Shown here piece after piece: positions 1-38,759 of a stretch of DNA of 38,759 nt; within the stretch, counting starts at the first letter, position 1; the number at the start of each line of letters is the position of its first letter. The DNA comes from Candidatus Omnitrophota bacterium. Its GTDB lineage: Bacteria > Omnitrophota > Gorgyraeia > VGKN01. The stretch covers positions 1-38,759 of the forward strand of contig JAGVOB010000087.1 in NCBI GenBank assembly GCA_020052955.1. The letters run 5' to 3'. Position numbers and translations under genes: made by a program. Under the pieces are notes generated by a model, which worked only from the letters and a program-made list of their open reading frames with translations, was not told the DNA's origin and ran no database searches.

Positions 1-243
1 ACCATTGCGCAGGGCTGAAAATGCCGAGAAGCTGGCGTTAAAAAATTGCACCTGAGCGTAAAAACTTAAGATTTACGCAGCTATTTATTAAACAATAAGG
101 TATATAAAATAACCCACTTTATTTACGAAGGATCCGAACAAAGTTATTAAATATGGGCAAAAGTGTTAACGATGTCCCCGGTCTAAAATGTTAACTATGT
201 TTCAGTTGCACCCTAGCCCCTCAAGGATGGCATGGGTACGGTT
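1..243. other. Left-edge region without a clear gene; possible insertion-sequence debris
   Basis: Seen: a plus-strand open frame runs in from the window edge and stops at 53-55 (last residues NAEKLALKNCT), which could be the end of a gene cut by the window. It is followed at once by a hairpin (gcgtaaa at 56-62 pairing with tttacgc at 72-78) that could be its terminator. At 164-175 and 189-200 lie two 12-bp direct repeats, tgttaacgatgt and tgttaactatgt, 25 bp apart. Repeated short motifs of this kind are typical of the multiple terminal repeats of some insertion sequences (IS21-type ends), but no transposase is visible, so this is only a guess. Confidence 0.3.
164..200. repeat. Pair of 12-bp near-identical direct repeats
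   Basis: The 12-mers tgttaacgatgt (164-175) and tgttaactatgt (189-200) differ at one base and are spaced 25 bp start to start. Tandem internal repeats near the tip are a habit of some insertion-sequence families. The end of the element, if there is one, would lie left of the window. Confidence 0.35.
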
Positions 244-3200
244 TTATGGCCGCGAATGTATAAACATCGTAATTGATACGGGTAGATTTAAAAAGTCAAT
301 CCTGCCGTTTTTGGCTATTTTAGGGCTTCCGTTTAGCGTAACTTTACAGTCTAATAATTCTTCGGGAAGTATCAATTCAAACCCCTTTGGCGGCTTGGCG
401 TTGCCGCCAACAGATAATTCAAAGTTCCCATCTCTCTTCTTGAAGGTATAGTCAATACTGCCATAGGCCGTCGGCATATTTTTTACGGAGATTCCTTTAT
501 CCAGCCACGCCGTATCTATGCCGGCGCAAAGTATTAATCTATCATCGTGCTCATAGACAAAAATTGTCCTTAGCGCATCGATATAGCCCGATCCAACCCA
601 CGTGTGCGGCATATCCCCGATATAAGAAGGCGTGCGGGGTTTTGCATGGACCACTTCAGCCATATGATTCCAATTAAACGGCCTTACGGAGTCTTTAACA
701 AAATAACGCAGCATTGTAAGCGCGCGTTTTCCTTCGCCCATCCTTATAAATGCGTTTGCACTGCGGACCTCATAAGGCGTAAATGTGGCTTCTTCGCCCG
801 GAATTAGCCTCTTTTCAAACTCCCGAAAGTACCTGTCAAATGTGTTCTTTAAATACGGCTGCGGCATGTGATCAACTTCATCGCATGCCGTAATTGCAAT
901 AGCGGTTGAGGTCGAGTCAAAATCTCCCTTTTCTACGCAGCCCGGTATATAATCTATATTATCGCGTTTGATAACCATTTTTATGGATTCGTATATGCAC
1001 TTTCTGAAACCATCCGCCTCCTTCTGCATCCACTTTGCGTCCTTGCTCTTTCCTAAAAGTTTTGCCAGATAAACCCCGTCCTTAAACCCTCTTAAAACCC
1101 AGAAATCGTCCCAATAGCTGTGCATAGCCGGATAATAGCCCTCATGGCTGTTCGATTGGGGCAATATTCCGTAATACGGTTTTTTCTTTGTGTCGCTTTG
1201 ATAATCCGGCGTCATCCTCTCCTGTCTAAGTTTACCGGCAAATTGCAGCGCCTTTACAACCTTCGGATAAACGCCCCTTAAATAATCCATATCGCGCGTA
1301 TAGTCTACATACTGCCGTAGCGCAAATACATACTCTCCCTGGCTGTCATACTCATTTCCCTCGCCGGTCCCGCTTGAGTTAAAACCAGAGGCATTACCGC
1401 CATTATGTATAATAAACGGGACATAGCCGTTATCCCAGACCTTTGACGATACCGCATCAAGCCATTCACGCACCTCATCTTTAAAACCCATCCGTAAGAG
1501 AGCGGCGCTTGTTAAGGCGCCATCGCGCAGCCAGGAGTGGTCGTAATTGCGCGGCCCCGGCTTAATCCACGGACCGTCCTTATTTATCAAAATATATGCT
1601 ATATTACTCTTCATAACATCTATAAGGCGCTTCTCGGGTATATCGATAGTAATGCGGTTAAGCAGCTCCTCCCATCTCTTGCCCTCCTCGTCAAACTGCT
1701 TATCAAAAAATATCGCGGGATTGCGGATTATATCCGCCGGGATCTCCAAGTCCGGGTACATGGGAAATAAGACAAAAAAATTCGCAGATTCGTAAGGCGC
1801 TATGTTTAAATCATACAATAAACCTATAGACACTCTCCCCTCTGAATCCTGCACCGTTTGCGAATCAGGGAGAGCGCCTTCTTTAATAAAATCAATCACA
1901 TCGCTGCCTGAAATAGAAAGCGCTGCCGCCTTTTCGGGTTTTGTCAGCGAAACCGCTCTGCGCTGCTTATTAATATAAATTTCTGCGGCATTATCCGTTA
2001 TAGAGCATTCAGCGAATTTTATAGGGCTAAAACCGCCGTATTGCCACAGGGGGTTTATCTGGACGGGCCGTATAGCAAGCGCCAGCTTCCCGTTAAAGAC
2101 ATTTTTGCCCAAATTTTTAAACCTGTAGCGCAGTAGCCCGTATGATTGGCCAGGCTCACCAAGCGCAATCGCCGATATATCAATAGACCAGTCGCCATGC
2201 TCCCAGCTTACGCTCGGCAGGGGCATAAAATCCTTAAGCAAAGACTGCGAAACCTTACAATCCTGGGCAGTATAAAGTTTTTTTCCGTCCAATACAAACG
2301 GCATTACCGAAAAACCGCCCTTATACGGTTCGAATGATCCTGTCTCGCTTAAGAGGCCTTCTTCATCGTCGCCGATTACGCCTACAATTGTCCAGAACTC
2401 CTGTAAGCGCCTTAACCACATCGGATAGTAACCTATTGGCGAATCCTTTGCCAAAACCTGATACCCCTTGATGGGGGTTACCTGCTCCTCGGCGCTCTTT
2501 AGCTCAATCTCTGAAAGTGCAAAACCCTTACCCGATGAATCCCTTGTGCAATTTATCCTGACCTCGCGCGCATCAGCCGCCTTAAAATAGGCCTGGTCCT
2601 CTCCTCCATTACCATTCTCCGTCTTAAAAACCTCTCTCCATGTCTCTTTGTCGCTAGAAACCTCTACGGAATACGCCCTTGCATAATCCTCTCCCCAATA
2701 AAGAATAATACCTCCCAGGGCTAACACCTTGCCAATATCAATACTAACCTGCGATTTATCCGTTTTCCCGCTATGCCATGAGCTGGCCTTATCTCCATCC
2801 ATAATAAGCGCGGGAATAAAACCATCCTTAGAATCGCTTGCTGTAATTATAGGCGTATCGCTCTCGTTTTGAAAATTTACCTCCCATACGGAAAAACCCC
2901 AGCCTGTCCCGCGCTGGAGGCAGTTTAGCCTGAACTTTATGGCTTCGACGGGCTTAAAGTAAATTATATCGGTATTTCCGTCGCCGTCTTTTACCTCATA
3001 GACAGTCTTCCAGTTTCCGCCGGTATCGCATACCTGCGCATTATATTTCTCGCCAAAGGCGGTTTCCCATCTTAACGTCACCCCGCATATCTTTTGAGGA
3101 TTTCCAAAATCCACCTGCCACCATTGATTGTCCGAAAAATCGCTGCTCCACCTGGTCTTCATATTACCATCTATCGCATATTCGGGCTTGTAATCGCCTT

Positions 3201-3300
3201 CTCCTGAAGATGACTTGGCAACCCACCCGCCTTCGGTTGAGTAAGAGGGCTTTGCAAAAATTATCAGAATTAAAAAGATAAAAATATATTTTATCCGCAT
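244..3300 (-). CDS. Secreted glycosidase-like protein with two discoidin (F5/8 type C) domains
   Basis: 1018 aa. An N-terminal signal peptide (MRIKYIFIFLILIIFAKPSYS) ends near residue 22, so the protein is exported. Two F5/8 type C-like beta-sandwich domains follow, about residues 25-145 (WWQVDFG, VTLRWE) and 150-268 (SSWHSG, GIILYWGEDY). Such domains usually bind sugars. A beta-rich linker leads to an alpha/alpha-toroid half from about residue 570, with NYDHSWLRDGAL near residue 585 and HTWVGSGYIDALR near the end. These resemble glucoamylase or debranching-type six-hairpin glycosidases. The substrate cannot be read from the sequence. The ATG directly abuts the lnt stop at 3301, so the gene is probably co-transcribed with lnt. 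No lipobox is seen, so a soluble periplasmic or extracellular protein is likely. Confidence 0.75.
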   Translation of the reverse strand: MRIKYIFIFLILIIFAKPSYSTEGGWVAKSSSGEGDYKPEYAIDGNMKTRWSSDFSDNQWWQVDFGNPQKICGVTLRWETAFGEKYNAQVCDTGGNWKTVYEVKDGDGNTDIIYFKPVEAIKFRLNCLQRGTGWGFSVWEVNFQNESDTPIITASDSKDGFIPALIMDGDKASSWHSGKTDKSQVSIDIGKVLALGGIILYWGEDYARAYSVEVSSDKETWREVFKTENGNGGEDQAYFKAADAREVRINCTRDSSGKGFALSEIELKSAEEQVTPIKGYQVLAKDSPIGYYPMWLRRLQEFWTIVGVIGDDEEGLLSETGSFEPYKGGFSVMPFVLDGKKLYTAQDCKVSQSLLKDFMPLPSVSWEHGDWSIDISAIALGEPGQSYGLLRYRFKNLGKNVFNGKLALAIRPVQINPLWQYGGFSPIKFAECSITDNAAEIYINKQRRAVSLTKPEKAAALSISGSDVIDFIKEGALPDSQTVQDSEGRVSIGLLYDLNIAPYESANFFVLFPMYPDLEIPADIIRNPAIFFDKQFDEEGKRWEELLNRITIDIPEKRLIDVMKSNIAYILINKDGPWIKPGPRNYDHSWLRDGALTSAALLRMGFKDEVREWLDAVSSKVWDNGYVPFIIHNGGNASGFNSSGTGEGNEYDSQGEYVFALRQYVDYTRDMDYLRGVYPKVVKALQFAGKLRQERMTPDYQSDTKKKPYYGILPQSNSHEGYYPAMHSYWDDFWVLRGFKDGVYLAKLLGKSKDAKWMQKEADGFRKCIYESIKMVIKRDNIDYIPGCVEKGDFDSTSTAIAITACDEVDHMPQPYLKNTFDRYFREFEKRLIPGEEATFTPYEVRSANAFIRMGEGKRALTMLRYFVKDSVRPFNWNHMAEVVHAKPRTPSYIGDMPHTWVGSGYIDALRTIFVYEHDDRLILCAGIDTAWLDKGISVKNMPTAYGSIDYTFKKRDGNFELSVGGNAKPPKGFELILPEELLDCKVTLNGSPKIAKNGRIDFLNLPVSITMFIHSRP

Positions 3301-4908
3301 CTATGCCGCCTTGGATTTTTGTTGGACTGGGCTTATAGGAGCTGTAATGATTATGGTTATTACGCTTACAATCATACATACAAAAACAAATAAATCACCG
3401 TATCTCGTATAAAATGTTTTTGAATTTAAAAGCCCTGTCTCCTTTATGCTAAAACCGGTTACGTCTATATTTTTTCCGGCATCATCTCTTACCCTGCCAT
3501 AAACCCTTCCGTTTTCATCTATAAAACAGGAAAGCCCCGTATTTGCGCACCTCACAACAAAAACCCTGTTTTCTATGGCGCGAAACACCGATGCCTGCGC
3601 GTGCTGGAAGGGGGCGGATGAGTTTTTAAACCAGGCATCGTTTGTAATATTTACCATAAGGTTTGCGCCGGTCTTTACAAAATTCCTCACAATATCGGAA
3701 AAGGTATCCTCAAAGCATATAAGGGTGCCTATACGGGCACTATCAATATTTAAAAGCACATATTTCCTTCCGCTTTTAAAATCTCCCACATAAACAAAAT
3801 TTCTTATAAAACCGAGCCATTTCTCAAACGGCACAAATTCTCCGAATGGAACGAGGTGTAATTTGTTATGTCTTTCAAAATGTTCAGCGTTATCTTTAAT
3901 AAGTATTGCGCTATTAAACGGCTTTCCGCCATTTTCAAAATCATATCCGATGCTCCCTACAATAAGAGGTATCTTTATATCTTTTACCAAGTTGGTTATC
4001 CTCTCAAAAATATCTGTTTCTAATTCAAAGTATCCGGGAGCAGACGTCTCCGGCCAGATTATAAGGTCCGGTTTTTCCCAGGATGCCTCTCTTGTCAAAT
4101 CCTCGTATCTCTTAAGAATAAACTCTTTTCTCGTCTCATCCCACTTCATATCCTGCGGGATATTTCCCTGAATAACCGCTATCTTAACCCCGCCCTCCGT
4201 AAAACCCCGTTCTTTAGAGCGGGGATGGAGGGTTATATTGGGATATTTTTCCAAAAAGCCCTGCGTTTTAGCGCGGGGAGCGGGGTTAATCTTAGGATAA
4301 TCTTTATTCTCATTTAACCTATAAATGCCGTATGAAAACGAAATTGCCAGAATAAAAAATACAACCACCACCTCCAGCATCCTCTTTGGCAAACCCTCGT
4401 CTATTATAAGATAAGCTAATACATTTACAAGTAGAACGAGATAAGATACCCCATATGCGCCTGTTATATCCGCTATTTGTATCAGGGGCAGATTTAAGGT
4501 TTGGGAATACCCTAATAGAGCCCAGCCAAAACCGCTCAAGAAATAAGATCTTATGTATTCCAACATAACCCATATTGCCGGCGCTACAAGTAAAAAGGAA
4601 ACCTTTGGAAGATTCTCTATCTTTTTTAATAAAATTCCGAATGCCCCAAAATATAGCGCCAGATACAGAACTAATAATACCAGCCCAATTAACGTTACGT
4701 GTATAATCCAGTATATCGTTATAAGATAAAATACAACCCCTCCCAAATACCACAAAGTAAATGTCTTTTTTAGCGAACAACCCTTTGTCGCCAAAAAAAG
4801 CGGCACCAGCCCAAACCATGCAAGAAACGTCAGATTAAAATTCGGGAAGGAAAGCGAAAGCAGGATACCCGAAAGGACAGATAAAAAAATTGGCTTATAT
4901 TTTAACAT
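3301..4908 (-). CDS. lnt: Apolipoprotein N-acyltransferase
   Basis: 535 aa. Lnt transfers the third acyl chain to the N-terminal cysteine of lipoproteins in the inner membrane. The first ~190 residues are strongly hydrophobic with several membrane spans. A carbon-nitrogen hydrolase domain follows, with the expected triad: Glu in IIWPETSAPG (about residue 284), Lys in HNKLHLVPFGEF (about 348) and Cys in LICFEDTFSD (about 397). Between the membrane part and the hydrolase (about residues 205-240) sits a stretch absent from typical Lnt, encoded by two CTAAA-loop palindromes (4205-4224 and 4259-4278) that read PRAKTQG and PRSKERG. It lies in a linker, so the enzyme is probably active. The stop is TAG and the next gene starts at once. 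Confidence 0.95.
   Translation of the reverse strand: MLKYKPIFLSVLSGILLSLSFPNFNLTFLAWFGLVPLFLATKGCSLKKTFTLWYLGGVVFYLITIYWIIHVTLIGLVLLVLYLALYFGAFGILLKKIENLPKVSFLLVAPAIWVMLEYIRSYFLSGFGWALLGYSQTLNLPLIQIADITGAYGVSYLVLLVNVLAYLIIDEGLPKRMLEVVVVFFILAISFSYGIYRLNENKDYPKINPAPRAKTQGFLEKYPNITLHPRSKERGFTEGGVKIAVIQGNIPQDMKWDETRKEFILKRYEDLTREASWEKPDLIIWPETSAPGYFELETDIFERITNLVKDIKIPLIVGSIGYDFENGGKPFNSAILIKDNAEHFERHNKLHLVPFGEFVPFEKWLGFIRNFVYVGDFKSGRKYVLLNIDSARIGTLICFEDTFSDIVRNFVKTGANLMVNITNDAWFKNSSAPFQHAQASVFRAIENRVFVVRCANTGLSCFIDENGRVYGRVRDDAGKNIDVTGFSIKETGLLNSKTFYTRYGDLFVFVCMIVSVITIIITAPISPVQQKSKAA
4205..4224 (-). repeat. CTAAA-loop palindrome in lnt, copy 2
   Basis: Coding strand reads CCCCGCTCTAAAGAACGGGG, a hairpin with CCCCG/CGGGG arms. 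Outer arms ccctcc (4193-4198) and ggaggg (4227-4232) extend the stem. It is translated in frame as PRSKERG. It belongs with the copies at 4259-4278 and 37540-37559. Confidence 0.7.
4259..4278 (-). repeat. CTAAA-loop palindrome in lnt, copy 1
   Basis: Coding strand reads CCCCGCGCTAAAACGCAGGG, translated in frame as PRAKTQG. Arms CCCCGC and GCAGGG pair with one mismatch around a CTAAA-containing loop. It is 34 bp from copy 2, so lnt carries a tandem pair. Confidence 0.65.
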
Positions 4909-5027
4909 TAAAAATTACAACTTATTGGCTGCAAAAACAAATTGCCCCATCTACGAGGTGAGATAAATATAATTACAAATCTTTTTTTGGTCTCTCTGCC
5001 GATTTATTTACATATAAAGAACTATAT
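4909..5027. other. Gap between carB and lnt
   Basis: 119 bp, AT-rich. No convincing promoter, Shine-Dalgarno or hairpin terminator is seen. lnt could be read through from carB. Confidence 0.4.
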
Positions 5028-8000
5028 TCATAGCGGCTCTTGCAGCTGTTTATGATATTCCTGAAGGGATATCGGTTTATGACGGTATTTCTTAAACGAC
5101 TCTATACCCTCAACGCTTGCCCTTGCCGCTGCCATGGTAGTGATATAGGGAATTTTATACTGGATGGCCATCATACGGATATAGCTGTCGTCATGTTTTC
5201 CTTCCCTTCCTATGGGCGTATTGATTATCAAATTAATCTGCCTGTTTTTAATGGCGTCCGCGATATTAGGCCTTCCTTCGTGGAGCTTATTAATAGGCAT
5301 TGATTCTATCCCATTTTCTTTAAGGAAAATATGGGTATTTTTCGTAGCAAATATTTTAAAACCTTCTATGCGGATAAGTTTTTCGGCTATAGGCAAAAGC
5401 TCCGCCTTGTTTTTATCCGCAACTGTAAGCAGCACGTTGCCTTTTTCGGGAAGGCGCGTTCCCACCGCCTCCTGCGCCTTAAAAAAAGCGAGCCCGAATG
5501 ATTCCGCGATACCCATTACCTCGCCGGTCGCTTTCATCTCCGGGCCGAGTACAGGGTCAACCTCGGGGAACATATTAAAGGGAAATACCGCCTCTTTTAC
5601 GCCAATATAACTCCGCGGTTTATTTCTTAATTCCGGGAGGTCTTTTATTTTTTTACCAAGCATAAGTTGGGTTGCGATGCGCGCTAAAGGAATCCCTATA
5701 ACCTTTGCAACAAACGGAACGGTTCTCGAGGCACGAGGGTTCGCTTCAAGGATATAAACCTCATCGTCGCTTATGGCAAACTGAATATTGATCAGTCCTA
5801 CGACCTTAAGCTCACGCGCAATTTTTACGGTGTATTCTTCTATTGTCTTGAGATGTTCTTTCTTTATGGTGCGTGGCGGGATACTGCAGGCAGAATCGCC
5901 GGAGTGTATGCCAGCCTGCTCAATATGTTCCATCACCGCGGCAACAAAGGTATCGCTTCCGTCAGAGAGCGCGTCTACCTCGCATTCAACCGCGTTATCA
6001 AGAAATTTATCTACGAGCATAGGATATTCGGGGCTCACCTGAATTGCTTCTTTGGCGTATTTATGGAGCATTTTTTCGTCGTATATTACCTCCATCCCCC
6101 TGCCGCCGAGAACAAATGACGGCCTCACCATAAGGGGATAACCGATCTTTTTTGCTATTTCCAGAGCCTCTTCCAATGAAAATACCGTTTTACCCTCTGT
6201 CTGGCGAATATTGAGCTCTATCATCTTTCTGCGGAAAAGCTCACGGTCCTCGGCAAATGCGATGCTCTGAGGGCTGGTTCCTAAAATTTTAACGCCGTTA
6301 TCCTGCAGCTCCTGGGCGATATTAAGCGGGGTCTGGCCTCCGAACTGCACGATTACCCCCTCGGGTTTTTCCTTCTCATAAATTGTAAGCACATCCTCAA
6401 TGGTCAGGGGTTCAAAGTAAAGTTTATTTGAGGTATCGTAATCCGTGGATACGGTCTCGGGGTTACAGTTTATCATAATAGATTCGTATCCCTCATCGCG
6501 CAGCGCAAAGGCGGCATGCACGCACGTGTAATCAAATTCAATCCCCTGGCCAATTCGGTTTGGCCCGCCGCCAAGAATCAGGATTTTTCTGTTCTTTGAA
6601 ATATCAACCTTATCCTCGCCCGGGCTATAAGTAGAATAATAATACGCGGCATTCTCTACCCCGCTTACCGGCACCGGCTCAAAACGCGCGTTGCCAATTA
6701 AGCTGTGGCGCCTTTTTCGCACCTGCAATTCTTTCACCTTGAATAATTTCGCTAAATACCTGTCTGAAAAACCCCATTCTTTTGCCTTTCGCAATTTTGC
6801 GTCTGTAAGCGATTTCCAGGAATGCGCAAGCAGTTCCTCTTCAAAGTCAACCAGTTCTTTCATCTGGCCGATAAACCACATTCCGATGTGAGTTATTTTA
6901 TTAAGCTCCTCAATACTCATCCCCTTTCTAAGCGCCTCATACATCAAAAAGATGCGCTCGCTTGAGGGAAACACAAGTTTCTCTTTTAATGCATCAAGCG
7001 AAAGTTCGCTAAAATTTTTGGCAAACCCTAGGCCATATCTTCCTATTTCAAGAGAGCGGATTGATTTCTGGAACGCCTCCTTAAAATCCCTGCCTATGCT
7101 CATAACCTCTCCTACGGCCTTCATCTGCGTGCCTAAAATATCCTTCGCCTGAGGAAACTTTTCAAACGCCCAGCGGGCAAATTTTATTACCACATAATCG
7201 CCGTACGGCTCGTATTTTTCAAGCGTGCCCTTTCTCCAGTATGGAATCTCATCAAGCGTAATCCCGACGGCAAGTTTTGTTGAAACGCGCGCAATAGGAA
7301 AACCGGTTGCCTTGGAAGCAAGGGCGGATGAGCGAGACGTGCGGGGGTTTATCTCGATTGCTACAAGCTGTCCGTCTTTTGGGTTATGCGCAAATTGTAT
7401 GTTTGTTCCTCCTACCACTCCTATTGCCTCAACAATTCTATAAGACAGATCCTGCATAATCTTCTGTAGTTTCTCGCTGACTGTAAGCATAGGGGCAACG
7501 CAGAAACTGTCCCCGGTATGAACGCCCATCGCGTCAATGTTCTCAATAAAACAGACGGTTATCTTCTGGTTCTTCTCATCGCGGACCACCTCAAGCTCAA
7601 GTTCTTCCCACCCGATAACTGCCTCCTCTACAAGAATCTGGTGAATAAGGCTTGCGGATAGTCCCCTGTTGGCGTAAAAGCGAAGTTCTTCCGAATTATA
7701 CGCTATGCCGCCTCCTGTTCCTCCCAGCGTATACGCAGGGCGCACAACTACAGGGTAATTCAATTCTTCTGCAACACGCTCTGCCTCCTCAACCGAATGG
7801 CAGATTTCTGAGCGGGGTATTGGGATATTAAGTTTACGCATTGTCTCTTTGAATGCCTCGCGGTCTTCTCCGCGCTCGATGGCGTCGGCTTTAACGCCTA
7901 TAATCTGTACGCCGTATTTTTTCAGAATTCCTGCTTTATGCAGGCTTGATGCGAGATTTAATCCTGTCTGCCCGCCTAAATTCGGTAATAGCGCGTCAGG

Positions 8001-8246
8001 ACGCTCCTTATCAATAATTTTTTCTACGCTATCAACAGTAAGGGGTTCGATATATGTAGAATCCGCCATTTGCGGATCGGTCATTATAGTGGCGGGGTTG
8101 GAATTTACGAGAACTATTTCATAGCCTTCCTCGCGCAGCGCCTTGCATGCCTGCGTACCCGAATAATCAAATTCGCAGGCCTGGCCGATAATAATCGGGC
8201 CTGAGCCGATGATTAAAACCTTCTTGATGTCTTTACGCCGTGGCAT
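5028..8246 (-). CDS. carB: Carbamoyl-phosphate synthase, large subunit
   Basis: 1072 aa from the ATG at 8246 (MPRRKDIKKVLIIGSG), the usual CarB length. It makes carbamoyl phosphate from bicarbonate, ammonia and two ATP, feeding arginine and pyrimidine synthesis, and normally pairs with CarA, which is not in the window. Two homologous synthetase halves are visible, each with a pre-ATP-grasp motif (GSGPIIIGQACEFDYSG and GGGPNRIGQGIEFDY) and an ATP-grasp domain. A C-terminal MGS-like allosteric domain follows (INLIINTPIGREGK). A longer frame opens at 8300, but the ATG at 8246 has a strong AGGAGG six bases upstream, and the promoter -10 box (8291-8296) lies inside the extension. The shorter start is therefore preferred. 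Confidence 0.97.
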   Translation of the reverse strand: MPRRKDIKKVLIIGSGPIIIGQACEFDYSGTQACKALREEGYEIVLVNSNPATIMTDPQMADSTYIEPLTVDSVEKIIDKERPDALLPNLGGQTGLNLASSLHKAGILKKYGVQIIGVKADAIERGEDREAFKETMRKLNIPIPRSEICHSVEEAERVAEELNYPVVVRPAYTLGGTGGGIAYNSEELRFYANRGLSASLIHQILVEEAVIGWEELELEVVRDEKNQKITVCFIENIDAMGVHTGDSFCVAPMLTVSEKLQKIMQDLSYRIVEAIGVVGGTNIQFAHNPKDGQLVAIEINPRTSRSSALASKATGFPIARVSTKLAVGITLDEIPYWRKGTLEKYEPYGDYVVIKFARWAFEKFPQAKDILGTQMKAVGEVMSIGRDFKEAFQKSIRSLEIGRYGLGFAKNFSELSLDALKEKLVFPSSERIFLMYEALRKGMSIEELNKITHIGMWFIGQMKELVDFEEELLAHSWKSLTDAKLRKAKEWGFSDRYLAKLFKVKELQVRKRRHSLIGNARFEPVPVSGVENAAYYYSTYSPGEDKVDISKNRKILILGGGPNRIGQGIEFDYTCVHAAFALRDEGYESIMINCNPETVSTDYDTSNKLYFEPLTIEDVLTIYEKEKPEGVIVQFGGQTPLNIAQELQDNGVKILGTSPQSIAFAEDRELFRRKMIELNIRQTEGKTVFSLEEALEIAKKIGYPLMVRPSFVLGGRGMEVIYDEKMLHKYAKEAIQVSPEYPMLVDKFLDNAVECEVDALSDGSDTFVAAVMEHIEQAGIHSGDSACSIPPRTIKKEHLKTIEEYTVKIARELKVVGLINIQFAISDDEVYILEANPRASRTVPFVAKVIGIPLARIATQLMLGKKIKDLPELRNKPRSYIGVKEAVFPFNMFPEVDPVLGPEMKATGEVMGIAESFGLAFFKAQEAVGTRLPEKGNVLLTVADKNKAELLPIAEKLIRIEGFKIFATKNTHIFLKENGIESMPINKLHEGRPNIADAIKNRQINLIINTPIGREGKHDDSYIRMMAIQYKIPYITTMAAARASVEGIESFKKYRHKPISLQEYHKQLQEPL

Positions 8247-8290
8247 ACTTCCTCCTATTATTAATGTTTGCGGGGTATGATGTTTTACGA

Positions 8291-8319
8291 ATTGTATCAA
8301 AGGAATGGATTTATTTCAA
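8291..8319 (-). promoter_or_regulatory. Sigma-70 promoter of carB
   Basis: On the minus strand TTGAAA (8319-8314), a 17-bp spacer, then TACAAT (8296-8291). Transcription would start near 8284, giving a leader of about 40 nt before the ATG at 8246. Similar TTGACA-17-TATAAT type boxes precede rpsT and the BamD-like gene in this window. Confidence 0.7.
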
Positions 8320-8437
8320 GATAGTTTTTGCTTAAAAAATAAGCAGTATACTTATTGAAAAATAATAGGCAAGGGGGAGGAGTTATGAGTTATAAGTTAT
8401 GAGTGATGGGTTAAATGCGGTAGATTTATTTCTGTCG
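8320..8437. other. Intergenic region between carB promoter and the 117-aa gene
   Basis: Contains tandem gttatgag-type units at about 8381-8405. Part of these, ataagttatgag (8392-8403), recurs inverted at 8813-8824. No gene is seen. Confidence 0.4.
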
Positions 8438-8824
8438 TTAATTATCCAGCTTACTTTTTATGCTCTCTGCCAAATTTAGCAAGAATTGTTTATCAAAAAA
8501 GTCTTGCCTTATCGCTTCTTTTAAAAGTTCTAATAGACCCTTTTTGCCAATCATAGGTGCAAATTGACCATATTTTTCTTTTCCATGTATTTTAATCCAA
8601 TAAGGAAACCAAAATTCATTTTTATCAGAAGAGGGAGAAATTTCCCAGTCTATCTGAGCAATTGTAGGCATAAATTCAGCTTGACCTATTTCATTACTAT
8701 AACAAATAATCGGAGATTCAAGTTTTGCAACTTTTTTAACTTTAAAATTCCCCCAATATTTTGCTTTCTTTTTCTGGCCTTCCTTTATCATTTTTTATTC
8801 CTCTATTTTGAACTCATAACTTAT
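8392..8824. repeat. 12-bp perfect inverted repeats flanking the 117-aa gene
   Basis: ataagttatgag at 8392-8403 and its exact reverse complement ctcataacttat at 8813-8824 bracket the small gene at 8438-8791. This could mark a small inserted cassette, or be part of a dispersed gttatgag intergenic repeat that also surrounds the 82-bp elements. Confidence 0.45.
8438..8791 (-). CDS. Hypothetical protein, 117 aa
   Basis: I do not recognise the family. The protein has a basic N-terminus (KEGQKKKAKYWGNFKVKK), a middle with aromatic residues (FWFPYWIKIHGKEKYGQFAPMIG) and a helical C-terminus. No signal peptide or membrane span is seen. A GAGG Shine-Dalgarno sits about 8 nt before the ATG, which supports translation. 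It is separated from carB by that gene's promoter and from secA by the 82-bp element, so it stands alone and may have arrived as an insert, as the flanking 12-bp inverted repeats suggest. Confidence 0.55.
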   Translation of the reverse strand: MIKEGQKKKAKYWGNFKVKKVAKLESPIICYSNEIGQAEFMPTIAQIDWEISPSSDKNEFWFPYWIKIHGKEKYGQFAPMIGKKGLLELLKEAIRQDFFDKQFLLNLAESIKSKLDN

Positions 8825-8902
8825 CCCGAAGGAAGCCACTTTCTTTAGAATAACTTCGGGATCCCGATGAGCTGCTTCGTAGAAATACATCATTCGGGAT
8901 AA
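8821..8902. repeat. 82-bp element with terminal inverted repeats, copy 1
   Basis: Starts ttatcccgaa and ends tcattcgggataa, with an internal cgggatcccg palindrome. By eye it matches copy 2 (32002-32083) over 82 bp with 7 differences and no gaps, in the same orientation. It lies 20 bp beyond the secA stop. The ability to fold could make it a terminator. It encodes nothing and looks like a MITE or large REP-type element. Confidence 0.75.
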
Positions 8903-8922
8903 CTCGTAACTCATAACTTTCT

Positions 8923-11664
8923 TTATTTCCCGCAGCACTTCTTGTATTTTTTGCCGCTTCCGCAATGGCAGGGGTCATTTCTTCCGACCTTTTGATGGTC
9001 TCTCTGGTAGGTTGTAAGCTTTGGAGTTTGGGGCTGGTTAGGTATAACATCTTCACCATATGAATCCTGGTAGGCCGGCTGATGCAGAGTAGGCCTGCTA
9101 AATTCGGGGTGCACGAACTCCTGCGGCAACTCCTCAAATACGCCCATAACCTTTTCATCAAGATAGGGCCTTACCTTAAGTATAAGCTCAAGCGCTTCCT
9201 CTTTTATCCTGTAGGTCATATCTTCAAACATATCAAAACCTTCATGCTGATATTCCACTAATGGATCCTTTTGACCATAGGCCCGCAGGCCTATACCTTC
9301 TCTGAGGATATCCATGGAATACAGGTGGTCTTTCCATTTCAAATCTATGGTCTGAAGGAGAATTATTCTTTCTAAACCCCTCATAATCTCAAAGCCTACA
9401 GATTCTTCTTTCCTGTTATAGGCGTCTTTCAGCGAACTCAATAAATCTTCTCTCAATCTATCCCTTTCAATGTTTATATCATCCTGCTTTATAACCTCCC
9501 TGCTAATAAGAAACTTTGAGCTCAAGAAATTAGACAACCCCTCCGTGTCCCATTCGGTCTGCCTAGATTCTTCATTTGCATATATATTCAGCGCCTCGCT
9601 AACAACGTCCTCCATCATCTCGAAGATATGCTCTTTTAGGCTATCTGCCTCAAGGACAAAAAGCCTCTCCTTATATAATATTTCCCTCTGCTTATTCATA
9701 ACGTTATCATATTCCAACAGATGCTTCCTTATCCCAAAGTTGTGCTCTTCAACTCGCTTTTGCGCCGTCTCGATAGCCCTTGTAACCAATGGGTGCTGGA
9801 TCTCCTGGCCCTCTTCCAAACCGAGCTTATCCATTATTACCTTTATCCTTTCAGAGCCGAATATCCGAAGCAAATCGTCTTCAAGGGAAAGATAAAACCT
9901 GTTTGAGCCTGGGTCACCCTGCCTGCCCGAGCGGCCGCGCAGCTGGTTATCAATCCTTCGCGCCTCATGGCGCTCCGTTCCTAAAATATGGAGCCCGCCG
10001 AGTGAAACCACCATGTTATGTTCTTCGTCAATCTTGGGCTTTATAAGATTTAGCGTTTCCTGTTTCTGCTGCGGCGTTGCTGCCTTTGGGTCTATTTCTT
10101 TCTGTTTTAGATAATCATTTGCCAGGTACTCCGGATTTCCGCCCAGTAAAATATCTGTTCCGCGGCCCGCCATATTCGTCGCTATTGTAACACCCTTAAA
10201 GCGGCCCGCCTGGGAGATAATATGCGCCTCCATCTCGTGGTATTTCGCATTTAAAACCTGATGTGAGATGCCCTTCCTTTTTAAAAGCAGGCTTAATCTC
10301 TCGGACTTATCTATAGATATTGTGCCCACCAGAACTGGCCTTCCTTTTTCGTACAACTCTGTAATTTCCTTAACAACCGAGTCAAACTTTTCCTTCTCTG
10401 TCTTATAGATGCAGTCAGGGTAATTTGTCCTTATAAGCGGCTTATTTGTTGGGATGACCACGACATCAAGCTTATATATATGGATAAACTCTCCCGCCTC
10501 GGTAAGCGCTGTCCCTGTCATACCCGCGAGTTTCTCATACATCCTGAAATAATTCTGGAATGTGATAGTTGCAAGCGTCTGGTTCTCACGCTCTATCCTC
10601 ACGCCCTCCTTAGCTTCTATCGCCTGGTGGAGCCCGTCTGACCACCTGCGGCCCGGCATAAGACGTCCAGTAAATTCATCGACAATCATGACGCCGCCAT
10701 CTTTTATGACATAATCCACATCCCTTTTAAATAATTCGTGAGCCCTGAGTGCCTGGTTTATATGATGTTTATAATCCATATACTTTATATCGTGGAGATT
10801 ATCAATCCCTAAGAGGTCTGCCGCCTTCACCTCGCCATCTTCCGTTAAGTACGCGGTATGCGCCTTTTCATCCACTATAAAATCGCCCGTCTCTATCTTT
10901 TTATCTTCGTCCCTTTTTCCGCGGGTCAAGCGCGGCACCAGCTTATCTATCTTATAATATTTGTCCGTTGACTCCTCTGCGGGGCCGGATATTATAAGGG
11001 GGGTCCTTGCCTCGTCTATAAGTATGCTGTCCACCTCGTCCACTATCGCGTAGTGCAGGTTTCTTTGGACTCTGTCTTCTTTCCGGACAACCATATTGTC
11101 CCTTAGATAGTCAAATCCATATTCATTATTCGTGCCGTATGTTATGTCTGAATTGTATGCCGCCTGTCTCTGATAAGGAGACATGTCATGCTGTATCACT
11201 CCGATTGTTAAACCTAAGGATTCATATATAGGCCCCATCCATTCCATATCTCTTCGCGCCAAATAATCATTAACAGTGATAACATGGACACCCTTTCCTG
11301 TAAGGGCATTTAGATAAACCGCCAGCGTCGCAACAAGGGTCTTACCCTCGCCCGTTGTCATCTCGGCTATTTTACCCTGATGAAGAACAATACCACCCAT
11401 TAACTGCACATCAAAGTGGCGCATATTTACTGTCCTTCTGGCAGACTCTCTTACAACGGCAAACGCCTCAGGCAGAATCTCATCAAGCGTCTCACCTTTT
11501 TTAATACGCTCTTTAAATATATCTGTCTTGGCGCGCAGTTCGCTATCGGTAAGTTTTTGTATTTCAGGCTCAAGGCTATTAATCCTATCAACTATAGGAT
11601 ATACCTTTTTTAGTTCCCTCTCGCTTTGCGTGCCGAAGATCTTGGCTAAAATAAAAGAAAACAT
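8923..11664 (-). CDS. secA: Preprotein translocase ATPase SecA
   Basis: 913 aa. SecA drives proteins through SecYEG by ATP hydrolysis at the inner membrane. Seen: Walker A MTTGEGKT at about residues 102-109, the DEAD-box region [15 protein letters not shown], the preprotein-binding and helical scaffold segments, [11 protein letters not shown] of the second motor domain, and a C-terminal zinc-binding SEC-C motif [18 protein letters not shown]. Length is normal. The ATG lies 2 bp after the prfB stop, so the two genes form one operon, an arrangement known in other bacteria in either order. The Shine-Dalgarno is weak, suggesting coupling to prfB translation. Confidence 0.97.
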
Positions 11665-11666
11665 AG

Positions 11667-12765
11667 TTATCTTTGTGCTTTCTTCTTCAGGTATGCTTCT
11701 ATGAATCCGTCCAACTCCCCATCCATCACATTAAGTGCCTTGGCTGTCTCATAATCCGTCCTGTGGTCTTTCACCATGGTATATGGCTGAAATACGTAGG
11801 AGCGTATCTGGCTTCCCCATGCGATATCCTGTTTCTGGCCGTATCGCTCTTCCTGTTTCTTCTTCTCCTCTTCCATCTTAATTTCGTATAACCTCGCCCT
11901 CAATATCTTCATCGCCGTCTGCTTATTCTGGAGCTGCGAGCGCTCGTTCTGGCACTGCGCGATTATCCCCGTGGGTATGTGCGTTATGCGCACGGCGGAG
12001 TCGGTTGTATTTACACTCTGGCCGCCGGGCCCGCTTGAGCGGTAAACATCAACCTTCAAATCCGAGGGTTTTATCTCTATTTCTATATTGTCCTCTATTT
12101 CAGGTATAATATCAACGGATGCAAATGAGGTATGCCTTCTTTTATTAGAATCAAAAGGAGAAATCCTCACCAAGCGATGAACCCCTGTCTCTGATTTCAG
12201 GTATCCGAACGCAAAAGATCCCTTTATCATCATAGTAGCATTCTTTATCCCTGCCTCTTCGCCGGGCAGCATATCCACAACCTCGGTCTTAAAACCCTTA
12301 CTTTCAGCCCACCTTGAATACATCCTTAGCAGCATCTTCGCCCAGTCGCAGGATTCCGTCCCGCCCGCGCCTGAATTTATGCTAAGTATTGCGTTATTCC
12401 TGTCGTGCTCCCCGCCCAACAACCTCTTAAATTCAAGCTCGCCTATCTTGGTTTGAATATGGCCTAATTCCGCCTGAAACTCTTTTATTGTGCGCTCATC
12501 GTTTTCTTCTATAATATCGATAAGCTCGAACATATCCTTGAATTTGTGAAGGACCTCATTGAATGGCTCAACGCTGGACTTTAACTGCTTAAACTCCTCT
12601 ATGGTTTTGTTTGCCTTTTCTTGATTGTTCCAGAAATCTTTAGCCGCCATAGAGACTTCTATCTCTGATATCCTGGCGTTTATCTTAGCCGGGTCAAAGA
12701 TACCCCCTGAGTTCGTCGATTTTCAGGGAAACTTCTTTTAATCTGTCTTTTAATTCTGAGAGCAT
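11667..12765 (-). CDS. prfB: Peptide chain release factor 2, with programmed +1 frameshift
   Basis: RF2 releases the peptide at UGA and UAA. The long frame begins only at 12650 ([10 protein letters not shown]), but a short upstream frame starts at ATG 12765 ([19 protein letters not shown]) behind a GGAGG box. It ends in AGG GGG TAT CTT TGA C (12708-12693), the classic RF2 frameshift site with an internal Shine-Dalgarno and CTT-TGA. After slipping +1 (skip T at 12696) the protein continues [15 protein letters not shown] into the main frame, giving about 365 aa. SPF (ISPFDS) for stop recognition and GGQ (GPGGQSVN) for hydrolysis are present. Low RF2 raises frameshifting, so the gene regulates itself. 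Confidence 0.97.
12693..12711 (-). promoter_or_regulatory. RF2 programmed +1 frameshift site
   Basis: On the coding strand an AGGGGG Shine-Dalgarno-like stimulator precedes TAT CTT TGA C. The in-frame UGA is at 12696-12694 and the slippery CTT at 12699-12697. This is the well-known autoregulatory signal in RF2 genes. Confidence 0.95.
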
Positions 12766-12926
12766 AACTACCTCCGTTAATTATAAATTATGAATTACTA
12801 ATTACGAATTGCAGCCAAAAAAACATCTATAATTTATAATGAATAATTCATAATTGTTTTTTAAATTACCACATTTCAAGCGGGATTACAACAGAAAAGG
12901 AGATTTGAAATTTAAGGAAAAGTCAA
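12766..12926. repeat. AT-rich intergenic inverted repeats upstream of prfB
   Basis: About 160 bp with mirrored blocks built of aattataaattatgaatta (12779-12797) and ataatttataatgaataattcataatt (about 12829-12855). They can fold into a long AT hairpin. A prfB promoter must lie here or upstream, but I cannot single out boxes. Confidence 0.5.
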
Positions 12927-14183
12927 TTATAGGGCTCTAGTTACAACTTCAATAAGTTCATCTAAGGGCGGTGGAGAATTATTCGTAATGGTAATAACAA
13001 GCTGATTATAGGCTTGTTTATCTTCCCCTATGCCTTTAATGGGTTTAATTTCTGCATTTACTTTGTCTCCATATTGAACAATAACTTTTTTAATTTTTCT
13101 ATTTTCCATATTGGCTTCGAATAATGACAATATCTTTGATATATCCGAAAGTATTATTCTATCTCCTTGCTTCTTGGTTTCAAAACCTTTTACGCTGATA
13201 GAGTTTTTGGCAATATCAATCATAAATAACTGGACCTCAAAACCTGTAGCCTCAATAGATAGTTTTCCTATTCCTAAACTCTCCAATGCCGTCTTTATTT
13301 CTTCTATTCTTTCAGGAGCATATGCATATGCTCCACCTACTATATAAATTTGCATCTGAGAAATCTCATCAACAGTCAAATTATATTTATCCATCAATAA
13401 TCCTTTTATCTCAGCCAGGGAAGCAGGTATATCGCACATAACACTAAAATGGTCCACAAATCCTACATTCTTACCTCCTCTGGTTTTAACAATCCCTGCC
13501 ATTCCAACACATATTGTTAATCCGTATGTGCCTATTGCCTCTTTATCGCCTACAATATAGAAACTCTCTGCCACAAGTAAGCCATCTAAATCCTCTTTGG
13601 GAAATTCTTTTTGTATCTTAAAAATACTATAACGCTCTTCAATAATCACTCTGTGTTTAACTTGAGACAGACCATTATGGTTTTGTCCGCACCAAAATCC
13701 CCCGATGTTCCTTGGGCTATTTTCAACGGGTGATGATTTTTCAGTTTTTCCCCATATTTTTAGCGGCGGGCTTAAACAATCAGGAGCCTCGTGTCTTAAA
13801 GTAAACTTCAGCTGGCGAGAGTCTGCTTTAGCTTTAAGGGGGATTGGCTTGCCCCGTAACACAAACTCATCTGCCTGCCCTTGCCTATGCTGTAGGCTTG
13901 TATATTCTATTAGATGATTACCATCTAACGAGGAAGTAGCCTTTGTGGTATGGGGCTGGCGAGTAGCTATTATTTTATTAGTTTTAAATTGTGAGGTTAA
14001 AGAAAAATCGGGAGCCTTAGGGATAGAAGCGGCTATCAGCTGGCGAGTAGCCACCTCATCTTTCCCAATAAGGCTCCTGATAGAGTAATCTGGAGCAATG
14101 GAAGAGAGAATAAAACACTCTAAGACTGATATGGCTATCAGCTTAATAAATAGCCTTATGCGATAGGAATTATTATTTACCAT
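12927..14183 (-). CDS. Leader-bearing CheD-like deamidase candidate
   Basis: 418 aa. Residues 1-35 carry the shared leader (LIAISVLECFILSSIAPDY). About residues 36-150 hold the palindrome-coded peptide in one full copy (IRSLIGKDEVATRQL...KAPD), one degenerate copy (IIATRQPH) and one with a lost outer stem (KAKADSRQLK...EAPDCLSPPL). From about residue 165 the protein resembles CheD glutamine deamidases: a strand with Cys (YGLTICVGMAGIV, Cys near 225), then GFVDHF with His about 20 residues later, helices, and a VGGAYAYAPE segment like the GGA of CheD. CheD deamidates chemoreceptors, but no receptor or other che gene is here. Similarity is by eye and remote. The gene follows the HD/APH gene by 22 bp. 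Confidence 0.55.
   Translation of the reverse strand: MVNNNSYRIRLFIKLIAISVLECFILSSIAPDYSIRSLIGKDEVATRQLIAASIPKAPDFSLTSQFKTNKIIATRQPHTTKATSSLDGNHLIEYTSLQHRQGQADEFVLRGKPIPLKAKADSRQLKFTLRHEAPDCLSPPLKIWGKTEKSSPVENSPRNIGGFWCGQNHNGLSQVKHRVIIEERYSIFKIQKEFPKEDLDGLLVAESFYIVGDKEAIGTYGLTICVGMAGIVKTRGGKNVGFVDHFSVMCDIPASLAEIKGLLMDKYNLTVDEISQMQIYIVGGAYAYAPERIEEIKTALESLGIGKLSIEATGFEVQLFMIDIAKNSISVKGFETKKQGDRIILSDISKILSLFEANMENRKIKKVIVQYGDKVNAEIKPIKGIGEDKQAYNQLVITITNNSPPPLDELIEVVTRAL
13782..13829 (-). repeat. In-frame palindromic element, copy A1 (outer stem lost)
   Basis: The inner arms aaagtaaact (13798-13807) and agtctgcttt (13820-13829) flank the conserved loop (coding CTCGCCAGCTGA) with two mismatches. 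The left outer arm aggagcctc (13782-13790) is kept, but its partner is not found. It encodes KADSRQLKFTLRHEAP. Confidence 0.6.
13950..13970 (-). repeat. In-frame palindromic element, degenerate copy A3
   Basis: The loop fragment gctggcgag (13955-13963) is followed by tagct; the coding peptide is IIATRQPH. Only a weak stem remains. It is called because of its similarity to A2, just to its right. Confidence 0.35.
14010..14078 (-). repeat. In-frame palindromic element, copy A2 (covarying stems)
   Basis: Outer arms ggagcctt (14011-14018) and aaggctcc (14070-14077); inner arms ggcta (14031-14035) and tagcc (14048-14052). The loop is the same CTCGCCAGCTGA as in other copies, although both stems differ in sequence, pairwise compensated. 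Span 69 bp, 23 codons. Confidence 0.7.
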
Positions 14184-14205
14184 ATATCACCAATGTATAA
14201 ATAAA

Positions 14206-16134
14206 CTACAACTTTGTCGGCTCTTCGCCCCTTAAAAACATAAACTCATCCTTAATTGTTTGCAAATTATCTGTTAACCTTTTTATCCCATCCATTCCGA
14301 TATTCTCTTTGACCGGTTTGCCTTTTATGCTGTTGGCAAAAAGCACAATGCGGTATAATATCTGTGCGGTAAAGAAAGTGGGTAAAGCATCTATCTCTTC
14401 TTGAGTAAACAATGGTTGAGTAGTTTCTTGGTAACCTTCTAAAAACGTTGCCAAAACCTCTTGTAGCTTACCAATATGATAACTTTCTCCTCGACGTCCT
14501 GTCTGAACCAAAGTTGCAAATAAATCTTCGAACCTATAACCTATACGCGCATTATCCCAGTCAAAGATTGCTATGATTTCCTCGCCGGTTTCATTAAATA
14601 TAATATTCCCAAAATTTAAATCGCTGGGAATAAGTTGCATATATGAAGAAAGTAATTTAAACCGTTCAGGCGTCCAGTATGAATTAACCTCGGAGAGTGC
14701 AGTATCTATTATGGACATCTCCTCTCTGGTAAGGCGGCTCTCCAGCTCTGCGTGTAATACAGCGCCTGATGTAACAACGGTCTTGATAGCACGCTCTAAG
14801 GAATAATGTTCGGGATGGCGTTTATATGTACTACTATAAGTGCATGCTAATTTATGAATCTTACCTAACATACGGCCGACGGCTTTTAAGGTGGCAGGAG
14901 AGACGTCCTTTCTTGAAATCTCTCTGCCTTCCACCCAGGGCTCAACTGAATAAAACCTTTCTTCTCCTGTATCTTCTGAACTAAACGCAGTGAAGAAATC
15001 ATCCGCAATCTTACCCTCGCTTCCCTGTTTGCGAATAAGGGGTATCGGTATTCCATTCTCTTTAAGATATCTGACATAATCCATTATAAACCGCGCATCC
15101 TCTGTGCTTTCGACTTTTAAGCGTTTTATTGCAAATTTTCCTTTGGGCGTCTCGATAACCGGGAAAGGTTCGCTTTCAATACCGGCTCCGCCATGGACCA
15201 ATTGAACGTTTAAAATCTCCCCTAACCCAAACTCATTAACCATATGCTGGAGAAATCGGGACGGTTTTATTTTCACCACTCTTGATGCGGCTAAATCTGA
15301 AGGCGCTATTTTGTCCTGAGTAAAAAAGTGATTATATAAATCTGTTAAAATTCTAATAATTTGATTTATTTCCTGCTCACTTAGACCATAATCTTGTTTT
15401 AAATCATCCCGTTTTTCTTCAATAAATCCGGTTACTACCGCCAAATCCTTACTTGCTCCTCTTATAATATTTTTTGCTCCCTCAGTTAAAAAAAGTTTCT
15501 CTTCCCTTCTCTGAAATAAAACTTTATAAAAAAGGTCATTTACTCCGTCGGATTCGCTATAATGACGGTTTTCTTCTATGACGGTTATCCTGTGAGCTAA
15601 GGTTTGTTCAGGATGACGCAGAGTACCATTTGGGCGCCTTGTCTCGTCAGGCTCAAAGAACCTATTCGCAGAAAGCGGCCTTGTTTTGTCATATCCGCTG
15701 TCTTCTATTGACCATCCTAATTTACTCTTATATATCTGCTCAGGATTAAATATTACGGATAGCATATCAGCATCATGTAAAATTCTAGCTTCAACGTATT
15801 TAAGATGTTCTTCTCGCGGCCCTTTGCCTTTTGTCTTTTTATGTCCTTTTGCTATTTGGCCTACTTTTTGAATGGATAACTCATTATACTTACCTTCTCT
15901 TCTTAAAATCGCCTCAATCCATATCGCTGAGTTTTCTTCATGGTTATTACGGCTAATAATACAGCTTAAATCATGCGCTAAAGCAGCAATAATTAAATCT
16001 GCAAGATTAATATCCCCCAATGAAATCTCGGGGTCATTTTCGATAATTTCCAAATATCGTTTTATGACATCTAAGCTGTGCGGTAAGGCATGCGCCGGCA
16101 CCCTGTCTGCATAAAAGCGTTTAAACAACTCCAA
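14206..16134 (-). CDS. HD-domain plus aminoglycoside-phosphotransferase-like kinase
   Basis: 642 aa from a TTG start. Residues ~10-190 look like an HD phosphohydrolase: HALPHSLDVIKRYLE, then AALAHDLS and ILHDADML supply the metal-binding His/Asp set. From about residue 300 an APH/choline-kinase-type fold follows: FAIKRL (ATP lysine), the catalytic loop PSDLNFGNIIF, and IFDWDNARIG with the Mg-binding Asp. The substrate is unknown. The frame is identical to that of the isochorismatase fragment upstream, with only a TAG (16141-16143) and two codons between them. The start has little Shine-Dalgarno. Reinitiation at TTG, or a former fusion split by the TAG, both fit. This ORF has no leader of its own, unlike its neighbours. 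Confidence 0.7.
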   Translation of the reverse strand: MELFKRFYADRVPAHALPHSLDVIKRYLEIIENDPEISLGDINLADLIIAALAHDLSCIISRNNHEENSAIWIEAILRREGKYNELSIQKVGQIAKGHKKTKGKGPREEHLKYVEARILHDADMLSVIFNPEQIYKSKLGWSIEDSGYDKTRPLSANRFFEPDETRRPNGTLRHPEQTLAHRITVIEENRHYSESDGVNDLFYKVLFQRREEKLFLTEGAKNIIRGASKDLAVVTGFIEEKRDDLKQDYGLSEQEINQIIRILTDLYNHFFTQDKIAPSDLAASRVVKIKPSRFLQHMVNEFGLGEILNVQLVHGGAGIESEPFPVIETPKGKFAIKRLKVESTEDARFIMDYVRYLKENGIPIPLIRKQGSEGKIADDFFTAFSSEDTGEERFYSVEPWVEGREISRKDVSPATLKAVGRMLGKIHKLACTYSSTYKRHPEHYSLERAIKTVVTSGAVLHAELESRLTREEMSIIDTALSEVNSYWTPERFKLLSSYMQLIPSDLNFGNIIFNETGEEIIAIFDWDNARIGYRFEDLFATLVQTGRRGESYHIGKLQEVLATFLEGYQETTQPLFTQEEIDALPTFFTAQILYRIVLFANSIKGKPVKENIGMDGIKRLTDNLQTIKDEFMFLRGEEPTKL

Positions 16135-16140
16135 GGGAAC

Positions 16141-17052
16141 CTAGCGATAAATTACTTTGATAGAATCCCATACTAAATTTTGAAATTCTTCTTTGGTGAG
16201 TGGCTTTTTGTCTAATCTATCGTATGCTTCAACTGCTTGTCCAATTAACTCCTCTATTAAAGGAGTTGACTCTCCTAAAGAAGCAATGAATTCTTCAAAA
16301 GAAAGAGGTTGCGGAGATTGATTTAAGAGCAGTTCGGAGAAAAGCTGGTCTTCGGTTACTCCGTCCTTGCCAATAATTCTTGTATAAATTGCCTGCATTT
16401 CTTTATCGCTAAGCTCTTCTGTGCATAAACGCCTGATATCCCCTAAAACAGACAGCCAAGTAATAACCGTTTCCGAATCAGTTATTTCCATTGATTTATT
16501 TTTAGATAATTGCCTTAGAGTTTCGGTCTTACTTCTTATACCGGAAGCCGTGGTTGTACAATCACCGGGAATAAATACATTAAAATCTCCAGCGGCATCT
16601 TCAGCGCTAAGTCCGATACAGTAGTCTGTTTCTACGCCGACCATAATCAAATTTACTATACCTCTTTCTTTCAGATAGTCTCCAAGCGCGGGATTTCTTA
16701 ATGCGCTATATTGTCGTTTACTAAATAAAGATAAATGCCTGTTTTGCTGTAATTCTTTAAGTGGGGCTATTAATTCCTGGCCCCATGAACCATGTCTGCA
16801 GGGAAAATAGTCAGGATGGTCTCTAAATAATTCACAGTCTGTTGCACCATCGGAAGGGCCATAATCGGCCTGAATAAAAATTACTTCTATACCATTTTCT
16901 ATGGCCGTATTAATTACTTCCATTACATGAGGCAGGGTATTTTTTACGTGCCTGCGAGGTTTAAAATTTTGCACAGAAGAAGGGACTCTCAAACTATCCC
17001 GCTGGTGATTTTTTAACTTACTATGCCTATCATAATAGCCCCCATAGAACAA
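16141..17052 (-). CDS. Isochorismatase-like cysteine hydrolase, main part (frame-shifted from its N-terminus)
   Basis: 303 aa as an open frame from a TTG, but the true N-terminus is in the ORF at 17013-17441. Seen: the conserved lysine in LFSKRQYSALR and the nucleophile in GVETDYCIGLSAEDA, followed by PGDCTTTASG. The aspartate of the triad is in the other frame (VIDMQNDFC), so this part alone cannot be active. Such enzymes cleave amides or ethers (nicotinamidase and isochorismatase types); the substrate is not readable. A helical extension of about 100 residues follows the hydrolase, up to a TAG stop that is in frame with the HD/APH gene. Confidence 0.7.
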   Translation of the reverse strand: MFYGGYYDRHSKLKNHQRDSLRVPSSVQNFKPRRHVKNTLPHVMEVINTAIENGIEVIFIQADYGPSDGATDCELFRDHPDYFPCRHGSWGQELIAPLKELQQNRHLSLFSKRQYSALRNPALGDYLKERGIVNLIMVGVETDYCIGLSAEDAAGDFNVFIPGDCTTTASGIRSKTETLRQLSKNKSMEITDSETVITWLSVLGDIRRLCTEELSDKEMQAIYTRIIGKDGVTEDQLFSELLLNQSPQPLSFEEFIASLGESTPLIEELIGQAVEAYDRLDKKPLTKEEFQNLVWDSIKVIYR

Positions 17053-17441
17053 AAATCATTTTGCATATCAATTACTATGACGACACTTTTGCCGGTATAA
17101 ATATTTAGACTTCTATTTTTTGAATTAGGGGTATTCCCTGTGCGACCTTCAGCAACACGTTTCTTAGACCCTGAGGAGGATGGTAAAACTTCCCCAATCA
17201 CATCTTCAGCTTTATCTTTACCGAACTCGCTTGTAGCAAGCGGCGGTGCTAAACAATCAGGAGCCTCATGGCTTAAAGCAGACTTCAGCTGGCGAGAGTC
17301 TGCTTTTAGTGGGTGCGATGACCCGGCGAGGCTCCTAATTTGGTAGTCTGGCGCAATATTTGAGACAATAAAACACTCTACGGCTAACAGAGATATTAGC
17401 CGGATAATGCTATTAGTGTTATGAAATTTAAGGCTTTTCAT
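17013..17441 (-). CDS. Leader plus N-terminal end of isochorismatase-like hydrolase (5' fragment)
   Basis: 142 aa. The ATG at 17441 opens the shared leader (RLISLLAVECFIVSNIAPDY), then the palindrome-coded peptide (IRSLAG..PLKADSRQLKS..EAPDCLAPPL), a linker, and the first strand of an isochorismatase fold, VVIVIDMQNDFC. The frame stops soon after a run of five G (17039-17043). One extra G would fuse it to the ORF at 16141-17052, reading QNDFCSMGGYYDRH. A -1 shift, a real mutation or a base-calling error would explain this. GGGGG resembles a slippery run but does not make a canonical X XXY YYZ heptamer. It lies 65 bp after the methyltransferase gene. Confidence 0.7.
   Translation of the reverse strand: MKSLKFHNTNSIIRLISLLAVECFIVSNIAPDYQIRSLAGSSHPLKADSRQLKSALSHEAPDCLAPPLATSEFGKDKAEDVIGEVLPSSSGSKKRVAEGRTGNTPNSKNRSLNIYTGKSVVIVIDMQNDFCSMGAIMIGIVS
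17039..17043 (-). other. G5 run at the isochorismatase frameshift
   Basis: Five C on the plus strand (five G on the coding strand). The upstream frame has the VIDMQNDFC strand; the frame one base back carries the rest of the hydrolase. Adding one G restores a single reading frame across the site. Confidence 0.7.
17259..17336 (-). repeat. In-frame palindromic element, copy B (most perfect)
   Basis: Outer arms aggagcctc (17259-17267) and gaggctcct (17328-17336); inner arms aaagcagact (17275-17284) and agtctgcttt (17297-17306), both perfect. Span 78 bp, 26 codons, coding RSLAG...KADSRQLKSA...EAP. Confidence 0.85.
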
Positions 17442-17506
17442 ACTTTTTAATCTTTGGTTTTTAATTCATAAGTAAAAATACAAGCGTCCCCACATCATTT
17501 CACATT

Positions 17507-18898
17507 TCAGAGTTTGGCTTCCGATGCAACAGTTTCGACCGGGACAGGTGTGGCAGCTGGTTTATGAATTACGAAAAAGGCTGATGAAACACCGTGTAGA
17601 ACGCTTGGCCTTACTCCCCAATATTGTGCCTCAACTACTTCGAAACCGACTTCATGGAAGAACCTTTTCCACTCTCCCATTGTGTAATAACGGTAGGCCA
17701 TTGGCATTTCATATAAACCGCTAAAATAAATATTCCAATACCAGTCATTCCAGACTATCCATTGATATTTCTGTTCATCGGTTAAGTCGAGAAAATGCGA
17801 TGTGAGTTCTTCATCCATGGTTTCAAACGGGCAGCCAAAAGTAATTCCATCATTATCCGGATAACTATCTTCATAGATAACAACTTGGCCTCCGGAAGCC
17901 ATAACATCATACAGGTCGTTTAAGAATAAATGGATTTTTTCAATTGCATCTGGGTCGTGTGGACTAAAATATTCAGGATATATATGATGGATAACGCTGG
18001 CTATACGCGCAGAGGTAACAGTTCCACGGCCAATCTCATCCACCGCCAACCGATGAGTTTCTTGATGAATAAAGCGTATTCGGGAATCATCCTCATGGTA
18101 ATCGGTGACATCTGTACCTACGCGCTCTATATGACGCTTGGGGTGCCTATCAGCGAGTTCTTTGAGAAATCTGTTATACCCACACCCAACATCCAAGATT
18201 TTTGGACCCAAGTAAAACTGGTCAACATATTCAGCTTCCAGCCTTGTAGCTTTTCTAAAATAGCGCTCATAATGCTCCTTTTCAGCTTGTCGAAACCGAC
18301 CTTGAGGATTAGCAAAGTCAAAGACATATTCGTTCAAGTATCTTGCAGCTGAAGTTGAATCTCCCTCAAAGCGTTCTATCTCATTTAGTATGTTATCAAC
18401 CAATACTTCAATATCCTTATCTTGAAAAAAGTCAGGATAACGCGAATATTGTTTAATTAATAAATCGCGTATAAATTTGCGTAATACTGGGTCGCTTAAG
18501 GCTGCTAAAGGATTTGGCGCGGTGACATCAGTTTGGCCGGTTGTTTGGATTCCTTCAACTACACGTTTGGCAGCCCTCCCCTTACTCAACTCACCTATTG
18601 CAAGTGGCGGGGCTAAAAAGATAAAACTAGGAGCCTCAGCTCTTAAAGCAGACTTCAGCTGGCGAGAGTCTGTTTTAAGTGGGCACAGTGACCCGGCGAG
18701 GCTCCTAATATGGAAGTCCGTTGTATCATCTGTGATATCACATTCGGACGACATCCGCCGAAGTTCATCAAGACTTATAGTGGACGAAGGCCGATAGCAG
18801 TCGGAAGCTAAATTTGAGACAACAAAGCACTCTATGGCTAACAGGGCTATTAGCCTTACTGCAAGTGGCTTTACGTTATAAAAGTGTTTGTTAAACAA
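17507..18898 (-). CDS. Leader-bearing SAM-dependent methyltransferase
   Basis: 463 aa. The start is TTG at 18898, one base after the stop of the 2714-aa gene. It aligns with that gene's start (MFNKHFYN versus MYNKHSYN), which supports the TTG. The leader RLIALLAIECFVVSNLASD is followed by an extra stretch of about 25 residues not seen in its sisters, then the palindrome-coded IRSLAG..PLKTDSRQLKSA..EAP. From about residue 220 a class I methyltransferase is visible: motif I ILDVGCGYNRF, an acidic end of strand 2 (VGTDVTDY), and later ASGGQVVIYEDSY. The acceptor is unknown. It is probably translated by coupling. Confidence 0.75.
   Translation of the reverse strand: MFNKHFYNVKPLAVRLIALLAIECFVVSNLASDCYRPSSTISLDELRRMSSECDITDDTTDFHIRSLAGSLCPLKTDSRQLKSALRAEAPSFIFLAPPLAIGELSKGRAAKRVVEGIQTTGQTDVTAPNPLAALSDPVLRKFIRDLLIKQYSRYPDFFQDKDIEVLVDNILNEIERFEGDSTSAARYLNEYVFDFANPQGRFRQAEKEHYERYFRKATRLEAEYVDQFYLGPKILDVGCGYNRFLKELADRHPKRHIERVGTDVTDYHEDDSRIRFIHQETHRLAVDEIGRGTVTSARIASVIHHIYPEYFSPHDPDAIEKIHLFLNDLYDVMASGGQVVIYEDSYPDNDGITFGCPFETMDEELTSHFLDLTDEQKYQWIVWNDWYWNIYFSGLYEMPMAYRYYTMGEWKRFFHEVGFEVVEAQYWGVRPSVLHGVSSAFFVIHKPAATPVPVETVASEAKL
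18629..18706 (-). repeat. In-frame palindromic element, copy C
   Basis: Outer arms 18629-18637 and 18698-18706; inner arms aaagcagact (18645-18654) and agtctgtttt (18667-18676), with one G-T pair. Span 78 bp. Confidence 0.8.
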
Positions 18899-18899
18899 A

Positions 18900-21800
18900 T
18901 TATATACCCTTTCTGATTTTATCCTCTGGCAGCGGGAACTTTATAGTAATCTCAACATTTTCATCTATATTCTCTGTGGTGATTTTGCCATCTACTGCCT
19001 CAATTAAATCATGTATAAGGGGACCTTGATACCAGGGTTCATCTCTGGTCCTTTTAGGCTTAAACATCGTTTCTAAATCAACTTGCCCTTTATACGTAAT
19101 TTTAAATACAGTACAGTCATCTTCTCCTTTTACCTCAACATATAAATCTTCTCCCTTGGTTTTACAGCGGAACATATTGAGCATAATATTGTCTAAGAAA
19201 AAGTCGTTTAACCAGAGTCTTGTGCCGGGCTCAACCATAAAATGAAACTTTTCATTTCCGTGCATCCGCGAGTCTTCTGCAGGATATAAAGAAATATCTA
19301 AAAGCTCCTTTTCATAAAATTTTTGGGCATATAGCAGTTTTAGGACAATCCGGCTCTTTGAGACAATTTCTTTAACTTTATCTAGATCTTCATTATCCCT
19401 ATCTTCCAAAGGAACACCTTCTAGCGCTTTTTTTAGCCTTTCTTCCGCGTTTATCAATGCCTTTACCTGGTCAGAGATTGCACCAACCCAACCATCCGTT
19501 CTTTCTATCCATAAAATCGCGTTCTCATCATCTTCAAAACCTGACAGTTGATTTTCAGAGGAGGTATAGGTATGTATCATACCGTACACCTCATCAGGTA
19601 ACTCCTCCCTGAAAGACCTCTCAATATAATCTTGTGTCCCTTGTGAAATCTTACCGCGACTGCACAGAAAGTACCAAGAACTACCTATCAATCCTACGTC
19701 ACCTCCGAGTTTATGAATTGCATAACCGACTTGGCGTAATACCCTTTGATATTTTTCCCTTAACTGCGGCGTGATTCCCTCTTTTTCTTTTAGGACGTTT
19801 TCTTTGGAGCGAAGTAAAATCTGAGCCCTTCCTCCTGCGCCATACTCAAGCACAACGGCCTGCCTTGGTGGTAAAAATGAAAATATGATATCTTCTTTTT
19901 TCTCTACTTCTTCAAGTGCAAGCAAGGAAAGTAAGAGGCCTTCTATCTCTCCTTGTGTTGTGCCCTTCTCAAAAATAATATCACGGAATACCTGATAATC
20001 TCCTGTGCATATATTCTGGAAATAGACAGGGAGCATTTCCTCTATCTTATACCTCATTTGCTCATGGCCACGTGCCAAAAAGGACTCGTATGATATCGTT
20101 TCTCTTGTCTGTGTTATTTCAGAAATTTTAATACTATATGCATAGATTTCCTTCACAATCTTCTCCGCACGTTCCTCTGCGTCTGGAATGCCGCGCTTGG
20201 AAAATATCTCGTAAACTTGCTGCACAAGTTTTTCTGGAATCTGCAGTTTCTTCTGCGCAATGTTCTTCCAATCAAGCGGAAGTTTAATTGAAAAGTGTGC
20301 ACCCTTGCCTTCATTACTTGCAGCGATTGTTCCATCAAACATCTCAAGAAGCTGTCTTGCCCAGAAAAGCCCGTAGCCGCTATGTTGAGGTTTTGTGCTG
20401 AATTTTCTCTGGAATATATTGGGCAACATCTTTCTATCTATACCGCCTGCCTCATCCCTTATTGAAATTTCTAATATATTTTCTTCTTTGTTAACCTTAA
20501 AGTAAACCTTGCCTTTAAACTCTGTTCCATATTTCAGCTGGTATTGGTCAAATGCATTATCCAGAATATATGAGACCACAAAGCTAAGACCATATGGCAA
20601 TTCTAGACCTTTAAGATTATCTCTATCAAAATCGGTTTCAATACTAACTCTATCTGCATAATCAGCGAGAAATACCTCTACTGTATTACGCAAAAATTCA
20701 TCAAAGGTAACAGATGTCTCTATGTTGCCAACGGCAGACGACAACCGTAAAAGTCTTAACATATAATTTGCTGCAACCCCCATTGTTAGGGAAAGACTGT
20801 CTAACTGCTTGATGAAGGGCTCATATTTTCTTTTCTCTGATAGACTGAGGGATTCTATTTCTTCTCGTATCTGTGGGATCAGATAGCTTGCAACGTAGAA
20901 GATACGTCCTTTATAATTGTGAGTGCGCGCATTAAAAGGAAGGTTCCTGTCAACATTTCCAAAATTAAAGAATGCACTCATCCTTGAAAGATGTTCTTCT
21001 ATTTTCTTTACTTTCTCTTTGTCCTTCAGTTGCGGAGAGAATTCTGTCAACGAACCTTTTAACTGCCTGAGACCTATCATAAGTCTTGCTTCAAAATCAT
21101 TGACTCCACCGTTTAAGAAACTGATATCGGCGGGCTTTGACATCTCTTTCTTGGGAAGGGCATCAACGATAACCTGGCTAATTTGATAAGGGCTTTGGAG
21201 TCTTGCATAGATCATATTAAGCAGGGTTATGGGAAAATTCTCATCGGCATTTTTTTCAATATAATCAATTCCGTATTTTGTCTTAAATTCAGGGTCAATA
21301 TCCTTTGCAGATTTGTTAAAGACAGGTATCTGGTCTTTGGAGATAATGCTTCCGGAGATAAAGAAGAAGAACCCCTTAAAGTTGAGCGTCTCTTTTTCAT
21401 AACCAGAATCTGGATGTAGCCTTAACATATTCAGGAGATCTCCGCCATCAGAACGCCTTATTCCTGTCTGTTCTGTTCCAAATTCATAATCGGCAAGTAT
21501 TATTATTTTTTCATCGGGAACGCCTTTGGCTCGTAATTCCTTTACCAGCGCTACCACATCTTCAACTGTTCCTAATTTGTGGGTGTTTTCAAAAAATCCC
21601 TTCACTATCGCGCCAAAGGCATTTCTTATGAACGGCTTATCATCCGCAATGATTATATGGCAATCCTTAAAGTGTTCTATTACGCCTGGCGAGACTTTGA
21701 TATCCTCTGGTTTTATCTTAACTGCCTCAAGCGGTAATTCTTCCTCTAAAATTCTCGTATCTATAACCTCCTGAGCTTTTATCTCTTCGCCTCTTGCAAA

Positions 21801-24800
21801 GGCTAAAATCCGACCTTTTATAATCTCAAACGCTCCTGCATCATGTTTTAATTGAACAGAAATCTGGCCCTCTAAATACATATCCCACAGGTCAGGATAA
21901 AGTCTGAGTTGTTTTATAATCGGTGTATCATCAGCAGAATATATGACAACCTTTCCCTTAAAATTATATTTCCTGAATGCCTGTTTACAAAGCTGCACTC
22001 CATTCACGGCATCCTGATCTGGCCTTTCAGGGTCAGAAGTAAAGGTATATAAATCTAGAGGGTCAAGTCTAAAGTCAAGTACTAAAAAGTTAATAGCTGG
22101 ATTTTCAGCCAACATCTTAATACCCTCATCCATGTTATTTGCGGTTTCTATTGACGAGATTTCGGGAGAGGCTAACATTTTTGTCGTTGCCTCAAGCATA
22201 TTACGATCATCATCCACAACAAGGACTTTCACCTCAACCATTTCCTTATCTTTGGCAGGTTTTAAAATCTCTTCAAGTTTTGGTTCTATTTCTGCCCAGT
22301 CATCCCTTGAAGGCCTGTATCGGCGCTCGGGGAAGCCTGTTTTAAGAAGCTCCAATACCTCATCGGCATGTGTTTTTGCAGCTTGGGTAAGTTGGTATGT
22401 TGCCCCTTTAGTTTTTGCTCGGCCATCTCTGTGTACCAAACCTCTTACTATAAGAGCTCCTAGGTCTGTTTCAATGGTGCTTGGGGCACGTTCTTCTCCT
22501 AGATTTTCTATTATTTGCTCTATAGTAAGCGGCTCCGTAGCTTGTGCGAGAACTTTAAATACTGCATACGGCGAAGCGGCTGGTGGTGTGATTTTACTCT
22601 CAGGGGTTTCAGGGGAAGGTCGCTTAAACCCTATATCGGTCAAGAGATTCTGCACCGCCTCCGGCCAGGATGTACCGCTTTTGCGGTAACTAGCAACTAA
22701 TCCCCGCAATGTCATATTGTTTAATTCCGGAACTCTTTCATAAAAGTCCGTGAAGGTAAGGTATAAGGGATGCTTGCCTCTAACAGCGGCTAACATCTCT
22801 ACCATTTTTCTCTTAGCCCCCGTAGAGACATCCTGCCAGCGATTAACCCTGTGGGTTCTATAGTACTCCGTCTCTTCTTCAACCGAAATCTCTTTAAAGC
22901 CGAGTTTTTCCTTTATTTTAGCGGCTATATTTTCTGCTTCCTCCTCTGCCCCTCCTTCACGGATATAAGTTTGAACCAATGCAGATAACGACTGCCCGCC
23001 AAATACATCATATTTATGGCGCGTTAAATCTTGATAGGTAAGTTTTATAGGTGGTTTGCCTAATTCTTCCGCTGCCAATTCCAAGAACCGCGCCCTGACT
23101 GCATCTGGTACTTTCTCCCAGCGTATATTAGTCGTCTTAAAAAGCTTAAGCCATTCTTCAAAAGGGACAGACTTTCTTTCCTGGGCAAGGTTTTTAACCT
23201 TATCTGCAGTTTTTTCTAATCCCTGGGCGATAATTATTATCATTACCTCATCAGGAAAAACCCACCTTCCATAACTGTCGAGTAATTCTTTTTGAAGCGT
23301 TAATGCCTTTTCAAGCCAATGTTCGGCGTTTTCCAACCCCTGTCGGATAATCACATCTATAATATCGTCTTTGGTGAGGCGCAAAGAGTATTTGGCCAAC
23401 AATTGCCCTGTCTTCTGCCGAATCTGTTCAAGCTGGCCAATAAAATCAGGGTAGTTATTGATAATTAATACAGTGTCTCCTGGCGAAAACCCATAATCAT
23501 CTAATATCCTGTTGAATGTATCCGGTAAAACTAAACGCATTATTAGAAAATTAATCCATTTCTCAGGATAACCTATTTGTCTATAATAAACTATTCCCTG
23601 CGAAACCTTCCCCATCAAGCCATTTATTTTAAATTCCCTTAGTTCATCAATCGCGTCCCGCTCGTCTAAAGTTAGCACACCCTCTTTAATCAGCCAGTTA
23701 AATGACTCTTCTCTGGATCTTACTAATGTATTACTAACTATCTCGGCGTAAGGCTCTTCTAACCCGGCATCAATCAGATTTTTATAAAGCCGTTCATAAT
23801 ATGGCTCTTCGGCCATGGTAAGCGGCCCTCCCTTTTTACCCCAACCGGGCAATATACGCTCCCTGCCAAGTGCCAGCTCAGGGCTGTCATGTCTTCTTTT
23901 TCTTGATTGGGCTTGTAGTTCGGCGGGTTGGGCTGACACAGTGGCGGATTCGGCTAGCGCTAAAATCTCTTTAAGCCTTAGCTCAATAGTAACCCACTCT
24001 TCATTTCTGGGACTGTATCCGAACTCTTCTACTAGGTTATGAAGAAGTTGAAGTATTTTATCAGCATTCTCTTTTGCTGCTGTGGTTAGCTCATAGGTTG
24101 TGGTAGCTGCATCCTTTGCAAGACCTTCTCTATGAATTAGATTTCTTACAACTAGAGAACTGATGTCTCTTTCGATTGTGCTTGGGGCACGTTTTTCTTC
24201 TAATCTGGCTATAATTTCCTCAATGGTGAGCGGCACGCTGGTTCCTTTAAGGACCCTAAATACCGCATATGGGGAGCCGGAGGGTAGTCCCTTAGTATCG
24301 GCTACAGAATAGAGGTCATTTGGCGTATATAGCCGAACACCGTGAACAATTAACCAGTCTCCCGAACCTAGATTGTTCATGTACTCAGCTAATGCAGAAA
24401 CATAATCTGGAGTAGCAATATTCACTTCCCAAGACTGCCAATCAGTTATGGCCCCAATTTCAATCTCTCTATAAATAGTCAAGGCTTCCGGAGCCCTGTT
24501 AGGAACAACAATAATCTCTACGCCAGACGGACATGCATTTCTTACAATCTGCTCCAGGGCTTGAGGAACTAATATTGCTTGAATCGCTTCAGGCGGAATA
24601 TGGGAAAATCCCATCTCATGGGCCTGGGTTCCATCAAAATGAACACGATTTAAATATTCTTGGTCAGCAGGACTTAGTTTGTCAGGATCAGCTAAGATAA
24701 CAATGCTAGAGCGAGCTCTTTCCTCAAGCAGTTTTTCTATATCTGGTTTAGTTATATTTTGAAAATGTTCAGAATCGCCGGTTCGTTCCATTATTACCTG

Positions 24801-27044
24801 CAGAATTCCTTTAACCGGATGGTAAACTGCATCCTCGCTAACTGACTGATTGTGTCCTTGATGGCCCGAAAGGACCATATTGCAAGAACTAACCCCAAGC
24901 AAAACATCTCTACTAGAATCAAAATCAGCTGATTCAAGAACATCCCTCCCGCGCTTTTTCTGTTCATCAGGAGAAAGGATTCCTTCTTTAAATATACTAG
25001 CAAGAGCTTTCTTAGATTCTGCTAGTGCGGTATCCTCAGGCTGTATGTTCAATGAATAGAAGATTATTTCAGTCTTCGACGCTTTCAAATACTCATCAAG
25101 AACATTGGGATTCTTAAGGTAATACTGGGCAAATATGGTGCATCTTTCGCCCTCAATAGGCTCATCAACTACTTCAAAAATATGCCAATTAGGGTTTTCC
25201 GCATCACCGATATATTTTCTGATATTCTCTCTTTTTTGAACATCTTCAATATATATCGGAATCTTTCCCGATTTTCTCTCTTTGGATATTACCGCCTGGG
25301 TTATAAGTTTTGACATATCATGGGTGGGATTTGGAATCAAAGCAAAACCACATCTCAAAAGTTCCTTTACTATCAATGGATTCCTAACATATGTGTATAA
25401 GGAATCGGATCTTCGCCCTGTAAATACACCCTCCCTTAAACCTTTTAATACTACCTCAAGGAAAGCCGATGAATAGCCGCTGCTCCTGAAGGCTGACTCT
25501 ACATAAACATAATTCATCAAAAATCTATTAGGCAGTATCTGCACATAACCTACTCGTTCATGAGATTCGTTATAAAAAAGTATGTCAAAATCGACGCTAT
25601 TCTTCTCGTTTCTTTTGTACATATAAAATTTTTCTCCATATTCAGTAATTAAAAATCCTATTTCTTCCTCAGCTTGTGATGCGGCGGATTCGGCTGGCTG
25701 CCCTTTGGTTTTGCTCGTGATAAGCGCGGTGGCGATGCCGGCTTTTGATGCAGCGGTTATTGCATTTTTAAGCCGCTCACTTGCTGCAGCTTCATCTACA
25801 ATAAGACGCGCCTTAGTTTGCTTTATATAACCTGCTGGATTATCAGGGGATAATTCCCCAAGCGCTACTACGTCAACTGATGGAATCTTGTCTTCACCGT
25901 TTGCTATAACAACATTTGTTTCTGTTTCCTGTAGTATTTCATACATACCTGTGGTATTTGCATAAGCCCTCGGCATTCTGCCTTCTCTAAGGGCGCTTTC
26001 TATTCCATCGATACCTAATTGTTCAATCTCCTGCTCAGTAAGGCCTACCTGTTTTTGTATCCCTATGTTGTCTCTGTTTGAATAAATTGTCCTAGGAATT
26101 AATTCAACCCTTCTTGTGCACATTTCGGGTGTAGACCCTCTTTCATCAAATGCCAGATGCACCTCTTCATAACTACCATCAGGCATAAGGCGCGCTTTGC
26201 CAAGGCCGTATAAACCCGCATGAGCCTTATGCGGGCCGTTAGGCCTTGCCCTTTTAATCTCTCTATCAAACACTTCTCTATACCTGTCTACTGGCAGGCT
26301 AGATATCCCTTTTTCTTCAAATTCCTTTATTCTTTGCCTGTATTGCTCTACATTAGCGGCAGGCCATTCTGATTCAGGGTCAACGAGGCAATAAACTCCA
26401 GGTAATGGTTTATTTAATTTTTTAAGAGGCTCTATAAGATTCCTACAGATATATTCGTGATAGTCAAAACTGGTTCCACCATACTCATCAAGCATAAAAA
26501 TAATAACCCTTGACCAATCTATATTATCCATTTGAACAAGCAGCTCATATACACCCGCCGCGCCCGTTCTCTCATCTTTGAGCGGTGTATTTCCTGTGAG
26601 CATTCTTATAACTGCAATTTCATCATTCGCATGAGCCTTTAATATCTCATCATGAATAATCCCTACCGCAGTTTGTGCCATATGCCCCTTATCCCTGGTG
26701 ATTGCAACCTCAAAACCAGGAAACTTGTCAGGGAACAACTTTATAAATCTTGGAGATTTTTCAAGAGCATCTTTACTCACTTCTTTTAGATGCCTTATAG
26801 CGGATTTATCCCTTCTTAGTTTACCTGTTGTAAGTGGCGGTGCTAAAAAGATAGAACTAGGAGCCTCTGGCTTAAAAACAGACTTCAGCTGGCGAGAGTC
26901 TGCTTTAAGGGGGGATGGATTCCCGGCGAGGCTCCTAATATAGTAGTCGGGAGCTAAATTTGACATAATAAAACACTCCATGACTAATATCGCTATTAGC
27001 CTTACTGCAAGTGGATTTAAGTTGTAAGAGTGTTTGTTATACAT
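18900..27044 (-). CDS. Giant leader-bearing multidomain sensor/regulator (NagB-like, GNAT, wHTH, receivers, histidine-kinase-like ATPase)
   Basis: 2714 aa. Order: leader (1-35) and palindrome peptide (to ~75); NagB/gluconolactonase-like domain (~85-400; FMLDEYGG near 181, VHLAFDERGS near 290, where the usual Asp two before the His is Glu); GNAT-like acetyltransferase (~455-580, AFRSSGYSSAFLE); unassigned ~600-900; first winged helix (~925-1020, SPYAVFRVL); a helical middle; second winged helix (~1490-1580, SPYAVFKVL), clearly a duplicate; receiver 1 (VLVVDDD near 1603, LVLDFR as phosphosite); receiver 2 (IIIADDK near 1795); an HATPase domain (~2100-2240: DNAFDQY, DEAGGID, SGYGLFWARQ); and a degenerate second HATPase-like end (~2600-2710: DNIMLN). 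No clear kinase H-box is seen. It probably integrates signals; output is unknown. Confidence 0.8.
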   Translation of the reverse strand: MYNKHSYNLNPLAVRLIAILVMECFIMSNLAPDYYIRSLAGNPSPLKADSRQLKSVFKPEAPSSIFLAPPLTTGKLRRDKSAIRHLKEVSKDALEKSPRFIKLFPDKFPGFEVAITRDKGHMAQTAVGIIHDEILKAHANDEIAVIRMLTGNTPLKDERTGAAGVYELLVQMDNIDWSRVIIFMLDEYGGTSFDYHEYICRNLIEPLKKLNKPLPGVYCLVDPESEWPAANVEQYRQRIKEFEEKGISSLPVDRYREVFDREIKRARPNGPHKAHAGLYGLGKARLMPDGSYEEVHLAFDERGSTPEMCTRRVELIPRTIYSNRDNIGIQKQVGLTEQEIEQLGIDGIESALREGRMPRAYANTTGMYEILQETETNVVIANGEDKIPSVDVVALGELSPDNPAGYIKQTKARLIVDEAAASERLKNAITAASKAGIATALITSKTKGQPAESAASQAEEEIGFLITEYGEKFYMYKRNEKNSVDFDILFYNESHERVGYVQILPNRFLMNYVYVESAFRSSGYSSAFLEVVLKGLREGVFTGRRSDSLYTYVRNPLIVKELLRCGFALIPNPTHDMSKLITQAVISKERKSGKIPIYIEDVQKRENIRKYIGDAENPNWHIFEVVDEPIEGERCTIFAQYYLKNPNVLDEYLKASKTEIIFYSLNIQPEDTALAESKKALASIFKEGILSPDEQKKRGRDVLESADFDSSRDVLLGVSSCNMVLSGHQGHNQSVSEDAVYHPVKGILQVIMERTGDSEHFQNITKPDIEKLLEERARSSIVILADPDKLSPADQEYLNRVHFDGTQAHEMGFSHIPPEAIQAILVPQALEQIVRNACPSGVEIIVVPNRAPEALTIYREIEIGAITDWQSWEVNIATPDYVSALAEYMNNLGSGDWLIVHGVRLYTPNDLYSVADTKGLPSGSPYAVFRVLKGTSVPLTIEEIIARLEEKRAPSTIERDISSLVVRNLIHREGLAKDAATTTYELTTAAKENADKILQLLHNLVEEFGYSPRNEEWVTIELRLKEILALAESATVSAQPAELQAQSRKRRHDSPELALGRERILPGWGKKGGPLTMAEEPYYERLYKNLIDAGLEEPYAEIVSNTLVRSREESFNWLIKEGVLTLDERDAIDELREFKINGLMGKVSQGIVYYRQIGYPEKWINFLIMRLVLPDTFNRILDDYGFSPGDTVLIINNYPDFIGQLEQIRQKTGQLLAKYSLRLTKDDIIDVIIRQGLENAEHWLEKALTLQKELLDSYGRWVFPDEVMIIIIAQGLEKTADKVKNLAQERKSVPFEEWLKLFKTTNIRWEKVPDAVRARFLELAAEELGKPPIKLTYQDLTRHKYDVFGGQSLSALVQTYIREGGAEEEAENIAAKIKEKLGFKEISVEEETEYYRTHRVNRWQDVSTGAKRKMVEMLAAVRGKHPLYLTFTDFYERVPELNNMTLRGLVASYRKSGTSWPEAVQNLLTDIGFKRPSPETPESKITPPAASPYAVFKVLAQATEPLTIEQIIENLGEERAPSTIETDLGALIVRGLVHRDGRAKTKGATYQLTQAAKTHADEVLELLKTGFPERRYRPSRDDWAEIEPKLEEILKPAKDKEMVEVKVLVVDDDRNMLEATTKMLASPEISSIETANNMDEGIKMLAENPAINFLVLDFRLDPLDLYTFTSDPERPDQDAVNGVQLCKQAFRKYNFKGKVVIYSADDTPIIKQLRLYPDLWDMYLEGQISVQLKHDAGAFEIIKGRILAFARGEEIKAQEVIDTRILEEELPLEAVKIKPEDIKVSPGVIEHFKDCHIIIADDKPFIRNAFGAIVKGFFENTHKLGTVEDVVALVKELRAKGVPDEKIIILADYEFGTEQTGIRRSDGGDLLNMLRLHPDSGYEKETLNFKGFFFFISGSIISKDQIPVFNKSAKDIDPEFKTKYGIDYIEKNADENFPITLLNMIYARLQSPYQISQVIVDALPKKEMSKPADISFLNGGVNDFEARLMIGLRQLKGSLTEFSPQLKDKEKVKKIEEHLSRMSAFFNFGNVDRNLPFNARTHNYKGRIFYVASYLIPQIREEIESLSLSEKRKYEPFIKQLDSLSLTMGVAANYMLRLLRLSSAVGNIETSVTFDEFLRNTVEVFLADYADRVSIETDFDRDNLKGLELPYGLSFVVSYILDNAFDQYQLKYGTEFKGKVYFKVNKEENILEISIRDEAGGIDRKMLPNIFQRKFSTKPQHSGYGLFWARQLLEMFDGTIAASNEGKGAHFSIKLPLDWKNIAQKKLQIPEKLVQQVYEIFSKRGIPDAEERAEKIVKEIYAYSIKISEITQTRETISYESFLARGHEQMRYKIEEMLPVYFQNICTGDYQVFRDIIFEKGTTQGEIEGLLLSLLALEEVEKKEDIIFSFLPPRQAVVLEYGAGGRAQILLRSKENVLKEKEGITPQLREKYQRVLRQVGYAIHKLGGDVGLIGSSWYFLCSRGKISQGTQDYIERSFREELPDEVYGMIHTYTSSENQLSGFEDDENAILWIERTDGWVGAISDQVKALINAEERLKKALEGVPLEDRDNEDLDKVKEIVSKSRIVLKLLYAQKFYEKELLDISLYPAEDSRMHGNEKFHFMVEPGTRLWLNDFFLDNIMLNMFRCKTKGEDLYVEVKGEDDCTVFKITYKGQVDLETMFKPKRTRDEPWYQGPLIHDLIEAVDGKITTENIDENVEITIKFPLPEDKIRKGI
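26859..26936 (-). repeat. In-frame palindromic element, copy D
   Basis: Outer arms 26859-26867 and 26928-26936; inner arms aaaacagact (26875-26884) and agtctgcttt (26897-26906). Span 78 bp, placed just after the leader of the 2714-aa protein. Confidence 0.85.
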
Positions 27045-27132
27045 TTCTATCCAACTTCCTTAAGTGTTTAACAAAACCTTTAGTAACTAAGGACAAAAAA
27101 TCATCATTGTCTATGCCTAATAAGTTAAACAT
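27037..27132 (-). CDS. Small ORF, 31 aa, coupled to both neighbours
   Basis: Its ATG (27132-27130) overlaps the TAA of the 1567-aa gene in the form TAATG. Its own TAA (27039-27037) overlaps the start of the 2714-aa gene as ATGTATAA. A GGGAG box lies upstream within the previous gene. The peptide starts MFNLLGIDNDDFLSLV and ends in a basic tail (KHLRKLD). Double coupling of this kind is typical of operons and makes a real peptide plausible. The AAGGA box for the next gene would lie inside it, so it may also act as a translation-coupling leader. No family is recognised. Confidence 0.5.
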   Translation of the reverse strand: MFNLLGIDNDDFLSLVTKGFVKHLRKLDRNV

Positions 27133-30100
27133 TATAGCTTCTCCCTTATTTTATCTGCTACTTCAAGAGTTGTTGCATAGTTCGGTATTTGTCCACCTAT
27201 AACAGGGCCTATTAGATTTAAAATAAAGGTATCTTTATTCTCCACCTTTAACGTACCGTTTAACGCCATTAAATAAGAAATACCCTTTAACAGTGAAGGG
27301 ATTTGGTCTAAAGCTATCCCATGGTTTAATAAGATTCCATATTCTACTTCTTCAGTACTACCGAGTTTATTTTGAATATCGATATAATCATCTGAATTAG
27401 AGATTAAGGCGCTAAGTTTATTAGTATCAATACTACGCGCTTCTTTTCCTGCGCGTATATCTATTTCGCCTAATAGGGTCTCCGGTGCACCTATAGCGCG
27501 GAGGCTTTCTATTATTTCTTGTTTGGTTACTGTTTCTGTTTGTGAAAATACTACAAGCTTATTACCTAGCGCTCTTGCAAGCGTAAGGGCTTCAATAACA
27601 TCAAACATAGCATACGTAGAACCTCCCTTATAGGAAAGGCTAAGCGTATTAAATGAAATCGCTATGGTCTGGCCTGTTTCTTTTATTTCTGTTTTCTCTG
27701 CATTACCTACTGCTTTTATTAGATTGCTAAGGTCGGGGATTTCTTCTGCAACACCTTTCGCGATAGGCCCTACCATAACAAGTGAGGCTAACGGCGATGT
27801 AGAATAGCCTTTAATTTCTTTGCTTACAATTTTGATAACTACAACTCCCTTAATTAAGGAGACCTTTTCTAGTTTTATATTCTGTTTTGAGGCGCGTTCT
27901 TCAAATTCACCCCATAATCTATTTGCATCCTCATCAGTAGCGCCAACTCGCGATCTGGCATAAATAAACCCTCCTTCCTTCATTATCCGCAATATCTCAT
28001 CGATAGCGATAGAACGTTTATCACTCAGGATAAAATTGTGGACATCGCGGTAAATAGCTTTTGTGAAGCTATTATCTCCAAACATACTCATATCTTCCGC
28101 GCCTCCTGCAAAGAACTGCAAATTTGGCGCTCTAGATGTTTCTGCATTCTCAAGCTCTATTTCAGATATCAAGCTATCCATATCTACAGTCTCATCACCA
28201 TTAATTGCTGCTTTTACCCTGGGATGTTTTGAATACCTTGCAATCCTTTCTGCCAAGGAAATATTACCTGCATTATCAATACCTGTAATATTGGCGACTC
28301 TATCAGCTATACCAATAGAAATAAATCCAGTTCCGCATCCTATATCAAGCACATCATCATGTTTAGATAATCCAAGCAGCTCAACAATTTCCTCAACAGA
28401 ACCATATTTATAATCTTGGGTAACAATCAATGGTGCTTCTCTGTCTATGGCTGATGTGGCTTGTGCGGTGACAGCGGCTGTTGGCATGTTCTTAGCAGAG
28501 ACAATCTTTTCGTATATTCTTGAAAGGTCTTTCTGCGGGTTAGCAAGATAATCCTTAGGCGCTTCGGCAGGCTTTGAAATAGCAGCCTCAAGCTCAAATG
28601 TTCTTTTTGCCTTTATATCTCTTAATATTGTTGCTATAGTCTTGTTAAATACAGATAAATCGTAATTTACAGTTGCCGGAATTATTCGCCTAGTAAGCTC
28701 TTCAAATGTGAAATCTCTTCCTTCAAAACCACTCCCCATTAGAACGGAGATATAGAGGACCTTAAGCGTTAAACTATAATCTTCTACCTCTTGCGGCATA
28801 GCCTCAAGTAACGCCTTTAATGCATTTATTCTTTTAAGCTCTTCAAATTTTGCCATAGCAGGCTTCTGTTGCTTGTTTTCCTCATTATAGAATACAATCC
28901 TGTGGCCATCCTCGGTAACCATAACATCTTCATCCCTCATAAGCCTTGCCTCATAAAACTCTCTTGATGCTTCAGGATCTATTTCATCTTCCCGATCTTC
29001 AACAGGGATAGGGCTTAACCTATCGATAACCTCATATGTCATACCTATTTCCTGCTGAATAGGAACTACCGTTGCCTGTAGAGACGCTGCCTTTGCCTGA
29101 TAAAGTGCGAGATTTGACCCAAAGAGAGTATATTTCTGAAGAGTCCTTTCTATTATATTAAGTAAAGTTGGTAGTTGAGTTTTTAAATATTCATCCAGTG
29201 CTTCTGGTTTAATTTGGCTATCCCGTCTGAGTTTAACCCAGGCGTAAAATCTATCGGGAGACTGCCCGGGAGGCGCGCGCGCTATCTCAATCTCAAAATC
29301 ACTTCCAAATAACTTCTCTACCTCCATATTTATCAAATACCCGAAAATCCTTATTGCCCAGTCCGCATCGAACATATGGCCGGGCAACTCCTCATTAAGC
29401 ATACCAAACTTATAGAAGCCTCTCAGGTAGGCGCCTTTATGAATATTCCCCAACTTTTCTTCTCTTTGCACCGCTTCAGCGAATGTCCCGGGCTTATCTA
29501 TCAAAGCACGAAAATCCCCCCACTGGATATCAAGCGCAATTAATCTGCCGGCTGAATCACGCTCCATCTTTCTGTCGTAATCTATTTTCCCTCGCAGTGC
29601 CTGATAATTTAAGACGCAGGGGACTACTGTATCTCTGTCGCCAAAGGGTAAGCTGTATGAGTTTTGCTTAATATCCTGTTCTATCGTATCCTGGTCAGCC
29701 GAATTGGTAAATATGGCGGATAAACTACGAAGACCCGGCATAATATTCCCCCACTCATGAAACCAACTATTAACGTCCAAGCCTTCAAAATAGGAAAAAA
29801 CATGATTCCTGTCTCCCTTTTTCCTTTCATACAGCTGTGGGGCTTGGCTTATCTTCTTTGCCTCACTTAGGGCGATATTTGCTCCAGCCATAAAGGTATC
29901 GGCATTCAAACTCCTTCCGGTTTGTTCTATCGCGCTACGCATCTTCCCGTCCACATAAAGCGCTCCCATAGAGCCTGTAAGCACTGCCACTTCCGATAAC
30001 TCCTCAGAAATAACGCTAAATACACCTTCCCTATATCCAAGCTGCTTAAATGCTTCATCAAGTTCTTCTAACCTGTCCTTAATATATAAAACGGATATTC

Positions 30101-31835
30101 GTTCACCCACCCTGTCAAATGCTGCTATAACACCCCTATCATCCAACTCCTGTAATACATTCATAATCTCATCTTCTCTTCCCTTATATAAAGGATCTTC
30201 CGGAAATAGATAAAAAGCTCCATATGTCTTTCTTATTCTATGCGGCAGGCTTAAACGCGCAATATCAAGTATTACTCTAATGTCTGTCTCGCTTAGACCG
30301 TCCGATTCAAAAACAGAACCAAATTCATCTCCGCCTCTTCGGAAGGGCACCATATTAAGGCTGTCCGGTTCTTTTTTAAGCATACTGGCTATATCTGCAA
30401 AATTACATGCCATCTCATAAATCATCCAATCCACAATCTTTTTGCCAAGCGCATCGTTTCGCTTCTTAATTGCATCGCCGTCAAAAACAACAGCCGTAAA
30501 ATCCTTACCGGCCGTGGCAAGCTTTTCCATCTCGGTCTTTGCATAATTAAATGAATATACATGCCTTAAGGCAAATCTGCTGGCTTCTTCAAGAAAGTTC
30601 AGCGTGATTACGCCTGATTTATTAAGTTGCCTCAATTCTAAAAATATATTTATTCTTGTTTCCTCTTTCTCTTCTGCTATTTCAACCAAACGTTCAATAT
30701 CATTTTGTCTGTGCAATGATTCAACCTTATCTTGGAAGCTATCCAATTTGCCTTGGAATTTATCCAGCATTTCATCAGCTCTGATTTCTGTTGTTTGTTC
30801 GGTTCCATCGCCTTTTAATTTATAGGTAAAGGTATATGAGCCTATCCCTGCCTTTAGAGTTAATTCTGTTATATCTTCTTTGTCAACGTGTAGCATGCGA
30901 GCTAAGACTGCCCTTTCGAATACCAGCGCCTCGTGATATAACTCATGTTCAAGGCCTACCTGAAGAAGATATTTTTTGGATATGGTATGCAGCTTAAAGA
31001 ATGCCTCGTTTATATAGATGAAGCCGTCTCCTAGGCAGTTACCGAATAGACGGGGCGAGCTTTTGACCATCGCTATTACGTATGGTTTATCAGAAGGCGG
31101 TTCGCTTAAATCCGCCTGGGCAAGCGCATTTTCTAAACCGGTTATTATCGCCCCTTGTGTCTTTGTGATAATCTCGGCTTGTATCAAAAAAGTTCTGCCC
31201 TTAATTTCCCTTACTACAAATCTTATTTTTGTCTCGGGTAAATATTCTCCCTCTACGGTAAGGGTGATTCTTTCCCCGTCATTAAGACCTTGTGCGTACC
31301 GTTGCGTCGCTTGTTTCATTATCTCTGGCACAAGATTAAAGACAGAAGCTCCCCCGTCCATAGATATAATACTGTCTCCTCCGGATGAGTCTCTTATTTT
31401 TATAGCGTTTCCATCGCCGTAATTATCTTTTCTCTGGGTCCCCGATATATGAAAACTCTGGGCTGAGGCAATAAAAGAACTTTTGGTGGGTGTTCCTTCG
31501 GCCAATACCCTTGCTTCTTCTATGACTCTCTTGCGGGCAGATTGTGCCTGACCTCCGCTTAACAAAGGCGGGACTAAATAAGAATTAGGAGCCTCTTGGC
31601 AAAAGACAGAGTTCAGCTGGCGCGACTCTGCTTTAGCTTTAAGGGGGGATGGTAACCCGGCGAGGCTCCTAATATTTAACCCCTCTACAGAATCTTTTAC
31701 AACGGAATGAACTTTCTCTAATGGGGTAAACTCATTTAATGGGATTGGAAAATTAGAAAGGATAAATATTTCTATTACAATAATAGAAATAATCTTAAAG
31801 GTAGATCTAAATCTCGAAGACTGCCAGCTAAGCAT
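27132..31835 (-). CDS. Giant leader-bearing protein with HELYH motif, GGDEF domain and SAM methyltransferase
   Basis: 1567 aa. The leader (FKIISIIVIEIFILSN) is the most divergent of the five, then comes the palindrome peptide IRSLAGLPSPLKAKAESRQL. About residue 296 the sequence GLEHELYHEA matches HExxH, suggesting a zinc-binding site; no third ligand was confirmed. A GGDEF domain follows: DGDAIKKRNDALGKK near 455, FRRGGDEFG near 498, and ADTFMAGANIALSEAKK plus DRNHVF later, separated by an insert of about 100 residues. It may make cyclic di-GMP. From about 1150 a class I methyltransferase is seen (VLDIGCGTGFISIG near 1160). The C-terminal ~200 residues are not recognised. GAGGA precedes the ATG by 5 nt. 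The cytosolic domains sit oddly with an export-like leader. Confidence 0.75.
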   Translation of the reverse strand: MLSWQSSRFRSTFKIISIIVIEIFILSNFPIPLNEFTPLEKVHSVVKDSVEGLNIRSLAGLPSPLKAKAESRQLNSVFCQEAPNSYLVPPLLSGGQAQSARKRVIEEARVLAEGTPTKSSFIASAQSFHISGTQRKDNYGDGNAIKIRDSSGGDSIISMDGGASVFNLVPEIMKQATQRYAQGLNDGERITLTVEGEYLPETKIRFVVREIKGRTFLIQAEIITKTQGAIITGLENALAQADLSEPPSDKPYVIAMVKSSPRLFGNCLGDGFIYINEAFFKLHTISKKYLLQVGLEHELYHEALVFERAVLARMLHVDKEDITELTLKAGIGSYTFTYKLKGDGTEQTTEIRADEMLDKFQGKLDSFQDKVESLHRQNDIERLVEIAEEKEETRINIFLELRQLNKSGVITLNFLEEASRFALRHVYSFNYAKTEMEKLATAGKDFTAVVFDGDAIKKRNDALGKKIVDWMIYEMACNFADIASMLKKEPDSLNMVPFRRGGDEFGSVFESDGLSETDIRVILDIARLSLPHRIRKTYGAFYLFPEDPLYKGREDEIMNVLQELDDRGVIAAFDRVGERISVLYIKDRLEELDEAFKQLGYREGVFSVISEELSEVAVLTGSMGALYVDGKMRSAIEQTGRSLNADTFMAGANIALSEAKKISQAPQLYERKKGDRNHVFSYFEGLDVNSWFHEWGNIMPGLRSLSAIFTNSADQDTIEQDIKQNSYSLPFGDRDTVVPCVLNYQALRGKIDYDRKMERDSAGRLIALDIQWGDFRALIDKPGTFAEAVQREEKLGNIHKGAYLRGFYKFGMLNEELPGHMFDADWAIRIFGYLINMEVEKLFGSDFEIEIARAPPGQSPDRFYAWVKLRRDSQIKPEALDEYLKTQLPTLLNIIERTLQKYTLFGSNLALYQAKAASLQATVVPIQQEIGMTYEVIDRLSPIPVEDREDEIDPEASREFYEARLMRDEDVMVTEDGHRIVFYNEENKQQKPAMAKFEELKRINALKALLEAMPQEVEDYSLTLKVLYISVLMGSGFEGRDFTFEELTRRIIPATVNYDLSVFNKTIATILRDIKAKRTFELEAAISKPAEAPKDYLANPQKDLSRIYEKIVSAKNMPTAAVTAQATSAIDREAPLIVTQDYKYGSVEEIVELLGLSKHDDVLDIGCGTGFISIGIADRVANITGIDNAGNISLAERIARYSKHPRVKAAINGDETVDMDSLISEIELENAETSRAPNLQFFAGGAEDMSMFGDNSFTKAIYRDVHNFILSDKRSIAIDEILRIMKEGGFIYARSRVGATDEDANRLWGEFEERASKQNIKLEKVSLIKGVVVIKIVSKEIKGYSTSPLASLVMVGPIAKGVAEEIPDLSNLIKAVGNAEKTEIKETGQTIAISFNTLSLSYKGGSTYAMFDVIEALTLARALGNKLVVFSQTETVTKQEIIESLRAIGAPETLLGEIDIRAGKEARSIDTNKLSALISNSDDYIDIQNKLGSTEEVEYGILLNHGIALDQIPSLLKGISYLMALNGTLKVENKDTFILNLIGPVIGGQIPNYATTLEVADKIREKL
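31587..31670 (-). repeat. In-frame palindromic element, copy E (compensatory inner stem)
   Basis: Outer arms 31587-31595 and 31662-31670. The inner stem has cagagt (31607-31612) pairing with actctg (31625-31630), a paired change relative to copies B-D, which have cagact and agtctg. Span 84 bp, 28 codons; two extra codons duplicate KA. Confidence 0.8.
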
Positions 31836-32001
31836 TTTAGTCCTCAGTGATTACTAAATACTTTTTAAATTTATTAACTTATCTGCCAAATAAAAAAGCC
31901 TTTAAGCCAGCTATTATTAAAGACTTATTTTATATCTATATTAAGTATATATTATATATAAGAAAAAATCAAGGCTGGGGAGAAAAATTATGGGTTATGA
32001 G
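31836..32001. other. Presumed promoter region of the leader-gene operon
   Basis: A 166-bp AT-rich stretch before the 1567-aa gene. On the minus strand TTGATT (about 31973-31968) lies before a TATA-rich tract, but the spacing to a -10 box is not decisive. I looked for a riboswitch suited to a GGDEF gene and saw none. Confidence 0.35.
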
Positions 32002-32083
32002 TTATCCCGAATGAGGCTACTTTCTTCAGAATAACTTCGGGATCCCGATGTGCCGCTTCGTAGAACTACATCATTCGGGATAA
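32002..32083. repeat. 82-bp element with perfect 13-bp terminal inverted repeats, copy 2
   Basis: ttatcccgaatga (32002-32014) and tcattcgggataa (32071-32083) are exact reverse complements. It matches copy 1 (8821-8902) with 7 differences by eye. It ends 8 bp from the ogt stop, so both copies sit right behind a minus-strand gene. Confidence 0.8.
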
Positions 32084-32091
32084 GTGATGAA

Positions 32092-32382
32092 TTAGGAATG
32101 AGTTATGAATTTTTCTAAGTCAAGGAGGGATTTTTTTACCTTACATCCTAACGAATATCCACCAAGAGAACCATTATTTTTTATTACCCTATGGCAGGGA
32201 ATAAGTAAGGGAAATGGATTTTTTTTTAGAACCTGCCCTACTGCCCTAACCGCCCTTGGCCTGCCTGCCTTTTGAGCAACCCACTTATATGAGTGCGTCT
32301 GGCCAAGCGGTATAGTCGAAACTATTTCCAATACTTTTTTCTCAAATTCCGTAAATTTTATTGTATGATTATTAATTGACAT
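32092..32382 (-). CDS. ogt: Methylated-DNA--protein-cysteine methyltransferase, C-terminal-domain-only form
   Basis: 96 aa. It repairs O6-methylguanine by moving the alkyl group to its own cysteine. The active site IPCHRVI and the following NNGSLGGY are intact, so this is a working-type protein and not a tryptophan-containing ATL. It lacks the N-terminal domain usual in ~160-aa Ogt, but a short form of this size is common. The ATG is at 32382. The last codons and the stop lie inside a gttatgag-type repeat next to the 82-bp element, so the C-terminus (FITHS) may be repeat-derived. Confidence 0.85.
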   Translation of the reverse strand: MSINNHTIKFTEFEKKVLEIVSTIPLGQTHSYKWVAQKAGRPRAVRAVGQVLKKNPFPLLIPCHRVIKNNGSLGGYSLGCKVKKSLLDLEKFITHS

Positions 32383-32418
32383 AAGCTTTAATAACGAATT
32401 ATCCGAATGGAAGCTAAT

Positions 32419-32631
32419 TTAGCGAATGAGAACCCGATAATATTCTACCTTGCTTTTTGAAAAATTAACTAAAATACCAAGCTTGCATCCACTTGCCTTT
32501 AGGTATGATGTTAATTGTGCCTTATGGTGAAGGCTAAATCTCTCTACAGTCTTCAATTCAACAATTATTTTTCCTTCAACAATTAAATCAACTCTATGTA
32601 TTCCAATTTTCTTGCCTTTATATATAATTTG
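32419..32631 (-). pseudogene. 3' part of a GxxExxY-family gene
   Basis: Reading minus from 32631 to the TAA at 32419 gives QIIYKGKKIGIHRVDL, then IVEGKIIVELKTVERF and a tail ending VEYYRVLIR. This is the conserved end of GxxExxY (PDDEXK_3-like) proteins, with ELK as the probable catalytic end. It has no start of its own. It would join the 5' part (32618-32938) if the ~124-bp insert between them were absent. Confidence 0.7.
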
Positions 32632-32938
32632 AGAGCGTTGAAAAAGCTTTTCTTTTCAATGCTCTCATCTCGAGGAGAGACGAAGTCTCGACGAGAGATC
32701 TGGTGATGCATACCGGAAAAATGCCTAAAGCACGGGTTTTGCAACGGTCAATTCCGATGGGCTTTTGAATCTCAAAATGTAATCTTCTCTTATTGAACTC
32801 TTCTATTAGCGCTTTTTCATATGCTGATTCTACAAATCCAGGTCCTAATTCTTTATGTACTTCAAATATTGCACCCATAATCTGATATGAGAGTTCAGGA
32901 TAAACAATATTAGTCTTATTCGTTTTATTCGGTATCAT
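32618..32938 (-). CDS. 5' part of a GxxExxY-family gene, truncated by an insertion
   Basis: 106 aa. Residues ~15-55 are typical GxxExxY sequence (IMGAIFEVHKELGPGF, VESAYEKALIEEF, EIQKPI). After IQKPI it leaves the family and reads through foreign sequence to a stop at 32618; that tail (CKTRALG...LLEMRALKRKAF) is not conserved. The ATG overlaps the uvrC stop as ATGA. The missing C-terminal half is at 32419-32631. The gene is probably broken. Confidence 0.65.
   Translation of the reverse strand: MIPNKTNKTNIVYPELSYQIMGAIFEVHKELGPGFVESAYEKALIEEFNKRRLHFEIQKPIGIDRCKTRALGIFPVCITRSLVETSSLLEMRALKRKAFSTLSNYI
32632..32755. repeat. Hairpin-rich ~124-bp insertion in the GxxExxY gene
   Basis: Bounds are set by where the GxxExxY reading breaks off and resumes, give or take a few bases. 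Inside, on the minus strand, gagagcattgaaaa and ttttcaacgctctc form a stem with one mismatch, and cgagac-ttc-gtctcg style arms make another hairpin. No gene is seen. It has no similarity that I can see to the 78-bp or 82-bp elements. Confidence 0.6.
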
Positions 32939-34179
32939 TCGCGCTCTTTTCTAATTAATTTTCTAATTCTTAACTTTTTGTGATATGAAATCGCAAACCT
33001 GTGCGCCTCGTCCCTGATGCGCTGTATGAGATGAAGAACCCTTGAGTCAGACGATAGAAAAATCGGAGATTTTTTGCCCTTTATATATAACCTATCCGGC
33101 TTTTTCGCAATCGCCATTACAGGAATATCCAAGGCCAATTCTTTCAGGGCACTAGTTGCAACGTTTAAATGGGCCCTGCCCCCATCTATTAAGATTAAAT
33201 CCGGCTGGCTTAGATTTTCTAAAAGCACCCTTTCATATCTTCTTAAAACTATCTCTTTAATCATTGAAAAATCATCCTGTTTTTTTACAGTCCTTATCCT
33301 AAACCTCCTATACCCGGACTTATTGGGCTCTCCCATCAAAAAGCTTACCATAGAGCCCACCGCCTCCTTCCCGCCTATATTGGATATGTCAAATGCTTCA
33401 ATCCTATTTGGTATAGCCTCAAGGTTTAAAATTTTTCTTAGCTCCCTCAATTCGTCAGGGATGCCGGAGCTTCTTTTTGCCATAGTAGTTGTAATGGCTT
33501 CTATCTGGTCGCGCACCTTTGCCGCTTCCTCAAACAGCAGTTTCTTTGAAAAATTTTCCATCCTCTCTGTCAATTCATTAAACAGTAAATCTTTTTTGCC
33601 ATTCAAAAGTTTAACTATATCCGATATATTCCTATTGTAAGAAGTTTTACTTATAATACCTATGCAGGGCGCAGGGCAAAGATTTAGAGAGCGGAATAAA
33701 CATGCGGTCTTGGGCATCCTGACACAGCTTCTGTAAGGGAAAACCCTCCTGATATGGACTAAGGCCCTTTTAAGCAGCTTAGCATTTGTATACGGGCCCA
33801 GGTATTCGGACTCGTCATTTTTTTTCTTTCGCGTGATGAAAATCCTCGGAAAATCTTCCCGGGTTGTTATTTTTACAAGGGGGTAGGCCTTATCGTCTTT
33901 TAATGCCACGTTGTAGCGCGGTTTCTCAGCCTTTATAATACTATTTTCTAAAAGCAATGCTTCCGCTTCGGATGAGGTCTTTATGAAGTCAATCTTGCAG
34001 GTATTTGATATTAAAACCTCTATCTTAGCAAGCGATACGGCTCTTTTCTGGAAGTAGAACGATACCCTTTTTTTTATAGACCGGGCCTTACCCGCATATA
34101 TTACCTCTTTTGACCTGTTTTTCATGAGGTATACGCCGGGCGAATCAGGGAGGTTTTTTAGTGTTTCTTTGACATCCAT
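32935..34179 (-). CDS. uvrC: Excinuclease ABC subunit C, compact form
   Basis: 414 aa against about 600 for typical UvrC. Nucleotide excision repair nuclease that cuts on both sides of a lesion with UvrB. The GIY-YIG domain is at the start (GVYLMKNRSKEVIYAGKA), a UVR helix near residues 200-235 (NGKKDLLFNELTERMENFS, FEEAAKVRDQIEA), and an RNase H-like 5' nuclease domain follows with AFDISNI, LILIDGG and DEAHRFAIS. Missing are the long linker between UVR and the RNase H domain and the entire C-terminal HhH2 domain. The gene ends right after that RNase H domain. It overlaps the end of murJ by 22 bp, and its stop overlaps the next ATG. Confidence 0.92.
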   Translation of the reverse strand: MDVKETLKNLPDSPGVYLMKNRSKEVIYAGKARSIKKRVSFYFQKRAVSLAKIEVLISNTCKIDFIKTSSEAEALLLENSIIKAEKPRYNVALKDDKAYPLVKITTREDFPRIFITRKKKNDESEYLGPYTNAKLLKRALVHIRRVFPYRSCVRMPKTACLFRSLNLCPAPCIGIISKTSYNRNISDIVKLLNGKKDLLFNELTERMENFSKKLLFEEAAKVRDQIEAITTTMAKRSSGIPDELRELRKILNLEAIPNRIEAFDISNIGGKEAVGSMVSFLMGEPNKSGYRRFRIRTVKKQDDFSMIKEIVLRRYERVLLENLSQPDLILIDGGRAHLNVATSALKELALDIPVMAIAKKPDRLYIKGKKSPIFLSSDSRVLHLIQRIRDEAHRFAISYHKKLRIRKLIRKERE

Positions 34180-35729
34180 TTTAGTATACCGGTAGCCTCT
34201 TCTATCTTAAAAATAAAGCAGAAGATAAAGAATATGCCCATAGAAGAAATAACCGTGCATAATAAAACTGTCAATTCGACTAGAGCCCCTGTGCCGTTAA
34301 ACATAGAGCTTAATTTATTATAAATAAAAAAACTTGCCGGGGCCATTATCAGGGAGGCAAGGAATATTTTAAGAAAGCTCCTTAGAATTCTTGCGCCGTC
34401 AAGGCTGCTTATCCGTTTTCTTAACATTTTCGCTAATAAGAAAAAATTTATCAACGAAGTGATGGAGGTCGCAAGCGCAAGACCCCCTATCTTAAGGGGC
34501 CACATAAGAATAAGGTTTAATATAAGATTTAATGCTAGGCAGGCGCACGATACCTTAACCGGCGTCTTTGTATCCTGTAAAGAGTAAAAACAGCTTGTTA
34601 ATATCTTAACTCCCGCATAGGCGAACAGGCCAAAACTGTAATAGAACAAAGCAGTATTTGTTATCGCGGTTGAATAGGCATTAAATTCTCCCCGTTCAAA
34701 CAAAATCTGTATTATTGGCCTTCCCAGAACAATAAGCCCGAATGCGGAGGGCAGCATTACTAGAAGTATCTGCCTCAGCGAAAAAGAAAGCGTTTCTCTG
34801 AGCTGGTCTATATTGTTAGTTGCGGCCTGAGCCGACATAGTGGGAAGCGCCGCCTGCGCAAGAGAAATACCAAATATAGCCAGGGGAAACTGTATAAGCC
34901 TGTTTGAATAATATAACGCGGCGACTCCGCCATCCCCGACTATACTAGATAAAGAGGCTAACATGGTATCGACAAAAACATTCATTTGATAAATACAGGA
35001 GCCTATAACCCGCGGTATAAGCAATATCCCCATCCGCCTTGCCTCTCGGGGAATTGTAAATGATTTAAACTCTAATCTCATGCCTCCCTTTAAAAGCGGC
35101 AGGCTTTGCATTATAACCTGAATAAGCCCTCCTAATAGGGCGCCGAAGGCGAGTCCGTAAATCGGTATTTTTAACCTGCTATAAAACAGAAAGATACATG
35201 CTATCATGGAAATATTGACAACGCCCTGACCAAAGGAGGGGATAGAAAATCGGTTACGGCTGTTTAATACGCCTGTTGTGAATGCAACCAGGCCCATAAA
35301 GAAAAGGAAGGGGAAAAGCATCCTTGTAAGCGTAACGGTAACCCTCAGCTTGTGCGGTTCATTTATAAACCCAGGGGCAATAATCCTTACTACAAAAGGC
35401 GAAAATAAAACACCGAGTACTACGATAACAGCCAGGGCGAGTGAAATAATCTTAAAGATGGAGCTCGTAAGCCGCCAGAATTCCTTATCCGTATGAGTAG
35501 TGCTGTATTCGCTTAGAACGGGAACCACCGCCGCGTTGGTAGCACCTTCCGCAACAAGGTCGCGCATCAGATTAGGAATTCTAAAGCTAACTACGAATGC
35601 CTGGGCATATATGGCAGTTCCGAAGAATCTTGCTATAACCACATCTCTAACAAACCCGAGAACCCTGCTTATTATAGTCCCAAGGCTAATAATCCCTGCG
35701 GATTTAGCTATTTTGGCGTTCGTGCCCAT
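34158..35729 (-). CDS. murJ: Lipid II flippase MurJ
   Basis: 523 aa polytopic membrane protein that flips lipid II for peptidoglycan synthesis. The N-terminus is characteristic (SLGTIISRVLGFVRDVVIARFFG, then FRIPNLMRDLVAEGA). The remainder shows the repeated hydrophobic helices of the MOP superfamily, about 13-14 spans by eye. Length is normal. The ATG is at 35729, divergent from rpsT; no strong promoter of its own was picked out. The end overlaps uvrC. Confidence 0.95.
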   Translation of the reverse strand: MGTNAKIAKSAGIISLGTIISRVLGFVRDVVIARFFGTAIYAQAFVVSFRIPNLMRDLVAEGATNAAVVPVLSEYSTTHTDKEFWRLTSSIFKIISLALAVIVVLGVLFSPFVVRIIAPGFINEPHKLRVTVTLTRMLFPFLFFMGLVAFTTGVLNSRNRFSIPSFGQGVVNISMIACIFLFYSRLKIPIYGLAFGALLGGLIQVIMQSLPLLKGGMRLEFKSFTIPREARRMGILLIPRVIGSCIYQMNVFVDTMLASLSSIVGDGGVAALYYSNRLIQFPLAIFGISLAQAALPTMSAQAATNNIDQLRETLSFSLRQILLVMLPSAFGLIVLGRPIIQILFERGEFNAYSTAITNTALFYYSFGLFAYAGVKILTSCFYSLQDTKTPVKVSCACLALNLILNLILMWPLKIGGLALATSITSLINFFLLAKMLRKRISSLDGARILRSFLKIFLASLIMAPASFFIYNKLSSMFNGTGALVELTVLLCTVISSMGIFFIFCFIFKIEEATGILKWMSKKH

Positions 35730-35751
35730 AATTTAAAAAATCCGTTATAAG

Positions 35752-35780
35752 TTGACAAATCTTGCTTCCTATGTTATAGT
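35752..35780 (+). promoter_or_regulatory. Sigma-70 promoter of rpsT
   Basis: TTGACA (35752-35757), 17-bp spacer, TATAGT (35775-35780). A strong consensus match; the start would be near 35787, about 50 nt before the ATG. Confidence 0.85.
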
Positions 35781-35838
35781 TCTTAAACCAATCTTGATAT
35801 TATATACAGTTTAGTGCAAAATTTAAAGGAGGAAATTA

Positions 35839-36120
35839 ATGCCTATTAAAAAGTCAGCTTTTAAAAGCGTAAGGAAGGACAAAAAGAGGCACCTGCGAAA
35901 TATTTCAATCAAGTCAAAGCTAAAGACCATGGCAAAAAAATTGGATTCGCTTGTAGAGGAAAAAAAGATTGAAGAGGCTAAAAACTTTTTCAGGGAACTT
36001 GTGAAGAATTTTGACAAGGCAGTCTCTAAAGAAGTAATCCATAAAAATACGGCTTCGAGAAAAAAATCTCGGCTTGCTAAAAGGTTAAATAAGCTCTCTG
36101 GTCAAAAGTCGAGCGCTTAA
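35839..36120 (+). CDS. rpsT: 30S ribosomal protein S20
   Basis: 93 aa, basic, helical; the family signature is clear (KKSAFKSVRKDKKRHLRNI, KNTASRKKSRLAKRLNKL). Binds 16S rRNA in the small subunit. The only confident plus-strand gene of the window. A strong AAAGGAGG lies before the ATG and a consensus promoter lies upstream. The last 36 bp overlap the end of holA on the other strand. Confidence 0.97.
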   Translation: MPIKKSAFKSVRKDKKRHLRNISIKSKLKTMAKKLDSLVEEKKIEEAKNFFRELVKNFDKAVSKEVIHKNTASRKKSRLAKRLNKLSGQKSSA

Positions 36121-37047
36121 AAGTTCATACCCTGTTTGCGGGGAAACCTTACTCCTCTTAAGGCTTAAGTCTAAATCTAATAAAAGCTTAAAAATCCTGT
36201 GCAGGTTCTTAAGGTTGAATTTTCTTGCCTGCCTGATAAAATCCGAAACTCTTTTTCTATTAATTTTGACCATTTGAAATATTTCATAATCTTTTTTTCC
36301 TTCATCAAGAAGACTCTTTATCTTTAAAATCTGCTTAAAATTCCATAGAATCAAACCGATAAGCCTCGGAGGATGCCGCTCTATATCGGTCTTTATAGAA
36401 TTAAGCACCTTAAGCGCACCCGATGAGTCTTCTTTAAATATCAGATCAATAAAATCAAAGGCGGTATTCTGGATACTTATCCCCAGCAGATTCTGCACAT
36501 CCTCTTTTTTTATACTAGACCTTTTACCTATATATGTCTTTAACTTTTCAAGCTCGCTTGAAATAATCCTCAGATTATTGCCCGTAAGTTCTATAATCAG
36601 TTCCAATGCATCTGTCTCTATATCTACGGAAGATAGCTTCAACCTGTTCTTAATCCAAATGAATAATTCCTCATCGGCTAATGGATTAAATCTTTTTGAA
36701 TCAGAATTTAAACCAGAGAATTCTTCGGGCAACTTTGTTTTATTTACCAGAAGCATAAGGCAGGTATTCGGATTCGGATTTTTGGAATACACCGCTAACA
36801 AGTTAATCTGATCCTCTTTTAGGGACTCAACATTATTTACAATAATCGCCCTGTGCTTACTTAAAAAAGGAAGAGTATTGGCGGTATCAATAATGACCCG
36901 GGCATCTATCTCCTTCGCGTCGTAGGTATTTAAATTAAAGGGGAGGCTTTCTGTATCAAGAATGGAGGCTGTAACTCTTTTGATAAATTCTTCCTTTTGG
37001 AACTCGTCCTCTCCATAAAAGAGGTAGGTGGGTTTAAATTCTATCAC
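36085..37047 (-). CDS. holA: DNA polymerase III, delta subunit
   Basis: 320 aa. The clamp-loader subunit that opens the beta ring. Signature: PTYLFYGEDEFQKEEFIKRV at the start, a Rossmann-like first domain, VNNVESLKEDQ, then IIELTGNNLRIISSELEKL and the C-terminal collar helices (AFDFIDLIF, ILWNFKQILKI). It starts with GTG at 37047, overlapping the lptE stop as GTGA. Its stop at 36085 lies within the convergent rpsT. The lptE-holA order is the same as in many other Gram-negatives. Confidence 0.93.
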   Translation of the reverse strand: MIEFKPTYLFYGEDEFQKEEFIKRVTASILDTESLPFNLNTYDAKEIDARVIIDTANTLPFLSKHRAIIVNNVESLKEDQINLLAVYSKNPNPNTCLMLLVNKTKLPEEFSGLNSDSKRFNPLADEELFIWIKNRLKLSSVDIETDALELIIELTGNNLRIISSELEKLKTYIGKRSSIKKEDVQNLLGISIQNTAFDFIDLIFKEDSSGALKVLNSIKTDIERHPPRLIGLILWNFKQILKIKSLLDEGKKDYEIFQMVKINRKRVSDFIRQARKFNLKNLHRIFKLLLDLDLSLKRSKVSPQTGYELLSARLLTRELI

Positions 37048-37637
37048 CAGTCTTCAACGGTCCTATTGACGATTCTTCTGGTAAGGTCACTTATGGCGTT
37101 ATCTCTTGCAGAGGCCTCGGTTTTTGCTGCGGCACCTGTGGTAAAATAAGAAGTATCTCCTCCGAAATTTTGCTCTTCCCACATTACCATTTCGCGCTTT
37201 CGGTCTTCTACCTTCACATTGCAAAGTATCACGATGCGGTATTCTTCCACCTCTCTCTCGACGTCGTGGCGCAGAGGCTCACGCCTGAATTCAACCAACG
37301 CTCCGGATACAACTAAGTCCGCATCTTCTTCCCTCGCTACCTTGAGATTACCGTCGTTTATGAACCTATCTATAAGCTCGGTAGTAAAGTCTGTCTCTAA
37401 TCGTGATTCATACGTATTATTCGCAAATGGCTTAACGTATACAGTCTTAATATAGCTCGGTAAAAGCCCTTTTGCAGAATAGCCGCATCCTAAATGGCTT
37501 ATCGCTATCGCCAAGGATAATATAAACCCTTCTATAATTCCTCGGGCTAAAGTCCGAGGTTTTAGCTGGGTCACACTGAGCGCCACTATGCGGTTTTTGC
37601 GGCGCGAACGTATAAAAGGTATTTTAAATTCTTTCAT
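37044..37637 (-). CDS. lptE: LPS-assembly lipoprotein LptE
   Basis: 197 aa. LptE plugs the LptD barrel that delivers lipopolysaccharide to the outer surface. From residue ~50: CGYSAKGLLPSYIKTVYVKPF, NNTYESRLETDFTTELIDRF, DADLVVSGALVEF, as in the family. The Cys in HLGCGYS is a likely lipid attachment site, although the -3 residue is unusual. The signal peptide is preceded by an odd basic stretch, ALSVTQLKPRTLARG, part of which is encoded by a CTAAA-loop palindrome (37540-37559). A later start would remove it. The start overlaps the end of the BamD-like gene as ATGA. Confidence 0.85.
   Translation of the reverse strand: MKEFKIPFIRSRRKNRIVALSVTQLKPRTLARGIIEGFILSLAIAISHLGCGYSAKGLLPSYIKTVYVKPFANNTYESRLETDFTTELIDRFINDGNLKVAREEDADLVVSGALVEFRREPLRHDVEREVEEYRIVILCNVKVEDRKREMVMWEEQNFGGDTSYFTTGAAAKTEASARDNAISDLTRRIVNRTVEDW
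37540..37559 (-). repeat. CTAAA-loop palindrome in lptE
   Basis: Plus strand cctcgggctaaagtccgagg: six-base perfect arms and a CTAAA loop. It is opposite in orientation to the two lnt copies and codes PRTLARG in frame before the signal peptide. Confidence 0.7.
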
Positions 37638-38602
37638 CTTTTACTCTTTCTTGATTCTTTTTTTTCTATCATATTAAGATGCTCGAGGCTTTTTGCTGAC
37701 CATTTTGAATCGGGGTATTTATTAATAATATCTCTATAGTAAATCGTAGCCGAGGGATATTTAGCCTGTTTCTCGTAGAAAAGCGCGATTTTAAATAGAC
37801 TCTCCGCTTCCCGACCCTTCAAACTATCTATAGATGCCTTTGCATCTTTAATGACGGCGCTATCGGGATGCTCCCTTACAAACTCCTTGAACTCCTCTAT
37901 GGCATCCTTGGTTATCTCCTGGGTGTAAGGAGCCTCTAGAGAAGCTGTTTTAGAGCATAACGCTATTTGAAATCTTGCATCGGCTACCAGCTTACTGGCC
38001 GGATAATCGTCTACAATCCTTTGAAACGCCTCTTTTGCCTCCTGAAATCTCTCTAATTTTTTATAGCACTCACCTAGCCTATATAATGCCATATCTGCGC
38101 GCTCGCCATACGGAGAGTTCTTTATGACATCCTGGAATATTTCTATCGCCTTGTCCATAGCGGGTAATATCTCTAATCCCATAATTTTCATTTTCTTGCC
38201 GCTTAAAAACATCTCGCCTATATCATATTCCCTTTCCACCACTTCTTTTACCTTTTCATATTTGGGGTATTTCTCTAACAGGGTCCTGTATGCCTTGAAC
38301 GCCTCATAGTAATTCTCCAGACTTTCATGGGAAAGGCCTGCGTAAAATTGCGCATCCGGGGCAAGCCTGGAAAGGGGGTAGTTCTTTACGAGTTTCTCGA
38401 ACTCATTCAGCGATTTCTTATAGTCCTTTGCGATATAATAAGCCATCGCATAATCAAACTGTTCCTGGGGCGAGTCTTTTACCGCATATTTAGGGTTTAC
38501 CCACTTACCTGATTCGGGCGTCCATATCCAGTCTGCGCGGCTTGTCTGAGCAAAGGAGGTAACAATTATCGCAGTTATAATAATTAATAAATACTTTCTC
38601 AT
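37634..38602 (-). CDS. bamD: BamD-like outer-membrane assembly protein (TPR)
   Basis: 322 aa. A signal peptide (residues 1-23, ending TSRA-DW) and tandem TPR helices: FDYAMAYYIAKDYKKSLNEF, FYAGLSHESLENYYEAFKAY, ALYRLGECYKKLERFQEAKE, and a last ALFYEKQAKYPSATIYYRDI. This is the pattern of BamD/YfiO, which helps fold outer-membrane barrels. No lipobox cysteine is seen at the N-terminus, which differs from E. coli BamD, so a related tol-pal-type TPR protein cannot be excluded. First gene of the operon with lptE and holA. The Shine-Dalgarno is weak. Confidence 0.75.
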   Translation of the reverse strand: MRKYLLIIITAIIVTSFAQTSRADWIWTPESGKWVNPKYAVKDSPQEQFDYAMAYYIAKDYKKSLNEFEKLVKNYPLSRLAPDAQFYAGLSHESLENYYEAFKAYRTLLEKYPKYEKVKEVVEREYDIGEMFLSGKKMKIMGLEILPAMDKAIEIFQDVIKNSPYGERADMALYRLGECYKKLERFQEAKEAFQRIVDDYPASKLVADARFQIALCSKTASLEAPYTQEITKDAIEEFKEFVREHPDSAVIKDAKASIDSLKGREAESLFKIALFYEKQAKYPSATIYYRDIINKYPDSKWSAKSLEHLNMIEKKESRKSKR

Positions 38603-38632
38603 TTGTTTATAATTGGATAAATTTTACGACAA

Positions 38633-38661
38633 AGGATACCATAAGGAGGGTTATTTGTCAA
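38633..38661 (-). promoter_or_regulatory. Sigma-70 promoter of the bamD-lptE-holA operon
   Basis: On the minus strand TTGACA (38661-38656), 17-bp spacer, TATCCT (38638-38633), about 30 bp before the ATG at 38602. Confidence 0.7.
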
Positions 38662-38759
38662 ATGTTATATGGAAAAGACTAAGTCGGGGAGGAGTGTGAG
38701 AGCCTTTGGGAATGTTCGTTTACATATCGGATTATTTTGGTCCTATTTTCATTTTCGAT

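Follow-up and report, generated by a model that had tools for sequence, protein, structure and literature searches.

Our analysis of a 38,759-nt stretch of a Candidatus Omnitrophota genome (hereafter the window) identified a family of nested palindromes lying in frame within leader genes, which we consider, at somewhat better than even probability, to be a coding palindrome comparable to the Rickettsia palindromic elements (RPEs), apparently unrelated in sequence to known ones, whose spread came about through duplication of leaders together with local copying. A covariance-model search of the 2.38-Mb genome recovered eight copies in six genes, six in the window and two on another contig, all within the 5′ coding regions of leader genes and none outside these leaders (Table 1). 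All copies in the window lie on the minus strand. The first-pass annotation had counted seven copies in five genes; six of these hold for the window, the seventh, in gene A, being only a fragment (A2), and the true total is eight in six genes. Its claim that the element adds amino acids in frame is confirmed, as the complete copies are 69, 78 or 84 bp long (core AGGAGCC to GGCTCCT), every length being a multiple of 3, and all begin in codon phase 0. The element stands behind the hydrophobic N-terminal segment of the leader, its first codon varying by gene from 36 to 65. In each of the six genes the outer stem of one hairpin has stayed intact, whereas A2, A3 and G, the additional copies, are decaying. 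Copy A3 is a mosaic that resembles E in its left part and B in its right part.

Table 1. Copies of the palindromic element and the genes that carry them. Positions are those of the window unless another contig is named.
Feature	Position	Strand	Description
Gene A	12927..14183	-	leader ECFILSSIAPDYS on a protein of 418 aa that matches no Pfam family; bears A1, A2 and A3
Copy A1	14010..14078	-	intact, 69 bp, codons 36-58 of gene A; its stems (GAGGTGGCTA/TAGCCGCTTC) diverge most; covariance-model score 68 bits
Fragment A2	13955..13971	-	left half of inner hairpin only (AATAGCTACTCGCCAGC), ~13-17 nt; missed by the covariance model
Copy A3	13772..13867 (about)	-	9/10 pairs in the inner hairpin; outer stem with an intact 3′ arm but no longer a 5′ arm; 64.9 bits
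Gene B, 5′ part	17013..17441	-	leader and copy B; runs into an isochorismatase domain, continued in another frame (16141-17052)
Copy B	17259..17336	-	intact, 78 bp, codons 36-61 of gene B; 101.5 bits
Gene C	17507..18898	-	463 aa, leader, copy C, methyltransferase-like
Copy C	18629..18706	-	intact, 78 bp, codons 65-90 of gene C; 97.4 bits
Separate in-frame insert, gene C leader	18707..18790	-	~80 nt, directly upstream of copy C, flanked by GACTGCTAT / GACTTCCAT; read against gene D
Gene D	18900..27044	-	2714 aa, leader, copy D, histidine-kinase ATPase and response-regulator domains
Copy D	26859..26936	-	intact, 78 bp, codons 37-62 of gene D; 99.9 bits
Gene E	27132..31835	-	1567 aa, leader, copy E, methyltransferase domain
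Copy E	31587..31670	-	intact, 84 bp, compensated pair C-G to G-C; 89.4 bits
Tandem copies F-G	G000:C41:3857-3938 and 3761-3851		on another contig, in an orphan leader

The nested palindrome is confirmed: its outer stem encloses an inner stem with a near-constant 12-nt loop, and a small side hairpin is often present. All six copies tested fold far more stably than their shuffles (z −4.7 to −6.9), which identifies them as hairpin-forming palindromes. The loop, initially described as constant, is exact in five window copies (CTCGCCAGCTGA) and differs at one position in copy E (CGCGCCAGCTGA); when up to two mismatches were allowed, seven matches were found in the window against 1.87 expected, a number that none of 100 shuffles reached. 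Every paired stem change named in the first-pass annotation is present, namely CAGAGT/ACTCTG in copy E and, in A1, GGCTA/TAGCC in the inner stem and CTT/AAG in the outer stem. In A1, 7 of the 10 positions of the inner 5′ arm have changed, yet all 10 still pair (8 Watson-Crick, 2 G-U), and equal pairing was obtained by chance with only 18 of 200,000 random genomic 32-mers. Covariation across the family is statistically supported, with double changes at 10 stem pairs compared to 2.8 in shuffles (0/500 as high), although these statistics rest on eight copies, few for such tests. The signal is lost when the pairings are slid.

Element and leader do not move as one unit. Leaders of copy E and of copies C and D are 59–60% identical, whereas their elements are 86–88% identical, and the leader of copy E groups with element-less paralogous leaders found elsewhere in the same genome (support 91/91 in a tree that rests on 36 columns). 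Furthermore, the B–D versus D–F incongruence reaches a z of 3.1, and the similarity of E and C to D ends abruptly ~4–6 nt outside the outer stem. The same incongruence would arise by gene conversion among neighbouring genes, and the leader of copy E could instead have diverged quickly. The first-pass annotation had set against its own reading the case in which the copies are merely part of one inherited leader and show no covariation. Half of this case applies, in that every copy does lie in a leader; however, covariation exceeds the controls and the leader around copy E is of the element-less type, so a single inherited leader does not account for all copies. Of the orthologues with and without the element that it called for, no close one occurs among the genomes examined; leaders without the element were found as paralogues.

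Under the coding-palindrome interpretation, a hairpin unit of ~70–85 bp would have entered exported-type leaders in frame, probably as a discrete insertion, in the linker that joins their hydrophobic N-terminal segment to the LAPPL motif. It would then have multiplied within the leader set by gene duplication, by intragenic duplication (gene A and the F–G pair) and by local copying between leaders. The conserved loop may once have served a copying agent, and the added peptide may be tolerated because the linker is unstructured. The hairpins would persist because their pairing is maintained, whether through selection acting on the nucleic acid, through correction of one arm from the other by template switching, or through both.

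A survey of 473 kb of genome stretches revealed that this genome is rich in palindromic repeats, several families of which lie in frame in genes, and that MITE-like repeats are abundant. RibD contains an in-frame repeat insert relative to B. subtilis RibD, identical over 54/54 nt to a copy elsewhere, HolB contains an in-frame palindromic repeat, and the linker of Lnt is ~36 aa longer and includes a palindrome; Lnt and a radical-SAM gene probably carry in-frame repeats. The analogy with RPEs drawn in the first-pass annotation is strengthened by these in-frame repeats of housekeeping genes. Compensated stems of the same kind recur in a repeat family that is mostly intergenic. Since this family largely covaries too, covariation is not diagnostic of a structured cis-regulatory RNA, nor is it proof that the hairpin acts in the leader genes.

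The first-pass annotation had taken the conserved loop and compensated stems as a sign that the structure has its own role. Both features stand, but the inference is weakened by the covarying intergenic family and by template switching, which can create compensated stems in the absence of selection. A role at the RNA level is a minority possibility, in which a gene-family-specific hairpin, selected in each gene, would be bound by a protein or would slow ribosomes ~36–65 codons into the message and thereby aid targeting of the hydrophobic segment. This possibility is consistent with the confinement of all eight copies to 5′ coding regions of leader genes, with the single intact outer stem kept per gene while the extras decay, and with a loop that stays constant though the stem arms change amino acids. 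On the contrary, other leaders of the genome do without the hairpin, the distance to the start codon varies, Rfam gives no match at the gathering threshold and the mostly intergenic family covaries as well. The coding strand favours G-U pairs over A-C mismatches (13 to 6), but this excess is not significant (p 0.08) and is too weak to establish selection on RNA. A related reading, likewise of minority probability, is that of a functional mRNA hairpin of exported-leader genes, with a conserved loop on covarying stems, which would derive from a coding palindrome, be retained once in each gene and be bound by a dedicated factor or pause ribosomes to time membrane targeting. Less probable still is neutral maintenance, in which the palindromes have no function and one arm is repeatedly corrected from the other by replication template switching, creating apparent compensation. 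Template switching is known to yield multi-base compensatory stem changes (PMC8794818) and is documented for coding inverted repeats (PMC8604942); the contiguous block change in A1 (AGACT/AGTCT to GGCTA/TAGCC) and the compensated intergenic family would be explained in this way. However, the loop has the same orientation in all copies, though template switching can invert spacers, the two G-U pairs of A1 are unexpected from exact copying, and neither the constant loop sequence nor the conserved silent sites are accounted for.

Two further explanations are far less probable. A DNA recombination site that swaps a shared leader between cluster genes, its hairpin being recognised as a folded single strand, would agree with the conflicting histories of leader and element, with the mosaic A3 and with the orphan leader bearing two copies; but no recombinase gene was recognised among the leader genes in a domain scan, and ordinary gene conversion between neighbours suffices. 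Selection on the peptide (RSLAG..SRQLKS..EAP), with the palindrome as a by-product, is already largely refuted. In the peptide, conservation extends to R, Q and the two ends (RSL..AP), and the element adjoins the conserved LAPPL motif of the leader, but A1 changes most stem residues (KADSRQLKSAL to EVATRQLIAAS) while keeping all inner pairs, and slid pairings abolish the signal. Moreover, silent loop positions are conserved, CGC and CTG being kept in six copies in a genome where they represent 12% of Arg codons and 14% of Leu codons, respectively.

To our knowledge, protein-coding palindromes are known from few lineages, namely Rickettsia, Wolbachia, one methanogen and the PARCELs. How such palindromes spread and why palindromy persists is unsettled. 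The present genome contains several families at once; members lie in frame both in leaders and in other genes, RibD and HolB among them, and intergenic copies can serve as controls. Because coding and intergenic families coexist in this genome, selection and template-switch correction become testable against each other.

Searches beyond this genome returned no convincing relative. Across 384 genomes of the class, the covariance model found no convincing copy; one of two matches lies within coding sequence resembling, by appearance only, that of an oxidase, and the other is an unrelated conserved hairpin in another genus. In a protein-profile search of 384 genomes of the phylum, the only matches were weak ones to large proteins, at their hydrophobic N-termini; protein scans of genome contigs and viral contigs detected no relative, and plasmid and phage DNA gave no match. 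Leader peptides matched no NCBIfam model at E<=1, in a release that may no longer include RPE models, and the search for gene E orthologues yielded only partial domain matches. Neither a transposase nor an empty-site orthologue was found for a genome that is the only one of its genus, family and order among those examined. The pattern GGAGCCTN{20,50}AGGCTCC, whose spacer is too short to span the element, had no match. The loop by itself, searched against the genome, produced five extra one-mismatch matches on other contigs, none recovered by the covariance model; L010, the one that was read, proved to be a ribosomal-protein gene region. With a DNA pattern in three parts, 18 matches were obtained in genomes and 2 in viral sequences, none of which scores well with the covariance model. 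Several of these matches look by eye like REP-type repeats of Verrucomicrobia.

RPEs are short palindromes found in frame in protein genes; the peptide that they add typically falls within non-structured segments of the protein (PMC2996958, PMC10969869). The element described here is likewise an in-frame, peptide-adding hairpin palindrome; however, RPEs measure ~150 bp and occupy many unrelated genes, whereas its core is 69–84 bp and its eight copies all lie in six leaders of one type. The family appears to be separate from RPEs and is leader-restricted; unlike RPEs, it is confined to leaders of one type, which gives no sign of movement into unrelated genes. Other repeats of the same genome do occupy unrelated genes. 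In-frame palindromic coding repeats of Wolbachia and Methanocaldococcus jannaschii (cited in PMC2996958), compared by description only, are alike in being coding palindromes and belong to other phyla. PARCELs (palindromic amphipathic repeat coding elements, DUF285) are dyad-symmetric coding repeats in membrane-targeted proteins (PMC2996958), but they form 25-residue tandem arrays matching DUF285/TIGR02167, for which Pfam and NCBIfam scans give no match here. REPs, including GTAG and CGTC repeats, are short palindromes present many times per genome (PMC3733652); they are 20–40 bp long, extragenic and tagged with GTAG or CGTC, whereas the present element is coding, larger and untagged. As in bacterial MITEs, a terminal inverted repeat of ~12 bp surrounds a small unit, but there is no consistent target-site duplication. 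GCTCCnGATT-like repeats occur at both ends of A, B, D and F, and not of E.

Both the 12-nt loop and a covariance model built from seven copies recover the palindrome family described in the first-pass annotation, which is therefore real. With up to two mismatches allowed, the loop has seven matches in the window, a number reached in none of 100 shuffles. Searched up to E=10, the covariance model finds six copies in the window and a tandem pair (F and G) elsewhere in the genome, on another contig, with no further sense-strand match in that genome; its weak opposite-strand matches are the palindromes themselves. The original count of seven copies in five genes is thus amended to six modeled copies in the window and six genes carrying the element, for a small total of eight copies. 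The outer stem TTAGGAGCCTC/GAGGCTCCTAA (11 pairs in the model) surrounds an inner stem AAAGCAGACT/AGTCTGCTTT enclosing the loop CTCGCCAGCTGA. Copies B to E also contain a small GGG/CCC side hairpin, making a three-way structure possible for the whole element, and A1 and F are devoid of it. Folding z-scores ranged from −4.7 to −6.9 in all six copies tested. As had been proposed, placement is in frame: core lengths in the window are 69, 78, 78, 78 and 84 bp, copy F has a 69-bp core, and every core starts in codon phase 0. The encoded unit (IRSLAG..PLKADSRQLKS..EAP) follows a hydrophobic N-terminal segment (RLIAILVxECFIxSNxAPDY) and precedes an LAPPL motif.

The claim that the stems change in pairs was borne out, as 10 of 24 pairs in the seven-copy alignment carry two-sided changes compared to 2.8 in shuffles (0/500), a control that ignores the relatedness of the copies. 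When partners were slid by 1 to 3 columns in this alignment, at most four two-sided pairs remained. A model-based alignment gave 11 against 4.0, a slightly inflated count because one of its nine rows is the reverse strand of a copy. A1 gives the strongest individual case: GAGGTGGCTA/TAGCCGCTTC pairs at 10/10 positions even though its 5′ arm departs from that of copy B at 7 of 10 positions, and the loop is identical. Peptide conservation does not explain this pairing, since KADSRQLKSAL becomes EVATRQLIAAS in A1. The silent sites of the loop codons CGC and CTG are kept even though these codons represent only 12% of Arg and 14% of Leu codons in the sample. In a strand test, the excess of G-U over A-C (13 versus 6, p 0.08; 7 versus 3 when counting the six intact copies alone, p 0.17) is suggestive of RNA but not decisive. 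In each gene the outer stem of one hairpin is intact, whereas the extra copies A2, A3 and G are decayed; this pattern favors some in-situ constraint, with only two genes having extra copies.

Element and leader identities conflict. The E leader is 59–60% identical to the C and D leaders, a level close to background for gapped alignments; the E element, in contrast, shares 86–88% identity with theirs. A tree built from 11 leader peptides places E among element-less leaders (support 91/91), although the alignment is short (36 columns) and none of the forks attains the stricter "starred" level. Likewise, B and D share 95% identity in the element and 72% in the leader, against 78% and 81%, respectively, for D and F (contrast z 3.1). 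Judging from these identities and the tree, copies of the element INDEPENDENCE from the leader appear to have passed from one leader to another through insertion or gene conversion. Good scores were obtained in the genome for twelve leaders of this general type, six of them in the genes with the element. Sequence reading of four element-less leaders reveals a hydrophobic segment running directly into (A/S)P.E(K/R)L(A/V)PP; the L030/C144 leader likewise has no element, and the C113 leader gave no covariance-model match. The linker in which the element sits is therefore present even where the element is missing. The covariance-model search detected no other copy in the source genome (95% complete) and gave no convincing match across the 384 genomes examined from the class, among which the source genome is the sole member of its genus, family and order.

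Protein-coding palindromes, the nearest kind to the leader family, include Rickettsia palindromic elements, their Wolbachia and M. jannaschii equivalents, and PARCELs (PMC2996958, PMC10969869, PMC3733652). The suggested Rickettsia analogy holds for palindromy, frame and linker position, again with no sequence link shown; however, the leader family lacks one defining feature of the Rickettsia elements, dispersal to unrelated genes, and we do not class it with them.

The repeat context of the genome proved decisive for interpretation. The 152 internal short-repeat places revealed by our survey of 473 kb (42 pieces, about one-fifth of the genome, non-random and partly picked for leaders) include 19 in ORFs of at least 150 aa, several of these being internal protein repeats rather than inserts. 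A 124-bp family has 47 match places in the genome. Housekeeping genes are among those with in-frame repeats, as in RibD and the HolB homologue, and a radical-SAM ORF contains two repeats, probably in frame. Compared with its E. coli counterpart, Lnt has about 36 additional aa in a linker, which contains a strong palindrome, single-copy in the sample and likely an in-frame insert.

Features of the window and of other stretches (L, other stretches; G000:C, contigs of the source genome)
Feature	Location	Strand	Remarks
lnt palindrome TTAACCCCGC/GCGGGGTTAA	window 4187-4293	minus	nested hairpins; in apolipoprotein N-acyltransferase ORF 3301-4908
HolB repeat	L108:6151-6207		in-frame hairpin in DNA polymerase III delta-prime homologue; family of ~30 matches
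HolB-type family, alignment A8	L108:6156-6203 + 17 further copies		stems ATCC/GGAT, TTCC/GGAA, GACC/GGTC
RibD repeat	L080:4303-4362		in frame; adds a segment not present in RibD of B. subtilis (2b3z); 54/54 nt shared with a copy at L089:1749-1802
124-bp structured dispersed repeat	window 32620-32749	minus	C-terminal end of GxxExxY-type ORF (32618-32938); larger ORFs in L105 and L046 contain further in-frame copies
LptE-like ORF repeat	window 37522-37616	minus	dispersed; N-terminal part of ORF 37044-37637, upstream of LptE domain; 84% identical copy at L087:2597-2691
82-bp palindromic repeat	window 8821-8902, 31994-32083		intergenic, 91% identical; relatives in L097, L099, L103
Gene C leader insert	window 18707-18790	minus	second, unrelated, in frame, ~80 nt; flanks GACTGCTAT / GACTTCCAT; perfect palindrome TGTGATATCACA inside
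Gene B isochorismatase region	window 17013-17052	minus	split over two frames: leader-bearing 142-aa ORF followed by ORF 16141-17052
prfB (release factor 2) site	window ~12690-12720	minus	apparent usual programmed frameshift site AGGGGGTATCTTTGAC
Giant open frame	G000:C94:13886 onward		20,415 aa; same leader type without element; adjoining open frame of 8,666 aa
Hairpin GGGAGGCAAACTC..GAGTTTGCCTCTC	L048, L049, L050 (~base 1500)		conserved in genomes of one other genus

The HolB-type family has a conserved bulged G; of the 18 copies aligned, 16 fall outside ORFs of 150 aa or more. Double changes fill 23 cells compared to 8.2 in shuffles (0/500), the number of pairs bearing them being unexceptional (4 versus 2.7, 55/500). 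Since non-coding palindromes of this genome also covary, covariation alone is no proof of function in the leader family. The conserved loop and compensated stems agree with the earlier proposal of a role of its own for the structure, but the similar compensation in mostly intergenic HolB-type copies weakens it. Two general explanations remain. One is selection on the hairpin as such, either as RNA or for its copying; the other is template-switch correction between arms, a process known to make multi-base compensatory changes and to homogenize inverted-repeat arms in coding DNA (PMC8794818, PMC8604942).

The GxxExxY-type ORF looks truncated and fused to the 124-bp repeat, and the frame split in gene B is a frameshift, a pseudogene or an assembly error. 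The L048–L050 hairpin, which has no Rfam match, lies near TTGACA/TATATT-like sequences and is possibly an undescribed small RNA.

What the first reader, a model, noticed from the sequence alone, without database searches (positions are those of the whole stretch)
18900..27044. 2714-aa protein joining a NagB-like enzyme, GNAT, two wHTH repeats, two receivers and two HATPase-like ends
I know of no standard family with this order. It carries both a sugar-phosphate-isomerase-like head, in which one catalytic Asp is replaced by Glu, and a kinase-type tail whose last domain is degenerate. Two SPYAVF winged helices of nearly the same sequence mark an internal duplication. The stretch at ~600-900 (with HIPPEAIQAILVP) is unassigned.
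Basis: partly seen in the sequence, partly recalled or inferred. Interest (0 to 1): 0.65.

Follow-up and report, generated by a model that had tools for sequence, protein, structure and literature searches.

The report
Exported patchwork giant protein of Omnitrophota
A 2,714-residue protein from an uncultured Omnitrophota bacterium turns out to be one of many giant proteins that this group builds by shuffling the same enzyme, DNA-binding and signalling modules behind one stereotyped export signal, which gives a handle on what its puzzling giant genes are for.

Summary
The 2,714-aa ORF is real, on the minus strand (27044→18900). No curated family covers it. Relatives are Candidatus Omnitrophica. 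Its rarer modules recur across the class almost only inside other ORFs of 1,100-19,000 aa, in different orders; one 2,181-aa ORF independently has signal, NagB, wHTH, PPDK, wHTH. Many of these giants start with the same unusually conserved signal peptide (~[KR]xIxLxVVxxFxxxDIxWA): 140 non-seed matches have a median ORF length of 1,500 aa, and 20 of 20 checked lie at N-termini, of ORFs up to 45,379 aa. The window carries an operon of such leader genes. Five of them also hold an in-frame, covarying palindromic element just after the signal, seen only in this genome. Shown: a class-wide mosaic family with an export-type leader. Inferred: the protein is envelope-targeted and possibly acts on a partner cell, because ATP- and CoA-dependent modules behind an export signal make little sense in the periplasm. 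Known kind (Omnitrophota giant ORFs), new variant.

The parts
18900..27044 (-). whole ORF, 2,714 aa (P0001)
26940..27044 (-). leader, residues 1-35: export-signal-like, the only strongly hydrophobic segment (12-30) of the protein
26859..26936 (-). in-frame palindromic element coding RSLAGNPSPLKADSRQLKSVFKPEAP
25785..26723 (-). NagB/glucosamine-6-phosphate-isomerase-like domain, residues ~108-420
25095..25670 (-). GNAT acetyltransferase-like domain plus conserved 'IPIYI..VDEPIEGE' tail, residues ~459-650
23943..24278 (-). wHTH 1 with C-terminal extension, residues ~923-1034
23175..23807 (-). unassigned stretch, residues ~1080-1290
   Evidence: no family match
22605..23156 (-). two copies of a W..(A)K..M..LT..DF repeat, residues ~1297-1480; similar repeats in giant ORFs of two other genomes
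22257..22577 (-). wHTH 2, residues ~1490-1596
21777..22235 (-). receiver 1, residues ~1604-1756; acidic DDD 1611-1613, D1657, S1703, K1733
21180..21668 (-). receiver 2, residues ~1793-1955; DD 1801-1802, D1852, S1897, K1931
20715..20957 (-). candidate DHp/H-box region, residues ~2030-2110, His2042 in THNYKGRI (inconclusive)
20265..20609 (-). HATPase_c, residues ~2146-2260; N (ILDNAFDQ), G1 (RDEAGGI), F and G2 (GYGL) boxes present
18921..19247 (-). degenerate second HATPase-like end, residues ~2600-2708
27132..31835 (-). upstream operon gene, 1,567 aa: leader + element + degenerate GGDEF-like + methyltransferase
17507..18898 (-). operon gene: leader + element + methyltransferase-like, 463 aa
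16141..17441 (-). operon gene split by a frameshift: leader + element (17013-17441) and isochorismatase-like body (16141-17052)
14206..16134 (-). operon gene, 642 aa: HD domain + APH-type kinase, no leader
12927..14183 (-). operon gene, 418 aa: leader + two palindromic elements + weak XopAK-like domain
31587..31670 (-). palindromic element copy in 27132 gene
18629..18706 (-). palindromic element copy in 17507 gene
17259..17336 (-). palindromic element copy in 17013 gene
14010..14078 (-). palindromic element copy in 12927 gene
13779..13860 (-). second, weaker palindromic element copy in 12927 gene

Best explanation
The ORF encodes one member of a class-wide set of giant mosaic proteins of Omnitrophota, assembled by shuffling a common pool of modules (wHTH, GNAT, NagB, receiver/HATPase, PPDK, methyltransferases and others) behind a stereotyped Sec-type signal sequence. 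[Shown: single ORF, modules, recurrence of modules in other giant ORFs, conserved leader at their N-termini.] The leader directs the chain into or across the inner membrane. [Inferred from sequence.] In this genome the class-typical '-WA' cleavage site is replaced by APDY, so the protein may stay anchored by residues 12-30 unless it is cut elsewhere. [Inferred.] The C-terminal half is a receiver-receiver-HATPase phosphorelay block with the ATP-binding and receiver residues intact, so it is probably active wherever ATP is available; the NagB and GNAT parts would act on amino-sugar and acyl-acceptor substrates. [Inferred.] Since ATP and acetyl-CoA are absent from the periplasm, I think the least forced reading is that such proteins are meant for another cell's cytoplasm, in line with the predatory or parasitic lifestyle proposed for the phylum. 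[Speculative, about 0.35.]
For: Single ORF with uniform codon-position signal. Module relatives: GNAT-tail in 8 of 292 genomes, eight of nine matches in ORFs of 1,099-19,367 aa; wHTH in 9 of 292, all in ORFs of 1,336-15,338 aa; REC2-HATPase in a 2,655-aa ORF (E 2e-21); unnamed module in a 3,364-aa ORF; NagB domain both stand-alone and in more than 20 giant ORFs. Independent parallel: 2,181-aa ORF with signal, NagB, wHTH, PPDK, wHTH. Leader: matches in 146 of 177 genomes (E up to 1); among 140 listed strong non-seed matches median ORF 1,500 aa and 71% at least 1,000; 20 of 20 checked at ORF N-termini, 19 ending in aromatic-Ala. Only one strongly hydrophobic segment. HATPase, receiver and most NagB residues intact. 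Omnitrophota giant ORFs and host-dependent lifestyle: PMC10066038. Relatives named Candidatus Omnitrophica.
Against: Export, cleavage and destination are not shown. The leader of this genome lacks the usual cleavage motif. HK, GNAT and NagB activities are normally cytoplasmic, and no delivery system was identified. H2042 has Asn, not Asp/Glu, after the His and its alignment is not significant, so autophosphorylation is doubtful. No length-matched control of ordinary Sec signals was run for the leader-giant link.
Confidence: 0.55

Rival explanations
1. Cytoplasmic, membrane-tethered signalling and metabolic hub: the leader is only an anchor that keeps the body inside, where an amino-sugar-sensing NagB-like head and GNAT feed a receiver-receiver-kinase block, and the wHTHs bind DNA or act as connectors.
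For: All identifiable modules are cytoplasmic types with intact cofactor sites; in this genome the leader lacks the usual cleavage site (APDY instead of -WA).
Against: The n-region is the positive side, predicting N-in/C-out for a single segment (sequence, inference); class relatives of the leader mostly end in a good signal-peptidase site; no second hydrophobic segment returns the chain.
Confidence: 0.27
2. Neutral accretion: giant ORFs are fusions of duplicated, decaying gene pieces kept in frame with no unified function.
For: Degenerate C-terminal HATPase, altered NagB site, a truncated second NagB piece in the G187 ORF, a frameshifted neighbour.
Against: 8 kb without a stop, intact HATPase and receiver residues, recurrent use of the same leader and of the same module combination in distant genera.
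Confidence: 0.13
3. Assembly artefact joining separate genes.
For: MAG of 232 contigs; leader DNA repeats of 65-93% identity in the window.
Against: Repeats lie only at the 5' ends of the genes; the interior is repeat-free; the same modules are joined in other assemblies.
Confidence: 0.03
4. Polyvalent protein of a phage or conjugative element lodged in the chromosome.
For: Many enzymatic domains in one chain, as in PMC5512222.
Against: No relatives of the GNAT-unnamed part in plasmid, phage or IMG/VR collections; flanks resemble housekeeping genes (carB-, secA-, prfB-, uvrC- and murJ-like by eye; holA and lptE by Pfam).
Confidence: 0.02

Closest known systems
Giant ORFs of Omnitrophota (Seymour et al. 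2023, PMC10066038)
   Same: Same phylum; very long ORFs with few annotated domains; membrane or extracellular features; poorly conserved as wholes.
   Different: That paper counts ORFs over 20 kb and discusses adhesion domains and multiple transmembrane helices; this one is 8.1 kb, has one hydrophobic segment, and carries cytoplasmic-type enzyme, wHTH and two-component modules. The passages I read do not mention a shared signal sequence or a module pool.
Hybrid sensor histidine kinases / two-component systems
   Same: Receivers with conserved Asp and Lys, a HATPase with N, G1, F and G2 boxes.
   Different: Receivers precede the kinase; no HisKA match; H-box only a candidate with HN instead of HE/HD; fused to NagB and GNAT and to an export-type leader.
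Glucosamine-6-phosphate deaminase NagB (PF01182)
   Same: Sequence landmarks along the whole fold: LDEY, H.AF.E.GS, R.ELIP.T, GE.K.
   Different: Below curated cut-offs; Glu in place of the Asp of the DGH motif; insertions; embedded in a 2,714-aa chain.
Polyvalent proteins of phages and conjugative elements (PMC5512222)
   Same: Many catalytic domains in one polypeptide.
   Different: Chromosomal, housekeeping neighbours, export-type leader, no relatives in mobile-element collections.
PARCELs (PMC2996958) and Rickettsia palindromic elements, for the leader element
   Same: Palindromic DNA translated in frame, about 25 residues, near the start of membrane-targeted proteins, sometimes in tandem.
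   Different: Unrelated sequence; one nested double palindrome; only 8 copies, all behind this leader, in one genome.

Membership tests
NagB / glucosamine-6-phosphate isomerase | Profile match over the curated cut-off | tested here: not met
   Pfam 16.6 bits vs 27; NCBIfam E 2.1e-10 but 40.6 bits vs 326
NagB / glucosamine-6-phosphate isomerase | Active-site residues (Asp of LDEY; Asp and His of DGH; Glu of NEP) | tested here: inconclusive
   D186, H296, E301 kept; DGH Asp is E294; this site is Asn in two stand-alone homologues
GNAT | GNAT fold | tested here: met
   Foldseek: top matches are GNAT enzymes, probability ~1.0, best E 1e-3, model pLDDT mostly ~60-88 there
GNAT | Acetyl-CoA motif (Q/R)xxGx(G/A) | tested here: inconclusive
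   R520-S-S-G523-Y-S525: last position Ser
Sensor histidine kinase | HATPase_c over cut-off with N, G1, F, G2 boxes | tested here: met
   58.5 bits vs 26.4; motifs located
Sensor histidine kinase | DHp domain with phospho-accepting His | tested here: inconclusive
   No HisKA family match; candidate H2042; local score 44 vs shuffled 33 +/- 5, max 58
Receiver domain | Acidic pair, phospho-Asp, Ser/Thr, Lys | tested here: met
   All present in both domains; REC2 residues shared with a homologue in another genus; REC1 near the Pfam cut-off (29.6-32.1 vs 30.2)
Omnitrophota giant ORFs (PMC10066038) | ORF longer than 20 kb | tested here: not met
   8.1 kb; but it shares modules and leader type with longer ORFs
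Omnitrophota giant mosaic set proposed here | Stereotyped leader at the N-terminus plus modules shared with other giants | tested here: met
   the '-WA' ending is not kept in this genome
Polyvalent proteins | Carried by a phage or conjugative element | tested here: not met
   No relatives in phage, plasmid or IMG/VR collections
Sec signal peptide | Cleavage and export | not testable with these tools
   Sequence features only
PARCEL | Match to the PARCEL 25-residue HMM | not tested
   HMM not available; the paper's outline and passages were read

The most novel reading that the evidence does not exclude
Omnitrophota have a phylum-scale secreted arsenal: giant, module-shuffled proteins marked by one dedicated signal peptide, carrying metabolic enzymes, deamidase-like, methyltransferase and phosphorelay modules that work inside a partner or prey cell, with in-frame palindromes behind the signal serving as a recombination or regulatory handle in some lineages.
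Probability: 0.2. Interest if true: 0.88.

Novelty: new variant of a known kind. Interest (0 to 1): 0.6.

Why it matters
Giant ORFs of Omnitrophota are known but described as having few annotated domains and obscure functions (PMC10066038). A shared, recognisable leader and a recurrent module pool turn them into one definable set that can be counted, sorted and tested. If the leader really exports kinase-, acetyltransferase- and PPDK-type modules, it raises the question of where such enzymes find ATP and CoA, and points to a partner cell.

Tried and rejected
Pattern scan of genome contigs with the whole protein: no relatives. First palindrome pattern had a spacing error and found nothing; corrected. 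AlphaFold of residues 2260-2714 without an alignment: pLDDT 37, unusable, so the degenerate HATPase end rests on sequence only. In the 440-925 model the unnamed module (beyond ~residue 665) was below pLDDT 50, so no fold is claimed; an ADP-ribosyltransferase-like reading of it, made by eye, was dropped (a motif search found only one look-alike). 'SSP' punctuation at module borders is strong in other giants but absent here. Defence-system reading: no PADLOC match for this protein. Known RNA family for the palindrome: none in Rfam. Mobile-element reading: no relatives in phages, plasmids or IMG/VR.

Full report
What was checked. The finding names window 18900-27044. On the plus strand the region is full of stops; on the minus strand it is one ORF of 2,714 aa with an ATG start. 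Codon-position GC stays coding-like along the ORF, with no break at module borders. The window is a whole contig (C12) of a 2.38 Mb, 95% complete genome in 232 contigs. No genome of the same order was in the set searched; relatives are of the same class.

Module by module. NagB-like, ~108-420: NCBIfam deaminase models at E 2.1e-10 and 1.5e-9, Pfam below cut-off. GNAT, ~459-590, with a tail to ~650: weak by sequence (E 0.038), but the profile of four relatives finds acetyltransferases in the PDB and the model matches GNAT structures. wHTH 923-1034 and 1490-1596: 53% identical to each other, closer to each other than to any other found, so an internal duplication; fold type supported by weak wHTH family matches for the second copy. 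Residues 1297-1480: a repeat in two copies, also in ORFs of 9,919 and 2,641 aa elsewhere. REC1 and REC2: acidic pair, Asp, Ser and Lys all present. REC2 plus HATPase aligns with a 2,655-aa ORF of another genus (E 2e-21), and a REC2 relative sits in a 553-aa ORF that begins with a signal-like sequence. H-box: that relative has LYHDFNN; P0001 has THNYKGRI at His2042. By eye they match, but the aligner did not pair them and the segment score is not above shuffles. HATPase: E 1e-15 with all four boxes. C-terminal 2600-2708: weak similarity to the HATPase (E 0.003), boxes eroded.

A pool of shuffled modules. Searching about 290 genomes of the class, the GNAT-tail profile matches in 8 genomes, and eight of nine matches lie in ORFs of 1,099-19,367 aa. 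The wHTH profile matches in 9 genomes, all in ORFs of 1,336-15,338 aa. The NagB family occurs both as normal 230-340-aa genes and in more than 20 places inside ORFs above 1,300 aa. A 2,181-aa ORF in genome G187 reads signal sequence, NagB, wHTH, PPDK, wHTH: the same NagB...wHTH...wHTH combination with a different filling. Other such ORFs carry metallophosphatase, radical SAM, ARMT1-like, NUDIX, adenylate kinase, methyltransferase and PPDK domains. So the odd architecture is not a one-off; it is one draw from a shared pool.

The leader. Residues 1-35 form the only strongly hydrophobic stretch of the protein. The same leader starts four other genes of the window and one on contig C41. A profile of 12 such leaders from several genomes (A8) matches in 146 of 177 genomes at E up to 1. 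For the 140 best-scoring listed non-seed matches (E about 6e-5 or lower) the median ORF is 1,500 aa and 71% reach 1,000 aa. Twenty matches, chosen by me from the list with a preference for the longer ORFs and not at random, were read: all lie 3-113 residues after a stop, at the N-terminus of ORFs from 679 to 45,379 aa, and 19 of 20 end in an aromatic residue followed by Ala (AWA, VWA, SWA, AFA), a good signal-peptidase-I site. Such conservation of a signal peptide across genera is unusual. In this genome the site reads APDY, so cleavage there is doubtful.

The palindromic element. Directly after the leader lies a 69-84-nt sequence that is a nested palindrome (outer arms AGGAGCCTC/GAGGCTCCT, inner arms AAGCAGACT/AGTCTGCTT) and is translated in frame as RSLAG...PLKADSRQLKS...EAP. 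Six aligned copies form 96% of the 132 possible pair cells; eight pairs show changes on both sides, which none of 500 shuffles reached, and sliding the partner by 1-3 columns destroys the pairing. Because the copies are related, the shuffle count is not a probability, but the compensatory changes are direct. A covariance model finds eight copies in this genome, all behind this leader, some in tandem, and nothing convincing in 116 other genomes. Its distance from the signal differs between genes, so it moves or converts independently of the signal. Whether it acts as RNA, as DNA or only as a relic is open. It resembles PARCELs and Rickettsia palindromic elements in kind, not in sequence.

The operon. 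Genes 31835→12927 run on one strand with short gaps: 1,567-aa leader-GGDEF-like-methyltransferase protein; the 2,714-aa protein; leader-methyltransferase; leader-isochorismatase broken by a frameshift; HD-APH kinase; and a leader protein with a weak match to the XopAK effector family (E 1.1e-4, far below its cut-off). The flanks are ordinary (Pfam for holA and lptE; others by eye).

How it most likely works. Shown: mosaic architecture, shared pool, shared leader. Inferred: membrane insertion or export; phosphorelay and acetyltransferase activity where ATP and CoA exist. The tension between an export-type leader and cytoplasmic-type enzymes is the central puzzle. Delivery to a partner cell resolves it and fits the lifestyle proposed for the phylum (PMC10066038), but nothing here shows delivery. 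An inside-facing anchor is the main rival.

Limits. E-values are per genome; class searches sampled 177-292 genomes; MAG ORFs may be cut by contig ends; only one structure model was usable, and only for the GNAT part.

Noticed in passing
window 12927-14183: Leader protein with two in-frame palindromic elements and a domain with a weak match to the XopAK type III effector family (E 1.1e-4, 21.7 bits vs cut-off 150).
   Followed up: partly
window 16141-17441: Leader plus isochorismatase-like gene split by a frameshift; assembly error or real decay not decided.
   Followed up: partly
L070, L072, L120, L023: SSP(V/I) punctuation, often just before a new module, strongly over-represented in some Omnitrophota giant ORFs (28 vs 1.3 expected, 13 vs 0.9, 9 vs 0.5, 7 vs 0.6); linker or cleavage site?
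   Followed up: partly
L025, L053, L059, L060, L084, L085: Several giants share a further N-terminal module right after the signal (..IQDxHxNxxAQ..EGAxGxxDTS..FPD..LYGVED..), seen by eye, not scored.
   Followed up: no
L028:3735-4058 (G000 contig C41): A 107-aa ORF that is little more than the leader and two palindromic elements.
   Followed up: partly
window 26859-26936 and the other full copies: The element begins with RSLAG and might supply a new signal-peptidase site (SLA|G) where the class-typical '-WA' site is lost; untested idea.
   Followed up: no
window 27132-31835: Methyltransferase part matches the PADLOC mad2 model (E 8e-12); probably only general methyltransferase similarity.
   Followed up: no
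L027: A 2,641-aa ORF begins with a ParA-like ATPase and continues into HEAT-like repeats and the W..K..LT..DF repeats, without a signal sequence; by eye.
   Followed up: no
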